DNA of 64,000 nucleotides from Microbacterium faecale (GTDB lineage Bacteria; Actinomycetota; Actinomycetes; Actinomycetales; Microbacteriaceae): NCBI RefSeq assembly GCF_014640975.1, contig NZ_BMHO01000001.1:62001-126000 (forward strand), written 5' to 3'. A model generated the notes under the pieces. That model did no database searches. It was not told the origin of the DNA and was given only the letters and a program-made list of their open reading frames with translations. Of this stretch, positions 1 to 64,000 are shown in pieces (the stretch's first letter is position 1; the number at the start of each line of letters is the position of its first letter). The position numbers were made by a program, and so were the translations under genes.

Positions 1-1512
1 CTTCCGCTCGCGACGCGCATGGTCGTGCTCGACCGCACCGGGCACCCGGCGTTCGACGATGCGCCGCAGACGCTCCTGCGCGATCATGCCGACGAGCTCG
101 AAGAGCTCGGCGTCGGCCTCGCTCCGGCCCACGTGCCGCGCCCCGCTGCCGAGCCCGCGGATCCGATCCTCACCACGCACTCGCTCACCCTCGCTCGCGG
201 CGGGCACACGGTGCTGCACGGTGTCTCGGTCGATATCCCGCGCGGCTCCGTCACCGCGATCGTCGGACCGAACGGCGCCGGCAAGACGACGCTCGCGCAG
301 GCGATCGCCGGCGTGCTCCGCACACCGCGCGGCACGGTGCTGCGCGAGACGGACGTGCGGTTCGTGTTCCAGAACCCCGAGCACCAGTTCGTCGCGCACA
401 CCGTGCGGGAGGAACTGGCGCACGGCGTGCGCGGGCTCCCCCGTCACGAAGCGGCGGAGCGCGTCGAGAGCATGCTGGCACGGCTCGACCTCACCGCGCA
501 CGCCGACCGTCACCCGTTCCGTCTCTCGGGCGGGCAGAAACGCCGCCTCTCGCTCGGCGCGGTCACGATCGGCATGCGACCGGGCGGCATGCTCGTGCTG
601 GACGAGCCGCTGTACGGTCAGGACCGCGCCCACACCGCGAGCCTCCTCACAATGCTCGAGGAGCTGCACGAGCAGGGCACCACGATCGTCGTCGTGACGC
701 ATGATCTGCGCCTCGTCGCGTCGCACGCGACCCACGTGATCGAGATGAACGCCGGCCGCGTCACGCCCGTCGAGGGACTGCCGAAGGATCCCACGCGACC
801 GACAGCGCTCGGTGCGGCGGGTGCCGCACGCCGGCGATTCCTGGAGCGCCGCGACCCCCTCGCGACCCTGCTGGCGGTGTTCCCCGGACTCGTCGCCCTC
901 ATCTTCACGCGTGACATCATGACGCCCGCCGTCTTCGTCGGCCTCGCCTACATCACGCTTCTCGTGGGCGTTCCTCCCTCCCGCCGCCTCGTGCTATGGC
1001 TGCTCGGCACGCTGCCCGCGATCGGTGCCGTTCTCGCCGCGGGGTTCGGCCTGTGGACCGGATTCGATAACGGGATCGCGACCGCGCTGCGCCTCGTCGC
1101 GCTCCTCGCGCTCGCGCTCATCCCCGGACTGGCCAGCGACGGCGTCGACACCGTGCGTGCCCTCACGGCGCATCTGCGGATCCCCTACCGCGTGGGATAC
1201 TCGGCCCTCGCCGCGCTGCGGTTCGTGCCGCGGTTCCGACACGAGTTCGGCGTGATCCGTGCCGCACACCGTCTACGGGGATCACGCGCCCTCGGCCCGC
1301 TCGCGTACCCCCGGCTTCTGATCCCGCTGCTCGCGAGCGGGATCCGCCATGCGGAGCGCGTCGCGCTCGCGATGGACGCCCGAGCATTCGGCGCCTTCCC
1401 CACGCGCACGGAACGCCGGCGACCCCGGTGGCATCTCGCGGACACGGCGTTCGTGGCCGGCGCGTGGATCCTCACCGCGGCCGCGATGGTGGCCGGCCCG
1501 CTCGTGGCCTGA
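1..1512 (+). CDS. ECF transporter energizing module: ATPase fused to EcfT permease (5' partial)
   Basis: The protein couples ATP hydrolysis to vitamin or metal uptake through a separate substrate-binding S component that is not in the window. The reading frame is open to base 1, and its first residues (LPLATRMVVLD, then an acidic helix) look like the end of a preceding ABC domain, so the gene probably began upstream as an ATPase-ATPase-EcfT fusion. Counting from the Met at base 19, Walker A GPNGAGKT is at 83-90, the signature LSGGQ at 169-173, Walker B LVLDEP at 192-197 and the switch His at about 228. From about residue 270 to 497 there are several hydrophobic helices and an EcfT-like cytoplasmic loop. 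Its stop lies one base from that of the convergent peptidase gene. Substrate unknown. Confidence 0.85.
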   Translation, partial: LPLATRMVVLDRTGHPAFDDAPQTLLRDHADELEELGVGLAPAHVPRPAAEPADPILTTHSLTLARGGHTVLHGVSVDIPRGSVTAIVGPNGAGKTTLAQAIAGVLRTPRGTVLRETDVRFVFQNPEHQFVAHTVREELAHGVRGLPRHEAAERVESMLARLDLTAHADRHPFRLSGGQKRRLSLGAVTIGMRPGGMLVLDEPLYGQDRAHTASLLTMLEELHEQGTTIVVVTHDLRLVASHATHVIEMNAGRVTPVEGLPKDPTRPTALGAAGAARRRFLERRDPLATLLAVFPGLVALIFTRDIMTPAVFVGLAYITLLVGVPPSRRLVLWLLGTLPAIGAVLAAGFGLWTGFDNGIATALRLVALLALALIPGLASDGVDTVRALTAHLRIPYRVGYSALAALRFVPRFRHEFGVIRAAHRLRGSRALGPLAYPRLLIPLLASGIRHAERVALAMDARAFGAFPTRTERRRPRWHLADTAFVAGAWILTAAAMVAGPLVA

Positions 1513-1513
1513 C

Positions 1514-2536
1514 TCAGTCGGTGTATTCGGCGGCCGCGTCGAGGCCCCAGAAATCCTCGTACGTGTCGTACCCGCCGTTCTTGTACGCCGTCGCGATCTC
1601 GACGCCGACGTACCGCAGGTGCCACGGCTCGGCCTCGTACCCCGTCGTTTCGGTGGCGTGCGCCTCATACCGGACGATCCACCCATGGCGCCAGGCGTTC
1701 TCGGACACCCACTCGCCCTGCGGCGTCCCGCCGAAGTCGTACATGGATCCGCACACCGTGCCGTCGCACGCGACGATGTCGATCGCGAGCCCGAGCTGGT
1801 GCTCGCTGTATCCGGGGCGTGCCGACGTGAGGTCGGCCTCCTCGGTGCTGCCGCGGCTCGCGACCTGCGATTCATACGCCTCGACCTGCGCGGCGTACGA
1901 GCGGTATCCGCTCTCGAGCCCGATGTCGCCGACGCCCGCCTCGCTCGCGGCGGTCGTGAGCGCATCGAGTGCATCGGCGGCCGCGGGGTCCAGCTGAGCG
2001 CCGATGGGGCTGTAGGTCTGCGGCGCCGTCAGCTCCGGCTCGTAGTCGAGCGGCTCAATCGGGCGCTGCTTGTTGACGACGACCCAGTCCCACGCGGGAT
2101 GATTCAGGGCGATGCAGCGATCGGCGCGGCCGGAGAGGACTCCTTCGCGGAACTCATCGCCGCCGCCCGCCGCACGCACCACCGCTTCCGCGTCGTCCGA
2201 CTGGATCGCGTCCTTCACGTCCTGCGAGCAGAAGGGGCGCTGTTGCGTGTCTTCGGCATCGGGCGTCGCGGTGGCAGTCGGCGTGGGGGTCGGGGACGGG
2301 GTCTCGGTGACCGGTCGGGTCTCGATGCCGCCGCTGCCGAGCGCCTGCGGACCGGAATCGGATCCACTCGCTCCCGCGACGACAAACGCGCCCGCCACGA
2401 TCATGGTGCACGCCGACAGCGTCGACGTGACAGTGACGACCGCCCGGCGACGGCGCCGCTCGATCCGCCGGCGCCGTTCGGCGCGGCGTGCGGACGCGTG
2501 GTGCGAAGTCGTCACGCCCTCATTGTCCCCGTTCAT
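1514..2536 (-). CDS. VanY/LAS-family D-Ala-D-Ala carboxypeptidase (M15B), membrane-anchored
   Basis: A cell-wall peptidase expected to trim D-Ala from peptidoglycan stems outside the membrane. A basic N-terminus is followed by one hydrophobic segment (VTVTSTLSACTMIVAGAFVV), then an acidic Thr/Pro-rich linker and a C-terminal zinc-peptidase domain. Family signatures are visible: SGYRSYAAQ, the metal-binding SEHQLGLAIDI (SxHxxGxAxD) and EPWHLRYVG (WHxR). I chose the ATG at 2536, because the longer open frame would run 53 bases into the upstream epimerase; the GTG at 2515 is an alternative. It lies 7 bases downstream of the epimerase gene on the same strand, so the two may be cotranscribed. The family assignment is firm; the exact bond cleaved (D,D or L,D) cannot be read from sequence. 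Confidence 0.85.
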   Translation of the reverse strand: MNGDNEGVTTSHHASARRAERRRRIERRRRRAVVTVTSTLSACTMIVAGAFVVAGASGSDSGPQALGSGGIETRPVTETPSPTPTPTATATPDAEDTQQRPFCSQDVKDAIQSDDAEAVVRAAGGGDEFREGVLSGRADRCIALNHPAWDWVVVNKQRPIEPLDYEPELTAPQTYSPIGAQLDPAAADALDALTTAASEAGVGDIGLESGYRSYAAQVEAYESQVASRGSTEEADLTSARPGYSEHQLGLAIDIVACDGTVCGSMYDFGGTPQGEWVSENAWRHGWIVRYEAHATETTGYEAEPWHLRYVGVEIATAYKNGGYDTYEDFWGLDAAAEYTD

Positions 2537-2543
2537 CCCGGCG

Positions 2544-3470
2544 TCAGCCCGAATAAGACACACCCCAGACGAACTCGGCGGTGTCGCCCGGTTCAAGCCA
2601 CGTCAGGCTCTGGCCGGAGTTGAAAGCGTCGGTGGGGATGGACATCGGCTCGATCGCGACCGCGCGGGGCTGGCCGGGATACGCCTCCGTCGTGAACACC
2701 TGCAGGTACCCGAAGCTCTCGTCCTGCCACACGGCGACAGTGCGTCCGTCGGGCGCCTCGAGCGTCGACGTCGCGCGCCCCTCGGCGTCGCGCGCGAGCG
2801 TGCCGAAGCCGGTGTCGAGGTCAACATCGCCGAGGAACTCGCCCGTGCGCAGGTCGGTGCCGCCCTCGACGGGCTTCTCGGCGAGAGGCAGCAGTCGGTC
2901 GTCGACCTCGAACGTCGTCGCCGCCGGGAGCGTGAGCACGAACTCGCGCGGATCCGCGTCACCGATGTGGAAGAACGGATGCGCGCCGACGCCCACGGGG
3001 GCCGCGGCGTCGCCGACGTTCGTGAGGCGGTGCGTCACGCGGATCCCGTCGTCAGTGAGCTCGTAGACGACCTGCGTGACGAGCGCGAACGGGTAGCCCT
3101 TCTGGGGCACGACGGTCGCCGTGAGGGTCACGGATCCGTCGCCCTCCTCGATCGCGTACGGCGCGTACCGCAGCAGGCCGTGGATCGCGTTGTGGAGGTC
3201 GGGCTCGCTCAGCGCGAGCTGCTGGCTGTACGACCGGCCGTGCGGGTCGACCTGCTCCCACCGGCCGTCACGGATCCGGTTCGGCCACGGCACGAGAACG
3301 GTGCCGGATCCGAACGGCGTCGCGCTGTGCTCGGGGTACGGCGTGACGATCGACGTGCCGTCGACGGTGAGACCGCGCAGCCCGGCGCCGACCTGCGCGA
3401 TGTGCGCCGTGACGTCACCGCGGGTGAGATGGATCTGCTTGCCGGTCGGGTCGACGGGGGTATGAGCCAT
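2544..3470 (-). CDS. Aldose 1-epimerase family protein
   Basis: A cytoplasmic mutarotase-like enzyme that would interconvert the alpha and beta anomers of a hexose or a sugar phosphate. The 308-residue protein has the beta-sandwich pattern of the family, with the conserved stretch VLVPWPNRIRDGRW near the N-terminus, NAIHGLLRY with its His in the middle, and VGAHPFFHIGD carrying the second conserved His. The sequence resembles the GalM-related actinobacterial group rather than classic GalM. The start at 3470 (MAHTPVDPTG) fits the family better than the ATG 18 bases upstream. The substrate is not evident, since no sugar operon is adjacent. Confidence 0.85.
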   Translation of the reverse strand: MAHTPVDPTGKQIHLTRGDVTAHIAQVGAGLRGLTVDGTSIVTPYPEHSATPFGSGTVLVPWPNRIRDGRWEQVDPHGRSYSQQLALSEPDLHNAIHGLLRYAPYAIEEGDGSVTLTATVVPQKGYPFALVTQVVYELTDDGIRVTHRLTNVGDAAAPVGVGAHPFFHIGDADPREFVLTLPAATTFEVDDRLLPLAEKPVEGGTDLRTGEFLGDVDLDTGFGTLARDAEGRATSTLEAPDGRTVAVWQDESFGYLQVFTTEAYPGQPRAVAIEPMSIPTDAFNSGQSLTWLEPGDTAEFVWGVSYSG

Positions 3471-3510
3471 TCCCCCATTGTGTCGCATGAGCGCGGGGTC
3501 GTTGGCGACA

Positions 3511-3585
3511 CGAAATGAGGAGATCTCACGAGGGGAGGCGATTCGCGCGGAATCCGTCCTCTTTTCGTGAGATCTCCTCGATTCG
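3511..3585. repeat. Long imperfect inverted repeat in intergenic region
   Basis: The 21-base arms 3511-3531 and 3565-3585 are complementary at 19 of 21 positions, around a core GAGGAGATCTCACGA / TCGTGAGATCTCCTC, with a 33-base loop. It sits in the 235-base gap between the start of the epimerase gene and the stop of the helicase gene. It may be the helicase terminator or a protein-binding palindrome. No U-tract follows. The rest of the gap shows nothing recognisable. Confidence 0.6.
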
Positions 3586-3705
3586 TGACGCTCACGACAC
3601 GCGCCCGGCGTCGCCAGCGGTTCGCTCGCAAGGCGGAGAAGGGAGGCGCACCGAGCGTGCGCTGACCGCCGACAACGCCGCGAGCGGGCCTCTGGCGGCG
3701 CCGGG

Positions 3706-5895
3706 TCAGCCGGCGAGTTCGGTGATGAGGGGGTCGCCGGGTGTCACGTCGCGGAACGGGGCGTCGATCTCGGCGCGCTTGAGCAGGTCGCTCATGCGGC
3801 GGCGGCGGTTGCGCGGGATCAGCGTGATGACGCGGCCCTCGCGACCGGCGCGCCCGGTGCGGCCCGAGCGGTGCAGGTACGTCTTGTACTCGTCCGGGGC
3901 GTCGGCCTGCACGACGAGATCGACGTCGTCGACGTGGATCCCTCGTGCGGCCACGTCGGTCGCGACGAGCACGCTGATGCGTCCCTTCGAGAAACGCTCG
4001 ATGTTGCGCGTGCGCTTGGCCTGGTTCAGGTCGCCGTGCAGGGCGATCGCGCGGATATCCGCATCTTCGAACTGCTCGACGAGCTGGTCGGCGAAGGCGC
4101 GCGTGCGGCTGAAGATGATCGTGCGCCCGCCACGGTCGGCGAGCTGCTCGATGACGTCGCGCTTGCTGCGCTGGTCGACGACGAGCACCTGGTGGTCGAT
4201 CGTGCCCGAGTCCTGGTCTTCACCCGCGACCTCGTACACCTGCGGGTCCTTGAGGAACTCGTCGACGAGCGCCGAGACCTCGCGGTCGAGCGTCGCACTG
4301 AAGAGCAGCTTCTGGCCGCCTTCCTTCGTGAGGCGCAGGATGCGCTGCACGGGCTCGAGGAACCCGAGGTCGCACATGTGGTCGGCCTCGTCGAGGACGG
4401 CGATCTTGACCTCGCTGAGGTCGAGCTTGCCCTGGGCGTGGAGGTCCTCGATGCGGCCGGGCGTGCCGATCACGATGTCGACGCCCTTCTTGAGCGCGCC
4501 GACCTGCTTGCCCTGCGGGACGCCGCCGTATACCTGCGTGGTGAACAGACCCACGCTGCGGGCGATCGGCTGTACGGTGCGGTCGATCTGCAGCGCGAGT
4601 TCGCGCGTCGGAGCGACGATCAGCGCCTGCGGTGCGCGTCCGAAAGCGCGCCGTCCGCCGTCGCGTCCGCGCAGGAGCGCCTCGACCATCGGCGCACCGA
4701 AGGCGATCGTCTTGCCGGATCCGGTGCGGCCGCGGCCGAGCACGTCCTTGCCCTCGAGGATCGGGCCGATCGTGGCGGCCTGAATCGGGAAGGGGCTCGC
4801 CGCGCCGAGGTCGGCGAGGGCACGGCAGATGTTGTCGCCCAGACCGAGGTCGCCGAACGTCTGTCCCTCGACCTCGGCGGCCTCTACGGCCTCCGCGGTG
4901 AGACGCTCGTGCACCACGTCGATCTGCTGCTCCTGCTGGGCCGTGCGCTGCGGGGCGTCGCGACGCTCCTGCCAGGCACGCTCACCCGCGGTCTGCGGAC
5001 GGGCCCCCTCGGTCGTCGCGGTGTCGGCGACGACGTCAGCGGATGCGGACGGCGCGCGGTTATCGAAGCGTCCGCCACCGTGCGGGGCATCGCGGTCGAA
5101 GCGACGACGGTCGCCCTGCCCCTCGCGGTCGAAGCGGCGTCCGCCACCCTGCGCGCCGCGGTCGAAGCGGTTGTGTCCGCGGGCGTCACGGTCGAAGCGT
5201 CCGCCACGGTCGTTCGGAGCACCGCGGCCCGCGCGTCCCTCGCGGGCGTCGCCGTCGAACCGGCGGGGCGCGCGGTCATCGCGATCGAAGCGACGCGGGC
5301 CGCGGTCATCACGATCGAAACGACGCGGCGCACGGTCATCACGATCGAAACGACGCGGCGCACGGTCATCACGATCGAAACGACGCGGACCGCGGTCATC
5401 ACGATCAAAACGGCGGGGCGCACGGTCGTCACGATCGAAACGACGCGGACCGCGGTCATCACGATCAAAACGGCGGGGCGCACGGTCGTCACGATCGAAA
5501 CGACGCGGCGCACGGTCGTCACGCTCGAAACGACGCGGGCCGCGGTTGTCCGAGTCGAATCGGCGTCCGCCGCGGTCATCGCGCGGACGGTCGTCGCGGT
5601 CGAAGCGACGCGCGCCGTCCTGGCGGCCTGCGCCGCCGCGTGCGCCATCGAATCGACGGTCGTCGCCGCCACGCGCGCGGTAGCCGCCAGTCGACGGGCG
5701 GTCGCCCGAGCTGTCGCGGTCGAAGCGACGATCGTCGCGCTCGTGCGACGACGAGCCGCGGGAATCGAAGCCTCCGCGCTGTGCGCGATCGTCGCGCGAC
5801 CAGCGCGGCTTACGGGATCCGCCGCTCTTGGAGGCGTAGCGAGGGTCGAAGTTCTTCACGGGGCGTCCGCCCGCGGGCTTCTTACTTTTTGGCAT
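3706..5895 (-). CDS. DEAD-box ATP-dependent RNA helicase with a long repetitive N-terminus
   Basis: An RNA-unwinding ATPase, probably acting in ribosome assembly or cold adaptation. About 340 N-terminal residues are low-complexity Arg/Asp/Gly, including about ten tandem RRFDRDDRxP decapeptides. The helicase core follows: a Q motif (FGDLGLGDNICRAL), Walker A RGRTGSGKT at about residue 390, DEAD in VLDEADHMCDLGF at about 500, SAT in LLFSATLD, and HRSGRTGRAGR near the C-terminus. The core is RhlE/CshA-like. I chose the ATG at 5895 (MPKSKKPAGG); a GTG 15 bases upstream abuts a GGAAGG ribosome-binding site, so the true start is not certain. It stands alone in the neighbourhood. The charged repeat tail probably binds RNA or drives condensate formation; that is inference. 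Confidence 0.93.
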   Translation of the reverse strand: MPKSKKPAGGRPVKNFDPRYASKSGGSRKPRWSRDDRAQRGGFDSRGSSSHERDDRRFDRDSSGDRPSTGGYRARGGDDRRFDGARGGAGRQDGARRFDRDDRPRDDRGGRRFDSDNRGPRRFERDDRAPRRFDRDDRAPRRFDRDDRGPRRFDRDDRAPRRFDRDDRGPRRFDRDDRAPRRFDRDDRAPRRFDRDDRGPRRFDRDDRAPRRFDGDAREGRAGRGAPNDRGGRFDRDARGHNRFDRGAQGGGRRFDREGQGDRRRFDRDAPHGGGRFDNRAPSASADVVADTATTEGARPQTAGERAWQERRDAPQRTAQQEQQIDVVHERLTAEAVEAAEVEGQTFGDLGLGDNICRALADLGAASPFPIQAATIGPILEGKDVLGRGRTGSGKTIAFGAPMVEALLRGRDGGRRAFGRAPQALIVAPTRELALQIDRTVQPIARSVGLFTTQVYGGVPQGKQVGALKKGVDIVIGTPGRIEDLHAQGKLDLSEVKIAVLDEADHMCDLGFLEPVQRILRLTKEGGQKLLFSATLDREVSALVDEFLKDPQVYEVAGEDQDSGTIDHQVLVVDQRSKRDVIEQLADRGGRTIIFSRTRAFADQLVEQFEDADIRAIALHGDLNQAKRTRNIERFSKGRISVLVATDVAARGIHVDDVDLVVQADAPDEYKTYLHRSGRTGRAGREGRVITLIPRNRRRRMSDLLKRAEIDAPFRDVTPGDPLITELAG
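5245..5545 (-). repeat. In-frame 30-base tandem repeats inside the helicase gene
   Basis: About ten copies of a 30-base unit encode RRFDRDDRAP or RRFDRDDRGP. The copies are nearly identical at the DNA level, so copy number is likely to vary between strains by slippage or recombination. Every unit is a multiple of three bases and keeps the frame open. It is a coding repeat, not a CRISPR array. Confidence 0.9.
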
Positions 5896-6064
5896 GCGTA
5901 ATACACGCACCTTCCGTAGGTGTTATGCGGCCATGACAGGACACATAAACACCCACGCACACTACGTGGCATCCCTCAGCCGACGTTCCAGAGTATCGAA
6001 ACGCCCTGGGAAACCGCCTTGCCTGTCCGAATCCCCCCTGTGCTGCGGCGCGCTGCCCTCGCGT

Positions 6065-9000
6065 TCAGTCGCGACGGCGGCGAAGCGGCGGGGCCGTCGG
6101 GACGGAGGTGCCGCGCTCGTCCGGAAGCTGCACCGTGACGGTCACGAGCGGCGCGGATCCCTCCGGGGCACCCGGCTGTCGCACGTCGACGACCGTTTGG
6201 CCTGCGGTCGCCGGCGCGGGCTCGTGCGGGACGACGCGCGCCACGGCGGATCCACCGTGGCGGTCGTGCGCGGACGGCTCCGCACCCGTGGCAACGACGT
6301 TCGCGGATCCCGTGCGGGCCGGCCGCGTGCCGGACGGGGATGCGACCCCCGCGGTCACGGACGGCTCGTCGTCAGTGGCGTCGCGCGCATCCGTCGCTCC
6401 GGGGCCGTGGTCCGGGCCGTCCGGGCTCGGAGTGGATCCGCCGTCGCCGCGGCGCTTGGCGCGCCGCTCCTTCGCGCCCTCGACGAGGTTGTAGAGCGTC
6501 GGGAGCACGATGAGCGTCATGAACGTCGACGAGACGAGACCGCCGATCACGACGATCGCGAGCGGCTGCGAGATGAACCCGCCGTGACCGGTGATGCCGA
6601 GCGCCATCGGCGTGAGCGCGAAGATCGTGGCGAGCGCCGTCATGAGAATCGGCCGCAGTCGCATCGAGCTGCCCGCGAGGGTCGCCTCGTACGTGCTGAG
6701 GCGGTGTCGATCGCGATACTGGTTCACCAGGTCGACGAGCACGATCGCGTTCGTGACCACGATGCCGATGAGCATCAGCACGCCGATAAGGCTCGCGACG
6801 CCGAGCGGCACGCCCGTCACGATCTGCAGGAGGATCGCGCCCGTCGCGGCGAACGGCACGGACACGAGAAGCAGCAGCGGCTGACGCAGCGACTTGAACG
6901 TCGCGACCATGACGATGTAGATGATGAGGATCGCTGCGAGCATCGCGAGACCGAGCTGCTCGAAGGCCGAGGCCTGGTCCTCCGAGACACCGCCGAGCGT
7001 GGCGCGCGTGCCCTCGGGCAGGTCGGCGTCATCGAGCGCGGCCTGCACGGCGGTCGTCGCCGCCATGAGGTCGTCCGTGGCCGGCGGAACCGTGATCGTG
7101 GCGGTGCGGAGCCCGCCTGCCGTCGTGATCGACGCGGGGCTCGTGTTCTCCTCGACCGTGGCGACATCGCGCAGTTCGATCACGCCCGTCGCGGTCGGGA
7201 TCTCGAGCGCGCGCAGCTCGGAGATCGTCGCGGGCGGATCCTCGTTCGCGATGTAGACGGTGAGCGACGACTCGTCGATCTCGACCGTGCCGGCTTCGGA
7301 CGGCTGCATCGTGCTGTTCACCAGGGATCCGATCGCCGCCTCGCTGAGGCCGGCCTCGGCGGCCGCGCCCCGATCGACGTCCACGGCGATGAACGGCATC
7401 GCGGCCTCGAGGTTGTTGGTGATGTCACCGAGGCCGTCCCGGCCATCCAGCTCCTCCATGAGCACGTCGGTCGCCTCGCGGATGTCGGCGTCGCTCGCGC
7501 CCTCCACCTCGACGGAGATGTCGGTCGACATGCCCATTCCCGCGGCGGACTGCACCATGAGGTCCCCGGCGTCGTCGAGGTCAGCGAGCGCCGCCTCGAC
7601 GTCAGACTTGATCTGCTCCTGATCGGCGTCGGGGTCGGTCATCACGGAGAAGGTGGCATTGTCACCGCCGCCGAACATGCTCATCATGCCGCCGGAGCCG
7701 ATGGTGACCTGCACCGTGTCGACGCCGTCGACGTCGCCGAGCGACTCCTCGACGCGCTGCGCCGCTTCATCCTTCGACTCGAGGCTCGCCGTCTCGCCCA
7801 GATCCTGCGTCACCGTCAGAGTGTTCTGTCCCGTGTCGCCGAGGAAGTTCGTCTTCATCATCGGCGCGAGCATGACGGTGCCGATCATGACGACGACCGC
7901 GAGCGCGAGCGTCGACCACGAGTGTCGCAGCGTCCACGACAGGATCGGCTGGTACGCCTTCTGCAGACGCGTCTTCGGGGCATCGGGGTGCTCAGGATCG
8001 ATCGGCTCGCCGCTGTCGGTCACGAGCGCCTTGCCCGGGCGCATGAACCAATATGCGAGCACCGGCACGATCGTGAGCGAGACGAGCAGGGAGGCGAGCA
8101 TCGCGATCGTCACCGTCATGGCGAACGGCCGGAACAGCTCCCCAACCATGTCACCCACGAACACGATGGGCAGGAACACGACGACGGTCGTGAGGGTCGA
8201 TGCGGTGATGGCGCCCGCGACCTCGCGCACAGCGAGGCGGATCGCGTCACCCTTGTCGGCACCCGCGACGTAATGTCGCTTGATGTTCTCGATGACGACG
8301 ATGGAGTCGTCGACGACGCGCCCGATCGAGATCGTCAGCGCGCCGAGCGTCAGCATGTTGAGCGAGTACCCGAACGCCTGCATGCTCGCGAACGAGATGA
8401 GGATGCTGGTCGGAATCGAGATCGCCGTCACGAGCGTCGAACGGATCGACAGCAGGAACACGAGGATCACCAGCACAGCGAACACGAGGCCGAGCACGCC
8501 TTCGACCGCGAGCGTCTCGATCGAGTCGACGATGAACGGCGCCTGGTCGAACACGACCGTGAACTCGACGTCGGAGAGCTGCTCGTTCGCCTCGTCGAGA
8601 GCGGCGATGACACCCTCGGAGACGGCCACGGTGTTGCCGTCGGGAAGCTTCGTGACGGAGATCGAGATCGCGTCTTGACCGTCGACGCGAGAGATCGAGG
8701 TGGTGGGGTCGTCCTCGCGTTCGACGTTTGCGACGTCGGCGATCGTGTAGGTCTCGGGCGTGGTGACCTCGCCCGTGTTGGGATCCACCTGCGGCTCGGC
8801 GTTCGACACGAGCGGCAGAGCCCGGATGTCGTCGACCGAAGTGAGCTTGAGGCCGGTCTGCACGGTGAGGGTCTCACCGTCTTCGGTGACCTCGCCGCCG
8901 GGGAAGAGGTTGCCGTTCTGCTGCAGCGCGTCACTGATCGCCTGCTGCGTGACGCCCGCCGTCTGGAGATTTTCGGGAACCGGGGTGATCGTGATCCGCT

Positions 9001-9541
9001 CGCTCGCGGCGCCCGTCACGGTCGCGGATCCGACCCCGTCGATGTCTTCGATCTCGGGGATCACGATGTTCTCGAGGTCGTCCTGCGCCGTCGCGGGATC
9101 CTCGAAGCCCGACGCCGCGACCTGGATCACCGGGAACTCATCGAGCGAGAGCGCGACGATCTGCGGATCCACCGCGTCGGGAAGCTGGCTGTCGATGCGG
9201 CTGATCGCCTGCTGCATCTTCTGCTCGCTCGTGGCCATGTCGGTGCCGTAGTCGAACATGGCCTGGATGAATGCCATGTTCGACGAGCTCGTGGCGGTGG
9301 TCGACTCGAGGCCGGGGACCGCCTGGATCGCCTCTTCGATCGGCGTCGCGACGTCTTCCTCGACCACGTCGGGAGACGCGCCCGGGTAGCTCGCCGTCAC
9401 GATGAGCGCCGGGAGCTCCATCGTCGGAATGAGCTCTTGCTTCAGATTCGTCAGCGAGACGCCGCCCACGATCGCCGCACAGATCGTGATGAGGGCGATC
9501 AGCGCGCGGTTCTTCAGGCTGAGGACGGCGAGTTTCGACAC
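6065..9541 (-). CDS. RND-superfamily (HAE1/AcrB-like) efflux permease
   Basis: A proton-driven exporter of 1158 residues in the cytoplasmic membrane. It has the AcrB plan: an N-terminal membrane helix, a large extracytoplasmic porter domain with the conserved ELIPTMELPALIVTASYPG, a block of helices with GRVVDDSIVVIEN (the acidic pair, near residues 410-411, that relays protons in this family), a second porter domain, a second helix block, and a cytoplasmic tail of about 120 residues rich in Gly, Pro and Thr. The start is GTG with GGAGAG six bases upstream. No membrane-fusion or outer-membrane partner gene is adjacent, as expected for a monoderm bacterium. The substrate is unknown; lipids, drugs or peptides are all possible. 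Confidence 0.88.
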   Translation of the reverse strand: MSKLAVLSLKNRALIALITICAAIVGGVSLTNLKQELIPTMELPALIVTASYPGASPDVVEEDVATPIEEAIQAVPGLESTTATSSSNMAFIQAMFDYGTDMATSEQKMQQAISRIDSQLPDAVDPQIVALSLDEFPVIQVAASGFEDPATAQDDLENIVIPEIEDIDGVGSATVTGAASERITITPVPENLQTAGVTQQAISDALQQNGNLFPGGEVTEDGETLTVQTGLKLTSVDDIRALPLVSNAEPQVDPNTGEVTTPETYTIADVANVEREDDPTTSISRVDGQDAISISVTKLPDGNTVAVSEGVIAALDEANEQLSDVEFTVVFDQAPFIVDSIETLAVEGVLGLVFAVLVILVFLLSIRSTLVTAISIPTSILISFASMQAFGYSLNMLTLGALTISIGRVVDDSIVVIENIKRHYVAGADKGDAIRLAVREVAGAITASTLTTVVVFLPIVFVGDMVGELFRPFAMTVTIAMLASLLVSLTIVPVLAYWFMRPGKALVTDSGEPIDPEHPDAPKTRLQKAYQPILSWTLRHSWSTLALAVVVMIGTVMLAPMMKTNFLGDTGQNTLTVTQDLGETASLESKDEAAQRVEESLGDVDGVDTVQVTIGSGGMMSMFGGGDNATFSVMTDPDADQEQIKSDVEAALADLDDAGDLMVQSAAGMGMSTDISVEVEGASDADIREATDVLMEELDGRDGLGDITNNLEAAMPFIAVDVDRGAAAEAGLSEAAIGSLVNSTMQPSEAGTVEIDESSLTVYIANEDPPATISELRALEIPTATGVIELRDVATVEENTSPASITTAGGLRTATITVPPATDDLMAATTAVQAALDDADLPEGTRATLGGVSEDQASAFEQLGLAMLAAILIIYIVMVATFKSLRQPLLLLVSVPFAATGAILLQIVTGVPLGVASLIGVLMLIGIVVTNAIVLVDLVNQYRDRHRLSTYEATLAGSSMRLRPILMTALATIFALTPMALGITGHGGFISQPLAIVVIGGLVSSTFMTLIVLPTLYNLVEGAKERRAKRRGDGGSTPSPDGPDHGPGATDARDATDDEPSVTAGVASPSGTRPARTGSANVVATGAEPSAHDRHGGSAVARVVPHEPAPATAGQTVVDVRQPGAPEGSAPLVTVTVQLPDERGTSVPTAPPLRRRRD

Positions 9542-9690
9542 AGGGTCTCTCCGGGAAAGTCGGACGCGATACAGAGGTGTATGCCCGCGTGCCAGTCTTC
9601 CACGCGGTCACTATGCATGCGCTTCGAACCGGCGAAGATCATCCCAGGGTATGAGAGGCGGTTCCTCCGGGAGGAGGAAGACGCCGCTCT

Positions 9691-9742
9691 ACCTTCCACG
9701 AATGCACCCAAAACGCGCGTTTTGGGTGCATTCGTGGAAGGT
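9691..9742. terminator. Perfect 52-bp palindrome after the universal stress protein gene
   Basis: Bases 9691-9716 and 9717-9742 are exact reverse complements with no spacer; the centre is AAAACGC|GCGTTTT. It starts 8 bases beyond the stop of the stress-protein gene (minus strand) and lies 149 bases upstream of the exporter gene. The RNA would fold into a stem of about 24 pairs with a tetraloop. No U-run follows, so a terminator or processing role is inferred from position. Confidence 0.7.
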
Positions 9743-9749
9743 GATGCGG

Positions 9750-10283
9750 TTACTCGTCTCCGAAGACCGGCTTGTCGTCGTCAACGTCCTCGCTGAGTGG
9801 CACGACCAGCAGCGGACGGTGTTGACGGTGCGACAGTCGCGCCGCGACGGATCCGGTGAAGAACTCGCGCAGAGACTCGCCGAAGCCGCGGTTCCGGGTG
9901 CCGATCACGATCAGGGGCGCGTCGATCTTGTTGGCGAAGTGCTTGATGGCGAGAGCCGGGTCGCCGACGAGCTGCGTTGTCGACCACTCCACATCCGAGC
10001 CGCGGAGCGTCTCGGCCACATGCTGACGCACCTCCGCGAGCTCCGCCACACCGGCATCGACGTTGATGTCGATCGGTGCGGTGTGCGGCGCGCCGTCCGG
10101 ATCCTCGTAGGTCACGAAACGCGTGACGTCGACGTGGACGACCACGAGTGGCGCGCCGTGAAGCTCGGCATAACGCGCCGCCTCAGTCACGACGCGCGCC
10201 GACTGCTCCGGCGTGATGGCCGCGATCACCGCGCCGTGCGGGGCGTTCGTGGCTGATTCTGCAGCATTCTGGGGGTCGGACAT
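9750..10283 (-). CDS. Universal stress protein (UspA family)
   Basis: A small cytoplasmic protein of 177 residues, likely to bind ATP. The single Usp domain begins AVIAAITPEQSARVVTEAARYA and ends with the nucleotide-loop motif IGTRNRGFGESLREFFTGSVAARLS (G-x2-G-x9-G-S/T type), followed by LLVVPL. The start chosen is the ATG at 10283 (MSDPQNAAES), because the open frame upstream has no Usp character. The gene is monocistronic, with a 52-bp palindrome directly after it. Usp proteins respond to starvation and redox stress; no specific role can be given here. Confidence 0.85.
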   Translation of the reverse strand: MSDPQNAAESATNAPHGAVIAAITPEQSARVVTEAARYAELHGAPLVVVHVDVTRFVTYEDPDGAPHTAPIDINVDAGVAELAEVRQHVAETLRGSDVEWSTTQLVGDPALAIKHFANKIDAPLIVIGTRNRGFGESLREFFTGSVAARLSHRQHRPLLVVPLSEDVDDDKPVFGDE

Positions 10284-10443
10284 CTGATGCGCACCTCCTG
10301 CCGGCGGAGCCCGTCGATCAGGCCCCGTGGTATCCTGAATCCTACTCTTTCCCGGGGCATTTCCGGGTGCCATGGAAGCATGTATCTGAATAGGGTTCGA
10401 GGAATCACCCAGCAGATCGACGTTAAAAGGGGGTCGACGCGCT

Positions 10444-10629
10444 ATGGGGCGTGGCCGTCAGAAGGCGAAGCACACAAAGCTCGCTCGCGAGTTGAAGTCG
10501 TTCAGTCCCACAGTGGACTACGCGGCGCTTGAGCGTGAGCTCACGAGTCCGAGCGACAACGAGTACGTCGACCGGTGGGCCGACATGTATCAGGACGAGG
10601 ACGAAGACGACGAACCCGCGAGGGTCTGA
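10444..10629 (+). CDS. DUF3073 family small protein
   Basis: A 61-residue protein with a basic first half (MGRGRQKAKHTKLARELK) and an acidic tail (MYQDEDEDDEPARV). This size and charge layout match the actinobacterial DUF3073 family, whose function is not known. AAAAGGGGG upstream of the ATG serves as ribosome-binding site. It is convergent with the MFS gene and shares a bidirectional hairpin terminator with it. Confidence 0.85.
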   Translation: MGRGRQKAKHTKLARELKSFSPTVDYAALERELTSPSDNEYVDRWADMYQDEDEDDEPARV

Positions 10630-10640
10630 GCCGTTTTCGT

Positions 10641-10677
10641 CGTTGAGCGCCGTGGGATCGTCCCACGGCGCTCAACG
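10641..10677. terminator. Bidirectional hairpin terminator between DUF3073 and MFS genes
   Basis: A perfect 17-bp stem: CGTTGAGCGCCGTGGGA at 10641-10657 and its reverse complement at 10661-10677, with the 3-base loop TCG. The right arm contains the stop codon of the minus-strand MFS gene (10672-10674). A TTTTCGT stretch precedes the left arm. Confidence 0.85.
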
Positions 10678-11931
10678 TTGCGTCGGCCCGACGCGTCGTG
10701 AGAGCAGGATGAATACGACGAGTCCCACGACGAGCAACCCGAGCATCGGCAGGTACGCGACGCGGAACAGCTCCATCGAGTAGTCATCGGGCGTCTCGGC
10801 ACCCTGCGCCGTGAGCATCGCCCCGGTGAGCCAGATCGTGATGAGCGCGCCCGAGAACCCGCCCGTATTGACGACGCCGTTCGCGCGCGCCGCCAGCGAC
10901 CCCGCGACGTAGTCGCGCGAGATTTCGAACGCGGTGAGCGAGGCCGGACCGCCGATGCTCAGACCGAACGCGAGCAGGACGAGCGGGAACATCGGGGTCG
11001 GCGTCGGCCAGGTCAGCACGAGGGTCCACGTGACGAGCTGCAGGAGCACGAAGCCCACGATGATCCCCGTCCGCACGCGCGGGCGCCCGACGATGGCGCG
11101 GCCGATCACCAGTCCGGCGACCATGCCGATGAGCGGGATCGAGAGCAGATAGACGCCGATCTGCCCCGCGTCGAAACCGGCGCCGTGCTCGAGGAACAGC
11201 GGGCCCCACGTGACGACGAACGCCGTGAACGGCGCGGCCGTGATGAGGTGCGCGGAGAACGCGAGCCACGACCCGCGTTCGCGCATCGCGGCCACGGTTC
11301 CTCGCATCACGGATCCGAAGCTCTCGCCGCTCGCCGTACGCGACGGATCCCGCCCCATCATCGCGAGCACCGCCCCGGCGGCGAGCGCGACGACGCCCGT
11401 GAATGCGGCCATCACCGCATATCCGGTCGGCCAGCTCGTGACGTCGATGAGCATGACGAGCGGCGTCGCCGTGATCACCATGCCGAAGTTTCCGACGATG
11501 CCGATCGACTGCATCCCGAGCGGCGTCCACCGCGTCGGCAGCGCGACCGCCGTGAGTCGCACGGCCGAGGGGAACACCATCGCGTCGCCCAAGCCGGCGA
11601 GGGCGCGCGCAACGAGAAGGGCACTGAAGCCCTCGCCGTAGCCGATGAGCACCTGGCTCACCGCGACGATCACGAGGCCGCCGAGCAGTACGGTCCGGCC
11701 GCCGAGGCGGTCGACGAGCATCCCGATGGGGATCTGCGCGGCGGCGTAGACGAGCAGCTGGAGAATTCCGAACGCCGCGAGGTCGTCGCTCGTCAGGGAG
11801 AAGCGGTCGCTCGCGATGGCGCTCGTGGCCGAGAGCGAGGTGCGCGACATGATCGCGGAGAGATACGCGATACAGGCGAATACCCACACCGCCACCCGCA
11901 ACCAACGCGGGGAACGGGAGAGGAGCGCCAT
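10672..11931 (-). CDS. Major facilitator superfamily transporter
   Basis: A secondary transporter of 419 residues with about 12 predicted membrane helices. The loop between helices 2 and 3, MLVDRLGGRTVLLGG, matches the MFS signature GxLxDRxGxR, and the N-terminal half has the typical ARALAGLGDAMVFPSAVRL helix 4. It resembles the NarK/CynX-like or sugar-phosphate-type facilitators, but the substrate cannot be assigned. I chose the internal ATG at 11931 (MALLSRSPRW); a second ATG lies 12 bases upstream. No partner enzyme is adjacent. Confidence 0.85.
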   Translation of the reverse strand: MALLSRSPRWLRVAVWVFACIAYLSAIMSRTSLSATSAIASDRFSLTSDDLAAFGILQLLVYAAAQIPIGMLVDRLGGRTVLLGGLVIVAVSQVLIGYGEGFSALLVARALAGLGDAMVFPSAVRLTAVALPTRWTPLGMQSIGIVGNFGMVITATPLVMLIDVTSWPTGYAVMAAFTGVVALAAGAVLAMMGRDPSRTASGESFGSVMRGTVAAMRERGSWLAFSAHLITAAPFTAFVVTWGPLFLEHGAGFDAGQIGVYLLSIPLIGMVAGLVIGRAIVGRPRVRTGIIVGFVLLQLVTWTLVLTWPTPTPMFPLVLLAFGLSIGGPASLTAFEISRDYVAGSLAARANGVVNTGGFSGALITIWLTGAMLTAQGAETPDDYSMELFRVAYLPMLGLLVVGLVVFILLSRRVGPTQR

Positions 11932-12003
11932 GTCGCGCCCCATTCTCCCACGCGCACCTCAAAAGATCCGGCGATCACGCGGCGGGCTCCTGCCCCGGCG
12001 AGC

Positions 12004-12064
12004 GATGGGTCGCCAGAGAATGCGGCCGCGCGCGGCGCGGCGCCGCATTCTCTGGCGACCCATC
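12004..12064. terminator. Perfect 23-bp inverted repeat between PadR and MFS genes
   Basis: Arms 12004-12026 and 12042-12064 are exact reverse complements (core GGGTCGCCAGAGAATGCGGC) with a 15-base GC-only loop. It begins 9 bases after the PadR stop, so it is probably the terminator of the DUF4097-padR operon. No U-tract is present. Confidence 0.75.
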
Positions 12065-12072
12065 CGCGTGGG

Positions 12073-12672
12073 TCAGCCGCGCAGGGCCTCCCGGACACGT
12101 GCCGTCGCGGCGTCGAGGTCGGCCTGCAGCGCATCGATAACCGCGGGGTCCAGGGTCCCGCCCCGGGCGACGTGCGTGCGCAGGTCGGCGCGCACGGATC
12201 CCCGGAACGACGCCAGCACGGCCTCGGCACGCGCCTGCTCGGCACGCGCGGCCTGGCGCGGGTCCTCGTGCGGCGGCTCGTCCGCGGTCCCGCCCGATGC
12301 CGCCGCAGCGAGGTCGGCGCGGAGGCTCTTCATCGCCTCGCGCACGTTCTGACGCACGCCGTCGGCGATGAGCCGCACCGAGTCTGAGAGGCCGTCCTGG
12401 ATCCCGTCGATGTCATCCGCGCGGGCACGTACTTCGGCGCGGCCGGCCTCGGTGATCGCGTAGATCGTGGTGCGCCCGTCGCGCGTCTTCGTGACGAGCC
12501 CCTCCTCCTCGAGCTTCGCGAGACGCGGATAGATCGTGCCGGCACTCGGCGTGTACGTCCCGCCCGTGCGCTCGGAGAGCGCCTGGATGATGCCGTATCC
12601 GTGCAGCGGCTTCTCGTCGAGAAGACTGAGCAGGTAGAGGCGCAGGTCGCCGTGGCTGAAGACGGGAGGCAT
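12073..12672 (-). CDS. PadR-family transcriptional regulator
   Basis: A 199-residue DNA-binding protein. The winged helix is at residues 5-80: LRLYLLSLLDEKPLHGYGIIQAL, then TYTPSAGTIYPRLAKLEEEGLV and the wing KTRDGRTTIYAITEAG. These are the hallmarks of PadR subfamily 1. The C-terminal half is helical and probably dimerises. The ATG overlaps the stop of the DUF4097 gene by one base (TGATG), so translation is coupled and the regulator probably controls its own operon. Likely ligands are phenolics or membrane-active drugs by family analogy only. Confidence 0.9.
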   Translation of the reverse strand: MPPVFSHGDLRLYLLSLLDEKPLHGYGIIQALSERTGGTYTPSAGTIYPRLAKLEEEGLVTKTRDGRTTIYAITEAGRAEVRARADDIDGIQDGLSDSVRLIADGVRQNVREAMKSLRADLAAAASGGTADEPPHEDPRQAARAEQARAEAVLASFRGSVRADLRTHVARGGTLDPAVIDALQADLDAATARVREALRG

Positions 12673-13526
12673 CAGCGCTCGCCGCCGGTCGGCCACTCGA
12701 CCTCGGTGTCGGTCTCGCTGACCGGCACGCCCCCGCCACGGCGCAGCACCGTGATGTCCCCGCCGACGGAGTTCGCACGGACATCGGCGAACATTCCCGA
12801 GAGCGCCCCCGCGTGCCCCTCGTAGTGCTTCGACCGCGACACGCCGTCGAGCTGTACGCGCCCACTGAGGGTGTGGATGTTGTACTTCGCGGCGTAGTCG
12901 TCGTCGAGGCGCAACGTCGTGGATCCCGACACCGAATTGATGCTGGCCTCCTGCAACGGGCCGTCCGCGTCGATGAAGATCGATCCCGAAACGGTGTTGA
13001 CGTCGGCTTCTCGCACCTCACCCGAGACCGCGATGTCGCCTGAGACCATGTCGCTGGCGAAGTCTCCGACGAGGCCGCGCACCTGGATATCGCCGGACAC
13101 CGCGTGGGTGTTGAGGTCTCCATTGAGCCCGTCGACGAGGACGTCTCCGGAGACGGTGTTGAGCGTCGCGTCCCCGGCAACACCGGCGACGAGCACACTC
13201 GCGCTCACCACGCCGAGCGAAAGCTCGAGGTGCCGCGGCACAGCCACGCTGATCTCCGCGCGCGGGCCCGAGGATCCGAAGTGCCCGAAGGCCTTGATGA
13301 AGTTGTCCCAGCGCACCTGCGGGTGGTCGACCTCCAACTCAGATCCGGTCACCTCGACGCGCAGTTCCTTCACGGCGATGCTGTGGATCTCGACGCGCAC
13401 GTGATCCTCGTCATGGCCGACGACATCAATCTGGCCGCCGACGAGCGATGCCTTCAGACGGGTGACGTCCGCGATGTCGATCACGCGCGTCTCTCCCGGC
13501 TGGATCACCCATTTCTCATGTGTCAT
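12672..13526 (-). CDS. DUF4097 family beta-strand repeat protein
   Basis: A 284-residue protein built from repeated short beta strands of the form TVSGDVLVDGL, AVSGDIQVRGL, MVSGDIAVSG and TVSGSIFIDA from about residue 110 on, which is the DUF4097/LiaX-like adhesin-type beta helix. It has no signal peptide or membrane helix. The start is the ATG at 13526 with GGAAGGG upstream. It is the first gene of a pair with padR. In Firmicutes, DUF4097 proteins are tied to cell-envelope stress; a similar sensing role is possible here but unproven. Confidence 0.82.
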   Translation of the reverse strand: MTHEKWVIQPGETRVIDIADVTRLKASLVGGQIDVVGHDEDHVRVEIHSIAVKELRVEVTGSELEVDHPQVRWDNFIKAFGHFGSSGPRAEISVAVPRHLELSLGVVSASVLVAGVAGDATLNTVSGDVLVDGLNGDLNTHAVSGDIQVRGLVGDFASDMVSGDIAVSGEVREADVNTVSGSIFIDADGPLQEASINSVSGSTTLRLDDDYAAKYNIHTLSGRVQLDGVSRSKHYEGHAGALSGMFADVRANSVGGDITVLRRGGGVPVSETDTEVEWPTGGER

Positions 13527-13540
13527 GCTCGACCCTTCCC

Positions 13541-13556
13541 TCGAGATATATCTTGA
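13541..13556. promoter_or_regulatory. AT-rich palindrome upstream of DUF4097-padR, candidate PadR operator
   Basis: TCGAGATATATCTTGA is palindromic at 14 of 16 positions and stands out in GC-rich DNA. It lies 15 bases upstream of the DUF4097 start. A second small palindrome, CGATGTATCG, is at 13565-13574. PadR proteins usually bind AT-rich dyads beside their own promoter, so this is the best operator candidate; the assignment is inferred from position. Confidence 0.5.
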
Positions 13557-13622
13557 GTTAAACACGATGTATCGCGTTTGGCTACTCCGAATCGGGATAC
13601 TCTCAGATTTCCCTCCTTGACC

Positions 13623-13637
13623 TTGACGTTGCGTCAA
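13623..13637 (+). promoter_or_regulatory. MerR-type operator: perfect dyad TTGAC-GTTGC-GTCAA
   Basis: A perfect five-base inverted repeat, TTGAC/GTCAA, with a 5-base spacer ends 17 bases before the MerR ATG. Overlapping TTGACC (13617) and TTGACG (13623) hexamers can serve as -35. MerR activators bind a dyad inside a long -35/-10 spacer, so this is a likely autoregulated promoter. The -10 is weak and would put transcription very near the start codon. Confidence 0.55.
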
Positions 13638-13654
13638 CTTCTACCGTGGAAGCC

Positions 13655-14416
13655 ATGAACGAAATGTCGATCCAACAGGTCGCGCGGCTGACGGGCACGA
13701 CCAGCCGCACCCTGCGGCACTACGACCAGATCGGGTTGTTGCGCCCGTCGCGCGTCGCCGCGAACGGTTACCGCCAATACGGATCCGACGAGCTCGTGCG
13801 TCTGCAGCGGATTCTGCTGCTGCGCGAGCTGGGTCTCGGCCTGCCTGAGATCGGGCGGGCACTCGACGCGCAGGGCAACGAAACCGTCGCGCTGCGCACC
13901 CACCTGACGTGGCTGGACACGGAACGCGACCGGATCACGCGGCAGATCGCCGCGGTCACCGAGACGGTCGCACGATTAGAGAAAGGAGACGACCCCATGA
14001 CAACCAACATGTTCGACGGGTTCGACCACACGAAGTATAAAGACGAGGTCATCGAGCGCTGGGGCGCCGACGCGTACGCGCGGTCGGACCGCTGGTGGCG
14101 CGGGCTGAGCGAGGAGGACCGGGCCGATTTCCAGCGCGAGGTGCGCGAGCTCAACGACGCGTGGCAGCGCGCGGCGAACGCCGGCGCGGATTCGCATTCC
14201 GAGGAAGTACAGCAACTCGCCGAGCGGCACGTCGCCTGGCTGCGCGGCATGCCGGGGAGCCCCGCGGAGGATCCCTCCCAGGTCGTCGGCTACGTGCGCG
14301 GACTCGGCGACATGTACATCGCGGATCCGCGGTTCGGCAAGAACTACGGCGGGCCCCAGGGCGCCGCTTTCGTGCGCGACGCGCTCCACGCCTGGGCCGA
14401 CCACGCGGACGACTGA
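13655..14416 (+). CDS. MerR-family regulator with TipAS antibiotic-recognition domain
   Basis: A 253-residue one-component regulator. The N-terminal MerR winged helix has SIQQVARLTGTTSRTLRHYDQIGLLRPSR, followed by the dimerisation helix to about residue 115. The C-terminal domain (MFDGFDHTKYKDEVIERWG, and later GLGDMYIADPRFGKNY) is a TipAS domain, which in Streptomyces TipAL binds thiopeptides and other cyclic peptides. Starts are ambiguous: GTG at 13646, ATG at 13655 or ATG at 13664; I took 13655. The transcript may be nearly leaderless. The DUF308 membrane protein follows 18 bases downstream and could be its target. Confidence 0.9.
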   Translation: MNEMSIQQVARLTGTTSRTLRHYDQIGLLRPSRVAANGYRQYGSDELVRLQRILLLRELGLGLPEIGRALDAQGNETVALRTHLTWLDTERDRITRQIAAVTETVARLEKGDDPMTTNMFDGFDHTKYKDEVIERWGADAYARSDRWWRGLSEEDRADFQREVRELNDAWQRAANAGADSHSEEVQQLAERHVAWLRGMPGSPAEDPSQVVGYVRGLGDMYIADPRFGKNYGGPQGAAFVRDALHAWADHADD

Positions 14417-14434
14417 CGGAGTACGCTCGGTGCC

Positions 14435-15013
14435 ATGACCACCGAGATCCGCTCCGAATTCGGTCAGCGGCAGAGCCTGCGGACCATCACCATGACGACC
14501 AGCATCGTCTCGCTCATCTTCGGTGCGCTGATGCTGATCTGGCCCGTGAAGTCGGCGATGATCGTCGCGATCCTTGTGGCGGTCTACGCCATCATCGGCG
14601 GACTGCTGCATCTCGCGCACGGCGTGCTCTCGCAGGGGACTGGCCGCTGGACACGGGTAGGTTTCGTCGCGCTCGGGCTCGTCTTCATCGCCGCCGGTGT
14701 GCTGGCGTTCGGCAGCCTCGGCACAACGACGCTGCTGCTCGCAGTCATCGTGACGACGTTCATCGGAGCGGCCTGGATCATCGACGGCATCGTCGCCCTG
14801 TTCTCACTCCGGCTGAAGGATCCAGTCCTCCCCCGCGGAGACAAGGCACACAAGGGGTGGACGATCTTCTATGCGGTCGTGGGCGTCGTCGCCGGCGTCG
14901 CGGTCGTCGCCTCGCCGCTCTTCGCCGCGCTGTGGCTGTGGCTTCTGTTCGGAGCGTCGCTCATCGTGCTCGGGATCGGCGGCATCATCCGTGCCGCCTC
15001 GATCGGCGATTGA
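14435..15013 (+). CDS. DUF308 (HdeD-like) membrane protein
   Basis: A 192-residue integral membrane protein with six hydrophobic helices arranged in three pairs (IVSLIFGALMLIWP, IVAILVAVYAIIGGLLHLA, VGFVALGLVFIAAGVLAFG, and so on), the pattern of the DUF308/HdeD family. HdeD helps acid resistance in E. coli; the actinobacterial role is unknown. It lies 18 bases after merR and is probably cotranscribed. Its final codons (AASIGD) and the following bases are duplicated 19.9 kb away after the alpha/beta hydrolase, so this gene end is the left boundary of the first accessory island. Confidence 0.85.
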   Translation: MTTEIRSEFGQRQSLRTITMTTSIVSLIFGALMLIWPVKSAMIVAILVAVYAIIGGLLHLAHGVLSQGTGRWTRVGFVALGLVFIAAGVLAFGSLGTTTLLLAVIVTTFIGAAWIIDGIVALFSLRLKDPVLPRGDKAHKGWTIFYAVVGVVAGVAVVASPLFAALWLWLLFGASLIVLGIGGIIRAASIGD

Positions 15014-15028
15014 CGCTGACGGTTCAGG
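14993..15028 (+). repeat. Left 36-bp direct repeat of the 20-kb island (att-like)
   Basis: The repeat covers the last codons of the DUF308 gene and the left arm of its terminator (GCCGCCTCGATCGGCGA, then TTGACGCTGACGGTTCAGG). It matches 34890-34925 at 34 of 36 bases in the same orientation. The 13-base core CTGACGGYTCAGG also occurs inverted at 15050-15062. Confidence 0.85.
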
Positions 15029-15062
15029 GTCCGCAGGTATCGTGTGGGCCCTGAGCCGTCAG
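15016..15062. terminator. Hairpin terminator between DUF308 and first SDR gene
   Basis: CTGACGGTTCAGG at 15016-15028 pairs with CCTGAGCCGTCAG at 15050-15062 (12 Watson-Crick pairs plus one G-T pair). It lies between two convergent genes. The left arm is part of the 36-bp direct repeat; the inverted arm is identical to the core of the right copy. Confidence 0.75.
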
Positions 15063-15073
15063 TCGCGGTCGCT

Positions 15074-15919
15074 CTACGCCTCGGGGCGCGGACGAGGAAA
15101 GACGCTGATGCCGCCGCCATTCACGTGGATCTCCTGGCCCGTCACGTACCCGTTCTCGTCGGCGGCGAGGTAGGCCACCGCTGCCGCGATGTCTTCGGGG
15201 ACACCGACGCGACCGGACACGATACCGGCGTCGAAACGCGTGCGCGCCGCCGCTTCCTCTTCTGGTGTGGAGACGCCGAATCGGCCACGGCTCGTCCACA
15301 CCAGCCCGGGGCACACGGCGTTGGCCGTGATGCTCCACGCGCCGACATCCATCGCGAGCGCGCGGGTGAAACCGAGGACGCCCGCCTTCGAGGCGGAGTA
15401 CGCCGTCGCCAGCGGCATCGCCTCGACGCCGGCCATCGAAGCGACGTTCACGATCCGCCCATAGCGCTGCGTCCGCATCACGGGCACAGCGGCCAGACAC
15501 ATCAGGTAGGTACCGCGGAGGTTGATCGCGACGATCCGATCGAACGTCGACACCGGCACCTCCTCGATGTCAGCGCGGTCGTCGCCCTGCGGCGCGGCCG
15601 CGTTATTGACCAGGACGTCGAGACGCCCGAACCGCTCGACCGTCTCGGCCACCATGCGGTGCGCGTCCGCCTCATCGGAGATGTCCCCGAGGACAGAATC
15701 CGCCGTGCCTCCACTCGCTCGGACCTGTTCGACGAGCGAGTCGACGCCCGACCAGCCTGCCGCAGGGGCGTCGCCGCGCTGGGCGTCGTTCGCGAGCCCC
15801 TGCGGCGCGACGTCCGACGCCACGACGCGGTATCCCTGCGCGGCGAGGCGACGAACGATCGCCTGCCCCATCCCATCCGGCTTCCCGCACCCGGTCACCA
15901 ACGCGACGCGTTCGGTCAT
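15074..15919 (-). CDS. Short-chain dehydrogenase/reductase (SDR)
   Basis: An NAD(P)-dependent oxidoreductase of 281 residues. Cofactor motif TGCGKPDGMG follows the first strand, NNAA is at about residue 105, and the catalytic YSASK with upstream Ser (NVASMAGVEAMPLATAYSASK) is complete. The PG motif (VCPGLVWT) and the C-terminal YVTGQEIHVNGGG are typical of classical SDRs such as 3-hydroxyacyl-CoA or cyclic-alcohol dehydrogenases. It is last in a five-gene minus-strand operon with a second SDR, an NTF2-like protein, a CoA ligase and an amidohydrolase; the ATG overlaps the previous stop (ATGA). Probably oxidises a hydroxylated pathway intermediate. Confidence 0.88.
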   Translation of the reverse strand: MTERVALVTGCGKPDGMGQAIVRRLAAQGYRVVASDVAPQGLANDAQRGDAPAAGWSGVDSLVEQVRASGGTADSVLGDISDEADAHRMVAETVERFGRLDVLVNNAAAPQGDDRADIEEVPVSTFDRIVAINLRGTYLMCLAAVPVMRTQRYGRIVNVASMAGVEAMPLATAYSASKAGVLGFTRALAMDVGAWSITANAVCPGLVWTSRGRFGVSTPEEEAAARTRFDAGIVSGRVGVPEDIAAAVAYLAADENGYVTGQEIHVNGGGISVFPRPRPEA

Positions 15920-16755
15920 GATGTCTCCTCTTCTTGCCCCGTGTGTCCTGCCGGCGCCGGCGTCGGGCCGCCGCCATCGACGGCGACCACCTGCCCGCTG
16001 ACCCAGCGGGCCCTGTCCCCGGCGAGAAACGCAATCGTCTGGGCGATGTCCCAGACCGTCCCCTCCGTCCGCAGGGCGACCTGCTCTGCTCGCATTCGGC
16101 GCAGCGTGTCATCGAACGCTCGCGATGCGAACGTCGACCAGATCGTTCCCACCCGTACCGCATTGACACGCACACCGCGCGGCGCCAGCGTCGCCGCCGC
16201 TCCGATCGTCAGCTGCTCGAGCGCGGCCTTCGCCACGTTGTAGGGAGTGCCCGGGCCGCGTGATCCCGCCGCGCCCGACGAAGTCGTGACGATGCTGCCG
16301 CCGCGCGTGAGCCGCGGGCCGGCGTGACGAATCAGCTGCCAGGCGGTCGTGAGGTTGACCTCCAGCATCGAGTCCCAGCCGGCACGGTCGACGTCGAGGA
16401 TCCCTTCGAGGTCACCCCGGCCGATCGTCGTGATCACGCTGTCGAGGCCGCCGAAAGCCGCCTCGGCGTCGGTGACCAGCTGCGCACACGTCTCGTCATT
16501 CGCGATGTCGCCGATGACGACGTGCGCCTCGGCGCCCTCCGCGACGATCAGCTCTCGCGCGCGCTCGGCGGCCTCGAGATCGCGGTCGGCGATCACGATG
16601 CGCGCACCGTCGCGGGCCAGCGTGAAGGCGCTGGCGAATCCGATCGCGCCGTGGACTCCGCTCAGCCCGCCACCGGCGACGAGCACCCGGCGGCCCTCCG
16701 AGGGCCGCCCCGGGCGCGCGAGCGGGTCACTGAGTGTGTCGGCGTAAGAGCTCAT
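15916..16755 (-). CDS. Short-chain dehydrogenase/reductase (SDR)
   Basis: The second SDR of the operon, 279 residues. After about 20 extra N-terminal residues comes a cofactor loop (VLVAGGGLSGVHGAIG, a divergent TGxxxGxG), then the acidic VIADRD that favours NAD over NADP, and catalytic Ser plus YNVAK in STTSSGAAGSRGPGTPYNVAK-type context. The C-terminus VSGQVVAVDGGG is canonical. It shares only family-level similarity with its neighbour, so it likely acts on a different intermediate. Four-base ATGA overlaps join it to genes on both sides. Confidence 0.85.
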   Translation of the reverse strand: MSSYADTLSDPLARPGRPSEGRRVLVAGGGLSGVHGAIGFASAFTLARDGARIVIADRDLEAAERARELIVAEGAEAHVVIGDIANDETCAQLVTDAEAAFGGLDSVITTIGRGDLEGILDVDRAGWDSMLEVNLTTAWQLIRHAGPRLTRGGSIVTTSSGAAGSRGPGTPYNVAKAALEQLTIGAAATLAPRGVRVNAVRVGTIWSTFASRAFDDTLRRMRAEQVALRTEGTVWDIAQTIAFLAGDRARWVSGQVVAVDGGGPTPAPAGHTGQEEETS

Positions 16756-17249
16756 CGCGTCACCCCGGCGAACGGGTCACGAGGAGCGATCGGAAGCATC
16801 CGCTGCTCCGCGTAGCGCCATGCGCCCGCAGCGCCGCGACGGAACACGGCGTGTTCGTGGGCAAACGCGAAGATGGCCGGGACGTCGCGCTCGACCGCGC
16901 TGCCGTCGACATTCTGCGTCAGCTCGTACACGGACACGACGTACTGCGCCTCGATCCGGTCGGCGCCCGTCGCGCGGCCAAGAAAGTTGCCCACCACGTG
17001 GAGTGTGCGCCGCCCCTCGTAGGCGTGCAGCATCCGCTCGCCGGCCGCCCGCGCCGCGTCTCGCCCGAGCGGCGCCTCGGCACCGGGAGGGAAGAAGGCG
17101 AGGTCCTCGGTGTGCAAGGTGAATGCGGCGTCGGCGTCGCCGGCATCGAGCAATTCGCAGAACGCGACGGCGACATCCTGACAGGCCGCGATCGCCGCGC
17201 GGTCGTCGCTCTCAAAGCCGATCTCCGCGGGAACAATCCAGGCGGTCAT
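16752..17249 (-). CDS. NTF2-like (SnoaL-type) protein
   Basis: A 165-residue single-domain protein with the cone-shaped NTF2/SnoaL pattern: an N-terminal helix AIAACQDVAVAFCELLDAGDADAAFTLHTEDLAFFPPG, then strands such as RTLHVVGNFLGRATGADRIEAQYVVSVYEL and a C-terminal WRYAEQRMLPIAP. Members act as isomerases, dehydratases or hydrolases, or only bind ligand. The start is the ATG at 17249, overlapping the CoA ligase stop (ATGA). It lies between a CoA ligase and two SDRs, which suggests action on a pathway intermediate. Confidence 0.8.
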   Translation of the reverse strand: MTAWIVPAEIGFESDDRAAIAACQDVAVAFCELLDAGDADAAFTLHTEDLAFFPPGAEAPLGRDAARAAGERMLHAYEGRRTLHVVGNFLGRATGADRIEAQYVVSVYELTQNVDGSAVERDVPAIFAFAHEHAVFRRGAAGAWRYAEQRMLPIAPRDPFAGVTR

Positions 17250-18838
17250 CGCGACCCGCCGATGTAGCCGCCAGCTTCGGCATCCCACGTCGTAGACGAC
17301 AACGCCGTTTCCCGAAGGCGATACTTCTCGACCCGCTGGGTCGGCGTCCGCGGAAAATCGTCGAGCACCTCGAGGTAGCGCGGAATCATATAGCGCGGAA
17401 GGTTGTCGGCGGCCCAGTCGAGGAAGGCCGCTGGATCGAACGCGGCGCCCTCGGCCAGTCGCACGCAGACCTTCACCTCGTCCTCACTCAGGTCGGACGG
17501 CACCGCGAGCGCCACGGCTTCGGCAACGCCCGGGTACTCGCCGATGGCCTGCTCGAGCTCGAACGACGAGATGTTCTCGCCGCGTCGGCGGATCGCGTCC
17601 TTCTTGCGGTCGACGAAGTAGAAGTAGCCCTCCTCGTCGCGGCGACCCAGGTCCCCGGAGTGGTACCAGAGGTCACGGAACGCCTCGACGGTCTTCTCGG
17701 GCATCCCCCAGTAGGCCGTCATCATCGATCCGGCGCGGCGCGGACGGGTGACGAACTCGCCCACCTCGCCTACCTCGACGGGGCCGCCGTCGTCGTCGAC
17801 CAGCTCGACCTCGAAGTGGGGGCTCGCCTTGCCGCAGGATCCATCGGGGAGCCCGTCGGTTCCGGCGTAGGTCACGATGCCCGACTCCGTGGCGCCGTAC
17901 CCCGTGACGAATCCGAGATTCCACCGACGACGCGACTCTCTGATGATCTCGTCGTTCAGGGGGCCGGCGAACGTCATGCGCGGATAGTCGGTCCATTCCA
18001 CGGGCGTTTCGGGCAGGCGCAGAAGAATCCCGATCATCGCGCCGATGACATTCACGTGCGTGGCCCGCACGTCGGCGAGGTTCTGCCAGAACCCGCTCGC
18101 CGAGAACCGCGGCTCGAGGGCGAGCGTGGCCCCCACGGAGAGCACAGCGACCGTTGTCAGGTGCTGGGCGTTGAGGTGAAACAGCGGCAGGCTCGTGGAG
18201 AAGACGTCGTCGGCAGTGAGACCACGCTCCACTGCGGCGTCATGGCCCGCGTACCAGGCGGCACGATGGGACAGCATCACGCCCTTGGACGGCCCTGTGG
18301 TGCCCGACGTGTAACCGATGACACCGGTGTCGGTGACGTCCGCGACGCCGCCAATCGGGGTGTCGGATCCGTTCTTGCGAAGCTCGTCGATATCGATGAC
18401 GGTGCAGCTGGGAACCGTGTGCGAAGCCCCCTCTTCGGCGCCGAGGACGATGATCGTCTCCAGCTGCGGAATGGCTTCCGCGACGGCGGCAACGTGCTCC
18501 ACGAGCGGCGCCTCCACGACGAGGAAGCGCGCGCCGGAGTCGGCGAGCAGATACGAGAGGAAGCGACCGCGCAGGGCGACGTTGACGGGGACCTCGACGG
18601 CTCCCAGTCGCGCGCTCGCGAACCACGCTTCGAGAAACTCGGGGCGGTTGCCGCTCATGATCGCGATGCGATCGCTCGCGACCATCCCGCGCGCAGCCAG
18701 TGCATTGGCGAGCCGCACGGTGCGCTCCGCCATCTCGCGATACGTGGTCGTCTCGCCACCGAACAGCAGGAAGGGATGGTCTCCGCGTTCGCGAGCGTGC
18801 TGATCGAGGAGGCGGTCGACGGTCTGCGGCGCGCTCAT
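17246..18838 (-). CDS. AMP-forming acyl-CoA synthetase
   Basis: This enzyme activates a carboxylic acid with ATP and CoA to the acyl-CoA, via the acyl-adenylate. The 530-residue protein carries the P-loop YTSGTTGPSKG at 176-186, YGATESG at 314-320, and the hinge YFYFVDRKKDAIRRRGENISSFE with the expected downstream C-terminal domain. The overall sequence is closest to the CaiC/cyclohexanecarboxylate-CoA ligase branch. I start it at the ATG 18838, which overlaps the amidohydrolase stop (ATGA). It probably provides the entry step of the island's CoA pathway; the acid is unknown. Confidence 0.9.
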   Translation of the reverse strand: MSAPQTVDRLLDQHARERGDHPFLLFGGETTTYREMAERTVRLANALAARGMVASDRIAIMSGNRPEFLEAWFASARLGAVEVPVNVALRGRFLSYLLADSGARFLVVEAPLVEHVAAVAEAIPQLETIIVLGAEEGASHTVPSCTVIDIDELRKNGSDTPIGGVADVTDTGVIGYTSGTTGPSKGVMLSHRAAWYAGHDAAVERGLTADDVFSTSLPLFHLNAQHLTTVAVLSVGATLALEPRFSASGFWQNLADVRATHVNVIGAMIGILLRLPETPVEWTDYPRMTFAGPLNDEIIRESRRRWNLGFVTGYGATESGIVTYAGTDGLPDGSCGKASPHFEVELVDDDGGPVEVGEVGEFVTRPRRAGSMMTAYWGMPEKTVEAFRDLWYHSGDLGRRDEEGYFYFVDRKKDAIRRRGENISSFELEQAIGEYPGVAEAVALAVPSDLSEDEVKVCVRLAEGAAFDPAAFLDWAADNLPRYMIPRYLEVLDDFPRTPTQRVEKYRLRETALSSTTWDAEAGGYIGGSR

Positions 18839-19659
18839 GTCAGCCCCAGCACATTCGCTGCGGTGCCCTTGAGGATCGCGGGGCGAACGGCGTCGCGGAA
18901 GTCCGCCTGCGCGAAGTCCGCGAGCCATCTCTCGGGGTGGATGACGGGATAGTCGGAACCGAACATGACCTTGTCTTTCAGGAGGGTGTTGGACTGCTGG
19001 ATGAGTTGGGGGGAGAAATATCGCGGAGACCATCCCGACAGATCGATGTAGGCGTTCGGCCGCGTCGTCGCGATGGATAGCGCGACGTCCTGCCAGGGGT
19101 AGGACGGGTGCGCCATGATGATCTTCAGCCCCGGGAAGTCGACAGCGACGTCATCGAGGAAGATCGGGTCACAGTACTTCAACCGCGCCCCTGCTCCCCC
19201 GCCGACCTGCCCCGTGTGGAACAGCGCCGGCACGCCGAGACTCTCGAGCGCTTCGTACAGGGGGTAGACGACGGGATCGTTGGTGAAGAACCCCTGCGTG
19301 GCCGGGTGGAACTTGAACCCGCGGATCCCGTGATCGTTGACAAGCCGTCGTGCCATGGCAGCCGCGTCGGTACGCCGAGTCGGATCGATGCTCCCAAACG
19401 GAATGAGCACGTCGTCCGCCAACGCCGCCTGCTCCGCGACTTCTTCGTTGCTGACGCGGTGGCCGAGCGATTCCGGGGCATCGACGGCGAAGACGACGGC
19501 CGCCATCTTCAGCCCGCGATACAGCTCCGCGAGCTCCGGGACCGTGGGCAGCTGGACGCCGAACACGGGGTGCACGCGGTCGGCCGCAGGTGTCGAGACC
19601 GACGCCTCCACGTGGACGTGGACGTCGATCGCGTCGATCCGCGTCAGGTCGATCGTCAT
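18835..19659 (-). CDS. Amidohydrolase_2 family metal-dependent hydrolase/decarboxylase
   Basis: A 274-residue TIM-barrel enzyme of the amidohydrolase-2 family, which includes ACMSD-type decarboxylases and lactonases. Metal-ligand motif DVHVH is at residues 12-16, GFKFHPATQGF supplies another His, IIMAHPSYPW a further His, and FGSDYPVIHPE the catalytic Asp. It is the first gene of a five-gene operon and is divergent from the PaaX regulator. It could decarboxylate or ring-open an aromatic acid before or after CoA activation; that is inference. Confidence 0.87.
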   Translation of the reverse strand: MTIDLTRIDAIDVHVHVEASVSTPAADRVHPVFGVQLPTVPELAELYRGLKMAAVVFAVDAPESLGHRVSNEEVAEQAALADDVLIPFGSIDPTRRTDAAAMARRLVNDHGIRGFKFHPATQGFFTNDPVVYPLYEALESLGVPALFHTGQVGGGAGARLKYCDPIFLDDVAVDFPGLKIIMAHPSYPWQDVALSIATTRPNAYIDLSGWSPRYFSPQLIQQSNTLLKDKVMFGSDYPVIHPERWLADFAQADFRDAVRPAILKGTAANVLGLT

Positions 19660-19824
19660 CGCTCCCCCTCAGCAGGGGGTGTGCAAGCGGCGAACACGGG
19701 GGCCTCCTCGCCTCACAGTCGATCAGCACCGACCTGCCCGTCACGGTACTACTAATTCAACACGATCGTCAACACACTGTCATTTCTCCCGCATCGCGCC
19801 GAGAACCAGCGCTACTGTGTCGCC
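19660..19824. promoter_or_regulatory. Divergent promoter region between amidohydrolase operon and paaX-like gene
   Basis: The gap of 165 bases carries an AT-richer stretch at 19746-19775. On the minus strand a TTGACG hexamer (19767-19772) with TAGTAC 15 bases on could drive the amidohydrolase operon. CAAC is repeated around an ACGATCGT palindrome at 19759-19774, a plausible site for the adjacent PaaX-like repressor. None of the elements is a close consensus match. Confidence 0.35.
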
Positions 19825-20655
19825 ATGCCCTCTCAGCCCGTGACGACGAGCGCCGGACGCAAGACCAAGACGCTCTTGCTGACCGTGCTCGGCTCCGCCG
19901 TCGCCCCGCGGAACGTCACGCTCTGGCAGGAGACGTACGTGCGCGCGCTGGCTGACCTCGGCGCCAGCGAAGCGGCCGCCCGCCAGACCATTTCGCGTGC
20001 CGTCTCCGCCGGGTGGCTCGCTAGCAGCCGCGAAGGTCGACGCAGCCGGCTCTCGGTTCCGGCCGAGCACCGCCAGGGGCTCGACGAGGGCGCCCGGCGG
20101 GTTGAGCGGTTCGGGACGCAGCCCCCCTGGTCGGGAGAATGGCTCGTGCTCATCCTGACTGTCCCGGAACAGGCTCGCGCTCTGCGTCACCGCTTTCGCA
20201 CGCAACTCGGGTGGCTGGGATTCGGGTCGCTCGGCAACGGTGTGTGGATCTCACCCCACGTCGACAGCGAGGACGAGATCAGGGCGCTGCTGGCATCGGC
20301 GGAGGGAATCGGCGACTCGCACCTGTTTCGTTCGGCCACGTACGCTGACGCGCGGCCGCAGCGCCTTGCGAACGCCGCGTGGGACATCGGCTCCCTCCGC
20401 GACCGCTACGACGCGTTCGTCACACGATTCACCGACTCGCAGCCGCGCAGCGGCCCCGAAGTGTGGTCGGAATGGGTCGAGCTGGTGACGTCATGGCGAC
20501 ACTTTCCGCTGTTCGACCCCGAACTGCCCGACCACCTCCTGCCGCCGAACTGGCCGCGCGACCGCGCGCGGGAACTGTTCGAGAGCCGCAACACCCTGTG
20601 GCTCCCGGGCGCCTTCGCCCACCTCGAAGACATCGAACGGAGTATCGTGCCATGA
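19825..20655 (+). CDS. PaaX-family transcriptional repressor
   Basis: A 276-residue regulator. The N-terminal winged helix (KTLLLTVLGSAVAPRN, SEAAARQTISRAVSAGWLASSREGRRSRLSV) is followed by the PaaX central domain (WSGEWLVLILTVPEQARALRHRFRTQLGWLGFGSLGNGVWISPH) and the C-terminal domain ending with WRHFPLFDPELPDHLLPPNWP. PaaX repressors are released by aryl-CoA thioesters such as phenylacetyl-CoA. This one lies between a CoA-ligase operon and a thioesterase gene, so its inducer is probably the acyl-CoA made by the island's ligase. Confidence 0.92.
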   Translation: MPSQPVTTSAGRKTKTLLLTVLGSAVAPRNVTLWQETYVRALADLGASEAAARQTISRAVSAGWLASSREGRRSRLSVPAEHRQGLDEGARRVERFGTQPPWSGEWLVLILTVPEQARALRHRFRTQLGWLGFGSLGNGVWISPHVDSEDEIRALLASAEGIGDSHLFRSATYADARPQRLANAAWDIGSLRDRYDAFVTRFTDSQPRSGPEVWSEWVELVTSWRHFPLFDPELPDHLLPPNWPRDRARELFESRNTLWLPGAFAHLEDIERSIVP

Positions 20656-21074
20656 CCGACGACGTCCAGCGCACCGTCGCCGCCCTGAATGACCAGGACG
20701 CGACCTTCCACGCACAGGGGATGACCGTGGAATCCGTGGCGGACGGGCGGGTCTCGATCTCGCTCACCGTCCGCGCGGACATGACCAACGGCGCCGGCGT
20801 CGCTCACGGAGCATGGGTGTTCATGGTGGCCGACACCGCGTTCGGGTACGCAGCGGCCACGCGTCTGCCGAACGCGCTCACGGCCGACGCGGATATCCGG
20901 TTTCACCGACCGGCGCCCGCCGGCACACGGCTCGTCGCCGAAGCAGAGGTGGTCACGCAGACGCGGTCCACGCTGCTGATCGACGTCGTCGTCTCGAATG
21001 ACGCCGGCCACCGGGTAGCGAGCTTCCGAGGCGGTGCGCGCGCCGGCCGGCCGCGTCAGACGGATCCCTCCTGA
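20652..21074 (+). CDS. PaaI-like hotdog acyl-CoA thioesterase
   Basis: A 140-residue hotdog-fold protein. The helix-strand signature NGAGVAHGAWVFMVADTAFGYAAAT matches the PaaI family, with the catalytic Asp in ADTAF. PaaI hydrolyses stalled aryl-CoA esters to free CoA during phenylacetate breakdown. Its ATG overlaps the PaaX stop (ATGA), so regulator and thioesterase are translated together. The pairing supports aromatic or cyclic acyl-CoA intermediates in this island. Confidence 0.88.
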   Translation: MTDDVQRTVAALNDQDATFHAQGMTVESVADGRVSISLTVRADMTNGAGVAHGAWVFMVADTAFGYAAATRLPNALTADADIRFHRPAPAGTRLVAEAEVVTQTRSTLLIDVVVSNDAGHRVASFRGGARAGRPRQTDPS

Positions 21075-21100
21075 CGCGTGCCGGCCGTGCGCGAGCGGCG

Positions 21101-21973
21101 TTACGCGTCGCCGGTTCGCCCATCGCCGTCGACCGTGGGCCACGCCGCCTCCATCCGGTACGGCACGGGATGGAATACGGCCTCGATAGCGACGATCTCG
21201 CTCCGGACGATCTTGAATGCTTCGAGCATCGCGTAGGTGTGGGGCCGTAGGAAACCCGACCGCATGTGCTGTCCATCCGTGAGCGTGTACTCCTTGATAC
21301 GTCCGCTGTGGTCGATGAACGCCCCCGCGAGCACGAGGCCGGTCTCGACGTCGACGATCGGATAGCGACGCCCGCGCACGCGCTCGTTGCTGCGGAAGAA
21401 GCCGAGCTCGAACGATGAGCGGCAGTCCATCCTCAGCGTCGGCGGCACGTTCGGGTCGGTGTTCTGCGTCGTCCACACGCCGTTCTCGCGCCGGCGGCAC
21501 TCCTCCGAGAATCGTGTGTGGATCTCGCCAGTGTTCTGCTGCAGTGTCGAGAAGTAGCCGTCCACGAGCGCGATCAGCTCCGCTCGGTCAGCCCGATCCT
21601 CGGCGGCGACGGCGGCGGCGAATTCCGGGCGCGATGCGATGTCCGCGTTGTGGAAGGCGCCGGCCGCGTCCTTTCCGCGGGTGACCACGAGCTCGCTCTC
21701 GACGATGCGGCCGGTGTCGTCGGCCAGGATCCGCTGGAAGAACGGGTTCCAGTCATCGCCCTCGCGCAGAATGCCCATGACCGCTGCACCGCGACCGTCG
21801 TCGATGCGCACATCAAGGCGGTCGACGTCGGTGACGGTCTGCCAGGCGCCGTCTCCGATGGGCAGGCGCACGTTGTTCTCCGTCGTGACCGCACCCGGCG
21901 CCCAGGGCACCCGTGAGGGGTCTGAGGCCGCGAGCGCGGCGAGATAGTCGTCGAGGTGGTGTGGCGTCGTCAT
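21101..21973 (-). CDS. Conserved hypothetical protein, DUF8021-like
   Basis: A 290-residue protein with no signal peptide or membrane helix. Visible blocks are VPWAPGAVTTENNVRLPIGDGAW near the N-terminus, HTRFSEECRRRENG in the middle (Cys and charged cluster), and FDxETGLVLAGAFIDHSG with a hydrophobic core (VDVETGLVLAGAFIDH) near the C-terminus. The layout resembles DUF8021 proteins, which occur near aromatic or polyketide gene sets in fungi and actinobacteria and may adopt an NTF2-like fold. It follows the ABC binding-protein gene on the same strand, separated by a terminator. Function not known. Confidence 0.6.
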   Translation of the reverse strand: MTTPHHLDDYLAALAASDPSRVPWAPGAVTTENNVRLPIGDGAWQTVTDVDRLDVRIDDGRGAAVMGILREGDDWNPFFQRILADDTGRIVESELVVTRGKDAAGAFHNADIASRPEFAAAVAAEDRADRAELIALVDGYFSTLQQNTGEIHTRFSEECRRRENGVWTTQNTDPNVPPTLRMDCRSSFELGFFRSNERVRGRRYPIVDVETGLVLAGAFIDHSGRIKEYTLTDGQHMRSGFLRPHTYAMLEAFKIVRSEIVAIEAVFHPVPYRMEAAWPTVDGDGRTGDA

Positions 21974-22039
21974 GGGATCCTTTCGGTTGCGAAATAGGTC
22001 AGCGCGCCGACGTCACCTGGTGCGCATGCAGCGGAGGCC

Positions 22040-22087
22040 GATTCGGCCCGGCCGACGCGCACGGAGCGACGCCGATCGGGCCGAATC
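22040..22087 (-). terminator. Hairpin after the peptide-type binding protein gene
   Basis: GATTCGGCCCG at 22040-22050 pairs exactly with CGGGCCGAATC at 22077-22087; the loop is 26 bases. It begins 13 bases beyond the stop of the binding-protein gene and may end its transcript or reduce expression of the next gene. Confidence 0.65.
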
Positions 22088-22099
22088 AGGGAAGGTGCG

Positions 22100-23623
22100 T
22101 CAGCTCGCGGGCTCGAGCCAGTAGATCGCCGGCAGCAGGTTGCCGTACGGGCGCGCGACGCCGTCGACGACATCGGCGTTGTAGAAGTAGAACGTCGTCG
22201 TCTGCTGGATCGGCACCGTCCAGGCGTCCTCGGTGAAGTACGCCGAGAGGTCCTGCCACGCGGCGATGCGCGTGTCGTCGTCGCGCGTGGTGGCTGCCGC
22301 GTTGAAGAGCTCGACGGCCTCGGTGTCTTCGTAACCGCGCGTGTTCGAGCCGCCGTCCGGCAACACGAAGTCGCCGAAGTCGGTGTACGAACCGTTGCTC
22401 GACAGCGGCACGAGGATCACGGGGAACTGTCCGGATGTCGCTGCCGGCACCCACTCCGCGATCGGCTTGACGATCAGCTCGACGTTGACACCGACCTCGG
22501 CGAACGATGAGGCGATCGCCTCGAGCGCCACCTGGTTCACCGGCGTCGTCGAGATGGGCAGTGTGAAGCCGTCGGCATAGCCCGCTTCCTCGAGCAGAGA
22601 CTGCGCCTTCTCGGGGTCGTAGGTGTAGAAGTCGTCCAACTCGGGATCGTACGCCTCCGTCTCCGCATTCGCCCACTGCGACGTGATGCGTCCGGGGCTC
22701 ACGGCCTCGGCGAACGCGTCACGGTCGATCGCGTAGTTGAGCGCCTGGCGTACGCGCTGGTCGGCCAACGCCGGCACTTCCTCGCCGTCCATGTCGACGA
22801 ACTGCATCATGAGCACGGATCCGGGCCCCTCGAAGATCTCGAAGCCGGCGCCGGTGGCCGCGTCGACGTTCTGGTATCGCGCCCACGTCATGTCGACCTC
22901 GCCTGCCTGCAGCGCGCTGAACGCGGCCTGCGCGTCGTCGATGATGCGGAACGTCATCGTGTCGAAGGCGACTTCGTCGGCGTTCCAGTAGTCCGGGTTC
23001 TTCTCGAACACGTACGTGCTCTCCGAGACCGTGCTGTCGACGTTAAGCGTGTACGGACCAGCTCCGACCGGCGCCTCCGCGAGGCTCTCCGGGGCGGCGA
23101 GCGCTGCCGGGCTGATCACGAGGCCGGTCTGCTGAGAGAGGATCCGGTCAAGGCCGGGCAGGAACGACCCGAAGTGGAGAGCAATCTCGTGATCGCCGAC
23201 GACTTCGATCTCTTCCAGTGCCTTGAGTGCCTGTCCGCCCTGGTGAATCTCGAGGTTGGCCTTCGCTGCCTCCGCGTTGAACTCCTCACCATCGGAGAAC
23301 GTCACGCCCTCGCGCAACGTCATGCGGAAGGTCGTATCCGATTCCCATCCCCACTCCGTTGCGAGCGCCGCCGAGTAGGTGCCGTCGGGCTCTCCGCGAA
23401 GGAAGCCCTCGTACGCCGCCATTCCGAGCTGAGCGAAAGTCGACCAGTTCCACATCGTGGTGTCGAATCCGCCCGCCGGCGCGCGCTCGATCGCGAGAGT
23501 GATGTCGTGGGGCCCTTCGGCTTCGCCGCCGCCGGCCGGCTCCGTACTCGTCGAGCACGCGCCCAGGGCAAGGGTCATCGCAGCCGCGGCCGCCACGGCT
23601 GCGACACGAGGTAGGTTCGTCAT
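22100..23623 (-). CDS. ABC transporter substrate-binding lipoprotein (peptide/nickel SBP_bac_5 family)
   Basis: An extracytoplasmic lipoprotein of 507 residues for the importer encoded further up the island. The signal peptide MTNLPRVAAVAAAAAMTLALGAC ends in lipobox LGAC. The body has family-5 features: LREGVTFSDGEEFNAEAAKANLE, VGAGPYTL, NYAIDRDAFAEAV and PEKAQSLLEEAGY. The ATG at 23623 has GGAG six bases upstream. It has its own strong promoter and is set apart from the membrane components by about 6 kb. Family-5 proteins bind peptides but also glycosides, opines and other organic acids, so a peptide substrate is not implied here. Confidence 0.9.
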   Translation of the reverse strand: MTNLPRVAAVAAAAAMTLALGACSTSTEPAGGGEAEGPHDITLAIERAPAGGFDTTMWNWSTFAQLGMAAYEGFLRGEPDGTYSAALATEWGWESDTTFRMTLREGVTFSDGEEFNAEAAKANLEIHQGGQALKALEEIEVVGDHEIALHFGSFLPGLDRILSQQTGLVISPAALAAPESLAEAPVGAGPYTLNVDSTVSESTYVFEKNPDYWNADEVAFDTMTFRIIDDAQAAFSALQAGEVDMTWARYQNVDAATGAGFEIFEGPGSVLMMQFVDMDGEEVPALADQRVRQALNYAIDRDAFAEAVSPGRITSQWANAETEAYDPELDDFYTYDPEKAQSLLEEAGYADGFTLPISTTPVNQVALEAIASSFAEVGVNVELIVKPIAEWVPAATSGQFPVILVPLSSNGSYTDFGDFVLPDGGSNTRGYEDTEAVELFNAAATTRDDDTRIAAWQDLSAYFTEDAWTVPIQQTTTFYFYNADVVDGVARPYGNLLPAIYWLEPAS

Positions 23624-23685
23624 TGAAACTCCAGCTGTAAAGGGGAGGTGCGCCGCGGGTGACGGCGAATCCAACTTTGTTGAAT

Positions 23686-23732
23686 GTCTAAGTATTATTG
23701 CGCCTCGACGATTTATGTCAAGGTCTAAGTAT
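23686..23732 (-). promoter_or_regulatory. Sigma-70-like promoter flanked by ATACTTAGAC direct repeats
   Basis: On the minus strand TTGACA (23721-23716) is followed after 16 bases by AATAAT (23699-23694). The decamer ATACTTAGAC occurs twice, just upstream of the -35 (23732-23723) and overlapping the end of the -10 (23695-23686), 37 bases apart. This layout suits a repressor or dual regulator. The promoter serves the binding-protein gene. Confidence 0.7.
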
Positions 23733-23762
23733 ATTTCGTGATCGTCCCGTCATCCCGCGCCA

Positions 23763-24671
23763 TCAGGACGCCGGCTGAGCGGTGGTCGACTCACCCTCTC
23801 GCGGCCATCGAGCACCCACGAGCCGCTCGACGAAGACCCAACGGCCCTTCTCCCGGCGCACGAGGTCGCGATAGAACGCGACCAGGTGCAGATTGGCCGC
23901 TCCGTTCGGGAACGCGGCGGGAACGAGCGCGTACGAGTCGACGCGGTAGTCCTCGCCGACGGGGGTGAGAACGAGCTGGCTGACCCAGTGGATTCGACCC
24001 GAGAACTCGGGACGGGCGAAGAGCCCTTCGAAGAAGCGTCGCACCCCTCCGGCGCCGGATCCGGCGAAGCGGCCGTACGGATCTTGCATCACCGCGTCGT
24101 CCGAGAACAGTGCGAGCACCCGATCTATATCGGCCATGTCGAGTGCCCATGCGTAGTCGGCAATGAGCGCCTCGATCTCGACGCGGTCTCGTGTCACGAC
24201 TTCCGCGCCACCGTCCCAGGTGGGCGACGTGCCCGCACGGTCCCGGGCGCCGAAGGGCTCGATCACCCGGTGGCGGATGCGCCAGCCTTCGGACGTGTGC
24301 ACCAGCGTGTCGTGCACTCGATCGTCTCCGAGAATGACGTTCGAGAGGCCGCCCGCCGCGCTTCCGATCCGGAGCGAGGTCGATGACACATCGCTGTCAT
24401 CCGCCCCCGAGAACACGGCATCCGAGGTCCAGGTCTGCAACTCTTCGATGCTGACACCCTCGCGCGCGGCGTCGATGAAGTCGGTGAGGGATCCTGCCGC
24501 CGCGCTCCACTGCTCAGAGGACCCATCCTGCGTGCGTCGCTCGATCAGCGCATCGTCGGTGAACTGCGCCGCGAACTCGGCCGGGCGCTTCTCGTCGAGC
24601 GCCCACGCCGCCCGTGCGAGAACGTCGAGGATCGCGGACTTCTCAGACAGACGATCGACCGCACCGGTCAT
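23763..24671 (-). CDS. Tandem two-domain NTF2-like (SnoaL) protein
   Basis: A 302-residue protein with two NTF2-like domains in a row. The first begins KSAILDVLARAAWALDEKRPAEFAAQFTDDALIER, the second IEALIADYAWALDMADIDRVLALFSDDAVMQDPYGRFAGSG; both share the helix-then-acidic-turn pattern. Single-domain members work as dimers, so the fusion may be a covalent pseudo-dimer. The start at 24671 overlaps the stop of the next NTF2-like gene (ATGA). It is last in the long minus-strand operon that includes thiolase and hydratase genes. Enzymatic role not known; hydratase, isomerase or dehydratase is plausible. Confidence 0.82.
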   Translation of the reverse strand: MTGAVDRLSEKSAILDVLARAAWALDEKRPAEFAAQFTDDALIERRTQDGSSEQWSAAAGSLTDFIDAAREGVSIEELQTWTSDAVFSGADDSDVSSTSLRIGSAAGGLSNVILGDDRVHDTLVHTSEGWRIRHRVIEPFGARDRAGTSPTWDGGAEVVTRDRVEIEALIADYAWALDMADIDRVLALFSDDAVMQDPYGRFAGSGAGGVRRFFEGLFARPEFSGRIHWVSQLVLTPVGEDYRVDSYALVPAAFPNGAANLHLVAFYRDLVRREKGRWVFVERLVGARWPREGESTTAQPAS

Positions 24672-25150
24672 GCCGCCACCTCCTGCACGTTCGGGAAGCC
24701 GCTCAGCACGTCGCCGCCCCAGCGGATGAACTCGCGAGAGGCGAGTACCGCACGCCCCTCCTCGAACACGAACACGTCGTCGGTGTAGCCGACCCAGCCG
24801 ACAGACGGTGTGCCCGCACCGAACGGGGACGTCGTCGGGACGACCTGCGCCACCATGGCGAAGGACCGTGAGCGCACGCGCTCCCCGTCCGGCCACGCCT
24901 GGAGGTGATTGACGTGCGTGCGGCGATGCACCTCGTCGGTGCTGCCGTGAACTGCAGCGAACCGCGCTGCTGCGTCCGCGCCTTCGTAGGAGACACCCTC
25001 GTAGACGATCCGCAGGCCGGACGCAGAGAGCTCTTGCATCCCCGGGATGTCCTGCGCGTCGAGGCATCGGTTCCAATGCGCAATCGTCTCACGCAGCTCG
25101 AAGCGCATCGCCGCGCTGACCTGCTCCGCCGCCGCGTACTCGAATGCCAT
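24668..25150 (-). CDS. NTF2-like protein
   Basis: A 160-residue single-domain protein. The opening helix RFELRETIAHWNRCLDAQDIPGMQELSASGLRIVYEGVSYEG and the strands RRTHVNHLQAWPDGERVRSRSFAMVAQVV fit the NTF2/SnoaL fold, with a conserved C-terminal WGGDVLSGFP. Its start is one base after the stop of the DUF3237 gene, and its stop overlaps the next gene. It is thus one of three consecutive small proteins likely to handle the same intermediate. Confidence 0.75.
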   Translation of the reverse strand: MAFEYAAAEQVSAAMRFELRETIAHWNRCLDAQDIPGMQELSASGLRIVYEGVSYEGADAAARFAAVHGSTDEVHRRTHVNHLQAWPDGERVRSRSFAMVAQVVPTTSPFGAGTPSVGWVGYTDDVFVFEEGRAVLASREFIRWGGDVLSGFPNVQEVAA

Positions 25151-25151
25151 C

Positions 25152-25640
25152 TCAGTGCACCAGGAAGTACGAGATCTCGTTGCCGCGATCGTCGCGGCGG
25201 CCATAGCCGACGAAGGTGTACTGGCACAGCCAGTCGTGCGGACCCTCCGGCACCTCGAACGTCGGCGACGTGCGGATGTAGTACTCATTCGGCGAAACGT
25301 CCTCGCCCCGATTGACCCGTTCGCGCACCTCGGGAGGCATCCGGAAGATGCCGCGATTGTGGATCCGGATCAGGGTGCCGTCGTCGACTTCGAGGAAGTA
25401 GCGCGCGTCGAGCTGGGCGATCCCGTGACGCAACACCAGTGGCGAATCGCCCCCGGCGGGAAGTGCGCGTCCGCGTAGTCGGGGGCCTTCGAAGCTTCCC
25501 GACATCACGCCCACTTGGCCGTGCTGTACACCGCTTCCCATCGTCGGAGTCGTGTGCGCTCCGTCCAGCTCGAGGCGGATGGTCAGAACGTGCTCCAGCC
25601 GCGGTTGAGGTACTCCGTCGTGCCACACCAGCTCGGTCAT
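25152..25640 (-). CDS. DUF3237 family protein (copy 1)
   Basis: A 162-residue beta-barrel-type protein. Family blocks visible are HVLTIRLELDGAH, GRALPAGGDSPLVLRHGIAQLDARYFLEVDDGTLIRIHNRGIFR and PHDWLCQYTFVGYGRRD. DUF3237 proteins have a lipocalin-like barrel and are often found in aromatic or terpenoid catabolic operons, but their activity is unestablished. It sits 35 bases after the thiolase gene and one base before the NTF2-like gene. A paralogue is at 33346-33876. Confidence 0.88.
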   Translation of the reverse strand: MTELVWHDGVPQPRLEHVLTIRLELDGAHTTPTMGSGVQHGQVGVMSGSFEGPRLRGRALPAGGDSPLVLRHGIAQLDARYFLEVDDGTLIRIHNRGIFRMPPEVRERVNRGEDVSPNEYYIRTSPTFEVPEGPHDWLCQYTFVGYGRRDDRGNEISYFLVH

Positions 25641-25675
25641 AGCGTCTCGCTTTCTTGAGGTCGATTCGAAAGTGG

Positions 25676-26851
25676 TCAGAGGATCTCGAAGAGCGCGGCA
25701 GCGCCCTGTCCGCCGCCGATGCACATCGTGACGACGACGCGGGATGCGTCCCGTCGCCGCCCTTCGCGCAGCGCGTGACCGACAAGCCGGGTGCCCGAGA
25801 CGCCATAGGGGTGCCCGATCGCGATCGCACCGCCGTTGACGTTGAGTCGTTCGTCGGGGATCCCGAGGGTGTCGCGACAGTGCAGCACCTGCGACGCGAA
25901 GGCCTCGTTGAGCTCCCACAGGTCGATGTCGTCCACCCCGAGCCCGAAGCGCTCGAGGAGCTTCGGTACAGCGACGACGGGCCCGACCCCCATCTCGTCC
26001 GGTGCGCAGCCAGCGACGGCGAACCCGACGAATCGGCCGAGCGGCGTCAATCCGCGACGAGCCGCGAGATCCTCGTCCATGACGACGGCAGCCGCGGCGC
26101 CGTCGGCGAACCCGCTCGCACTGGCGGCGGTGACCGTCCCCTCGGCCATCACCGGTCGGAGGGATGCGGAGCTCTCGAGCGATGAGTTCGGCCGGATGCC
26201 TTCGTCCCGGTCGACGACGACGTCCACGACGGACATCTCGCCCGATCGATCGCGAATCGCCGTGCGCGTCGCAACAGGAACGATCTCCTCGTCGAAGAGC
26301 CCGGCGCTCTGGGCGTCCGCCGCGCGAAGGTGGCTGCGCACGCCGTACGCGTCCTGAGCTTCTCTCGTCACACCGTATCGGCTCGCGACGATCTCCGCCG
26401 TCTCGAGCATCGGCAGGTAGATGTCGGGCACCGTGCGCTTCATCCACGGGTCGATGGCCTGTGTCGTGTTCAGGTCGTTCTGCACGGCCGTGATCGATTC
26501 GACGCCGCCGGCGACGACGACGTCGCATTCGTCGGCGATGATCCGCTGCGCCGCGATCGCCAGCGACTGCAGGCCGGACGCGCAGAACCGGTTGACCGTC
26601 TCCCCCGGCACCGACTCCGGCAACCCGGCACGCAGAGCGGCGACCCGGCCGATGTTATTTCCGGCCGCTCCCTCCGGCTGTGCACAGCCCATGACGACGT
26701 CAGCGATCTCAGCGGGGTCGACTCCGCTGCGCTCCACCGCCGCGGAAACGGCGGCGCCGGCGAGGGTCACGGGATGCGTGAGATTGAACCCACCTCGCCA
26801 CGAGCGCGCCTGCGCCGTGCGTGCGGTGTCGACAATGACGGCGCGCCTCAT
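25676..26851 (-). CDS. Acetyl-CoA C-acyltransferase (thiolase)
   Basis: Catalyses CoA-dependent cleavage of a 3-ketoacyl-CoA to acetyl-CoA (or propionyl-CoA) and a shortened acyl-CoA. The 391-residue protein has nucleophile Cys90 in [10 protein letters not shown], the [17 protein letters not shown] motif with its His, and the second catalytic Cys in CIGGGQGAA. It matches degradative FadA/PaaJ-type thiolases. The ATG overlaps the stop of the hydratase/dehydrogenase gene (ATGA), the usual fadBA order. Together they complete a beta-oxidation spiral. Confidence 0.93.
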
Positions 26852-28935
26852 CGTGTGGCCTCCCAACGACCCAGCGGTTCGTCTCTGTGTGCGTGCTCGA
26901 CAATGAGCGGATGCGGCGTCCAGCGGTGACCGCCGGGACGCCGGGCGTAACGCTCCATGATTCGCACGACGTTCGTCAACCCGAGGATGTCGCCGAAGTG
27001 CATGGGGCCGCCGCGATCCGCGGGAAAGCCGTATCCGTTCGCGAACACCACGTCGATGTCACCCGCGCGGTCGGCGACGCCATCCGCGAGCACGGCAGCA
27101 CCCTCGTTGACCATCGACAGGATGGCGCGTTCGGCGATCTCCTGATCGGTGTGCTCGCGCGGGAGGACTCCGGCGTCGACCGCGATCGTGCGGATGAGCT
27201 CTTCGACCTCCGGGTCGCGCACGGGCTGCCCCGATTCGTGCCGATACCAGCCGCGACCGCTCTTCACACCCAGCCAGCCGCGTTCGACCAGCGCGGCAGC
27301 GGGACGCCAGGCGAGTTCTCCCGCGGTCCCACTCGCCTCACGCGCATGCATCGGGACGTCGTTACCGACGAGGTCGAGAACGCGCAGCGGCCCCATCCGC
27401 ATTCCCCACTGCTCCAGCGCGGCGTCGATCTGCGCGGGTGCGGCGCCTTCGAGGAGCATGAGTGCCACCTCGCGGCTCGACGTCTCGAGGATGCGATTGC
27501 CGATGAACCCGGGACCGACGCCCGAGACGACGGGCACCTTACCGATCGTCTCGGCGTGTGCGAGCGCGAACGCGATCGCCTCCGGCGCCGTCTGCGCGCC
27601 GCGGACGATCTCCAGCAGGCGCATGATGTGCGCCGGCGAGAAGAAGTGAAGCCCCACGACATCCTGCGGACGCGACGTGCTCGCCGCCAACGCGTCGACG
27701 TCGAGGGACGACGTGTTCGTCGCCAGAATCGTTCCCGGCGACAGCCGAGCGTCGAGTCGCCGGAACACGTCGAGCTTGAGCTCCATGACCTCGGGAACTG
27801 CTTCGATGACGAGGCCGACGTCGGGGAGCTGCTCGATCTCGGCAACGCAGGTGATGCGCGCGATGATCTCCTCCGCCGAGCCGACGCCCGCCTGACGCCC
27901 GCGTGTGCTCCGCGCCGCATCGACCGCGATCGCCCGCTCGGTCTCCGCACGCCGCGCGGCATCCGGTTCGACGACCCAGACCTCGAACTCCGCGAGACTG
28001 TGCGCGAGGGCGATACCGCGCCCCATCGTGCCGCCGCCGATCACGGCGATGCGCGCGGGGTCGAGCAGGCGCACTTCGGTCCGAGGACGTCGCCGGGCGG
28101 CGCGCTCGGCGAGGAAGAGGTGACGTCGGGCCGACGCGCTCTCGGACTCGGCCAGGCGCCGGAACAGCCGCTGTTCTTCGACGAACCCGCGGTCGACGTC
28201 ATCGAGTCCCGCGCGCACCGCACCGATCACGGCGCTGCGGGGATCGTCCCCCTGCACGGCGGCAGCAGCGAAAGCGAGAAAGCTCTCGGCATGGTCATCG
28301 CGCAGCGTCACGTCGCGCAAGCGCGGGACGGGCGCGTCGACGACGGTGGACGCGAACGCCACCGCACCGGCGACGGGATCTGCGGCGTCGACGATGGCCG
28401 CGACGAGGCGACCTCCCGCGACCGCTTCCGCGCGCAACGACGTACCCTGCAGCATGAGGTCCACGCCGCGCTCGAGGCCGACCGCTCGCGGCAGCCGCTG
28501 CGTGCCGCCAGCACCCGGGAGGAACCCGAAACTCACCTCGGGGAGACCGAGACGCGCGTGCGCCGTGGCGACCCGGTAGTGGCAGGCGAGCGCCAACTCG
28601 AGGCCCCCACCCAGCGCCAGTTCATCGATCAGCGCGACGACCGGAGTCGACATCTCGTCGAGGAACTCGGCGATCGTCGAGTGCAGCGAGGGCTCGGCCA
28701 GTCCCTGCCCGGAGTCAAACTCGCTGAGGTCCGCCCCTGCCGAGAAGACCCCCTCCGCCCCGGCCAGTACGACGGCGCGAACGTCCGCGTCGCTCTCCGC
28801 ACGGTCGAGGGCGTCAATGAGTTCCGAACGCAGCGGGCGAACGAGAGTGTTGAGTCGGCCGTGGCGCATCAACACCGTGACGACACCGTCGGGGGAGCGT
28901 CGCTCTTCGACGAGCGGCACGCGAGATTGGGGCAT
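26848..28935 (-). CDS. Bifunctional enoyl-CoA hydratase / 3-hydroxyacyl-CoA dehydrogenase (FadB-like)
   Basis: A 695-residue two-function beta-oxidation enzyme. The crotonase domain (residues 1-190) keeps oxyanion-hole [12 protein letters not shown] and both catalytic glutamates, in [15 protein letters not shown] and [17 protein letters not shown] linker leads to the NAD-binding domain with [30 protein letters not shown] at about 310, catalytic His in [16 protein letters not shown], and two C-terminal helical domains. The start is the ATG at 28935. It follows marR on the same strand with a 62-base gap that holds a dyad. It would hydrate and oxidise the pathway's enoyl-CoA. Confidence 0.92.
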
Positions 28936-28953
28936 GCGCCTATCGTTGCCGAA

Positions 28954-28993
28954 TCTCAGAAAAAGGTCAAACGTCTTATTACTTTTCCTGAGA
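28954..28993. promoter_or_regulatory. Inverted repeat between marR and fadB-like gene
   Basis: TCTCAGAAAAA (28954-28964) and TTTTCCTGAGA (28983-28993) are complementary at 10 of 11 positions. The AT-rich spacer holds TTGACC on the minus strand, a possible -35 for the fadB-like gene. A MarR operator is the likeliest role; a weak marR terminator is the alternative. Confidence 0.45.
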
Positions 28994-28997
28994 AGTT

Positions 28998-29603
28998 TTA
29001 CTTCTTTTCGGTGGATCCGCCCTTTTGGCGCGAACGGCGAACGCGCTGCCGGATCGGCTCGCGACGCTCCTCCGGCGACAGCGCGGGCGGGCTCGATTCG
29101 TGCAGCACGCGTCGGAGCAACCGAGCGATCTCGGCGCGCTCCTTCGGCGTGTAGCGTTCCGCCCATTGCGCCACACGCGTGTTATTGCGCGTGAACAGCT
29201 CCGCGACGGCACGCTCGCCTTCCGGCGTCAACGCCAACAGCACGGCGCGGCCGTCCGACTCATCGGCCGTGCGCGTGATCATCCCGTAGTTGTCGAGAGT
29301 CTTGATCACGCTCGAGATGCTCGCCGCCGATGTGTTCGACAGGTGGGCGAGCTTCATCGGGGAGATTCTCCCCACCGAGCGGATGGTGAACAGTACGCGG
29401 AACGCGGCCCAGGTCATCCCCGCCGGTCGGTGCACCTGCTGCTCAAGATCCTGCTGCAGGCGGTTCCCTGCGCGCACGATCGTGAGGCCGAAGTCCATCG
29501 CCGCGAGGTCCGCATCGCCGTCGATGCCGAGCGCAGCCGCACGGGTGAGTTCGTCGTAGTGAGCCGCGTCGCTCGAGCGGGAGTCCGCAGATTCAACGGT
29601 CAT
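28998..29603 (-). CDS. MarR-family transcriptional regulator
   Basis: A 201-residue winged-helix regulator. The DNA-binding core is MTWAAFRVLFTIRSVGRISPMKLAHLSNTSAASISSVIKTLDNYGMITRTADESDGRAVLLALTPEG in outline, with the wing motif DGRAVLL typical of MarR. The C-terminal tail is highly basic (RRVRRSRQKGG). It lies between the importer ATPase gene and the fadB-like gene on the same strand. MarR proteins in catabolic clusters usually sense the aromatic acid or its CoA ester, so it may be a second sensor beside the PaaX-like repressor. Confidence 0.9.
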   Translation of the reverse strand: MTVESADSRSSDAAHYDELTRAAALGIDGDADLAAMDFGLTIVRAGNRLQQDLEQQVHRPAGMTWAAFRVLFTIRSVGRISPMKLAHLSNTSAASISSVIKTLDNYGMITRTADESDGRAVLLALTPEGERAVAELFTRNNTRVAQWAERYTPKERAEIARLLRRVLHESSPPALSPEERREPIRQRVRRSRQKGGSTEKK

Positions 29604-29650
29604 AGCCCCTCACTCTATCTGCGCGACGCCGCGGATCCGCTGCGTGAACG

Positions 29651-30493
29651 TCATACAGACTGAGCATTCGCCTCAGCCGCGCGCAGTCTCGCTTCGCGCC
29701 GTTCACGCTGCAGTTTCGGGTTGGGAACCGGTGCCGTCTCGATGAGCTGACGCGTGTACGGGTGCTGAGGACGCTCGCAGATGTCGTCGACCGATCCGTG
29801 TTCGACCAGTTCTCCCTGCCGCAGCACGAGCACGCGGTCGGCGAAGTGACGCACCACGGCGAGGTCGTGCGTGATGAACAGGTACGCCACGTCGTGTTGG
29901 GATCGGAGATCACGGAGGATCTGGAGCACGGATGCCTGCGTCGACACGTCGAGCGCGCTGGTCGGCTCGTCGCAGATGACGAGCTTCGGCTCCAGCATGA
30001 GGGCGCGGGCGATCGCGATGCGCTGGCGCTGGCCGCCCGAGAAGTTCGCGGGGTACCGGTCAGGCGAGTCGTCGGGGAGACCTACCTGTCGCAGGAGGCC
30101 TTCCATGCGCTGCCGCGCCTCCGATGACGTCACGGCTCCCTGCGCACGCAGGGGCTCGGCGAGGTTCTCGCCGATCGTCTTGGCCGGGTTCAGCGAGCTG
30201 AACGGATCTTGGAAGACAACCTGCAGATCCCGCGCGATCTCACGTTGCGTCCGGGCCGACCGCCGGGTGATGTCCCGACCGTCGAAGACGACACTTCCCG
30301 ACTGGATCGCGTTGAGCCCGAGGATGCTGCGACCGATCGTCGACTTCCCCGACCCCGATTCCCCCACGAGCGCAACCGTCTCGCCGGGAGACACGGAGAA
30401 CGAGACGCCGTCTACTGCCCGCATCTTCTTTCGACGAGAGCCGGCGACACGAAACTCGACGCACAGGTCACGGACCGTGAGCAGTTCAGACAT
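29651..30493 (-). CDS. Oligopeptide-type ABC importer ATPase (DppF/OppF-like)
   Basis: A cytoplasmic ATPase of 280 residues. Walker A GESGSGKST, signature FSGGQRQRIAIARALML, Walker B LVICDEPTSALD and H-loop FITHDLAVVRHFADRV are all intact. The C-terminal YTRQLIETAPVPNPKLQRERR region is the OppF extension that in relatives binds an iron-sulfur cluster or stabilises the dimer. The start overlaps the stop of the permease-ATPase fusion gene by eight bases. It would pair with that fusion's ATPase half. Confidence 0.92.
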   Translation of the reverse strand: MSELLTVRDLCVEFRVAGSRRKKMRAVDGVSFSVSPGETVALVGESGSGKSTIGRSILGLNAIQSGSVVFDGRDITRRSARTQREIARDLQVVFQDPFSSLNPAKTIGENLAEPLRAQGAVTSSEARQRMEGLLRQVGLPDDSPDRYPANFSGGQRQRIAIARALMLEPKLVICDEPTSALDVSTQASVLQILRDLRSQHDVAYLFITHDLAVVRHFADRVLVLRQGELVEHGSVDDICERPQHPYTRQLIETAPVPNPKLQRERREARLRAAEANAQSV

Positions 30494-32249
30494 GGGGTCC
30501 TCCGACGTCGACGAGGCTCGGGGTGGCGCCGATGAGCGCGCGCGTGTACTCGTGCTGCGGATCGGCGAACAGGCCTTCGACCGTGGCCTTCTCCACGATG
30601 TGCCCCTTCTCCATCACGACGGCGCGTGAGGCGATATCGGCGACGACGCCGAGGTCGTGCGTGACGAACATGATCGCCATCCCCGTTTTCTTCTGCAGCG
30701 ACCGGAGCAGATCGAGGATTCCCGCCTGCACCGTCACATCGAGCGCCGTCGTGGGCTCGTCTGCGATGAGAAGTTCCGGTTCGCCCGTCAAAGCGATCGC
30801 GATCGCGACGCGCTGCGCCATCCCGCCGGAGAGCTGATGGGGGTAGCTGTGCATCACCGCATCGATGTCGCGCAGGCCGACCTCTTCGAGCAGCGAACGC
30901 GCGATGCGCCGCCCTTCAGCGCGCCCCACCTTCCGGTGTCGCCGCACGGGAGCCACCAGCTGCGACGCGACCGTGAAGCACGGGTCGAGAGCCATCATGG
31001 GCTCCTGCGAGATCATCCCGATCCGCTTGCCCCGATAGGTCGCCATCTTCGACGGCGAGAGGGAGGAGATGCCGACGCCGTCGAACTCGATCGCTCCCTC
31101 GCAGACGTGCCCGGGCACCGGCAGAAGTCCGATGATCGCCAGCGCGGTCATCGTCTTGCCGGATCCCGATTCCCCGACGACCGCGACGATCTCGCCGCGG
31201 TCGATTCCGAAGGAAATGCCGTCGACGACCTTCTCCCCCGAGTCGTCCGGAGAGAAGGTGATGCTGAGGTCGCGCACCTCCAGGAGGCGCTCCGACTGCG
31301 CGGCGTCCGTCCGCGCGGGCAGGGTCGGCGCGGTGTTCGCGGCCCGCGTCAGGAGACTGAAGCGCTGCCGCTTGCCGTCTCCGTCGCGCAGTGCGTCGCC
31401 GATGAGGTTCGCCGCAAGAATCGTCAGGGCGAGGACGACACCGGTCGGCACGAGAAGCCACGGGTGCTGATAGATGTACGTCGAAGCTTCGGCGATCATG
31501 CCACCCCACGTCGGGGCGGGCGGGGGCGGACCGAGCCCGAGAAAGCCGAGGCTGGCCTGCACGAGGAGCGCGGCGCCGAAGGTGAGGCTGCTCATGACGA
31601 TGATCGGCCCGACAACGTTCGGCAGCACGTGACCAAACACGACTCTCGGAGTGGAGAGCCCGGCCACCTTCGCCGCATCGACATAGAGCTCGCTACGAAC
31701 CGCCAATGTCGAGGCCTGCGCCATGCGCAGGTACGAGGCCGAGACCAGAACACCGAAGGCGGCCATCGATGCGACGATGCTCGTGCCGAACACTGCGGCG
31801 AGCGCGAGCAGGACGACCATGGCCGGGAGCGCGAAGACGAGCTCGGCGATGCGGTTGGCGACGCCGTTGAGCCATCCGCCGTAGTAGCCGGCGACGACGC
31901 CGACCGTGACGCCCAGCACGATCGCGACCACAACCGCTTCCAGCGACCCGAGGAGCGCGCCCTGGCCGCCCCAGAGGATCCGCGAGAACACGTCACGCCC
32001 GAGCGCGTCTGTGCCGAGAAGGTACTCCGCGGAAGGCCCCTGGAGCGCCGCCGAGAGGTTCTGCTTGAGCGGGTCCTTCAACGGGAGGAACGGGGCGGAG
32101 AAGCTCGCGACCGCGAGGATGATGAGCCAGACGACCCCGGCTGCGGCCAACGGGGCGCGGCGCACGTGACGGAGGAAGGCGAGCTTCCTGGTGCGACCCG
32201 CGCCGACCGCCGTGATCGACGTCGTGGGGAGGATCGGTGCCTGTGTCAT
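30486..32249 (-). CDS. ABC importer permease-ATPase fusion (DppC + DppD type)
   Basis: A 587-residue fusion of two usually separate subunits. Residues 1-300 form a DppC-type permease: GTDALGRDVFSRILWGGQGALLGS, then about five helices with the EAA-type loop VDAAKVAGLSTPRVVFGHVLPNVVGPI. Residues 325-587 form a DppD-type ATPase: GESGSGKTMTALAI, LSGGMAQRVAIAIALTGEPELLIADEPTTALD and FVTHDLGVVADI. There is no stop or frameshift between them. Start ATG 32249 overlaps the upstream permease stop (TGATG). Such fusions occur in actinobacteria but are a minority. Confidence 0.92.
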   Translation of the reverse strand: MTQAPILPTTSITAVGAGRTRKLAFLRHVRRAPLAAAGVVWLIILAVASFSAPFLPLKDPLKQNLSAALQGPSAEYLLGTDALGRDVFSRILWGGQGALLGSLEAVVVAIVLGVTVGVVAGYYGGWLNGVANRIAELVFALPAMVVLLALAAVFGTSIVASMAAFGVLVSASYLRMAQASTLAVRSELYVDAAKVAGLSTPRVVFGHVLPNVVGPIIVMSSLTFGAALLVQASLGFLGLGPPPPAPTWGGMIAEASTYIYQHPWLLVPTGVVLALTILAANLIGDALRDGDGKRQRFSLLTRAANTAPTLPARTDAAQSERLLEVRDLSITFSPDDSGEKVVDGISFGIDRGEIVAVVGESGSGKTMTALAIIGLLPVPGHVCEGAIEFDGVGISSLSPSKMATYRGKRIGMISQEPMMALDPCFTVASQLVAPVRRHRKVGRAEGRRIARSLLEEVGLRDIDAVMHSYPHQLSGGMAQRVAIAIALTGEPELLIADEPTTALDVTVQAGILDLLRSLQKKTGMAIMFVTHDLGVVADIASRAVVMEKGHIVEKATVEGLFADPQHEYTRALIGATPSLVDVGGPHV

Positions 32250-33187
32250 CAGCTTCTCACCTTCGGGTTGATCCACGCGTTGAGCAGGTCGACGATCAGG
32301 TTCACGACAATCACGAGCAGTGCCGTGAGGATGACCACGCCCTGCACGACCGGGATATCTCGGCCGTTCATCGCGACGAGCATGATCGCTCCGAGACCGG
32401 GGAGCGCGAACACCTGGTCGACGACGATGGCGCCGCTGAGCAGTCCGATGAACTGGAAGCTCAGACTCGTGACGACGGGAATCGCCGCGTTGCGCAGAGC
32501 GTGTCGGAAGACCACGCTCGAGTAGGGGGCGCCGGATGCCATCAGCGTACGGATGAAGTCACGCCCGAGCACCTCGTTCATCGATGCGCGCGTCTGACGC
32601 GCGACGCCCGCGATACCGGCGAGTGCGATCGCGGCGACCGGGAGGACGAGGTGCTTCGCCCAGACGTCGACGCCGCTGCTGAGAGGGGCGTATCCCGTCG
32701 CGGGGAGCGCGCCGAGACCGACGGCGAACAGCAGCACGAGGACGATACCGAACCAGAAGTTCGGCACCGACGTCCCCAGGATCGCGACGACCTGGGACGT
32801 CTTGCCGACCCAGCCGCCCTTGAGCGCGCCGACGAGGCCGATAAGTACACCGAGCACGGCCGTGACGATGATCGCGATCACCGCGAGTGACACCGTCACT
32901 TCCATCCGCTCGGCGATCATCGCGACAACGGGCCGGTTCGTGCGAATGGACGTGCCCAGGTCACCCTGCAGGGCCGACACCAGCCAGTCGGCGTACTGGA
33001 CGATCAGCGGCCGGTTGAGCCCGAGCGCTTCGCGCACGGCGGCGTACTCCGCGGGAGTCGCCTCCGGGCCCAGGATCGCGATCGCAGGGTCGCCCGGGAT
33101 GGCGTTGATCAGGAGGAACGTCAGCGAGGCGATCACAAAGATCATGGGAACCGAGACCGCGAGTCTCCGCAGGATCACTGTCAACAC
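32249..33187 (-). CDS. Peptide-type ABC importer permease (DppB-like)
   Basis: A 312-residue membrane subunit with six helices. The N-terminal LRRLAVSVPMIFVIASLTFLLINAIPGDPA is the classic DppB start with the PGDPA motif, and the EAA loop reads RDFIRTLMASGAPYSSVVFRHALRNAAIPVVTSL. The start is GTG. It opens the importer gene set and is followed by the fusion subunit. Together with the lipoprotein at 22100-23623 they make a complete importer. Confidence 0.92.
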   Translation of the reverse strand: MLTVILRRLAVSVPMIFVIASLTFLLINAIPGDPAIAILGPEATPAEYAAVREALGLNRPLIVQYADWLVSALQGDLGTSIRTNRPVVAMIAERMEVTVSLAVIAIIVTAVLGVLIGLVGALKGGWVGKTSQVVAILGTSVPNFWFGIVLVLLFAVGLGALPATGYAPLSSGVDVWAKHLVLPVAAIALAGIAGVARQTRASMNEVLGRDFIRTLMASGAPYSSVVFRHALRNAAIPVVTSLSFQFIGLLSGAIVVDQVFALPGLGAIMLVAMNGRDIPVVQGVVILTALLVIVVNLIVDLLNAWINPKVRS

Positions 33188-33345
33188 GGTTGCCCCTCCC
33201 CGCGCGGCGTGCAGCCACGCGTTCGACGGCGCTGGCGCGCGCGGCCATTGGCGTTTTCGATCATCTGGGTACCTCGTCGTATCGCACGATCAAACTGCTC
33301 GGGTGGTTCTTTGCGATGCGCAGGTCGTCGGCCCGCGGCTCGCTG

Positions 33346-33876
33346 CTACTGCACGGCGTAGTAGTGAATGAGGTTGCCGCTCTCGCGACGCTCGCCGATG
33401 CCGACGAACACCCGCTTGGCGAGCCAGTCGTGCGGGCCTTCCTCGACATCGAACAGCGGCGTCACGCGGAAGTAGACGTCCTTCGGCTCGTGGAAGGTGC
33501 GTGCGACGCCGGGGACGAACGTCGATCCGTCCACCGACAGCTCCGGGTCGACACGCAGACCGCGGTTATGCAGCCGGATGTTCGTCCCGTCGTCGGCCTG
33601 GAGGATGTAGCTGGCATCGAATACGGCGACGCCGTTCGCACGAATCGTCGGCCAGTCTCCGCCGCCGGGAATCGCCCGGCCCTGGATGTTGGGCCCGCGG
33701 AACCAGCCGCCCTTCACCGCGATGAACCCGTATGCAGATCCATTCGCCATCTGTGCGGTGCGCACCGCACCGAATGCGTGGTCCAACTCCAACGCAACCG
33801 ACAGGGCGTATTCCAGCCCCGGCGCCGCGGGGGGCACGAACTCTTCTTCAATCGACACCGTCGTCAACCGCCTCAC
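33346..33876 (-). CDS. DUF3237 family protein (copy 2)
   Basis: A 176-residue paralogue of the protein at 25152-25640. Shared family blocks are ALSVALELDHAFGAVRTAQ, GRAIPGGGDWPTIRANGVAVFDASYILQADDGTNIRLHNRGLR and PHDWLAKRVFVGIGERRESGNLIHYYAV. It begins at the ATG 33876, with a GTG six codons on as alternative, and lies downstream of a good promoter. The importer permease gene starts 159 bases further. Function of DUF3237 is not established; carrying two copies in one island suggests two related ligands or a hetero-oligomer. Confidence 0.87.
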   Translation of the reverse strand: MRRLTTVSIEEEFVPPAAPGLEYALSVALELDHAFGAVRTAQMANGSAYGFIAVKGGWFRGPNIQGRAIPGGGDWPTIRANGVAVFDASYILQADDGTNIRLHNRGLRVDPELSVDGSTFVPGVARTFHEPKDVYFRVTPLFDVEEGPHDWLAKRVFVGIGERRESGNLIHYYAVQ

Positions 33877-33879
33877 AAA

Positions 33880-33927
33880 ATAGATTGATGTCTAACTAAT
33901 TTGACCCAGTCCTCCCCCGAATGTCAA
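33880..33927 (-). promoter_or_regulatory. Promoter and TTAGACAT element upstream of DUF3237 copy 2
   Basis: On the minus strand TTGACA (33927-33922) and TCAAAT (33904-33899) are 17 bases apart. Directly downstream lies TTAGTTAGACATCAATCTA, which shares TTAGACAT with the element just after the -10 of the binding-protein promoter at 23686-23695. The shared site in the same position suggests a common repressor. This promoter probably drives the roughly 10-kb operon down to 23763. Confidence 0.6.
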
Positions 33928-34004
33928 GCGAACACGCAAAAGCATGCGACGATTCACTTAAACGTTGTATTACCACCCGATTCCTCGGCGAAGGAGCCGT
34001 CCCC

Positions 34005-34910
34005 ATGAGCGAAGCGACCCCCTACACACGCGCATCACTGCCCGTCGAGGGCGGCTCTCTCGAGTACGGCCAATGGGGATCAGCCACCGCGCCGCCGATC
34101 ATCGCGCTCCACGGAGTCACCAGCACCCATATGGACTGGATGACGTTCGGTGAGATCGCGAACGACCGCCTCCGTGTGATTGCGCCGGATCTCCGTGGGC
34201 GCGGCCGCAGCTCGGACATCGACGGTCCGTGGGGCATGCCAGCGCACGCGCGCGACGTCGTCGCGCTCATGGACGCCATGGGGATCGAACGCGGCGTGCT
34301 CGTCGGACACTCGATGGGCGGGTTCGTCGCCGTGCAGACGGCGGTGCTATTCCCGGACCGGGTCTCGGCGATCCTGCTCGTCGACGGCGGTCTGCCGGCA
34401 GTCGAGGCCAATGAGGGCGGCGACGCTCTCACCCGGATCGTGCTCGACGCCGCCCAGGCCCGTCTGGACCAGCGGTTCGACAGCCCCGCGACGTACCTCC
34501 GTCAGCTCGCGGCCCAGTTGCCGGAGGGGCAGACCCTCACCCCCGAGGCCGAGCAGATCGCCCGATACGACCTCGTGAGCACCCCTGAGGGCGAGCTGCG
34601 CGTGGCCGGGTCGTTCGACGCGATCGCCGAAGACTCCGTTCACATCACGGGCGATGCCTCCGATCGCACGTTGCGCGAGCTCACGACACCGACGGTCCTC
34701 GTTCGCGCGGGCCGCGGGCTCCCGCCCCGCGAAGGGGGGCTCTACTCGCCGGCCGAGGTCGCCGCGTGGACCGACCGCGTAGAAGCGCTGGACAGCGTCG
34801 AGCTGCTGGAGGCCGACCATGGCTCGATCATCCGGGATCCTCGCTACGTGGAAACCCTGGTCGCGCACGCCGAGCGCATGATCGCGAACGCCGCCTCGAT
34901 CGGCGACTGA
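34005..34910 (+). CDS. Alpha/beta hydrolase
   Basis: A 301-residue serine hydrolase. The oxyanion motif HGVTSTHMDW, PDLRGRGRS, nucleophile Ser103 in GHSMGG, and a late His in LEADHGSII complete the expected triad pattern. The overall plan resembles meta-cleavage-product hydrolases and esterases of aromatic pathways. ATG 34005 has GAAGGAG upstream. Its last codons (AASIGD) and stop lie inside the right 36-bp direct repeat, so its C-terminus has the same sequence as the DUF308 protein's. It is the only plus-strand gene at this end of the island. Confidence 0.88.
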   Translation: MSEATPYTRASLPVEGGSLEYGQWGSATAPPIIALHGVTSTHMDWMTFGEIANDRLRVIAPDLRGRGRSSDIDGPWGMPAHARDVVALMDAMGIERGVLVGHSMGGFVAVQTAVLFPDRVSAILLVDGGLPAVEANEGGDALTRIVLDAAQARLDQRFDSPATYLRQLAAQLPEGQTLTPEAEQIARYDLVSTPEGELRVAGSFDAIAEDSVHITGDASDRTLRELTTPTVLVRAGRGLPPREGGLYSPAEVAAWTDRVEALDSVELLEADHGSIIRDPRYVETLVAHAERMIANAASIGD

Positions 34911-34925
34911 CGCTGACGGCTCAGG
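34890..34925 (+). repeat. Right 36-bp direct repeat of the 20-kb island (att-like)
   Basis: This copy matches 14993-15028 at 34 of 36 positions; the two differences are both T-to-C. It covers the last codons of the alpha/beta hydrolase and the purF stop codon (34921-34923). A short hairpin, ACGGCTCAG pairing with CTGAGTCGT, continues into purF and is a degenerate version of the left terminator. Confidence 0.85.
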
Positions 34926-36396
34926 ACCGCTGAGTCGTGGCCACCCACTCGAGGTACTCCTCGGTCACCGTGCCCGTGACGTAACGACCGTCGAAGCAGC
35001 TCATGTCGACGTCATCGAGGACGACTCCACCAGCGGCACAGCCGTCCACGATCGCGGCCTTCAGGTCTTCGACCTCCTGGAACACGATGTGGTCCGCACC
35101 AAGCTCCGCACCAATCTCCGGAATGGAGCGGCCGTGTGCCACGAGTTCCTCGGCCGAGGGCATGTTGATGCCATACACGTGGGGGTACCGCACGGGCGGC
35201 GCCGCCGAGGCGAAGGTCACCGAAGCGGCTCCCGCGTCGCGGGCCATCTGGATGATTTGGCGGCTCGTCGTGCCACGCACGATCGAGTCGTCGATCAGCA
35301 GCACCTTCTTGCCGCGGAACTCCATCGACATCGTGTTGAGCTTCTGCCGGACGCTCTTCTTTCGCGTCTCCTGGCCGGGCATGATGAATGTCCGCCCGAC
35401 GTAGCGGTTCTTGTAGAAGCCCTCGCGATACTCGATGCCGAGTACGCGCGCGACCTCCATCGCGGCCGGGCGCGACGAATCCGGGATCGGCATGACGACG
35501 TCGATCTCGTCGGCCGGGATGTGCTTCGCGATCGTGCGCGCGAGCTTCTCTCCCATGCGCAGGCGAGACTCGTAGACGCTCTGCCCGTTCATCACCGAGT
35601 CGGGACGCGCGAGGTAGACGTACTCGAACGCGCACGGCGCGAGAACCGGATCCGTCGCGCACTGCTGGCTGAACATCTCGCCCTCGTGCGTGATGAAGAC
35701 CGCCTCGCCCGGTGCGATCTCCCGCACCACCTCGTAGTCGGCGTTCTCGAGCACGAGCGACTCGCTCGCGACGACCCATTCGTCGCCCGCGAGCCCTGCG
35801 GTACGGCGGCCGAGAATCAGGGGACGGATCCCGTGGGGGTCGCGGAACGCGAGCAGCCCGTATCCCGCGATGAAGGAGACGACGGCGTACGCGCCTTCGA
35901 TGCGGCGGTGCGTGCGCGCGACCGCCTTGAAGATGCGGTCCGGATCCAAGTCGACGGCGCTCGTCGTCGCCTGTAGCTCGCTCGCGAGGACGTTCAGCAG
36001 CAGCTCGGTGTCGCTCGACGAGTTCACGTGGCGACGGTCCTTGCGCGCCATGTCGTCCGCGAGAGCACGCGTGTTCGTGAGGTTGCCGTTGTGGATCATC
36101 GTGATCCCATACGGCGCGTTCACGTAGAACGGCTGAGCCTCTTCTTCGCTCGAGGCGGTGCCGTGCGTCGCGTACCGCACATGACCGAGGCCGACGTTCC
36201 CCAGCAGCGTGCGCATGTCACGGGTGCGGAACGCCTCCCGGACCATGCCCGGGTTCTTGACAGAATGCATCACGCCGCTCGGCTCGGCGGTCGAGATGCC
36301 GGTGGCGTCCTGCCCGCGGTGCTGCAGCAGAAGAAGAGCGTCGTAGATGTCCTGGTTCACATGGCCGCGTCCGACCATTCCGACGATGCCGCACAT
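34921..36396 (-). CDS. purF: Amidophosphoribosyltransferase
   Basis: Catalyses the first committed step of purine synthesis, PRPP plus glutamine to phosphoribosylamine. The 491-residue protein starts MCGIVGM, placing catalytic Cys2 for exposure after Met removal. The glutaminase domain has HVRYATHGTASSEEEAQPF and MIHNGNLTN; the phosphoribosyltransferase domain has VLLIDDSIVRGTTSRQI, the PRPP loop. I chose the ATG at 36396 on the family start; it lies 7 bases after purM. The gene's 3' end abuts the right repeat of the first island. Confidence 0.97.
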   Translation of the reverse strand: MCGIVGMVGRGHVNQDIYDALLLLQHRGQDATGISTAEPSGVMHSVKNPGMVREAFRTRDMRTLLGNVGLGHVRYATHGTASSEEEAQPFYVNAPYGITMIHNGNLTNTRALADDMARKDRRHVNSSSDTELLLNVLASELQATTSAVDLDPDRIFKAVARTHRRIEGAYAVVSFIAGYGLLAFRDPHGIRPLILGRRTAGLAGDEWVVASESLVLENADYEVVREIAPGEAVFITHEGEMFSQQCATDPVLAPCAFEYVYLARPDSVMNGQSVYESRLRMGEKLARTIAKHIPADEIDVVMPIPDSSRPAAMEVARVLGIEYREGFYKNRYVGRTFIMPGQETRKKSVRQKLNTMSMEFRGKKVLLIDDSIVRGTTSRQIIQMARDAGAASVTFASAAPPVRYPHVYGINMPSAEELVAHGRSIPEIGAELGADHIVFQEVEDLKAAIVDGCAAGGVVLDDVDMSCFDGRYVTGTVTEEYLEWVATTQRS

Positions 36397-36403
36397 GGGG
36401 TGG

Positions 36404-37525
36404 TTACTTCGCTCCGTCTTGGTACGTGCCAACGAGTCGCACGGCTCCGCCGTCGACGCCCTTCGCGCCCTGCGTAAAGCCGGCCGCGGGCGGTTCGCCC
36501 TGCTCGACCGTGCCGACCTGCCACGCGGGGAATCCGTCTGCGGTCAGCGACTGCATCGCTGCCTCAGCCTGGTCGGCCGCGACGACGGCGAAGAAGCCGA
36601 TGCCGAGGTTCCAGGTCCCCTCGCTCGATTCGAGGGTCGTACCCGCGACGTCGCTCAGCACGCGGAAGACCGGAGCCGGGCTCCAGGTCGAGCGGTCGAC
36701 CTCGGCCCACGTCCCCTGGGGCAGAACGCGCGCGAGGTTCGCCGCGATGCCGCCGCCGGTCACGTGGCTGAGCGCGTGCACGGCGCCCGGCAGGCGACGC
36801 ATCAGCAGCAGAAGCGGCAGTGTGTAGAGACGCGTCGGCTCGAGGAGCGCCTCGCCCCACGTCGCACCGAGGTCCTCCGCGCGGTCGCCGTAGCCGAGGC
36901 CGGCGTTCTTGAGTATGTGACGCACGAGCGAGTAGCCGTTCGAGTGCACGCCGCTCGAGGCGATCGCGACCACGGCGTCGCCCGGCTGCACGAGGTGCGC
37001 GCCGATCATGTCGTCGGCCTCGACCACGCCGGTCGCGGCTCCGGCCACGTCGTAGTCGTCGGGGCCGAGCAGGCCGGGGTGCTCCGCCGTCTCGCCGCCG
37101 ACGAGCGCCGTGCCCGTCGCGCTGCAGGCTTCCGCGATGCCGCGCACGATGTCGGCGATCCGTTCGGGGTGCACCTTGCCCGTCGCGATGTAGTCGGTCA
37201 TGAACAGCGGCCTCGCGCCCGTGACGACGATGTCATCGACGACCATGCCGACCAGATCCTGGCCGATGGTGTCGTGCTTGTCGATCGCCTGCGCGATCGC
37301 GACCTTCGTGCCGACGCCGTCGGTGCTCGTCGCGAGGAGCGGGCGGCGGTAGGTCGTGAGGAAGCTCGCGTCGTAGAGGCCGGCGAACCCTCCGACGCCC
37401 CCGAGCACCTCGGGGCCGTGCGTCGCGCGGACCGACGACTTCATGAGTTCGACGGCCAGGTCACCGGCGGCCGTGTCGACGCCCGCCTCCGAGTATGTGG
37501 AGCGGGGGGTGTCGGGTGAGGTCAC
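36404..37525 (-). CDS. purM: Phosphoribosylformylglycinamidine cyclo-ligase
   Basis: Closes the imidazole ring, converting FGAM and ATP to AIR. The 373-residue protein has TYSEAGVDTAAGDLAVELMK at the start, the ATP-site DGVGTKVAIAQ, DDIVVTGARPLFMTDYIATGK, GGETAEHPGLL and SSGVHSNGYSLVR, all PurM hallmarks. It is directly upstream of purF, a common actinobacterial pair, and downstream of a small membrane-protein gene by 9 bases. Confidence 0.97.
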   Translation of the reverse strand: MTSPDTPRSTYSEAGVDTAAGDLAVELMKSSVRATHGPEVLGGVGGFAGLYDASFLTTYRRPLLATSTDGVGTKVAIAQAIDKHDTIGQDLVGMVVDDIVVTGARPLFMTDYIATGKVHPERIADIVRGIAEACSATGTALVGGETAEHPGLLGPDDYDVAGAATGVVEADDMIGAHLVQPGDAVVAIASSGVHSNGYSLVRHILKNAGLGYGDRAEDLGATWGEALLEPTRLYTLPLLLLMRRLPGAVHALSHVTGGGIAANLARVLPQGTWAEVDRSTWSPAPVFRVLSDVAGTTLESSEGTWNLGIGFFAVVAADQAEAAMQSLTADGFPAWQVGTVEQGEPPAAGFTQGAKGVDGGAVRLVGTYQDGAK

Positions 37526-37534
37526 GCGTCCAGA

Positions 37535-37879
37535 TTACCGCTCGTCGACATGGTCGACTTGCACGGTCACCTTCTGCACGCGACGGGACGAGGCCCGGTC
37601 GAGGATCATCGCCACGATCATCATGAGCGCGATACCGGCGGGGACGCACCAGAGCAGGATGAAGCCGAACACCTGCGTCTGCGAGTACGTGACCTCGGTG
37701 AAGGGGCTCGGGTCGCTGGTGCCGTCGAACACCGTCGCGAGAATCAGAGCCGCGATGATGCCCAGCGCGACACCGAGCGCCGTGAACACGCCGTACTTGG
37801 GCGCGCGACGCACCGTGACGCTGCTGGCCGGGGAGTGCGTCACGCGAGGAGCCTCGTGGTCACTTCGCGCGTCGTCCAT
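37535..37879 (-). CDS. Small conserved membrane protein
   Basis: A 114-residue protein of unknown function. Two hydrophobic helices are visible, FTALGVALGIIAALILATVF and FGFILLWCVPAGIALMMIVAMIL, separated by a short polar loop; the N-terminus is polar and the C-terminus charged. The position just upstream of purM suggests cotranscription, but no purine role is known. Confidence 0.65.
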   Translation of the reverse strand: MDDARSDHEAPRVTHSPASSVTVRRAPKYGVFTALGVALGIIAALILATVFDGTSDPSPFTEVTYSQTQVFGFILLWCVPAGIALMMIVAMILDRASSRRVQKVTVQVDHVDER

Positions 37880-37925
37880 GGCTCAATTCTCCCACTCGAA
37901 TGCTGAAAGAGGTCGGGGCATTCCC

Positions 37926-38279
37926 TCACCACCGGACGGGAATCAGCGCGGCGATGTCCGCGCGCGTTCCGGACGCCGCGATCCGCCCCTCGCTCATCGC
38001 GTCCGTCCACGCGATCTCGCCCGTCGCGAGCGCGACCCAGGTGCGCGGTTCCATCTCGACGACGTTCGGCGGCGTGCCGCGCGTGTGCGTTGGCCCCTGG
38101 ATGACCTGCACCGCTCCGAAGGGCGGCACGCGCACCTCGACGCTGCGGCCAGGGGCGCGCTCCTCGAGCAGCTGCAGCAGGTACCGCACGGCGGTGGCCG
38201 TGTCGGTGCGTGCGACGGATCCCTGCTGCACCGCGTCGATGGCGGCGCGTCCGGAGGCGATGTCGATCTTGCGAGCCAT
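37926..38279 (-). CDS. Sterol carrier family protein (SCP2-like, actinobacterial)
   Basis: A 117-residue protein with the pattern of the actinobacterial sterol-carrier/MDMPI-C family: AVRYLLQLLEERAPGRSVEVRVPPFGAVQVIQGPTHTRGTPPNVVEMEPRTWVALATGEIAW. Members commonly sit beside purF/purD in actinobacteria, though no link to purine synthesis is established. I use the ATG at 38279 (MARKIDIASG). It is divergent from purD with a 65-base gap. Confidence 0.8.
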   Translation of the reverse strand: MARKIDIASGRAAIDAVQQGSVARTDTATAVRYLLQLLEERAPGRSVEVRVPPFGAVQVIQGPTHTRGTPPNVVEMEPRTWVALATGEIAWTDAMSEGRIAASGTRADIAALIPVRW

Positions 38280-38344
38280 GGATCCCATTGTCGTCCGAAG
38301 CGGCGCGATCTGCGGGCGTCGGCGGCCGCGGGTACCCTGGGGGC

Positions 38345-39610
38345 GTGAAGATCCTCGTGCTCGGGTCGGGTGCCCGTGAACATGCCATCGTCCTCGCGCT
38401 CAACGCCGACAACGCGGGGCACGAGGTTCTCGCCGCGCCCGGCAATGCGGGCATCGCGCGAGATGCGACCATCGTCGACGTCGACATGATGGATCCGCAG
38501 GCCGTCACCGCCTTCGCACGGTCGGAAGCCGTCGATCTGGTCGTGATCGGACCCGAGGCGCCGCTCGTCGCCGGCGTGGCCGACGACCTGCGCGAGCGCG
38601 GGATCCCCGTCTTCGGTCCCGGCCGACGGGCCGCACAGCTCGAGGGCTCGAAGGCATTCGCCAAGCGCATCATGGAGGCCGCGGACGTGCCCACCGGCCG
38701 CGCCGTGCACACCCGCACGCTCGACGAGACGGCGGCGGCCCTCGACGATCTCGGTGCTCCCTACGTCGTGAAGGCCGACGGACTCGCGGCCGGCAAGGGC
38801 GTGATCGTCACGTCCGACCGTGCCGAGGCCCTCGCACACGCCGAGACCTACCTGCCGCAGGGCGCGGTGCTGGTCGAGGAGTTCCTCTCCGGGCCCGAGG
38901 TGTCCCTGTTCTTCCTCAGCGACGGCGACACGGTGCGCGCGCTCACGCCCGCGCAGGACTTCAAGCGCGCTCTCGACGGCGACGCCGGGCCGAACACGGG
39001 TGGCATGGGCGCCTACTCCCCGCTGCCCTGGCTCGAGGACCGCACCGGCGGCATCGCCGGTTTCGTCGACGAGGTGACCGAGACGGTCGCACGGCCGGTC
39101 GTGCGCGAGCTCGATCGCACCGGATCGCCCTTCATCGGGCTTCTCTACGCGGGGCTGATCGTGACGGACGACGGCGTGCGCGTCATCGAGTTCAACGCGC
39201 GGTTCGGCGACCCGGAGACGCAGATCGTGCTGCCGCGCCTCGCGTCGCCGTTCGCCGACCTGCTGATGGCCGCCGCCACCGGCACGCTCGAGGATCGCCC
39301 GGATCCGTCGTTCCGCGACGAGGTCGCGGTGACCGTCGTGCTCGCAAGCGAGGGATACCCGGCTTCGTCGATCACGGACCGCGAGATCACCGGTCTCGAC
39401 GAGGCCGAGAAGGTGCCGGGCGTGCACATCACCCATGCCGCGACCGCCGAACGAGACGGACGCCTCGTCACCACGGGCGGCCGCGTGCTGAACGTCGTCG
39501 CGCTCGGTTCCGACGTCGGCGAGGCGCGCGCACGGGCGTACGAAGCGATGTCGCGGATCCACCTCGACGGCGGCCAGTTCCGCACCGATATCGCGGCGGC
39601 CGCGGAGTAA
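38345..39610 (+). CDS. purD: Phosphoribosylamine-glycine ligase
   Basis: Joins phosphoribosylamine and glycine with ATP to give GAR, the second purine step. The 421-residue protein has VLGSGAREHAI at the N-terminus, PYVVKADGLAAGKGVIV in the ATP-grasp domain, NTGGMGAYSPLPW, and EFNARFGDPETQ with metal ligands. The start is GTG at 38345, since the upstream open frame lacks family similarity. The second accessory block begins just downstream. Confidence 0.97.
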   Translation: MKILVLGSGAREHAIVLALNADNAGHEVLAAPGNAGIARDATIVDVDMMDPQAVTAFARSEAVDLVVIGPEAPLVAGVADDLRERGIPVFGPGRRAAQLEGSKAFAKRIMEAADVPTGRAVHTRTLDETAAALDDLGAPYVVKADGLAAGKGVIVTSDRAEALAHAETYLPQGAVLVEEFLSGPEVSLFFLSDGDTVRALTPAQDFKRALDGDAGPNTGGMGAYSPLPWLEDRTGGIAGFVDEVTETVARPVVRELDRTGSPFIGLLYAGLIVTDDGVRVIEFNARFGDPETQIVLPRLASPFADLLMAAATGTLEDRPDPSFRDEVAVTVVLASEGYPASSITDREITGLDEAEKVPGVHITHAATAERDGRLVTTGGRVLNVVALGSDVGEARARAYEAMSRIHLDGGQFRTDIAAAAE

Positions 39611-39636
39611 CGTCCCGGGGCCGTGCGGCCGCGGCG

Positions 39637-39730
39637 AGCGGAGGACTTTTCGCCGCGCCCAGCGGATGACTTTTCCCTGAGCGGATGGTGAATCGGCGCA
39701 TTTCGCCATCGCGAGGGCGAAAAGTCATCG
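39637..39730 (+). terminator. Repeat-rich terminator region after purD
   Basis: AGCGGAGGACTTTTC (39637-39651) is repeated as AGCGGATGACTTTTC (39661-39675), and the reverse complement GGCGAAAAGTCATCG follows at 39716-39730. Either direct copy can pair with the inverted copy to form a stem of 11 or more pairs. The position directly after purD suggests a terminator. Confidence 0.5.
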
Positions 39731-40034
39731 TCTCAGCAAGGAATGGAAAGTACACCCCGGTGTGCGGTATCTAGTCTACCGTGGTCAGTGGAGTTCAGAG
39801 AGCTGATCCCACACAGTTCTTCCACCGATTCCCTCTCGCTTTTCAGTCCCAACGGATGACTCCGGGGCCTTCAGCTTCTGCATCATATGGGGTCCGCACA
39901 ACGGGCATTATTGCGGGCGGGTTTCACGGGAATCGCATTTCCGCAGAAGCTCCAGTTCATTGTCCTTTCTTAAAGTGACAACCTCTGGCGTCCGAAGGGC
40001 ATCCATGCTTTCAACGCGGCGAGTAAAACTTTAA
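39731..40034. other. Gene-free stretch between purD and the ISL3 element
   Basis: About 300 bases with lower GC than the surroundings and no convincing coding frame. A short open frame at 39781-39978 has no family similarity that I can recognise and no clear ribosome-binding site. It probably represents remnants left by insertion and rearrangement at this junction. The last eight bases, AACTTTAA, resemble the AT-rich targets favoured by ISL3 elements. Confidence 0.5.
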
Positions 40035-41463
40035 GGGCTCATCGCAGTTGAGCGTGTAGCTGAGGTCTGAATCCTCCGGCTTCGAGGAGACTGCGGGTGA
40101 TGTAGTGGGACAGGTTCCGGAAGCCGAGTGCGGAGCCGCGGAGGTGCTCAAGTCGGCCGTTGATCGCTTCCGTTGGTCCGTTGGACGTCCGCGGCCGATC
40201 GAAGTAAGCCAGGACGTCCGCCGCGCGCTTCGCGAGCGTTCTCCCGAGCTTGCGAACCTCGACCAACGATGCCGGGACGCCGTCCGCGACGGTGTCGATC
40301 ACGCTCTGCATGAGGAACTTCCCGAGCTTGCGGTCTTCCTGCCGGTAGGCGGTGACCATGCGCTGATAGATCCCATGCGTTGCCTCGACCTCGACGTGCT
40401 TCTCGTCCGCGAACAACGTCTCCAACCGGGCGACCTGTCGATCCGTCAGCAAGCTCGCTCCCGTGTGCAGGGTTCGACGTGCCTTGTAGAGAGGATCGTT
40501 CTTCCGGCCCCGCCTGCCAAAGATGTCGTTCTGAACCCGACGACGACAGGTGTCGAGCGCTTCCCCAGCGAGCCGGACCACGTGGAACGGATCCATCACC
40601 GCGACAGCGGTCGGGATCTCCTCCGCGGCGGCGGTCTTGAACCCGGAGAACCCGTCCATCGCGACGACTTCGATTCCCGCCCGCCAGCGCTCCGGCCGCT
40701 CGGCGAGCCAGCCCTTGAACACTGACTTCGAGCGGCCCTCGACCATGTCCAGCAATCTCGACGGGCCCGTCCCTTCACGGACCGGAGCGAGATCGATGAT
40801 CACGGTGACGAACTTGTCGCCGCGGCGCGTGTGCCGCCAGACGTGCTCGTCGACGCCGATCACGGTGACACCGTCGAACCGTTCCGGATCATCGATCAGC
40901 AGCCTGCGCCCTTCCTCGAGAACGGCGGTGTTCGCGGTGTGCCAGGCGACATCAAGGCCTGCTGCGACCCGAGAGACGGTGAGGTGATCGACGACGAGCG
41001 CACGCAGCGCCCAACCCAGCGCTGTGCGGGTGAGCTTGCCGCGGGGCTCGGCAACCCTCCTGGTGTCCTCCTGCCAGAACCGGGCGCAGGGCTCGCAACG
41101 GAACCGGCGAACTCGCAGCAGCAAGGTCGTGGGGCGATGCCCGAACGGTTCATGCGCCAACCAGCGCGCGGCTGTTCCCCGAGCAGTCGCCTCAGCGCCG
41201 CATGCGTGGCACCACGGGTCGGGCTCGGCGAGACGGCACTCGATCACCGCCCGGTCCGGTGTCAGGTGCATGCCGACGGCGTCGATGCCGAGTTCGTCGA
41301 GTCGGGCGAACGTGGTCAGGTCAGGGCGCGTGAAGGTAGCGTTGATCACCGTCGAGGTCTTCTCGGATGGGGAGCGTAGGAACTTCCATCCTGACGGAGA
41401 CCTCGACGCCTACTCGGCGACCACGACGTTGCCGACCGCTACACGCTCAACTGCGAAGAGCCC
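40035..41463 (-). mobile_element. ISL3-family insertion sequence
   Basis: The element is 1429 bp. Terminal inverted repeats of 26 bases, 40035-40060 (beginning GGGCTCATCGCAGTTGAGCG) and 41438-41463, match at 25 of 26 positions. A single transposase gene fills it, with its stop codon inside the left repeat. The expected 8-base target duplication is absent: AACTTTAA on the left against GGTGGGCA on the right, so DNA next to the element has been lost or rearranged. Confidence 0.9.
40039..41349 (-). CDS. ISL3-family DDE transposase
   Basis: A 436-residue transposase. An N-terminal zinc-binding region (DPWCHACGAEA and FRCEPCARFW) is followed by a helix-turn-helix and the catalytic domain with Asp in VIGVDEHVWR, Asp in VVAMDGFSGFK and Glu in RTSNGPTEAINGRLEHLRGSALGF. 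The length and motifs match intact ISL3 members of actinobacteria (IS1207/IS31831 type). The start is GTG. No frameshift is seen, so it may be active. Confidence 0.93.
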   Translation of the reverse strand: MINATFTRPDLTTFARLDELGIDAVGMHLTPDRAVIECRLAEPDPWCHACGAEATARGTAARWLAHEPFGHRPTTLLLRVRRFRCEPCARFWQEDTRRVAEPRGKLTRTALGWALRALVVDHLTVSRVAAGLDVAWHTANTAVLEEGRRLLIDDPERFDGVTVIGVDEHVWRHTRRGDKFVTVIIDLAPVREGTGPSRLLDMVEGRSKSVFKGWLAERPERWRAGIEVVAMDGFSGFKTAAAEEIPTAVAVMDPFHVVRLAGEALDTCRRRVQNDIFGRRGRKNDPLYKARRTLHTGASLLTDRQVARLETLFADEKHVEVEATHGIYQRMVTAYRQEDRKLGKFLMQSVIDTVADGVPASLVEVRKLGRTLAKRAADVLAYFDRPRTSNGPTEAINGRLEHLRGSALGFRNLSHYITRSLLEAGGFRPQLHAQLR

Positions 41464-41532
41464 GGTGGGCACAAGGAGCTGCCGGCGGGAGACATGCTGG
41501 AGGCCGGCGGGCGTAAGTCCGACACTCCCTGA
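41464..41532 (+). pseudogene. Possible 3' remnant of a gene cut by ISL3
   Basis: An open frame enters from the IS edge and ends at TGA 41530-41532, encoding HKELPAGDMLEAGGRKSDTP. Nothing upstream of the IS continues it. It may be the tail of a disrupted small protein, which would fit the missing target duplication. Too short to classify. Confidence 0.25.
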
Positions 41533-41736
41533 GCGGCGTCTCCCGGCCTTCGCAGGTCGCAGCTCGCCGCTTCAGCTGGAGGGTTGCGGCGTGCTGCGAC
41601 CCGCGAGCCGGGAGGGTGTTGGCGGGTGCCCCGGCTCCGGGGCTTGGCGGGTGAACGAACCGGTGGCTCGACCGTCGCGGTCAGCCGAGGACAACCTGAG
41701 CGGGCTTCTGTGTCGGGGTGGGCTAGAAATGTGTGT
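41533..41736. promoter_or_regulatory. Leader region of the lacI-type gene with a candidate autoregulatory operator
   Basis: GAACCGGTGG at 41657-41666 matches eight of ten bases of the GAACCGGTTC operators in front of the binding-protein gene, suggesting autoregulation. The rest of the stretch is GC-rich, with no coding frame recognised. Confidence 0.4.
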
Positions 41737-42774
41737 ATGGTCACCATCCGAGACGTCGCCGAAGCCGCAGGTGTGTCCGCGAGCACAGTCTCATATGCGT
41801 TCAGCGGCAACAAGCGTCTGCCTGCGGAGACGGTGGCCCGCGTGCGCGAGAGCGCGTTGCGCCTCGGCTACCGGCCGGACCCAACGGCCAGAGCTCTATC
41901 GCTCGGCAAGACGAACATCATCGGGCTGCTCGCGTCGGTGGCCCCGCATCAGCCCGAGGCTGATGCCGACATCTTCATGCGATTCGTGCGCTCAGCCATG
42001 TTCGCCGCCAAGGAACGCGGCTACGATCTGCTCGTGATGGGCAGGGACGAGGACCAGACCGTCACGGATCCGATCGTCGATGCGCTGCTGGTGATGGACG
42101 TACTGATGCACGATCATCGACTCCCGATGATCCGCTCCATCGGCAAGCCTGCGGTGATCGTCGGGATGCCGGAGGACACGGCAGGGCTCAGCGCCGTCGA
42201 TCTGGATTTCGAAGGATCTGCGCGACTGGCCGTCGACCACTTGGTCGAACTCGGGCACCGCGACATCTCGGTGGTGGGTTCGCCGCGCGCCGGAGCGGAG
42301 CTGTCATGGATGACCAGATTCAGTACGGGGGCCGCGAATGCCGGGGCGAGAGCAGGTGTGAACGTGAGCTTTCAATCGGTCGGGGCAGAGCCAGACGACT
42401 TCGATCGATGGCTCGACGAGCTGCTCGAGGAGAGGCCCGACACGACGGCGATCATCCTGCACAACGTCCCGCTGCTGGACGCATTGCTGCGCTGCTCGCG
42501 TGAGCGCGGTTTCTCCATTCCGGACGATCTCTCCGTGGTCACCCTCGCGCCCATCGAGCGGATGGTGCCGCTGTATCCGGATCTGACCGTGCTCGACCTG
42601 CCCGGCAGGAAGATGCTCGAGCGCGCAGTGGACCGCGCTGTCGCTGAACTCGCCGGGGAGCTCCCCGGCGTCATTGAGCTGATTCCCCCCACCCTGCTCG
42701 CGAAGCGCTCGTCGGGTCCGGTCCGTCTGCGTGGTCTCGTCAATGCGCTGCGCCAGTCGCGCGATTCGAGCTGA
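41737..42774 (+). CDS. LacI-family transcriptional regulator (alpha-glycoside locus)
   Basis: A 345-residue repressor. The helix-turn-helix VTIRDVAEAAGVSASTVSYAFSGNKRLPAETVARVRESALRLGYRPDPTARAL is classic LacI, followed by a periplasmic-binding-like sensor domain (NIIGLLASV, AVDLDFEGSARLAVDHLVELGHRDISVVG). The start is the ATG at 41737. It is upstream of, and codirectional with, a sugar importer and a GH31 enzyme. The twin GAACCGGTTC sites before the next gene are its likely operators; the inducer is probably an alpha-glycoside or alpha-xyloside. Confidence 0.93.
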   Translation: MVTIRDVAEAAGVSASTVSYAFSGNKRLPAETVARVRESALRLGYRPDPTARALSLGKTNIIGLLASVAPHQPEADADIFMRFVRSAMFAAKERGYDLLVMGRDEDQTVTDPIVDALLVMDVLMHDHRLPMIRSIGKPAVIVGMPEDTAGLSAVDLDFEGSARLAVDHLVELGHRDISVVGSPRAGAELSWMTRFSTGAANAGARAGVNVSFQSVGAEPDDFDRWLDELLEERPDTTAIILHNVPLLDALLRCSRERGFSIPDDLSVVTLAPIERMVPLYPDLTVLDLPGRKMLERAVDRAVAELAGELPGVIELIPPTLLAKRSSGPVRLRGLVNALRQSRDSS

Positions 42775-42829
42775 CGGATCGCCGCTCGGAGTGCGCCCGG
42801 CGCGCTGATCTGAAATTCGGGCTTTCGGA

Positions 42830-42874
42830 GAACCGGTTCACTTGCTAATGTCTTACGCAATGGCGAACCGGTTC
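42830..42874 (+). promoter_or_regulatory. Twin LacI-family operators GAACCGGTTC
   Basis: The perfect 10-base palindrome GAACCGGTTC occurs at 42830-42839 and 42865-42874, 35 bases apart, in the 143 bases between the lacI-type gene and the binding-protein gene. AACCGGTT cores are typical of LacI-family repressors. The spacing would let one dimer of dimers bridge both sites. Confidence 0.8.
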
Positions 42875-42917
42875 TCCATTGATGGAGACACCGCACCCTT
42901 CAGAGAGGAAGAGTGAA

Positions 42918-44123
42918 ATGCAATATTCACGCGTCATCGCGGCTCTCGCAGTCGCCCCGCTCGTTCTTGCTGTCACAGCGTGCTCGGCAGGCGCTGGCGG
43001 GGACAGCGCTGATGGCTCAGTCTTGACGTTCTGGGACGGGTTCACGCAGTACGACGCCGATTCCCCGTTCGGCCAGCTGATCTCGACGTGCGAGGACGAG
43101 ACTGGCATCAAGATCAAGCGCACATCAGATGCTGCCGTCACGGACAATCTGTTGCAGTCGGCATCCGCTGGCAGTACGCCTGACCTCGTGATCCTCGACA
43201 ATCCGACGGTCGCGCAATTCGCCGAGACCGGACTGCTCGTGGATAACGCGACGTCCGGACTCGACACAGATGGTCAGCGGGAGAACGTGCTCGCAGCCGC
43301 GCAGGTCGACGACAAGACCTACGGAGGCTCGCTCGGTTCCAACACGCTGGCGCTGTTCTACAACACGGAGAAGTTGAAGGCCGCCGACGTCGCACCACCC
43401 ACCACGTGGGATGAGTTGCGAGCCGCAGTCCAGGCCACGACACAGGGCGACACCAGGGGGATCGCATTTTCGGCGACAAATTCCGAGGAGGGTACGTTCC
43501 AGTTCCTCCCCTTCTTCTGGGGCGCCGGTGCCGACCTCGCGGACCTCTCTTCGCCGGAGGCTACTGAAGCACTGCAGCTGTGGACCGACTGGATGCAGAG
43601 CGGCCAGGCTGCGGAGTCGAACATCAACTCCAACCAGCAGGACGTCCGCGACCAGTTCCTCGCCGGAGGGGCGGCGATGATGGTCAACGGCACATGGCAG
43701 CTCGGTGCGCTCGACGATGCGGGCATCCCCTATGCCGTCGTGCCGATCCCCGCGATCGACGGCGGTCCGGCACCGAGCCCCCTGGGCGGCGAGTTCATCG
43801 AGGTCGTGGCCAGCGATGAGAAGACGCAGGCGGCGAGCGCCGACTTCGCGCAGTGCTTCATCGACCCAGAGAACGCACGGGCCTGGATCGAGGGCCAGAA
43901 CTACATCTCTCCGTACCCGGATGAGGCAGAGGCGCAGGCGGAGGCGAATCCCGCTCTGCGGCCCTGGGTCGATGCGGTGGCGGCGGCGTACGGACGTACC
44001 AGCGACCTCGGCTCGGAGTACCCCATTGCATCCCAGGCGATCTGGACGGCCATGCAGGAATCGCTGACCGGCGCGAAGACGCCGTCGGAGGCTCTTGAGA
44101 CCGCGCAGAAGTCGCTCGACTAA
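42918..44123 (+). CDS. Sugar ABC importer substrate-binding lipoprotein (CUT1)
   Basis: An extracytoplasmic solute-binding lipoprotein of 401 residues. The signal peptide MQYSRVIAALAVAPLVLAVTAC ends in lipobox VTAC. The mature part has SBP_bac_1 features: LTFWDGFTQYD, TPDLVILDNPTVAQFAETGLL and LGALDDAGIPYAVVPIPAIDGGPAPSPLGGEF. The start ATG 42918 has GAGAGGAAGAG upstream. It leads an operon with two permeases and a GH31 glycosidase, so it probably binds the oligosaccharide that the glycosidase cuts. Confidence 0.92.
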   Translation: MQYSRVIAALAVAPLVLAVTACSAGAGGDSADGSVLTFWDGFTQYDADSPFGQLISTCEDETGIKIKRTSDAAVTDNLLQSASAGSTPDLVILDNPTVAQFAETGLLVDNATSGLDTDGQRENVLAAAQVDDKTYGGSLGSNTLALFYNTEKLKAADVAPPTTWDELRAAVQATTQGDTRGIAFSATNSEEGTFQFLPFFWGAGADLADLSSPEATEALQLWTDWMQSGQAAESNINSNQQDVRDQFLAGGAAMMVNGTWQLGALDDAGIPYAVVPIPAIDGGPAPSPLGGEFIEVVASDEKTQAASADFAQCFIDPENARAWIEGQNYISPYPDEAEAQAEANPALRPWVDAVAAAYGRTSDLGSEYPIASQAIWTAMQESLTGAKTPSEALETAQKSLD

Positions 44124-44127
44124 GACG

Positions 44128-45075
44128 ATGGTGCTCCAAACCGAGCCGGTGGCTGCGGACACGGCGGTGCACAGTCTCCCTCCGGTCCACCGTCGCAGGC
44201 AACTGAAGCTGTCGGATCTCGCTGGCATCGCGTTCCTCCTGCCGGTCATCGCCTTCCTGGGTCTGTTCCTCGTGATCCCGATCATTCGCGGCATCGTGTT
44301 GTCGATGCAGGACTGGACCCTAATCTCCTTCGTCACAGGAGAGGCGCCGTTCGTAGGGCTGCAGAACTTCATCGACATCGTGTCCGACCCGGACTTCTTC
44401 CCGATCTCGTGGCAGTCGCTCGTCTTCACAGTGGTGTCGCTGGTGTTCCAGTACGCGATCGGCATGGGGCTGGCGGTGTTCTTCTCCCGGCGGTTCCCGC
44501 TGTCCGTTGTCCTGCGCTCACTCATCCTGCTGCCCTGGCTGCTGCCGGTGATCGTCACTGCAACGGTCTGGCGATGGATGTTCAACCAGGACTACGGCGT
44601 CGTGAACTCCGCGCTGTTCGGCGGAGCCGACATCGGCTGGCTCTCCAACACCGACTTGTCGCTGTGGGCCGTGATCATCGCGAACATCTGGCTGGGCATC
44701 CCGTTCAACATGGTGCTGCTGTATGGCGGCCTGCAGTCGATCCCCGAATCGCTGTACGAGGCTGCTGCGCTGGACGGCGCAAACGGGTGGCGGTCGTTCT
44801 GGTCCATCACCTTCCCGCTCCTGCGGCCGGTCTCCGCGGTGACGCTGCTGTTGGGGCTGATCTACACGCTGAAGGCGTTCGACATCATCTGGGTGATGAC
44901 CAGGGGCGGACCGGTGAACAGCTCGCACACGCTGTCGACTTGGTCGTATCAACTGTCGTTCGAGGGCGACCGTGCGCTGGGGATGGGCGCCGCGGTGTCA
45001 CAGATCCTGGTGGTCATCACACTGGTCTTCGGCCTGATCTATCTGTGGGCCCTGCGTCGAGAGGAGGCACGATGA
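44128..45075 (+). CDS. Sugar ABC importer permease (MalF-like)
   Basis: A 315-residue membrane subunit with six helices: FLLPVIAFLGLFLVIPIIRGIVLSM, VFTVVSLVFQYAIGMGLAVFF, and onward. The EAA loop reads YEAAALDGANGWRSFWSITFPLLRP. The start ATG 44128 is four bases after the binding-protein stop. No ATPase gene is present in the locus, so a shared MsiK-type ATPase encoded elsewhere probably energises it, as is usual in actinobacteria. Confidence 0.92.
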   Translation: MVLQTEPVAADTAVHSLPPVHRRRQLKLSDLAGIAFLLPVIAFLGLFLVIPIIRGIVLSMQDWTLISFVTGEAPFVGLQNFIDIVSDPDFFPISWQSLVFTVVSLVFQYAIGMGLAVFFSRRFPLSVVLRSLILLPWLLPVIVTATVWRWMFNQDYGVVNSALFGGADIGWLSNTDLSLWAVIIANIWLGIPFNMVLLYGGLQSIPESLYEAAALDGANGWRSFWSITFPLLRPVSAVTLLLGLIYTLKAFDIIWVMTRGGPVNSSHTLSTWSYQLSFEGDRALGMGAAVSQILVVITLVFGLIYLWALRREEAR

Positions 45076-45896
45076 AGCGCTCATCTGTCCGCTCAGCCCG
45101 CGACGTCGTGATTGGCGTCGTCCTATGTGCGCTAATGCTGTTCCCGCTGTACTGGATGGTGAATGTCTCACTGACGCGCCCGCAGGACCTGCTGCGCACG
45201 CGGCCGAATCTGTTCCCGACGAATCCGACGCTGGACGGATACATCGCCTCTCTCGGTTCACAGCTGCCCAGCATCCTGACGAGCATCGTCATCGGTCTGG
45301 GCACGGCGCTGCTGGCGCTGGCGATCTCGCTTCCGGCGGCCTACGCCATGTCGAAGCTGCGCGCGAAGGGCAGCGGACTGGTCATCTTCCTGCTGGTTCT
45401 GGCCCAGCTGATCCCGGGCATCGTGCTCGTCATGGCGCTGTTCACGCTCTACTCGCAGCTCGGACTCATCAACACCTACCTCGGGCTTATCCTCGCGAAC
45501 GCGACAGCCGCCGTGCCGCTCGCGGTCGTGGTGCTGCGCGCATACATGGGTCAGATCCCCGAGGAGTTGATCGAGGCCGCTCGGATCGACGGGGCGAGTC
45601 AGGTGCGGGTGTTCTTCTCGATCGTGATTCCGCTCAGCAGAAATGCCATCGTCACGGCGGCGCTGTTCTCGTTCCTGTTCGCGTGGGGAGATTTCCTTAA
45701 CGCCCGGTCGCTGACCTCGGGCAATGAGATCCTGCCGTTCACCCTCGCTCTCTTCCGCTTCATCGGAGCGGAGACGACGAACTGGAACGCCGTGATGGCA
45801 TCCGCCGTCCTGGCATCCATCCCCGCGATGCTGCTGCTCATCCTCGCTCAGCGCTACATCTCCGCCGGCCTCACCGCCGGCGCCGTCAAGGACTGA
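45072..45896 (+). CDS. Sugar ABC importer permease (MalG-like)
   Basis: A 274-residue partner permease with six helices. The EAA loop IEAARIDGASQVRVFFSIVIPLSRNAIVTAALF and the C-terminal YISAGLTAGAVKD are typical of MalG-type subunits. The ATG overlaps the previous stop (ATGA). The GH31 gene follows after 36 bases. Confidence 0.92.
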   Translation: MKRSSVRSARDVVIGVVLCALMLFPLYWMVNVSLTRPQDLLRTRPNLFPTNPTLDGYIASLGSQLPSILTSIVIGLGTALLALAISLPAAYAMSKLRAKGSGLVIFLLVLAQLIPGIVLVMALFTLYSQLGLINTYLGLILANATAAVPLAVVVLRAYMGQIPEELIEAARIDGASQVRVFFSIVIPLSRNAIVTAALFSFLFAWGDFLNARSLTSGNEILPFTLALFRFIGAETTNWNAVMASAVLASIPAMLLLILAQRYISAGLTAGAVKD

Positions 45897-45932
45897 TCGC
45901 TCCGGCGGTCGACTCAGAAGGAGTAACAATCC

Positions 45933-47966
45933 GTGTTCACAACAGATGAATCGGCAATCACCTGGACTGGAGGAGGTGAAACTCTGCGCGTCGAGGCGTG
46001 GGGGCGGAATTCGCTTCGCGTCCGTGCCTCGCTCACTGCGGTGAGCGATGAGCCGTGGGCGCTTGCGGAGCGGCGGGATGCTCCCGCGCAGGTGCGGGTC
46101 GACGGAGATACGGCAACGATCCGAAGCGGCGGCATCATTGCAACGCTGCGGGCGTCCCGCTTCTTCGACGCTCAGGCAGGATACTCGCGGGAGCAGTGCC
46201 GCATCGAGTTCCGGAACGCGGACGGCGAGAGGCTGCTGAGTGAGCTGCCGTCCGGTGGGGCGCTGAAACTGCAGGCCCGAAGCTGGCGGCCGATGCTCGG
46301 GTCGAACTCGTCGCGGCTCACGGTCGGTTTCGAGGCCGATCCGGATGAGCATCTGGTGGGGATGGGTCTCTATCAGCAGGACGTCATCGATCTGAAGGGC
46401 AGCACGCTCGAGCTCGCGCATCGCAACTCCCAGGCGTCGGTGCCGTTCGTCGTCTCCAGTCGCGGCTACGGGCTGCTGTGGAACAACCCGGCGGTCGGGA
46501 GGGCTACATTCGCGAAAAACCGCACCGAGTTCGTCGCCGAGGCCACCCAGCAGCTGGACTACTGGATCACCGTCGGCGAGAACCCGGCGGCGATCGCCCG
46601 CTCATACGCGGACGCGACGGGGCATCCTCCGATGATGCCGGAGTACGGTCTGGGGTTCTGGCAGTGCAAACTCCGCTACTCGAACCAGGAGCAGCTGCTG
46701 GAGGTGGCGCGTGAGTACCGAAGGCGCGGCATCCCCATCGATGTCATCGTCGCCGACTTCTTCCATTGGCCGAAGATGGGCGACTACCGCTTCGAGGACG
46801 AGTTCTGGCCGGACCCCGCCGCCATGGTGCGCGAGCTCGACGAGCTCGGCATCGCGTTGATGGTCTCCGTCTGGCCTCAGGTGTCCATCGAGTCGGAGAA
46901 TTACGAGTACTTCCGCGAACGCAATCTGCTCGCCCGCAGCGACCGCGGCCTCGATGTCCAGATGAGTTTCGAAGGACCAAGCGCCTTCCTTGATGTCACG
47001 AATCCTGAGGGCAGGGCGGCATTGTGGGAGCTGTGCCAGAAGAACTACCACGACCTCGGCGTCAAGATGTTCTGGCTGGACGAGGCCGAGCCCGAGCTGG
47101 GCCGGTATGACTTCGATGCCTATCGCTACCATCGCGGCAGCCTGCTGGAGGTGGGCAACGTCTATCCTCGGGATTTCTCCCAGGCCTTCTGGGATGGACA
47201 GCAGGCGGCAGGGCAGAACGACATCGTCAACCTGGTGCGCTGCGCGTGGGCGGGAAGCCAGCGATACGGTGCCCTGGTGTGGTCCGGCGATATCGGGTCC
47301 ACGTTCAGCGACCTGCGGGCTCAGATCACGGCCGGCGTGCACATGGGTGTCGCCGGAATCCCGTGGTTCACCACTGATATCGGCGGATTCCACGGCGGCG
47401 ACGTGTCGGACCCGGCATTTCATGAACTGCTCATCCGGTGGTTCCAGTTCGGCGCGTTCTCGCCGGTGATGCGGCTGCACGGCGACCGCTCGCCGAGTGA
47501 GCCGGTCACCGCCGCAGATGGTTCACGACGGCTAGCGTCGGGGGCCGCCAATGAGGTGTGGAGCTACGGGGCAGAGGTGCTCGATGTTCTCACCGGGCTG
47601 ATCGAGATGCGCGAGCAGTTGCGCGAGTACACGCGAGACGCCATGCGCGCGGCGCACGAGACGGGTTCTCCCGTCATGCGCGGACTGTTCCACGAGTTCC
47701 CGGAGGACTCCGAGGCATGGCAGGTGGCGGACCAGTACCTGTTCGGCCCCGACCTGCTCGTGTGCCCGGTCGTCGAGGCCGGCGCTCGCCGTCGCCGAGT
47801 GTATCTGCCGGGACGAGGCACGTCGTGGACCGATGTGCGCAGCGGAGACGTCCACGACGGAGGCGCCTGGATAGAGGTGGACGCGCCCCTCGACCGCATC
47901 CCGGTGTTCGGCCGCGAAGGCCGCAGCGGCGGACTACCGGTAGGCGCGACCCCGGCCGGTGGCTGA
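45933..47966 (+). CDS. GH31 family alpha-glycosidase (alpha-xylosidase or alpha-glucosidase)
   Basis: A cytoplasmic enzyme of 677 residues. It has an N-terminal beta domain, then the GH31 barrel with nucleophile Asp383 in KMFWLDEAEPE and acid/base Asp453 in VWSGDIGSTF, both intact. GLGFWQCKLRYSNQEQLLEVAREYRRRGIPIDVIVADFFHW is close to the YicI/alpha-xylosidase group. No signal peptide is seen, so substrate is imported by the adjacent transporter. Isoprimeverose or another alpha-xyloside is the likely substrate, but alpha-glucosidase activity cannot be excluded. Confidence 0.92.
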   Translation: MFTTDESAITWTGGGETLRVEAWGRNSLRVRASLTAVSDEPWALAERRDAPAQVRVDGDTATIRSGGIIATLRASRFFDAQAGYSREQCRIEFRNADGERLLSELPSGGALKLQARSWRPMLGSNSSRLTVGFEADPDEHLVGMGLYQQDVIDLKGSTLELAHRNSQASVPFVVSSRGYGLLWNNPAVGRATFAKNRTEFVAEATQQLDYWITVGENPAAIARSYADATGHPPMMPEYGLGFWQCKLRYSNQEQLLEVAREYRRRGIPIDVIVADFFHWPKMGDYRFEDEFWPDPAAMVRELDELGIALMVSVWPQVSIESENYEYFRERNLLARSDRGLDVQMSFEGPSAFLDVTNPEGRAALWELCQKNYHDLGVKMFWLDEAEPELGRYDFDAYRYHRGSLLEVGNVYPRDFSQAFWDGQQAAGQNDIVNLVRCAWAGSQRYGALVWSGDIGSTFSDLRAQITAGVHMGVAGIPWFTTDIGGFHGGDVSDPAFHELLIRWFQFGAFSPVMRLHGDRSPSEPVTAADGSRRLASGAANEVWSYGAEVLDVLTGLIEMREQLREYTRDAMRAAHETGSPVMRGLFHEFPEDSEAWQVADQYLFGPDLLVCPVVEAGARRRRVYLPGRGTSWTDVRSGDVHDGGAWIEVDAPLDRIPVFGREGRSGGLPVGATPAGG

Positions 47967-48046
47967 GAATCGCATGGACCGGGTCGCCTTGCGCACGCAA
48001 GGCGACCCAGTCGAGTCATGCGAGCCGGTCCTTGAGACCTGTCCGC

Positions 48047-48275
48047 TCACTCCAGCGGCTCGGGCGGCCGTTCGGGCTCGGGCTTCTTCACGAGGAACAG
48101 CAGGATGCCGCCGATTGCGAGCACCGGTCCGATGAGGAAGCCGATCGGACCCAGGCCGTGGTCCGGCGGGACGCCGTTGAACAGCTGACTGACTGAGTGC
48201 GGGCACCGTCAGCACTGCCGCAGCCACCCACAGCACGACGGCGGTGGTGAGGAACGGACGCTTGCGACGGGCCAT
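48047..48275 (-). pseudogene. Frameshifted small two-helix membrane protein gene
   Basis: Read from the ATG at 48275, the frame gives MARRKRPFLTTAVVLWVAAA and a first helix, then leaves frame at a (CTGA)3 tract, 48185-48196. Removing one 4-base unit restores LFNGVPPDHGLGPIGFLIGPVLAIGG, a second helix, and the tail KKPEPERPPEPLE with stop at 48047-48049. The repaired protein would be about 74 residues. The repeat is a natural slippage site, so this is a decayed or possibly reversible allele. Confidence 0.75.
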
Positions 48276-48307
48276 GCCTCCAGCCTACGGTGCGGGTGCC
48301 CACCCTT

Positions 48308-49727
48308 GGGTCTGTCGGGAAGTTTGTGTGTGAGGGGTTCGGCGTGATCGGCGCGGCACGTGCTGCGCGGGAAGATGAGTCACGCGATGAATACCGATAC
48401 GACATTGACAACTGAAGATGACGAGCGGGTCGATCTGCGAACGGGCGAGGTCCTTCTGGCTCCGCCGGATGTGACGGCCGTGGCGGATCAGCTGGTCGCT
48501 GCCGCGCGCGAACAGGGGATCGACCTGACCGGCCCGAACGGGCTGTTGACGGGCCTGACCCGGCAGGTGTTGCAGTCCGAGCTCGAGGCGGAGCTGAGTG
48601 CTTACCTGGGCTATGAGAGCGGGGATCGGGCGGGCAAGCAGACACCGAACAGTCGGAACGGGTCGACACCGAAGACGGTGCGCACGGAGATCGGCGAGGT
48701 CACGATCCAGGTGCCGCGGGATCGGGCGGGCACGTTCACTCCGGTGGTGGTGCCAAAGCATCAGCGCCGGATTGCGGGGTTCGACGACGCGGTGATCTCG
48801 CTGTATGCGAAGGGGATGACGACCGGCGATATCGCGAAGCACCTCTCAGACCATTACGGGTCCGAGGTCTCCAGAGACCTCGTCTCGACGGTGACCGACA
48901 AGGTCATCGGTGACATGCAGGAATGGCAGGCCCGCCCGCTGGACGCCGTGTATCCGGTGGTGCTGATCGACGCGCTGGTCGTGAAGGTCCGTGACGGGCA
49001 GGTCGCGAACCGGCCCGTCTATGTCGCTGTCGGCATCGATCTGGACGGGCGTCGGGACGTCCTCGGGTTGTGGATGGGACCGACGGGCGGGGAAGGCGCG
49101 AAGCAGTGGATGAATATGCTCACCGAGCTGCGCAACCGCGGCGTCGCCGACGTCTGCATCGTCTGCTGCGATGGGCTGAAGGGCCTCCCTGACGCGATCG
49201 GCGCGATCTGGCCCCTCGCGACGGTGCAAACCTGCGTCGTGCATCTGGTGCGCAACAGTCTGCGGTACGCGTCGAAGAAGTACTGGTCGAAGATCACCTC
49301 TCAGCTCCGCGAGGTCTATACCGCCCCGACCGTCGCCGCCGCGGAGGCGAGGTTTGCGGAGTTCGCCGACCAGTGGCGGGACCTGTATCCGGCGATGATC
49401 CAGATGTGGGAGAACGCGTGGGGTGAGTTCACCCCGTTCCTCTCCTTCCCGCCCGAGATCCGGCGGCTGATCTACACGACGAATGGGATCGAGTCCCTCA
49501 ACGCGAGATTCCGGCAGGCCACGCGCCGTCGCGGGCACTTCCCCAACGAGCAGGCCGCGATGAAAGTGCTCTACCTCACCGTGTTGGAACGGCGACCGAA
49601 CCGGACGAATCCGACCGGGCAAGTCGCCGGCTGGAAAGCTATCCTGAACACCCTGTCCATGACCTACGGCGACCGCCTAGGAATCAACTGAGCCGAAGCC
49701 CCCGCACACAAAGAAGCGGACAGACCC
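48308..49727 (+). mobile_element. IS256-family insertion sequence
   Basis: The element is 1420 bp. Imperfect 36-base terminal inverted repeats lie at 48308-48343 and 49692-49727; both begin GGGTCTGTC and share TTTGTGTG and TTCGGC blocks at equal spacing. One full-length transposase gene fills it. The flanks CCACCCTT and TCGGCACC do not match, so no target duplication is seen. Confidence 0.88.
48375..49691 (+). CDS. IS256-family (Mutator-type) transposase
   Basis: About 438 residues. The N-terminal helical region contains LTGLTRQVLQSELEAELSAYLGYE, and the catalytic domain has Asp in VVLIDALVVKVRDGQV, Asp in CIVCCDGLKGLPDAIGAIWP, the His-rich TCVVHLVRNSLRYAS, and Glu in YTTNGIESLNARFRQATRRRGHFP. 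These are Mutator-type signatures. ATG 48375 and ATG 48387 are both possible starts. No internal stop is present, so it is probably functional. Confidence 0.92.
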   Translation: MSHAMNTDTTLTTEDDERVDLRTGEVLLAPPDVTAVADQLVAAAREQGIDLTGPNGLLTGLTRQVLQSELEAELSAYLGYESGDRAGKQTPNSRNGSTPKTVRTEIGEVTIQVPRDRAGTFTPVVVPKHQRRIAGFDDAVISLYAKGMTTGDIAKHLSDHYGSEVSRDLVSTVTDKVIGDMQEWQARPLDAVYPVVLIDALVVKVRDGQVANRPVYVAVGIDLDGRRDVLGLWMGPTGGEGAKQWMNMLTELRNRGVADVCIVCCDGLKGLPDAIGAIWPLATVQTCVVHLVRNSLRYASKKYWSKITSQLREVYTAPTVAAAEARFAEFADQWRDLYPAMIQMWENAWGEFTPFLSFPPEIRRLIYTTNGIESLNARFRQATRRRGHFPNEQAAMKVLYLTVLERRPNRTNPTGQVAGWKAILNTLSMTYGDRLGIN

Positions 49728-49789
49728 TCGGCACCTGAAGCGCCCTGAGTTTGTTGGAGGCTCCTGACCTTGGAAACGAGGATGGGGTT

Positions 49790-50134
49790 ATGCCGAAGGA
49801 ACTGGCGAGTGGGAAGCCGACGACGCGTCGCTACTCGGTCGAGGAGAAGGCCGCCGCGGTGCGGATGGTGAGGACGCTGCGCGCGGAGCTCGGTGTCACG
49901 CAGGGGACGGTGCAGCGCGTCGCGACGCAGCTCGGCTACGGGGTCGAGTCCGTGCGGATGTGGGTGAAGCAGGCCGACATCGACGACGGCGTCACCCCGG
50001 GTGTGAGTAGCGCTGAGGCGCAGCGGGTGCGTGAGCTGGAGCAGGAAGTCCGGGAGTTGCGGCGGGCCAATGAGGTGCTGAAGCGGGCGGCGTCTTTCTT
50101 CGGGGCGGAGCTCGACCGCCACTACCGGAAATAG
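49790..50134 (+). CDS. IS3-family transposase OrfA
   Basis: A 114-residue DNA-binding subunit. The helix-turn-helix (RRYSVEEKAAAVRMVRTLRAELGVTQGTVQRVATQLGYGVESVRMWVKQA) is followed by a leucine-zipper-like coiled coil (AEAQRVRELEQEVRELRRANEVLKRAASFFGAEL). The ATG at 49790 gives the standard start. Its 3' end overlaps the OrfB frame by about 60 bases, where a -1 shift would make the fused transposase. Confidence 0.9.
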   Translation: MPKELASGKPTTRRYSVEEKAAAVRMVRTLRAELGVTQGTVQRVATQLGYGVESVRMWVKQADIDDGVTPGVSSAEAQRVRELEQEVRELRRANEVLKRAASFFGAELDRHYRK

Positions 50135-51054
50135 TCGCGTTCATCGACGCGAACAAGGACGACCTCGTTGACGGTCGCCGGCTCGGAGTCGAGCTCATCT
50201 GCAGACTGCTGCAGGTGGCTCCGAGTAGCTACTACGCCGCCAAGACCCGCGCCCCCTCTGCCCGCGCGGTGCGGGACGAGGAGCTGATCCCCCAGCTGGT
50301 CGAACTTTGGGAGACCAACTACCGGGTCTACGGGGTCCGCAAGCTCTGGAAGGCGGCCCGGCGGGCGGGGATCATGATCGGGCGGGACCAGACCGCGAGG
50401 CTGATGAAGCTGGCGGGGATCGAAGGCGCCAGACGGTCGAAGAAGGTCAAGACGACGAGGCCAGATCCGGCGTCGGCGCGGCACCCAGATCTGGTGCAGC
50501 GGGTGTTCACCGCGGCCGCGCCGAACCGGCTCTGGGTAACGGATCTGACGTTCGTGCCGACCTGGGCCGGTGTCGCGTACGTGTGCTTCATCATCGACGC
50601 GTTCAGCAGGATGATCGTCGGGTGGCGGTGCGCATCGCACATGCGCACCGAGATGGTCCTCGACGCGATCGAGATGGCCCGCTGGTCCAGAGGCCACCAC
50701 CACGCCGACCTGCGATGTCACAGCGACGCGGGGTCTCAGTTCACCTCCATTCGCTACGGCGAACGCCTCGCGGAAATCGGCGCCACGCCGTCGATTGGAA
50801 CCGTCGGGGACAGCTACGACAACGCCCTGGCTGAGACTGTGAACGGCTACTACAAGGCCGAACTCGTCCGCGCACCCGCACGCACAGGGCCATGGAAGAC
50901 GATCGAGGATCTCGAGCTCGCGACGCTCGGCTGGGTGCACTGGCACAACACGCAGCGCCTCCACGGCTACCTCGGCGACGTCCCGCCCGTCGAGTTCGAG
51001 AACGCGTTCTATGCTGTCCCCAACGACCACAACCTGCTGGTCGGAATCAAATAG
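50074..51054 (+). CDS. IS3-family transposase OrfB (DDE integrase)
   Basis: The catalytic subunit, in the -1 frame relative to OrfA. The frame is open from 50074; recognisable protein starts at about PEIVAFIDANKDDLVDGRRLGVE (50125), and a GTG at 50215 is an internal start option. The HTH_21 region YRVYGVRKLWKAARRAG precedes the integrase core with Asp in WVTDLTFVPTW, Asp in CHSDAGSQFTS and Glu in DNALAETVNGYYKAEL. I see no canonical A6G-type slippery site, so how the frames are joined is unclear. Confidence 0.88.
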   Translation, partial: GAEAGGVFLRGGARPPLPEIVAFIDANKDDLVDGRRLGVELICRLLQVAPSSYYAAKTRAPSARAVRDEELIPQLVELWETNYRVYGVRKLWKAARRAGIMIGRDQTARLMKLAGIEGARRSKKVKTTRPDPASARHPDLVQRVFTAAAPNRLWVTDLTFVPTWAGVAYVCFIIDAFSRMIVGWRCASHMRTEMVLDAIEMARWSRGHHHADLRCHSDAGSQFTSIRYGERLAEIGATPSIGTVGDSYDNALAETVNGYYKAELVRAPARTGPWKTIEDLELATLGWVHWHNTQRLHGYLGDVPPVEFENAFYAVPNDHNLLVGIK

Positions 51055-51106
51055 CGCGAGTCTCCATCAGACCCAGGTCGCTTCAACCGGATATAACCTA
51101 AGAATC

Positions 51107-51481
51107 ATGGATTACGTCGGCCCGGAGAACTGCGGCAATTCGCCGAAGAATCTGCTGCTCGCCGACTGGGAGCGCGCGCTGGCGTACGCCGAGTGGGACG
51201 ACGTCGCGGCCGTGCTGGATGACGAGATGGTGCTCGAGGTGGCGGTGGCCGGCGGGTTCGAGACCCTCTCCGGGCGGGACGCCGTCGTCGAGCGACTGCG
51301 ATCGGTGCGCGGAGACCTGACGCGGGCGGTGGTCGACAGCGCCATCAGCCACGGCAAAGAAGGCGCAGCCTGGGGCTCGTGGACGATCTCCGGCGCCGAG
51401 GTGCCGTTCGCGCACGCCTTCCGCTTCACGAGCGCGGCCGGCAAGCGACTCGCGTCGATCCGCGTCGTCACGACCGCGTAG
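51107..51481 (+). CDS. Small NTF2-like hypothetical protein
   Basis: A 124-residue protein with helix LLADWERALAYAEWDDVAAVLDDEMVLEVAVAGGFETLSGRDAVVERLRSVRGDL and strands that suit an NTF2-like (SnoaL) domain. It has no signal or membrane segment. It sits between the IS3 element and purC, starting 22 bases after the IS end, so its original promoter may have been displaced by the insertion. Function not known. Confidence 0.6.
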   Translation: MDYVGPENCGNSPKNLLLADWERALAYAEWDDVAAVLDDEMVLEVAVAGGFETLSGRDAVVERLRSVRGDLTRAVVDSAISHGKEGAAWGSWTISGAEVPFAHAFRFTSAAGKRLASIRVVTTA

Positions 51482-51503
51482 CCGGCGCCTCCATAATGGA
51501 CGG

Positions 51504-52448
51504 ATGAGCGAAGCACCCGAGATCGCCGGCTGGAAGCACGTCTACTCCGGGAAGGTCCGCGACCTGTACGCGCCGACTCGCGGATCCGACGATCGCCTTC
51601 TCGTCGTCGCGAGCGATCGCGTAAGCGCGTTCGACCACGTGCTCGAACCGGGGATCCCCGGCAAGGGCGCGCTGCTGACGTCCCTGAGCTCGTGGTGGTT
51701 CGCGCAGCTGGCCGGGGGCGACGGCGGCGACCCCGTGCCGAATCACCTCACGGGCGAAGATCCGCCCGAGGCCGTCGCGGACCGCGCGACTGTCGTGACC
51801 ACCCTCGACATGCTGCCGGTCGAGTGCGTCGTGCGCGGCTACATCACCGGATCCGGCTGGCGTGAGTACCGCGAAGCCGGGACGGTGTGCGGGATCCGCC
51901 TGCCGGAGGGGCTGCAGAACGGCGACCGGCTGCCCCAGCCGATCTACACGCCCGCGTACAAGGCGCCGCTGGGCGAGCACGACGAGAACATCTCGTACGA
52001 ACGCACCGTGGAACTCGTCGGCGCGGAGCGCGCGGCCGAACTGCGCGACGTGTCGCTCGACATCTACCGTCGCGCCGACCGGATCGCCGCCGAGAAGGGC
52101 CTCATCGTCGCCGACACGAAGTTCGAGTTCGGCGTCGACGACGCGGGCACGTTGCGGCTCGGCGACGAAGTGCTCACGAGCGACTCGTCCCGATATTGGG
52201 ATCGGGCGGCGTGGCAGAACGGCTCCACCCCCGAGGAGCGCATGGCGAGCTTCGACAAGCAGATCGTGCGCGACTGGCTCGCCGCGAACTGGACCAATGC
52301 GGAAGGCCGGTGTAGGGAAGGCTCCGCTGGCGACGGGCCGAGTGCGCCCGAAGCGGACGACAGCGACACTCCCCCGCGTCTGCCCGCGGACATCGTCACC
52401 CGCACGCTCGACCGCTACCGCGACCTCCTCACCCGCCTCACGGCCTGA
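51504..52448 (+). CDS. purC: Phosphoribosylaminoimidazole-succinocarboxamide synthase
   Basis: Joins CAIR and aspartate with ATP to give SAICAR. The 314-residue protein has the family start WKHVYSGKVRDLY, then VVASDRVSAFDHVLEPGIPGKGALLTSLS, VECVVRGYITGSGWREY and DTKFEFGVDD. Near the C-terminus, after LAANWTNAEGR, there is an extra acidic and small-residue stretch of about 20 residues not usual in PurC; it looks like a surface loop. It lies 22 bases after the NTF2-like gene. Confidence 0.96.
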   Translation: MSEAPEIAGWKHVYSGKVRDLYAPTRGSDDRLLVVASDRVSAFDHVLEPGIPGKGALLTSLSSWWFAQLAGGDGGDPVPNHLTGEDPPEAVADRATVVTTLDMLPVECVVRGYITGSGWREYREAGTVCGIRLPEGLQNGDRLPQPIYTPAYKAPLGEHDENISYERTVELVGAERAAELRDVSLDIYRRADRIAAEKGLIVADTKFEFGVDDAGTLRLGDEVLTSDSSRYWDRAAWQNGSTPEERMASFDKQIVRDWLAANWTNAEGRCREGSAGDGPSAPEADDSDTPPRLPADIVTRTLDRYRDLLTRLTA

Positions 52449-52519
52449 CGCAGCCGATGCCGGCCAGCCGGTAACGTGGATCCGACCGCAGGTGCGGTCC
52501 ACGGTGTGAGAGGATCCGC

Positions 52520-53875
52520 ATGTTCGGTTGGAAGTTGCACGGAAACGGGCGCGACGTGGCGCCCGGCGCGGTCGTCGCCCCCCATGAGCGCTTGGCGTGG
52601 CCCGCCACGATCGCGATCGGGATCCAGCACGTCGTCGCGATGTTCGGCGCGACGTTCCTCGTTCCGACGCTGACCGGATTCCCGGTCCCGACGACCCTGC
52701 TCTTCTCGGGCATCGGCACGATCCTCTTCCTCATCGTCACGGGAAACCGCCTGCCCAGCTACCTGGGATCCTCGTTCGCGTTCATCGCGCCGATCACGGC
52801 CGCAACGGCGTCCGGCTCATTCGGGTCGGCCCTCGCGGGCGTCGTCGCCGTCGGGATCCTGCTCGCGATCGTCGGCGTCGTCGTCCAGGTCGCGGGGCTC
52901 AAGTGGGTCGATGCGCTGATGCCGCCGGTCGTGGCCGGCGCGATCGTCGCGCTCATCGGGTTCAATCTCGCGCCGACCGCGTGGGGCAACTTCCAGGTGG
53001 ATCCGATCGCGGCAACGGTGACCCTCGCCGCGACGATCCTCTTCGCGGTGCTGTTCCGCGGGTTCCTCGGCCGCATCTCGATCTTCCTCGGCGTGATCGT
53101 CGGCTACGTCTACGCAATCGCCACGGGCGCCTTCGACGTGCCGAACGCCGTCACGGGCGTCACGCCGGCCGAGGCGATCGACCGCGCCGCGTGGATCGGG
53201 CTGCCGGAGTTCCACCTGCCGGACTTCGCCTCGCCCGGCACCTGGTCGACGCTCGCGATGTTCCTTCCGGTCGTCCTCGTGCTCATCGCCGAGAACGTCG
53301 GTCACGTACGCGGCGTCGCGACGATGACCGAGGATCCGTCGATCAACGAGCGCACGGGGCGCGCCCTCATCGCCGACGGCGTCGCCACGACGCTCGCGGG
53401 CGCGGGCGGCGGATCCGGCACCACGACGTACGGCGAGAACATCGGCGTCATGGCAGCCACGCGCGTGTACTCGACCGCCGTCTACTGGGTCGCGGGCTTC
53501 GTCGCGATTCTGCTGGCCTTCTCACCGAAGGTCGGCGCCGTGTTCAACTCGATCCCGCCCGGCGTGCTCGGCGGTGTCACGACCGCGCTGTACGGCCTGA
53601 TCGGCATCATCGGCATCAAGATCTGGGTCGACAACCGCGTCGACTTCTCTCGTCCCGTCAACCAGTACACCGCCGCGGTGTCGCTCGTGATCGGCATCGC
53701 GGGCTTCACGATGCAGATCGAAGGGTTCGAGTTCGGCGGCATCGTGCTCGGCACCGTCGCCGCGCTCGTGATCTACCACCTGGGCAACGTCATCGCCCGC
53801 GCCCGGCGCACGGGAGCCGACGACGCCGGCCCGATCCCCGCCGTGGGACCGCTGGGCGGCGACCCGCGCGACTGA
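52520..53875 (+). CDS. NCS2-family uracil/xanthine permease (UraA-like)
   Basis: A 451-residue proton symporter for a nucleobase. About 14 hydrophobic segments are visible, with GIQHVVAMFGATFLVPTLTG at the start, LPSYLGSSFAFIAPITAA in the first gate, VLIAENVGHVRGVATMTEDPSIN (the acidic residue on helix 8 that binds base and proton), and GAGGGSGTTTYGENIGVMAATRVYS on helix 10. It lies 71 bases after purC. The sequence fits UraA/PyrP best; xanthine cannot be ruled out. Confidence 0.9.
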   Translation: MFGWKLHGNGRDVAPGAVVAPHERLAWPATIAIGIQHVVAMFGATFLVPTLTGFPVPTTLLFSGIGTILFLIVTGNRLPSYLGSSFAFIAPITAATASGSFGSALAGVVAVGILLAIVGVVVQVAGLKWVDALMPPVVAGAIVALIGFNLAPTAWGNFQVDPIAATVTLAATILFAVLFRGFLGRISIFLGVIVGYVYAIATGAFDVPNAVTGVTPAEAIDRAAWIGLPEFHLPDFASPGTWSTLAMFLPVVLVLIAENVGHVRGVATMTEDPSINERTGRALIADGVATTLAGAGGGSGTTTYGENIGVMAATRVYSTAVYWVAGFVAILLAFSPKVGAVFNSIPPGVLGGVTTALYGLIGIIGIKIWVDNRVDFSRPVNQYTAAVSLVIGIAGFTMQIEGFEFGGIVLGTVAALVIYHLGNVIARARRTGADDAGPIPAVGPLGGDPRD

Positions 53876-53880
53876 CCCGC

Positions 53881-53939
53881 TTCGTGTGACGCAAACGACC
53901 CTTCGCGCGCGAACAGAAGGGCCGGTTGCGTCACACGAA
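53881..53939. terminator. Long inverted repeat between permease and cebR-type gene
   Basis: Arms 53881-53904 and 53916-53939 (24 bases, beginning TTCGTGTGACGCAAACGACC) pair at 22 of 24 positions, with an 11-base loop. It lies between two convergent genes, 5 bases from each, and is probably a bidirectional terminator. Confidence 0.8.
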
Positions 53940-53944
53940 CGCGG

Positions 53945-54979
53945 CTACGCGCTGGCGCGGACGACCAGCTCGAGCGGAAGCATCGACTCCGTCGGCGGAT
54001 CCTCGCCGGACAGAAGGCGGATCAGCACGTCGGCCATCACGGCCCCCTGCTCGCGGGACGGCTGCCGCACCGTCGTGAGCGGCGGCGTAACGCGCGCAGC
54101 CACGGGCGAGTCGTCGAATCCGACGATCGCGACATCGTCCGGCACACGCAGTCCCCGCCCCTCGAGCACCCCGAGAGCGCCGCGGGCCATGAGGTCGCTC
54201 GCGACGAAGACGGCGTCGGGCGTCACGCCGCTGTCGAGGATCCGCGTCATGGCGGCGACGGCGCCGACCGCCGAGAACTCGCCGTCCTCGACGCCGACCG
54301 GCTCGAGACCCTCGTCAGCCAGCACCTCGCGGAATCCGGCGAGACGCTCGACACCGGCGCGCATATCGGGCGGACCGGTGATCATGGCGATGCGACGGCA
54401 GCCGCGTTCGACGAGGTGGCGCGTGGCGATGCGCCCGCCCTCGACGTTGTCGACATCGACCCAGTAGTCGTCGTCGCGTGAATCCATCGGGCGACCGCCG
54501 TAAACGACCGTCGTCGACCGAGCGATCCGACCGAGGTATTCGTCGCTGGTGTGGTGCGACACGACGAGCGCGCCGTCCACGCTGCCTGACGCGATGAAGC
54601 TCGCCGCCTTGTCCGCCGGGTCATCCGACGCGATGAACAGCCCGAGCATGTACGGCGACGCCGACACGCGATCGTTGATCCCCGCGACGATCGCCGAGAA
54701 GTACGGATCCCCGAAGAAGCGCGTCGTATCCTCGGGAACGATGAGCGCGATCGCGTGAGACTGCCGCGAAGCGAGCGAGCGCGCGGCCCGGTTGGGAACG
54801 TAACGCAACTCGCCGATCGCCCTGTTGACCGCCTCGAGCGCGTCGGGGCTGACGCGGGAGCCGCCGTTGATCACCCGCGACACCGTCGAACGGGAGACGC
54901 CTGCGTGGCGAGCGACCTCCTCGAGCGTCGTCGACGGTCCTTCCTTCAGCCTCGGCACGTTGCCCACCTCACTTCCCAT
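53945..54979 (-). CDS. cebR: LacI-family repressor of the cellobiose locus (CebR-type)
   Basis: A 344-residue repressor. The helix-turn-helix TTLEEVARHAGVSRSTVSRVINGGSRVSPDALEAVNRAIGELRYVPNRAARSL is followed by the sugar-sensing domain ending in TTVRQPSREQGAVMADVL. It is separate from, but codirectional with, the downstream-lying beta-glucosidase operon, 73 bases away. The CebR box of Streptomyces is TGGGAGCGCTCCCA; the operon promoter here carries two TGAGAGCGCTCCCA sites, which supports a CebR role. The inducer would then be cellobiose. Confidence 0.85.
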   Translation of the reverse strand: MGSEVGNVPRLKEGPSTTLEEVARHAGVSRSTVSRVINGGSRVSPDALEAVNRAIGELRYVPNRAARSLASRQSHAIALIVPEDTTRFFGDPYFSAIVAGINDRVSASPYMLGLFIASDDPADKAASFIASGSVDGALVVSHHTSDEYLGRIARSTTVVYGGRPMDSRDDDYWVDVDNVEGGRIATRHLVERGCRRIAMITGPPDMRAGVERLAGFREVLADEGLEPVGVEDGEFSAVGAVAAMTRILDSGVTPDAVFVASDLMARGALGVLEGRGLRVPDDVAIVGFDDSPVAARVTPPLTTVRQPSREQGAVMADVLIRLLSGEDPPTESMLPLELVVRASA

Positions 54980-55051
54980 ACGCCATTGTCCCGCCGGTTG
55001 GCCGGTTCGGCGTGCGCCCGGCCGGCGACACGCGCAGGCCGGACGGATCCG

Positions 55052-56461
55052 TCAGATCGTACGCTCCGTGATCATGCGCGCATACTCCCGCGCGCTCCGC
55101 TTCGGGGTGCGCACCTGAGTGTCGTAGTCGACCCGCACGAGCCCGAAGCGCTTGCCGTATCCCCACGCCCACTCGAAGTTGTCGAGGAGTGACCAGTAGA
55201 AGTACCCGCGCACGTCGACGCCCCGTTCGCGCGCGTCGAGCGTCGCCGCGACGTGATCGCGAACGAAGTCCGTGCGCTCGGCGTCGTCGACGGATCCATC
55301 GATCGGTTCGTCGTCGAAGGCGGCGCCGTTCTCCGTGACGTACAGGGCCGGTACGTCGTAGTCGGCCGCGACGCGCTGGAGGAGGCGTGTGAGCCCCTCG
55401 GGCTGCACTTCCCACGCCATGCTCGTGCGGTCGAGGCCGCGGTCGTGCCAGTGGATGCCCTCGTGCGAGGGGTAGGGCGAGCCCGTCGGATACGTCGCGC
55501 CCGACGGGACCGAGGGCGGCGGGTCGGCGGGCACGGTTCCCGAGACGAACTCGCCGTGATAGTAGTTCACGCCGAGGAAGTCGAGCGGCCGCGCGATCGT
55601 CTCCAGGTCGCCCTCGTGCACGGCATCGGTGAACGAGGCGACGGCGTCCGCGTCGACGCGGCGCACGTCCTCGACGATGTCGGCGGGGAAGGATCCGCGA
55701 AAGAGCGGATCGAGGAACCACCTGTTGAACTGACCATCGATCCGGCGCGCGGCATCGCGATCCGCGGCGTCGTCCGGATCCGCCGGCTCGGCGACCGTGA
55801 GGTTGAGGGTGATGCCGATGTCGAGCTCGGCGTCGCGCTCCCGCAGCTGCTCGACGGTGCGACCGTGTGCGAGCAGCAGGTGGTGCGATGCGAGGAGTCC
55901 GTCCTCGACGCTGTGCCGGCCGGGCGCGTGCTCGCCGCCGGTGTACGACAGGAACGACGAGCACCACGGTTCGTTGAGCGTCGTCCAGCGCGAGACGCGG
56001 TCGCCGAGCGCATCGTGCATCGTCATCGCGTATTCGACGAAGCGGTCGACCGTCTCGCGCGACGTCCAGCCGCCGCCCTCCTCGAGCGCCTGCGGCATGT
56101 CCCAGTGGTAGAGCGTGAGCCACGGCAGGATGTCGGCTTCGAGCAGCTCGTCCACGAGCCGCGAATAGAAGTCGACGCCCTTCGCGTTCACCGCTCCGCC
56201 GTCTGGCCGCACCCGCGACCAGGACGTCGAGAACCGATAGGTCTGGATCCCCAGCTCTTTCATCAAGGCGACGTCTTCGGCGTACCGGTGATAGTGGTCG
56301 CACGCGACATCACCGTTGTCCGCGTTCGCGACGGCGCCCGGCACGCGCGCGAACGCATCCCAGATGCTGGCGGTACGCCCCTCCTCGAACGCGGCGCCCT
56401 CGATCTGGAAGGCGGCTGTCGCGACACCGAAGAGGAAGTCGGCGGGGATCGAACGAGTCAT
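55052..56461 (-). CDS. GH1 family beta-glucosidase
   Basis: A cytoplasmic retaining beta-glucosidase of 469 residues. Acid/base Glu164 is in TLNEPW and nucleophile Glu377 in LYVTENGAAF. The N-terminal FLFGVATAAFQIEGA and C-terminal YFYWSLLDNFEWAWGYGKRFGLV motifs are complete. No signal peptide is present, so it would cut cellobiose or short cellodextrins brought in by the importer. It is the last gene of the cebE-cebF-cebG set, 26 bases after cebG. Confidence 0.94.
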   Translation of the reverse strand: MTRSIPADFLFGVATAAFQIEGAAFEEGRTASIWDAFARVPGAVANADNGDVACDHYHRYAEDVALMKELGIQTYRFSTSWSRVRPDGGAVNAKGVDFYSRLVDELLEADILPWLTLYHWDMPQALEEGGGWTSRETVDRFVEYAMTMHDALGDRVSRWTTLNEPWCSSFLSYTGGEHAPGRHSVEDGLLASHHLLLAHGRTVEQLRERDAELDIGITLNLTVAEPADPDDAADRDAARRIDGQFNRWFLDPLFRGSFPADIVEDVRRVDADAVASFTDAVHEGDLETIARPLDFLGVNYYHGEFVSGTVPADPPPSVPSGATYPTGSPYPSHEGIHWHDRGLDRTSMAWEVQPEGLTRLLQRVAADYDVPALYVTENGAAFDDEPIDGSVDDAERTDFVRDHVAATLDARERGVDVRGYFYWSLLDNFEWAWGYGKRFGLVRVDYDTQVRTPKRSAREYARMITERTI

Positions 56462-56487
56462 GGATGCCTTTCGAGACGGTACGGGGA

Positions 56488-57405
56488 TCAGCCCTTGACG
56501 GCGCCGGCCATGATGCCGCTGATGAGCTGGCGGCCGGCGACGACGAACAGGATGAGGAGCGGGATCGTCGCCATCACGGCACCCGCGAGCACCATCGAGT
56601 AGTCGATGTAGTGCCCGGACTGCAGGTCGGCCAGCGCCGTCTGCAGGGTGGGGTTCTGCGGCGGCAGGACGATCATCGGCCAGAGGAAGTCGGTCCAGGC
56701 CGTCATGAACGTGAACAGGCCGAGGATCGCCATCGCCGGCCGCGCGGCCGGCAGCCCGACGGTCATGAACGTGCGGATCTGGTTCGCGCCGTCCACGCGC
56801 GCCGCCTCGATGAGCTCGTCGGGGATGACGTCGACGAGGTACTGCCGCATGAAGAACACACCGAACGCCGTGACGAGCGTCGGCACGACGACCGCGCCGA
56901 TCGTACCGGTCCAACCGAACTCCTGCATGACCATGAACAGTGGGATGATGCCGAGCTGCGTCGGGATCGCGAGCGTGGCGATCACGAACACCATGAGGCC
57001 GTCGCGGCCGCGGAAGCGCAGCTTCGCGAACGCGTAGCCTGCGAGCGTCGAGAAGGCCACGACCGACACGGTGATGATCGAGGAGATGACGATGGAGTTG
57101 CCGAGCGCCTTCCAGAAGGGGATGGCGTCGAGCACCAGCAGCGCGTTCCGGAAGAAGTTGCCGCCAGGGATGAGCGGAAGGGTCTCACCGCGCGTGGCGT
57201 TCGAGCCGCTCGCGACGACGAACGACCACCAGATCGGGTACATGCTTCCGATGAGGAACGCCGCCAGCAGCCCGTAGGTGAGGAAGCCGGGGCGACTGCC
57301 GATACCGGCCGTTCCCATCTGCGTGCGACGCGACGAGCGCCGCGCCGCAGGCGATGCGCCTTCTGTGGTGATCTCTCTCGTCGCCCCTGGCGTGATCATG
57401 CTCAT
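56488..57405 (-). CDS. cebG: Cellobiose-type ABC importer permease (CebG-like)
   Basis: A 305-residue MalG-type permease with six helices. The EAA loop is IEAARVDGANQIRTFMTVGLPAARPAMAIL and the C-terminus is RQLISGIMAGAVKG. I start it at ATG 57405, which overlaps the CebF stop (ATGA). No ATPase gene is in the operon; a global MsiK-like ATPase elsewhere is expected. Confidence 0.9.
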   Translation of the reverse strand: MSMITPGATREITTEGASPAARRSSRRTQMGTAGIGSRPGFLTYGLLAAFLIGSMYPIWWSFVVASGSNATRGETLPLIPGGNFFRNALLVLDAIPFWKALGNSIVISSIITVSVVAFSTLAGYAFAKLRFRGRDGLMVFVIATLAIPTQLGIIPLFMVMQEFGWTGTIGAVVVPTLVTAFGVFFMRQYLVDVIPDELIEAARVDGANQIRTFMTVGLPAARPAMAILGLFTFMTAWTDFLWPMIVLPPQNPTLQTALADLQSGHYIDYSMVLAGAVMATIPLLILFVVAGRQLISGIMAGAVKG

Positions 57406-58445
57406 GATCCGGATCCCTTCCTGGCGAGGCGCCGTTCTCGTCTCGAGGCCTTGGGTGCGTCGCCTGTCGCGATCCGCCTCGACAGCAGGAAGTTGAAGAT
57501 GCCGAAGGCGATGATGATGAGGAAGAGGAGCCATGCGACGGCGGCAGCCTCTCCGAAGTTGCGCCGGAAGAAGGCCATCTCCCAGAGGAACAGCACCGTG
57601 GTCTGGAACTGCCTGTCGGATCCGCCGATGCCGCCGGCGTTCGACGCGTCGAACAGCTTGGGCTCCGAGAAAATCTGCAGGCCGCCGATCGTCGAGGTGA
57701 TGATGACGAACACGAACGTCGGGCGGATCGTCGGGATGGTGATCGAGAGGAACCGTCGCAGGCTGTTCGCGCCGTCGATCGCCGCGGACTCGTAGAGCTC
57801 ACGGGGGACCGCCTGCATCGCGGCGAGGAGGATCAGGGCGTTGTAGCCGGTCCAGCGGAAGTTCACCATCGTCGCGATCGCGAGATGGCTGAGGAACTTG
57901 TCGTGCTTCCATTCGAGGTCGGCGACGCCGATGAGATTGAGGAGATTGTTGGCGAGACCGTCGGCCTCGTTGAACACGCTCGAGAAGATCAGCGCGACGG
58001 CGACCGGAGTGACGACGAACGGGACGAGCACGCCCATCCGCCAGAAGGTCGGGGCGCGCAGCCCCTGGTCGAGCAGGTAGGCGACGCCGAGGGCGACGAT
58101 GATCTGCGGGATGGTCGACAGCAGGAAGATGCTGACCGTGTTGCCGAGAGAGTTCCAGAACATCCGGTCGCCGAGGATCTCGACGAAGTTGCCGAGGCCC
58201 ACGAACTCGCCCTGTCCCTTCAGCAGATCCCATTCGTGCAGCGAGACCCACATCGTGTACATCAGCGGGAACATTCCCACCAGCGCGAACAGGATGAAGA
58301 AGGGCGAGATGTAGAAGTACGGCGACGCCTTGACGTCGAACCGCGACAGTCGCAGGCGGAATGTCGGTGCCGGCTTGCGTGGGGGCGGTGCGGCGGTGCG
58401 CGGCCGGCCGGCGGCGGGTGGCGCTGGGGTTCTGGTCGTGCTCAT
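57402..58445 (-). CDS. cebF: Cellobiose-type ABC importer permease (CebF-like)
   Basis: A 347-residue MalF-type permease. A Pro/Arg-rich cytoplasmic N-terminus of about 35 residues precedes FYISPFFILFALVGMFPLMYTMWVSLHEWDLL and five more helices. The EAA loop reads YESAAIDGANSLRRFLSITIPTIRPTF. The gene follows cebE after a 98-base gap that holds a strong hairpin, so its expression is probably lower than that of the binding protein. Confidence 0.9.
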   Translation of the reverse strand: MSTTRTPAPPAAGRPRTAAPPPRKPAPTFRLRLSRFDVKASPYFYISPFFILFALVGMFPLMYTMWVSLHEWDLLKGQGEFVGLGNFVEILGDRMFWNSLGNTVSIFLLSTIPQIIVALGVAYLLDQGLRAPTFWRMGVLVPFVVTPVAVALIFSSVFNEADGLANNLLNLIGVADLEWKHDKFLSHLAIATMVNFRWTGYNALILLAAMQAVPRELYESAAIDGANSLRRFLSITIPTIRPTFVFVIITSTIGGLQIFSEPKLFDASNAGGIGGSDRQFQTTVLFLWEMAFFRRNFGEAAAVAWLLFLIIIAFGIFNFLLSRRIATGDAPKASRRERRLARKGSGS

Positions 58446-58491
58446 ACGGGGATCCTCGGGTCGAAGCGATGCTCGTCATGCGGAGAGGCGC

Positions 58492-58525
58492 CGGTGCGCG
58501 CCGGGAAGGATTCCGGCGCGCACCG
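58492..58525 (-). terminator. Intercistronic hairpin between cebE and cebF
   Basis: CGGTGCGCGCCGG (58492-58504) and its exact complement (58513-58525) form a 13-bp stem with an 8-base loop. It lies 18 bases after the cebE stop. Like hairpins after other binding-protein genes, it probably stabilises cebE RNA or partly terminates transcription, giving excess binding protein over permease. Confidence 0.7.
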
Positions 58526-58543
58526 AGCCACCGCGGAGACGTG

Positions 58544-59860
58544 CTACTCGACGAGCTCTCCGAGCAGGCTGACCGCCTCGTCCCAGGCGGCGTCGGCGTC
58601 GCTCTCACCGCGGTCCAGGCCGTCGAGTGCCGGGCCGAACACGTTCTCCTGGATCAGCGAGTCGTCCGGACCCTTGAACTGGGCGACGACGCCCTGTGCA
58701 CGGTCCGCGAGGATCGCGCCGGTCGGAGCTCCGCCGAACATCTCGTTCGGGGTCGCGTCAGCCGCGAGGGTCTCCTGCGCCTCGATCGTGGACGGGAAGT
58801 TGCCCGCCGCCTCAGCCTGCTTGACCTGCTGCTCCGGCTGCGTGAGCCAGTTCGCGAGCTCGGCCGCCGCGTCGACGTGTGCGCTGCTCTCGGGGATCGA
58901 CAACCATGCGCCGCCCCAGTTGCCGGCGCCGCCGGGGAAGACGTTGGCGAAGTCCCAGCCGGTGTCGGCATCGCCGCCGCCGGCCTCGATCTGACCCTGC
59001 ACGACGCCGAGCATCCACCCCGGGCAGACGTAGGTCGCGAAGGTGCCGTCGACGAACGACTTGCCGCCGTTCCAGTCCCACTCGGACTCCGCAGCCGACT
59101 GTCCGCCAGCAACGGCGTCGGCGAGGAGGTCGAACTTCTCGCGCATCTCGGTGTTGCCCTCGACGTTGAGCTCGCCGTCAGAGGTGTAGTAGCCCTCGGG
59201 CATCTGGTTCACGATCGAATTCCAGACGAAGCCCGACTGGTCGAACCACGCGTTGCCCGTCTCGTCGACGTACTGCTGACCGACCTCGAAGTAGTGCGCC
59301 CAGTCGCCCTCGAGCAGCTCGGCGACGTCCTCACGGTCGGTGGGCAGGCCGGCCGATTCGAACGCCGGCTTGTTGTAGCACAGGCCGGTCGGGCCGATGT
59401 CGGTGCCGTATCCGATGACGCGGCCGTCCTGGTCGGTGACCGTCTCGTTCTTCCACGAGACCCAGTCGTCCGCGCGGTCGGAGAAGCCGTGTTCGTTCAG
59501 GTCGACGAACATGTCGGAGACCTCCATGACGGCACCGACCCAGCCCTCTTCGATCGCGACGATGTCGGAGACGCCGCTGCCGGCGGCGAGCTTGGTGAAC
59601 AGGTCGGTGCGGGCGTTGCCGCCCGTGTCGATGTTCGTGGCCTCGATCGTGATGTTCTCGTGCTCGGCCATGTACTCCTCGTAGAGCTCCTCATAGCCGA
59701 AGGTGCCGAACGTCGTGATCGTCAGCGTGATGTCTTCGTCGGTCGATCCCGCCGAGGCGTCGGACCCCCCGTCCGAGCTGGAGCAGCCAGCGAGCGCAAG
59801 CGCCCCGACCGCGGTCGCGGCGATGCCGACGGATGTTCTGCGCAGGATGTGTGATTTCAC
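58544..59860 (-). CDS. cebE: Cellobiose-type ABC importer substrate-binding lipoprotein (CebE-like)
   Basis: A 438-residue lipoprotein. The signal VKSHILRRTSVGIAATAVGALALAGC ends in lipobox LAGC; the mature protein is an SBP_bac_1 fold (ITLTITTFGTFGYEELYEEYMAEHENITIEATN, ATYVCPGWMLGVVQGQIE). I chose GTG 59860 because AAGGAG lies eight bases upstream; a GTG nine bases earlier overlaps that site. The promoter with two CebR-type boxes lies just upstream. Substrate by context is cellobiose or cellotriose. Confidence 0.9.
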   Translation of the reverse strand: MKSHILRRTSVGIAATAVGALALAGCSSSDGGSDASAGSTDEDITLTITTFGTFGYEELYEEYMAEHENITIEATNIDTGGNARTDLFTKLAAGSGVSDIVAIEEGWVGAVMEVSDMFVDLNEHGFSDRADDWVSWKNETVTDQDGRVIGYGTDIGPTGLCYNKPAFESAGLPTDREDVAELLEGDWAHYFEVGQQYVDETGNAWFDQSGFVWNSIVNQMPEGYYTSDGELNVEGNTEMREKFDLLADAVAGGQSAAESEWDWNGGKSFVDGTFATYVCPGWMLGVVQGQIEAGGGDADTGWDFANVFPGGAGNWGGAWLSIPESSAHVDAAAELANWLTQPEQQVKQAEAAGNFPSTIEAQETLAADATPNEMFGGAPTGAILADRAQGVVAQFKGPDDSLIQENVFGPALDGLDRGESDADAAWDEAVSLLGELVE

Positions 59861-59896
59861 AGTTCCCACTCCTTCGTGGTGGTGGTCGGAACGTCA

Positions 59897-59950
59897 TGAG
59901 AGCGCTCCCATGACGGCGACCACACTATGAGAGCGCTCCCATGATGTCAA
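59897..59950 (-). promoter_or_regulatory. cebE promoter with two CebR-type operators
   Basis: TGAGAGCGCTCCCA occurs at 59897-59910 and 59928-59941, 31 bases apart; each matches the known CebR box TGGGAGCGCTCCCA at 13 of 14 bases. On the minus strand TTGACA (59950-59945) and TAGTGT (59927-59922) are 17 bases apart, and the upstream operator fills that spacer. A bound repressor would block polymerase directly; the second site lies just past the start point. Confidence 0.9.
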
Positions 59951-60013
59951 GTGTGTGGGACGGATCCCTGCGCCAACGGGTCGTCGCCGCGCGGATCCGG
60001 GGCGAGAAGCGAG

Positions 60014-60358
60014 TCAGTCGGTGTCGCGCTCGCGGCGACGTCGCGCGATCTCCTCGCGCAGCTTCGCTTCGTACTCTTCGCGCTCGAGGTCGGCGAGCTG
60101 CTGCTCCGTGGTGCGTACGTCGGCCGGTGGCCGCGGCGCCGGCGTGCGGTGGGTGCGGCGAGCTGACCTCGCGGGCCGCGGCGCATACTCGCGCCCAAGG
60201 GTCCACCACAGGATGCTGCCGATGAACGGCAGCAGGATCACCACGATGATCCACGCGAGCTTCGGCAGGTACCGCACGCGCGCCTCGTCCAGCCGAACGA
60301 TGTCGACGAGGGAGACGACGAAGAACGCGAGGTTCACCAGACCGATCAGGAAGGGCAT
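60014..60358 (-). CDS. PLDc_N-domain small membrane protein
   Basis: A 114-residue protein. Two helices, MPFLIGLVNLAFFVVSLVDIV and LAWIIVVILLPFIGSILWWTLGREY, match the phospholipase-D-nuclease N-terminal (PLDc_N) domain, followed by a charged coiled-coil tail (TTEQQLADLEREEYEAKLREEIARRRRE). No catalytic HKD motif is present. I start it at ATG 60358. It is divergent from purS. Function unknown; common in actinobacteria. Confidence 0.8.
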   Translation of the reverse strand: MPFLIGLVNLAFFVVSLVDIVRLDEARVRYLPKLAWIIVVILLPFIGSILWWTLGREYAPRPARSARRTHRTPAPRPPADVRTTEQQLADLEREEYEAKLREEIARRRRERDTD

Positions 60359-60441
60359 GGTCGCATCATAGAACGCGGCCCGCGCGCGCCGCCGGTAGGA
60401 TCGTGGTGATCCCCCGCCCTCGCGAGACCCGGAGCCCGCCA

Positions 60442-60690
60442 ATGCCCACCATCGTCGTCGACGTCATGCCCAAGGCCGAACTCCTCGATCCGCAGGGCAA
60501 GGCCGTGACGGGTTCGCTCGACCGCCTCGGCCACGGCCGATTCGAGAACGTGCGCATCGGCAAGCGCATCGAGATGACGGTCGACGGAGAGGTCACCGAT
60601 GAGGTGCTCGCCGAGGCGAAGAAGGTCGCCAACGACGTGCTCTCGAACTCGGTCATCGAGGACGTCGTCAGCATCGAGGTGGTCGAGTGA
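60442..60690 (+). CDS. purS: Phosphoribosylformylglycinamidine synthase subunit PurS
   Basis: The 82-residue small subunit of the three-part FGAM synthase. [29 protein letters not shown] and [13 protein letters not shown] are typical of PurS, which forms a dimer that bridges PurQ and PurL. Stop and PurQ GTG start overlap (GTGA). The purL gene is not in the window. Confidence 0.95.
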
Positions 60691-61394
60691 CCGCGCGGAT
60701 CGGGGTCGTCACCTTCCCCGGATCCCTGGACGATCGCGACGCGCAGCGAGCGATCCGGGTGGCGGGCGCGGAGCCGGTGGCACTCTGGCACGGCTCCCAC
60801 GACCTCGAGGGCGTCGACGCCGTCGTCCTGCCGGGCGGCTTCTCGTACGGCGACTACCTGCGCGCCGGCGCGATCGCCGCGCTCGCGCCGATCATGACCG
60901 AGGTGAAGCAGGCCGCCGAAAAGGGCATGCCCGTGCTCGGCATCTGCAACGGCTTCCAGATGCTCGTCGAGGCGCACCTGCTGCCGGGCGGACTCATCCG
61001 AAACGCGCACCAGCAGTTCATCCGCCGCGACCAGAAGCTCGTCGTCGAGAACGCCGACACCGCGTGGACGAACGCCTTCGACGCGGGCGACGAGATCATC
61101 ATCCCGCTCAAGAACGCCGACGGTGGATTCACCGCTGACGAGGAGACGCTGAAGCGCATCGAGGGCGAGGGCCAGGTCGCGTTCCGCTACGCGGGCGTCA
61201 ACCCGAACGGATCCCTGCGCGACATCGCGGGGCTGACGAACGAGCGCGGCAACGTCGTCGGACTCATGCCCCACCCCGAGCACGCGGTCGAGCCGGGCTT
61301 CGGCCCGAACACGCCCGCCGCGATGCGCTCGGGCGTCGACGGCCTGCGGATCTTCGAGAGCGCGCTGAACGCGCTCGCTTCTCGCGTCGCGTAG
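60687..61394 (+). CDS. purQ: Phosphoribosylformylglycinamidine synthase subunit PurQ (glutaminase)
   Basis: Supplies ammonia from glutamine for FGAM synthesis. The 235-residue class I glutamine amidotransferase has nucleophile Cys87 in [10 protein letters not shown] and the partner His196 and Glu198 in [26 protein letters not shown] is typical of PurQ. The start is GTG, overlapping the purS stop. No purL follows; the next gene is a hydroxyacid dehydrogenase. Confidence 0.95.
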
Positions 61395-61505
61395 CACGTT
61401 CCTCGGGCGGGTCAGACACAACCACCGCGCCCGACCCTGCGAACGCGACGCGGATCACGACGTTCCGGCGCCCACCTGACCGTGGCACCCCGCTACGGTG
61501 GACTG

Positions 61506-62435
61506 GTGACCGATTCGCTGATTGTCTCCGTCCCGACCGAGCAGCTGCGCGACGACGTGCGCGCCCACCTGGATCCCGCCCTCGATGTTGAGGTGGTTCT
61601 CTGGGTCGACGGCGAGCCGCCGCGCGAGCGCATCGACGTCGTCGTGCCGCCATACATGAAGCAGGGCGCGATGTTGCGCGCGGTCGCCGGCGTCTCACCG
61701 CAACTCGTCCAGGCCCAGTCGATCGGCTACGACGGTGTCGCCGACGTGCTGCCCGGGGGCCTCGTCTACGCGAACGCCTCGAGCGTGCATGAGACGGCGA
61801 CGGCTGAGCTCACCCTCGGGCTGATGCTCGCGGCACAGCGAGACATGCACGTCTTCCTGCGCCGTCAGTTCGCGGGTGAGTGGACCAAGCACTGGACGCC
61901 GGGACTGGCGGATCGTCGCGTACTGCTGCTCGGGTACGGCGGCGTCGCAAAGGCCATCGCCCAGCGCCTCGTCGGCTTCGAAGTCGACGTCGTGCCCGTC
62001 GCTTCCCGCGCCCGCGACGAGGACGGCGTGCATGTGCACGGCATCGACGAGCTGCCGGAGCTGCTCACCACCGCCGACATCGTCGTCAACGTCCTTCCCG
62101 GCGGTGACACCACCCATCACCTCATCGACGACGCCGCGCTCTCGGCGCTCCCGGACGGCGCGCTCGTCGTCAACGTCGGGCGGGGCCCGACGTTCGACAC
62201 CGATGCCGTCGTCGACCACGTGCAGCGTGGCCGGATCCGGTTCGCGGCAGACGTGTTCGACCCGGAGCCGTTGCCGGCCGATCACCCGCTGTGGAGTCTC
62301 GACGACGTCATCATCACGCCCCACGTGGGCGGCATGTCAGACGCGATGCGCCCCCGCATCGCGAAGCTCGTCGCCTCGCAGGCGGAGCGCATCGCGGGTG
62401 GCGAGGATCCGATCAACGTCGTCATCCGCGGCTGA
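61506..62435 (+). CDS. D-2-hydroxyacid dehydrogenase family protein
   Basis: An NAD(P)-dependent oxidoreductase of 309 residues. The cofactor loop GYGGVAKAIAQRLVGFEVDVVPVASR is GxGxxxxx-like, VNVLPGGDTTHHLID matches the family substrate region, VVNVGRGPTFD supplies the Arg, and DVFDPEPLPADHPLWSLDDVIITPHVGGMSD carries the Glu and His of the catalytic trio. The start is GTG 61506. The family reduces 2-keto acids such as hydroxypyruvate or glyoxylate; substrate not known. Spacing of 111 bases from purQ suggests its own promoter. Confidence 0.87.
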   Translation: MTDSLIVSVPTEQLRDDVRAHLDPALDVEVVLWVDGEPPRERIDVVVPPYMKQGAMLRAVAGVSPQLVQAQSIGYDGVADVLPGGLVYANASSVHETATAELTLGLMLAAQRDMHVFLRRQFAGEWTKHWTPGLADRRVLLLGYGGVAKAIAQRLVGFEVDVVPVASRARDEDGVHVHGIDELPELLTTADIVVNVLPGGDTTHHLIDDAALSALPDGALVVNVGRGPTFDTDAVVDHVQRGRIRFAADVFDPEPLPADHPLWSLDDVIITPHVGGMSDAMRPRIAKLVASQAERIAGGEDPINVVIRG

Positions 62436-62448
62436 GCGCCCCACCCCG

Positions 62449-63912
62449 CTACACGCCGAGCCAGACCCGGATCGGGTCGACGAGGAAGTAGACCACGAAC
62501 AGGATCGAGACGATCCACATCAGCGGGTGGATCTCGCGGATCTTCCCACGCGCGAGCTTCACGATCACGAAGGCGATGAACCCGGCGCCGATGCCGTCCG
62601 CGATCGAGTAGGTGAACGGCATCACCGCGATCGTGAGGAACGCGGGGATCGCGATGTCGGCGTTCTTCCAGTCGATGCCCGCGATCTGGGTCATCATCAG
62701 GTATCCGACGAGCACGAGCGCGGGTGCGGCTGCCTCGTAGGGCACGAGCCCGACCAGCGGCGAGAACAGCGTCGCGAGCAGGAAGCACACACCGGTCGTG
62801 ATGGATGCGAGCCCCGTGCGCGCGCCTTCGCCGACGCCGGCGCTCGACTCGACGAACGCCGTATTGGACGACACGGATCCGACGCCACCGGCGATCGCGC
62901 CGACCGAGTCGACGAGCAGGATGCGCGTCGAGCGCGGCGGGTTGCCGTTCGCGTCGAGCAGCTTCGCTTCGCCGCCGACGGCGACCATCGTGCCCATCGT
63001 GTCGAAGAAGTCGGCGAGCATGACCGAGAACACGAGCAGCACAAGCGCGACGATGCCAATGTTCTGGAAGGAACCGAGCAGGTTGAACTGCCCGATCAGC
63101 GAGAAGTCGGGCATCGAGAAGATGCCGTCGAACGTCGGGGCGCTGTTGAATCCGCCCGGGTTGTCTTCCGAGCGGCCCCCGATGTGCAGCGTGTTCTCGA
63201 GGGTCACGGCGAGCGCGGTCGCCACGAGAATCGAGATGAGCAGCGCACCGCGCACCTTGCGCACGTGCAGCACGATCGTGAGAACCAGACCGACGACGAA
63301 CACGAGCACGGGGAGCGTGCCGAGGTTGCCGAGCGACAGGATCGTCGCGCCGTCGCCGCTGACGACACCCGCGTTGCCGAGCCCGATGAGCGTGATGAAC
63401 AGACCGATGCCGACACCGATCGCGGTCTTCAGCTCGGTCGGGACTGCACGGAACACCGCCGCGCGGAACCCTGTCAACACGAGGATGAGGATGATGATGC
63501 CCTCGAGGACGATGACGCCCATCGCATCGGCCCAGGTGACGTTCGGGAGTCCGGCAATCGAGAAGGCGACCACCGCGTTGAGCCCGAGACCGGCGGCGAG
63601 CGCGAGCGGGTAGTTCGCGATCGCGCCCATGAGGATCGACATGACGCCAGCGACGAGCGCCGTCGCCGACGCGATCATCGCGAGGTTCGGCCCGCCGTCT
63701 GCGAGGGTCCCACCTCCGAGCACCTGACCGGTGCCGTCCTCAACCGTGCCGAGGATCAGCGGGTTGAGCACGACGATGTACGCCATCGCGAAGAACGTGA
63801 CGATGCCGCCGCGAATCTCGGTGCCTATCGTCGATCCGCGCTCGGAGATCTGGAAATATCGATCGATCGCGCCGGGGCGCTTCTGGGTCGCGGATGCGTT
63901 CACCGAGGTCAT
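62449..63912 (-). CDS. NCS2-family adenine/guanine/hypoxanthine permease (AzgA-like)
   Basis: A 487-residue nucleobase transporter with about 13 hydrophobic segments. AzgA-group marks are FFAMAYIVVLNPLILG, ANYPLALAAGLGLNAVVAFS, VMLADFFDTMGTMVAVG on helix 8 and GSVSSNTAFVESSAGVGEGARTGLAS on helix 10. I start it at ATG 63912 (MTSVNASATQ). It is convergent with the dehydrogenase gene. It probably salvages purine bases, which fits the purine-synthesis context, though no shared regulation is seen. Confidence 0.92.
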   Translation of the reverse strand: MTSVNASATQKRPGAIDRYFQISERGSTIGTEIRGGIVTFFAMAYIVVLNPLILGTVEDGTGQVLGGGTLADGGPNLAMIASATALVAGVMSILMGAIANYPLALAAGLGLNAVVAFSIAGLPNVTWADAMGVIVLEGIIILILVLTGFRAAVFRAVPTELKTAIGVGIGLFITLIGLGNAGVVSGDGATILSLGNLGTLPVLVFVVGLVLTIVLHVRKVRGALLISILVATALAVTLENTLHIGGRSEDNPGGFNSAPTFDGIFSMPDFSLIGQFNLLGSFQNIGIVALVLLVFSVMLADFFDTMGTMVAVGGEAKLLDANGNPPRSTRILLVDSVGAIAGGVGSVSSNTAFVESSAGVGEGARTGLASITTGVCFLLATLFSPLVGLVPYEAAAPALVLVGYLMMTQIAGIDWKNADIAIPAFLTIAVMPFTYSIADGIGAGFIAFVIVKLARGKIREIHPLMWIVSILFVVYFLVDPIRVWLGV

Positions 63913-64000
63913 AGGAACGATGTTCCCATAGCGCGCGAGCGGTCCGCACCCGCACAATGGGCGCAGGCGGCACTTCCTGTCGCCAACATGTGTAGTATAG
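63913..64000. promoter_or_regulatory. Window-end intergenic region upstream of the AzgA-like gene
   Basis: A short dyad, GGAAC-GAT-GTTCC (63914-63926), lies directly before the permease start and would cover its ribosome-binding site. At the extreme right, TAGTAT (63993-63998) on the plus strand resembles a -10 box for a gene beyond the window. Neither can be confirmed here. Confidence 0.3.

What the first reader, a model, noticed from the sequence alone, without database searches (positions are those of the whole stretch)
14993..34925. A 20-kb catabolic island flanked by a 36-bp direct repeat that copies a gene's 3' end
14993-15028 and 34890-34925 agree at 34 of 36 bases in the same orientation, 19,897 bases apart. 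The repeat spans the last codons (AASIGD) and terminator arm of the DUF308 gene, and the alpha/beta hydrolase at the other end now finishes with the same codons. This looks like att-site duplication by a site-specific event targeting a convergent-gene terminator beside purF. No integrase gene is recognised inside, so the recombinase would be lost or act in trans.
Basis: partly seen in the sequence, partly recalled or inferred. Interest (0 to 1): 0.78.

Follow-up and report, generated by a model that had tools for sequence, protein, structure and literature searches.

The report
Catabolic gene cluster inserted beside purF
A 20-kb set of catabolic genes sits between two genes that are close neighbours in most related Microbacterium species, with a 36-base copy of one neighbour's end on each side and a borrowed tail on the last inserted gene; the insertion looks real, but nothing that could move it was found inside, so it reads as ordinary gene gain with an unusually clear scar.

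Summary
The repeat is real: 34 of 36 bases, 19,897 bp apart; about 2e-8 such pairs are expected by chance in 24 kb. The empty-site prediction is met. Of 13 relatives with the DUF308 orthologue, 10 have purF 9-1,020 bp downstream (5 within 76 bp; 5 at 440-1,020 bp), 2 hold other inserts (7.1 and 15.3 kb), and in 1 purF was not in the fetched piece. All 13 orthologues end in a tail like AASIGD, so the repeat is DUF308's own end, spacer and purF stop.

The island is a catabolic cluster. G145 carries counterparts of all 20 ORFs tested, in the same order, elsewhere and without long flanking repeats. Its hydrolase ends IANA*; here the tail ASIGD follows IANA. A 90% identical hydrolase also ends SIGD, so the insertion may predate a lineage split.

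The att-site reading is not established: no recombinase domain was found in the island, there is almost no spare DNA, the site is not conserved, and two other inserts lack repeats. I favour a one-off recombinase-independent insertion that duplicated its target (about 0.5) over an integrase (about 0.3).

The parts
13646..14416 (+). MerR/TipAS regulator, left neighbour
   Evidence: Pfam TipAS 1.7e-28; matched next to DUF308 in L071, L072, L073, L075, L076, L078 and L082
14435..15013 (+). DUF308 membrane protein gene whose 3' end is duplicated
   Evidence: Pfam DUF308 7.8e-14; 14 of 366 genus genomes, own included, match at E<=1e-42
14993..15028 (+). left copy of the 36-bp repeat: DUF308 last six codons, stop, spacer and TCAGG
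15005..15073 (.). hairpin (about 30-bp stem with bulges) between DUF308 and SDR1; first arm is in the repeat, second arm is an inverted partial copy of it
   Evidence: -54.9 kcal/mol, z -9.1
15074..15919 (-). SDR1, left end gene of the cluster
   Evidence: Pfam; 78% identical in G145
15916..16755 (-). SDR2
   Evidence: 64%
16752..17288 (-). SnoaL-like protein
   Evidence: 61%
17246..19033 (-). AMP-dependent acyl-CoA ligase (true start uncertain)
   Evidence: 73%
18835..19659 (-). amidohydrolase 2 family
   Evidence: 71%
19825..20655 (+). PaaX-like regulator
   Evidence: Pfam; TIGR02277 137 bits, below its cut-off of 264.55; 56% in G145
20379..21074 (+). hotdog thioesterase; ORF start probably too early
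   Evidence: Pfam 4HBT; TIGR00369 above cut-off, TIGR02286 (PaaI) below it; 40% in G145
21101..21973 (-). protein without a Pfam match, present in the G145 cluster
   Evidence: 65%
22100..23674 (-). extracellular solute-binding protein family 5
   Evidence: 66%
23763..25076 (-). SnoaL-like protein (ORF start uncertain)
   Evidence: 44%
24668..25288 (-). SnoaL-like protein, weak Pfam match
   Evidence: 3.1e-05; 45%
25152..26528 (-). DUF3237 protein (ORF start uncertain)
   Evidence: 55%
25676..26866 (-). thiolase
   Evidence: 67%
26848..29166 (-). enoyl-CoA hydratase / 3-hydroxyacyl-CoA dehydrogenase fusion (ORF start uncertain)
   Evidence: Pfam; FadJ/FadB models below cut-off; 58% in G145
28998..29603 (-). 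MarR regulator
   Evidence: 72%
29651..30493 (-). ABC transporter ATPase
   Evidence: 77%
30486..32276 (-). ABC permease and ATPase in one ORF
   Evidence: 74%
32249..33187 (-). ABC permease
   Evidence: 79%
33346..33876 (-). second DUF3237 protein
   Evidence: 71%
33921..34910 (+). alpha/beta hydrolase, right end gene of the cluster, with DUF308-derived tail ASIGD in place of its own stop (start may be nearer 34005, where P0001 begins)
   Evidence: 48-51% in G145
34890..34925 (+). right copy of the repeat: DUF308 tail, 10-bp spacer, purF stop
34921..36432 (-). purF, right neighbour (ORF start uncertain)
36404..37525 (-). purM-like gene, right neighbour

Best explanation
A self-contained catabolic gene cluster (acyl-CoA ligase, beta-oxidation-like enzymes, PaaX-like and MarR regulators, family-5 ABC importer, hydrolase), probably acquired horizontally, was inserted once into the short convergent junction between DUF308 and purF. 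The event copied about 36 bp of the junction, so one copy completes DUF308 on the left and the other keeps a native-looking junction next to purF on the right. The hydrolase lost its stop codon and reads into the DUF308 tail. Shown: DUF308 next to purF in relatives, the same cluster elsewhere without long repeats, DUF308 origin of the repeat. Inferred: that the event was a one-off, recombinase-independent insertion (staggered-break repair or replicative template switching, with about 3 bp, GCC, shared at the hydrolase junction), and that the island is now immobile.
For: purF lies 9-1,020 bp after DUF308 in 10 of 13 relatives. All 13 DUF308 orthologues end in a tail alignable to AASIGD (12; G191, one codon shorter, AASLE*), so the copying went from DUF308 to the hydrolase. 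In G145 the 20 of 20 island ORFs used as queries have counterparts at C11:4.7-31.5 kb in the same order with the same end genes; its hydrolase ends GCGAACGCC-TGA; the roughly 220 bp compared on each side share no more than 9 exact bases. The two other inserts at this junction have no flanking repeat above shuffles, so the junction takes up genes without an integrase signature. A 90% identical hydrolase with a SIGD end (P0001) and a 92% identical DUF308 ending AASIGD (P0135) suggest an old, stably inherited insertion.
Against: A clean 36-bp target duplication is longer than most transposon duplications and is what integrase att sites often look like (recalled). No Ku gene was found in the genome (the control rang in 1 of 14 genomes), so Ku-dependent end joining is unlikely and the repair route is unspecified. 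The genome does encode tyrosine and large serine recombinases elsewhere. In the genus set no other genome had DUF308 more than 64% identical, so the exact ancestral junction was not seen; half of the 10 'empty' sites hold 440-1,020 bp of other DNA.
Confidence: 0.5

Rival explanations
1. Site-specific integration: a tyrosine recombinase (lost or acting in trans) inserted an element at an attB in the DUF308 3' end, giving attL and attR of 36 bp and restoring DUF308.
For: Direct repeat at both ends, 34/36, within a gene 3' end that stays intact; DUF308 next to purF in relatives; six PF00589 matches and one PF07508 match elsewhere in the genome.
Against: No recombinase domain in the island ORFs scanned and only 45 and 0 bp between repeats and cluster genes; the core is not conserved among the 13 relatives; two other inserts at the junction lack repeats; no core match in viral contigs, no phage match to DUF308 with its flank; of 137 plasmid records with a match none holds 80% of the island in one place; shared tail in a relative suggests long residence.
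Confidence: 0.3
2. One replicative template-switching event made all three copies seen: left direct copy, inverted partial copy forming the hairpin next to the SDR1 stop, and right direct copy.
For: The second hairpin arm is an inverted partial copy; its reverse complement scores 30 against the right copy and 25 against the left, above the best of 300 shuffles (24 and 20), and has C at the variable site inside its 13-bp core, like the right copy. The arm runs up to the SDR1 stop. Template switching can create hairpins in one step (PMC8794818, abstract and passages seen).
Against: Hairpins between DUF308 and purF are also predicted in two relatives without the island (G057 z -4.4, G343 z -5.8), so the hairpin may simply be a terminator kept by selection; the inverted core is only about 13-16 bp; the right junction has no notable hairpin (z -1.1).
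Confidence: 0.15
3. The island arrived by ordinary double homologous recombination in the flanking core genes from a related donor that already carried it; the repeat was formed in that donor.
For: Hotspots without mobile elements and with recombining flanking core genes are common (PMC5635113, passages seen); the insertion may be shared with another lineage.
Against: Explains spread, not the origin of the repeat; flanking-gene phylogeny was not tested.
Confidence: 0.05

Closest known systems
Gene-gain hotspots between conserved core genes without recognisable mobile elements (PMC5635113, abstract and passages seen)
   Same: Different cargo in different lineages between the same two genes; no recombinase domain in the island ORFs scanned or in the ten G038 ORFs scanned.
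   Different: Those were defined within species with several genomes; here there is one genome per species. Of the three large inserts only the window's has a direct repeat.
Integrative elements and cis-mobilisable islands that use a gene 3' end as attB (recalled; only a search listing was seen)
   Same: Direct repeat reproduces a gene 3' end, target gene stays intact.
   Different: No recombinase domain found, almost no spare DNA next to the repeats, target sequence not conserved, no other element with the same core found.
   Same: Same order of the 20 ORFs compared, SDR1 to hydrolase.
   Different: Other chromosomal place (flanked by what I read by eye as a LysR-like and a purU-like gene), an extra ABC operon inside, no long flanking repeat, hydrolase without the tail.

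Membership tests
Site-specific integrative element / genomic island | Direct repeats at both ends derived from one target site | tested here: met
Site-specific integrative element / genomic island | Uninterrupted target in relatives | tested here: met
   purF 9-1,020 bp after DUF308 in 10 of 13 relatives, 5 of them within 76 bp
Site-specific integrative element / genomic island | Integrase or other recombinase gene inside | tested here: not met
   no such domain in 32 distinct island ORFs scanned with Pfam
Site-specific integrative element / genomic island | Same core used by other elements | tested here: not met
   two other inserts at the junction have no repeat; core absent from viral contigs and in only two places of the own genome
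Site-specific integrative element / genomic island | Excision or a circular form | not testable with these tools
   needs reads, PCR or further strains
MGE-free gene-gain hotspot | Different cargo between the same core genes in different lineages | tested here: met
   20 kb here, 15.3 kb in G038, 7.1 kb in G168; G168's cargo includes ABC-importer genes of the same families as the island's, 24-51% identical
MGE-free gene-gain hotspot | Raised homologous recombination in flanking core genes | not tested
   would need several genomes per species
Transposon | Transposase and terminal inverted repeats | tested here: not met
   no transposase domain; the inverted match between the island's ends is the 26-bp, 81% pair I4, which is the hairpin arm

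The most novel reading that the evidence does not exclude
A catabolic cluster entered the chromosome in one recombinase-free event that wrote three copies of a 36-bp gene end (direct, inverted, direct), built a new terminator for the old gene and gave the last cargo gene a stop codon: capture of a 20-kb operon by template switching rather than by a mobile element.
Probability: 0.15. Interest if true: 0.55.

Novelty: new member of a known kind. Interest (0 to 1): 0.33.

Why it matters
Many gene-gain hotspots have no visible mobile element (PMC5635113, passages seen), and how the genes first enter is usually unreadable. Here the scar is still readable: both borders are known to within a few bases, relatives show DUF308 next to purF, and the same cluster is seen elsewhere without the scar. 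Closely related strains could therefore decide between an integrase and recombinase-free capture. It is also a small example of a gene acquiring a new C-terminal tail from the gene at its insertion site.

Tried and rejected
Chance match: rejected. Hydrolase naturally ending AASIGD: rejected, as 0 of 29 relatives' loci end in SIGD (17 plus-strand loci, 12 minus-strand loci), nor do P0002-P0010, P0011 or G130 (one of the 29, read a second time). G009, whose match ran to the last residue of the query, has a look-alike GATGSVGD near its end but goes on for ten more residues. DUF308 as the newcomer: rejected, because it lies next to purF in 10 of 13 relatives. Island as a plasmid segment: 137 plasmid records match, none with 80% of the query in one place, and the 20 rows shown cover about 1% each. 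Core in viral contigs: none. DUF308 with its flank in phages: none. tRNA target: no tRNA or tmRNA in the window. Ku-type end joining: no Ku match. Composition: island GC 0.678 against 0.688 and 0.672 in the flanks, not informative. SDR1: genus 7 of 361 at E<=1e-60, of which besides the own genome only G145 (78%) exceeds 58%; family sample 1 of 398 (E<=1e-100) and order sample 1 of 396 (E<=1e-95), in both only the own genome. The LysR-like and purU-like names for the G145 flanks were read by eye from sequence. In one search the 12 minus-strand loci were first read on the wrong strand; those 12 readings do not count and were redone. The DNA behind P0001 and P0135 was not fetched, so their adjacency is inferred.
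Full report
Observation. The two 36-base copies are at the stated places, in the same orientation, 34/36 identical and 19,897 bp apart. From base composition 1.9e-8 such pairs are expected in 24 kb. A search of the own genome with 77 bases of the left end gave these two places only. No tRNA or tmRNA lies in the window.

Where the repeat comes from. Of 366 genomes of the genus, 14 including the own hold a DUF308 protein at E<=1e-42. I fetched all 13 others. In 10 of 13, purF follows DUF308 in convergent orientation: 5 with 9-76 bp between stop codons (G032, G212, G179, G343, G057) and 5 with 440-1,020 bp (G043, G103, G151, G157, G233), where other sequence, by eye a small gene, lies between. 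In 2 of 13 the gap is 7,124 bp (G168) or 15,256 bp (G038). In 1 of 13 (G191) purF is not in the 8 kb fetched. All 13 DUF308 orthologues end in a tail that aligns with AASIGD, such as AATLEK, AASLDN or GASIDT (12; G191 ends AASLE*), so the repeat is DUF308's own 3' end. In 8 of the 12 relatives where purF was seen, its end reads TCAGGA on the DUF308 strand, as here; G057, G168, G179 and G343 differ. The right copy (DUF308 tail, 10-bp spacer, purF stop) has the form of a native junction, most like G032 and G212 with 9-bp spacers.

What the island is. Pfam names two short-chain dehydrogenases, SnoaL-like proteins, an acyl-CoA ligase, an amidohydrolase, a PaaX-like and a MarR regulator, a hotdog thioesterase, a thiolase, an enoyl-CoA hydratase/3-hydroxyacyl-CoA dehydrogenase fusion, two DUF3237 proteins, a family-5 solute-binding protein with permease and ATPase genes, and an alpha/beta hydrolase. 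NCBIfam equivalog models match several of the ten proteins given but below their cut-offs, so no substrate can be named. Several ORF starts are uncertain. No recombinase or transposase domain was found in 32 distinct island ORFs scanned, chance ORFs included. In G145 all 20 island ORFs used as queries have counterparts in the same order over about 27 kb, with SDR1 and the hydrolase again as the end genes and an extra ABC operon inside. SDR1 is rare: besides the own genome only G145 (78%) exceeds 58% identity in 361 genus genomes; samples of 398 family and 396 order genomes gave only the own genome. Protein databases hold further 77-88% homologues, mostly without an organism name (120 of 145 listed).

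The borrowed tail. In G145 the hydrolase ends ATIANA followed by TGA; here it reads RMIANA followed by ASIGD and the DUF308 stop. None of 29 relatives' hydrolase loci ends in SIGD, nor do P0002-P0010 or P0011. G009 has a look-alike SVGD ten residues before its end. P0001, 90% identical, ends VTSIGD, and a 92% identical DUF308, P0135, ends AASIGD. The two may come from one lineage sharing the insertion; this is inferred from four shared residues, since no DNA context was available.

The left junction. 15005-15073 folds into one long hairpin (-54.9 kcal/mol, z -9.1). Its first arm is in the repeat; its second arm is an inverted partial copy ending at the SDR1 stop. Read in reverse complement, the second arm scores 30 against the right copy and 25 against the left, each above the best of 300 shuffles. 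Within its 13-bp core it carries C at the variable site, like the right copy, which suggests that C is ancestral and the left copy changed. The right junction has no notable hairpin (z -1.1). Of three relatives folded, G057 (z -4.4) and G343 (z -5.8) have strong hairpins between DUF308 and purF, G179 (z 0.9) does not, so a terminator here is not itself evidence for a special event.

Mechanism. Two readings remain. An integrase would explain the direct repeat and the intact target gene. Against it: no recombinase domain found, 45 and 0 bp of spare DNA next to the repeats, no conservation of the core, no repeat around the two other inserts or the G145 cluster in the stretches compared, no core in viral contigs. 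A one-off insertion that duplicated its target explains the lack of machinery and the close fit of the borders to the cluster ends, but its molecular route is unspecified; Ku was not found. The genome has six PF00589 matches and one PF07508 match, all more than 1.2 Mb away along the contig, one of them near the contig's other end, so recombination in trans cannot be excluded. I put about 0.5 on the one-off insertion and 0.3 on an integrase; the template-switching rival (0.15) is one specific form of the one-off insertion, so the odds overlap.

Known context. Gene-gain hotspots without mobile elements are common: half of the hotspots in that study lacked evidence of mobile elements and 27% lacked the integrases and transposases searched for (PMC5635113, abstract and passages seen). 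That template switching can create hairpins in one event is described in PMC8794818 (abstract and passages seen). Literature searches made were made; none was aimed at this locus, so no claim is made that it is absent from print.

Noticed in passing
No flanking repeat.
   Followed up: partly
No flanking repeat.
   Followed up: partly
L072:2672-3123; L073:4412-4868; L087; L071 near purF: By eye, a small minus-strand ORF lies between DUF308 and purF in several relatives; not annotated here.
   Followed up: no
L084:9271-15946: The G145 cluster contains a second ABC importer operon between the permease and DUF3237 genes that the window's cluster lacks.
   Followed up: no
L086:1444-2295: Array of 12 degenerate 50-nt copies at 72-74-bp spacing, many with an ATCGCNCATATGCA-like core.
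   Followed up: no
15010-15021 and 34907-34918: A 6-bp tandem at the DUF308 stop codon in both direct copies (TTGACGCTGACG left, CTGACGCTGACG right).
   Followed up: partly
25228-25293 and 33422-33487: 66-nt direct repeat, 76% identical, within the two DUF3237 genes, which look like paralogues.
   Followed up: no
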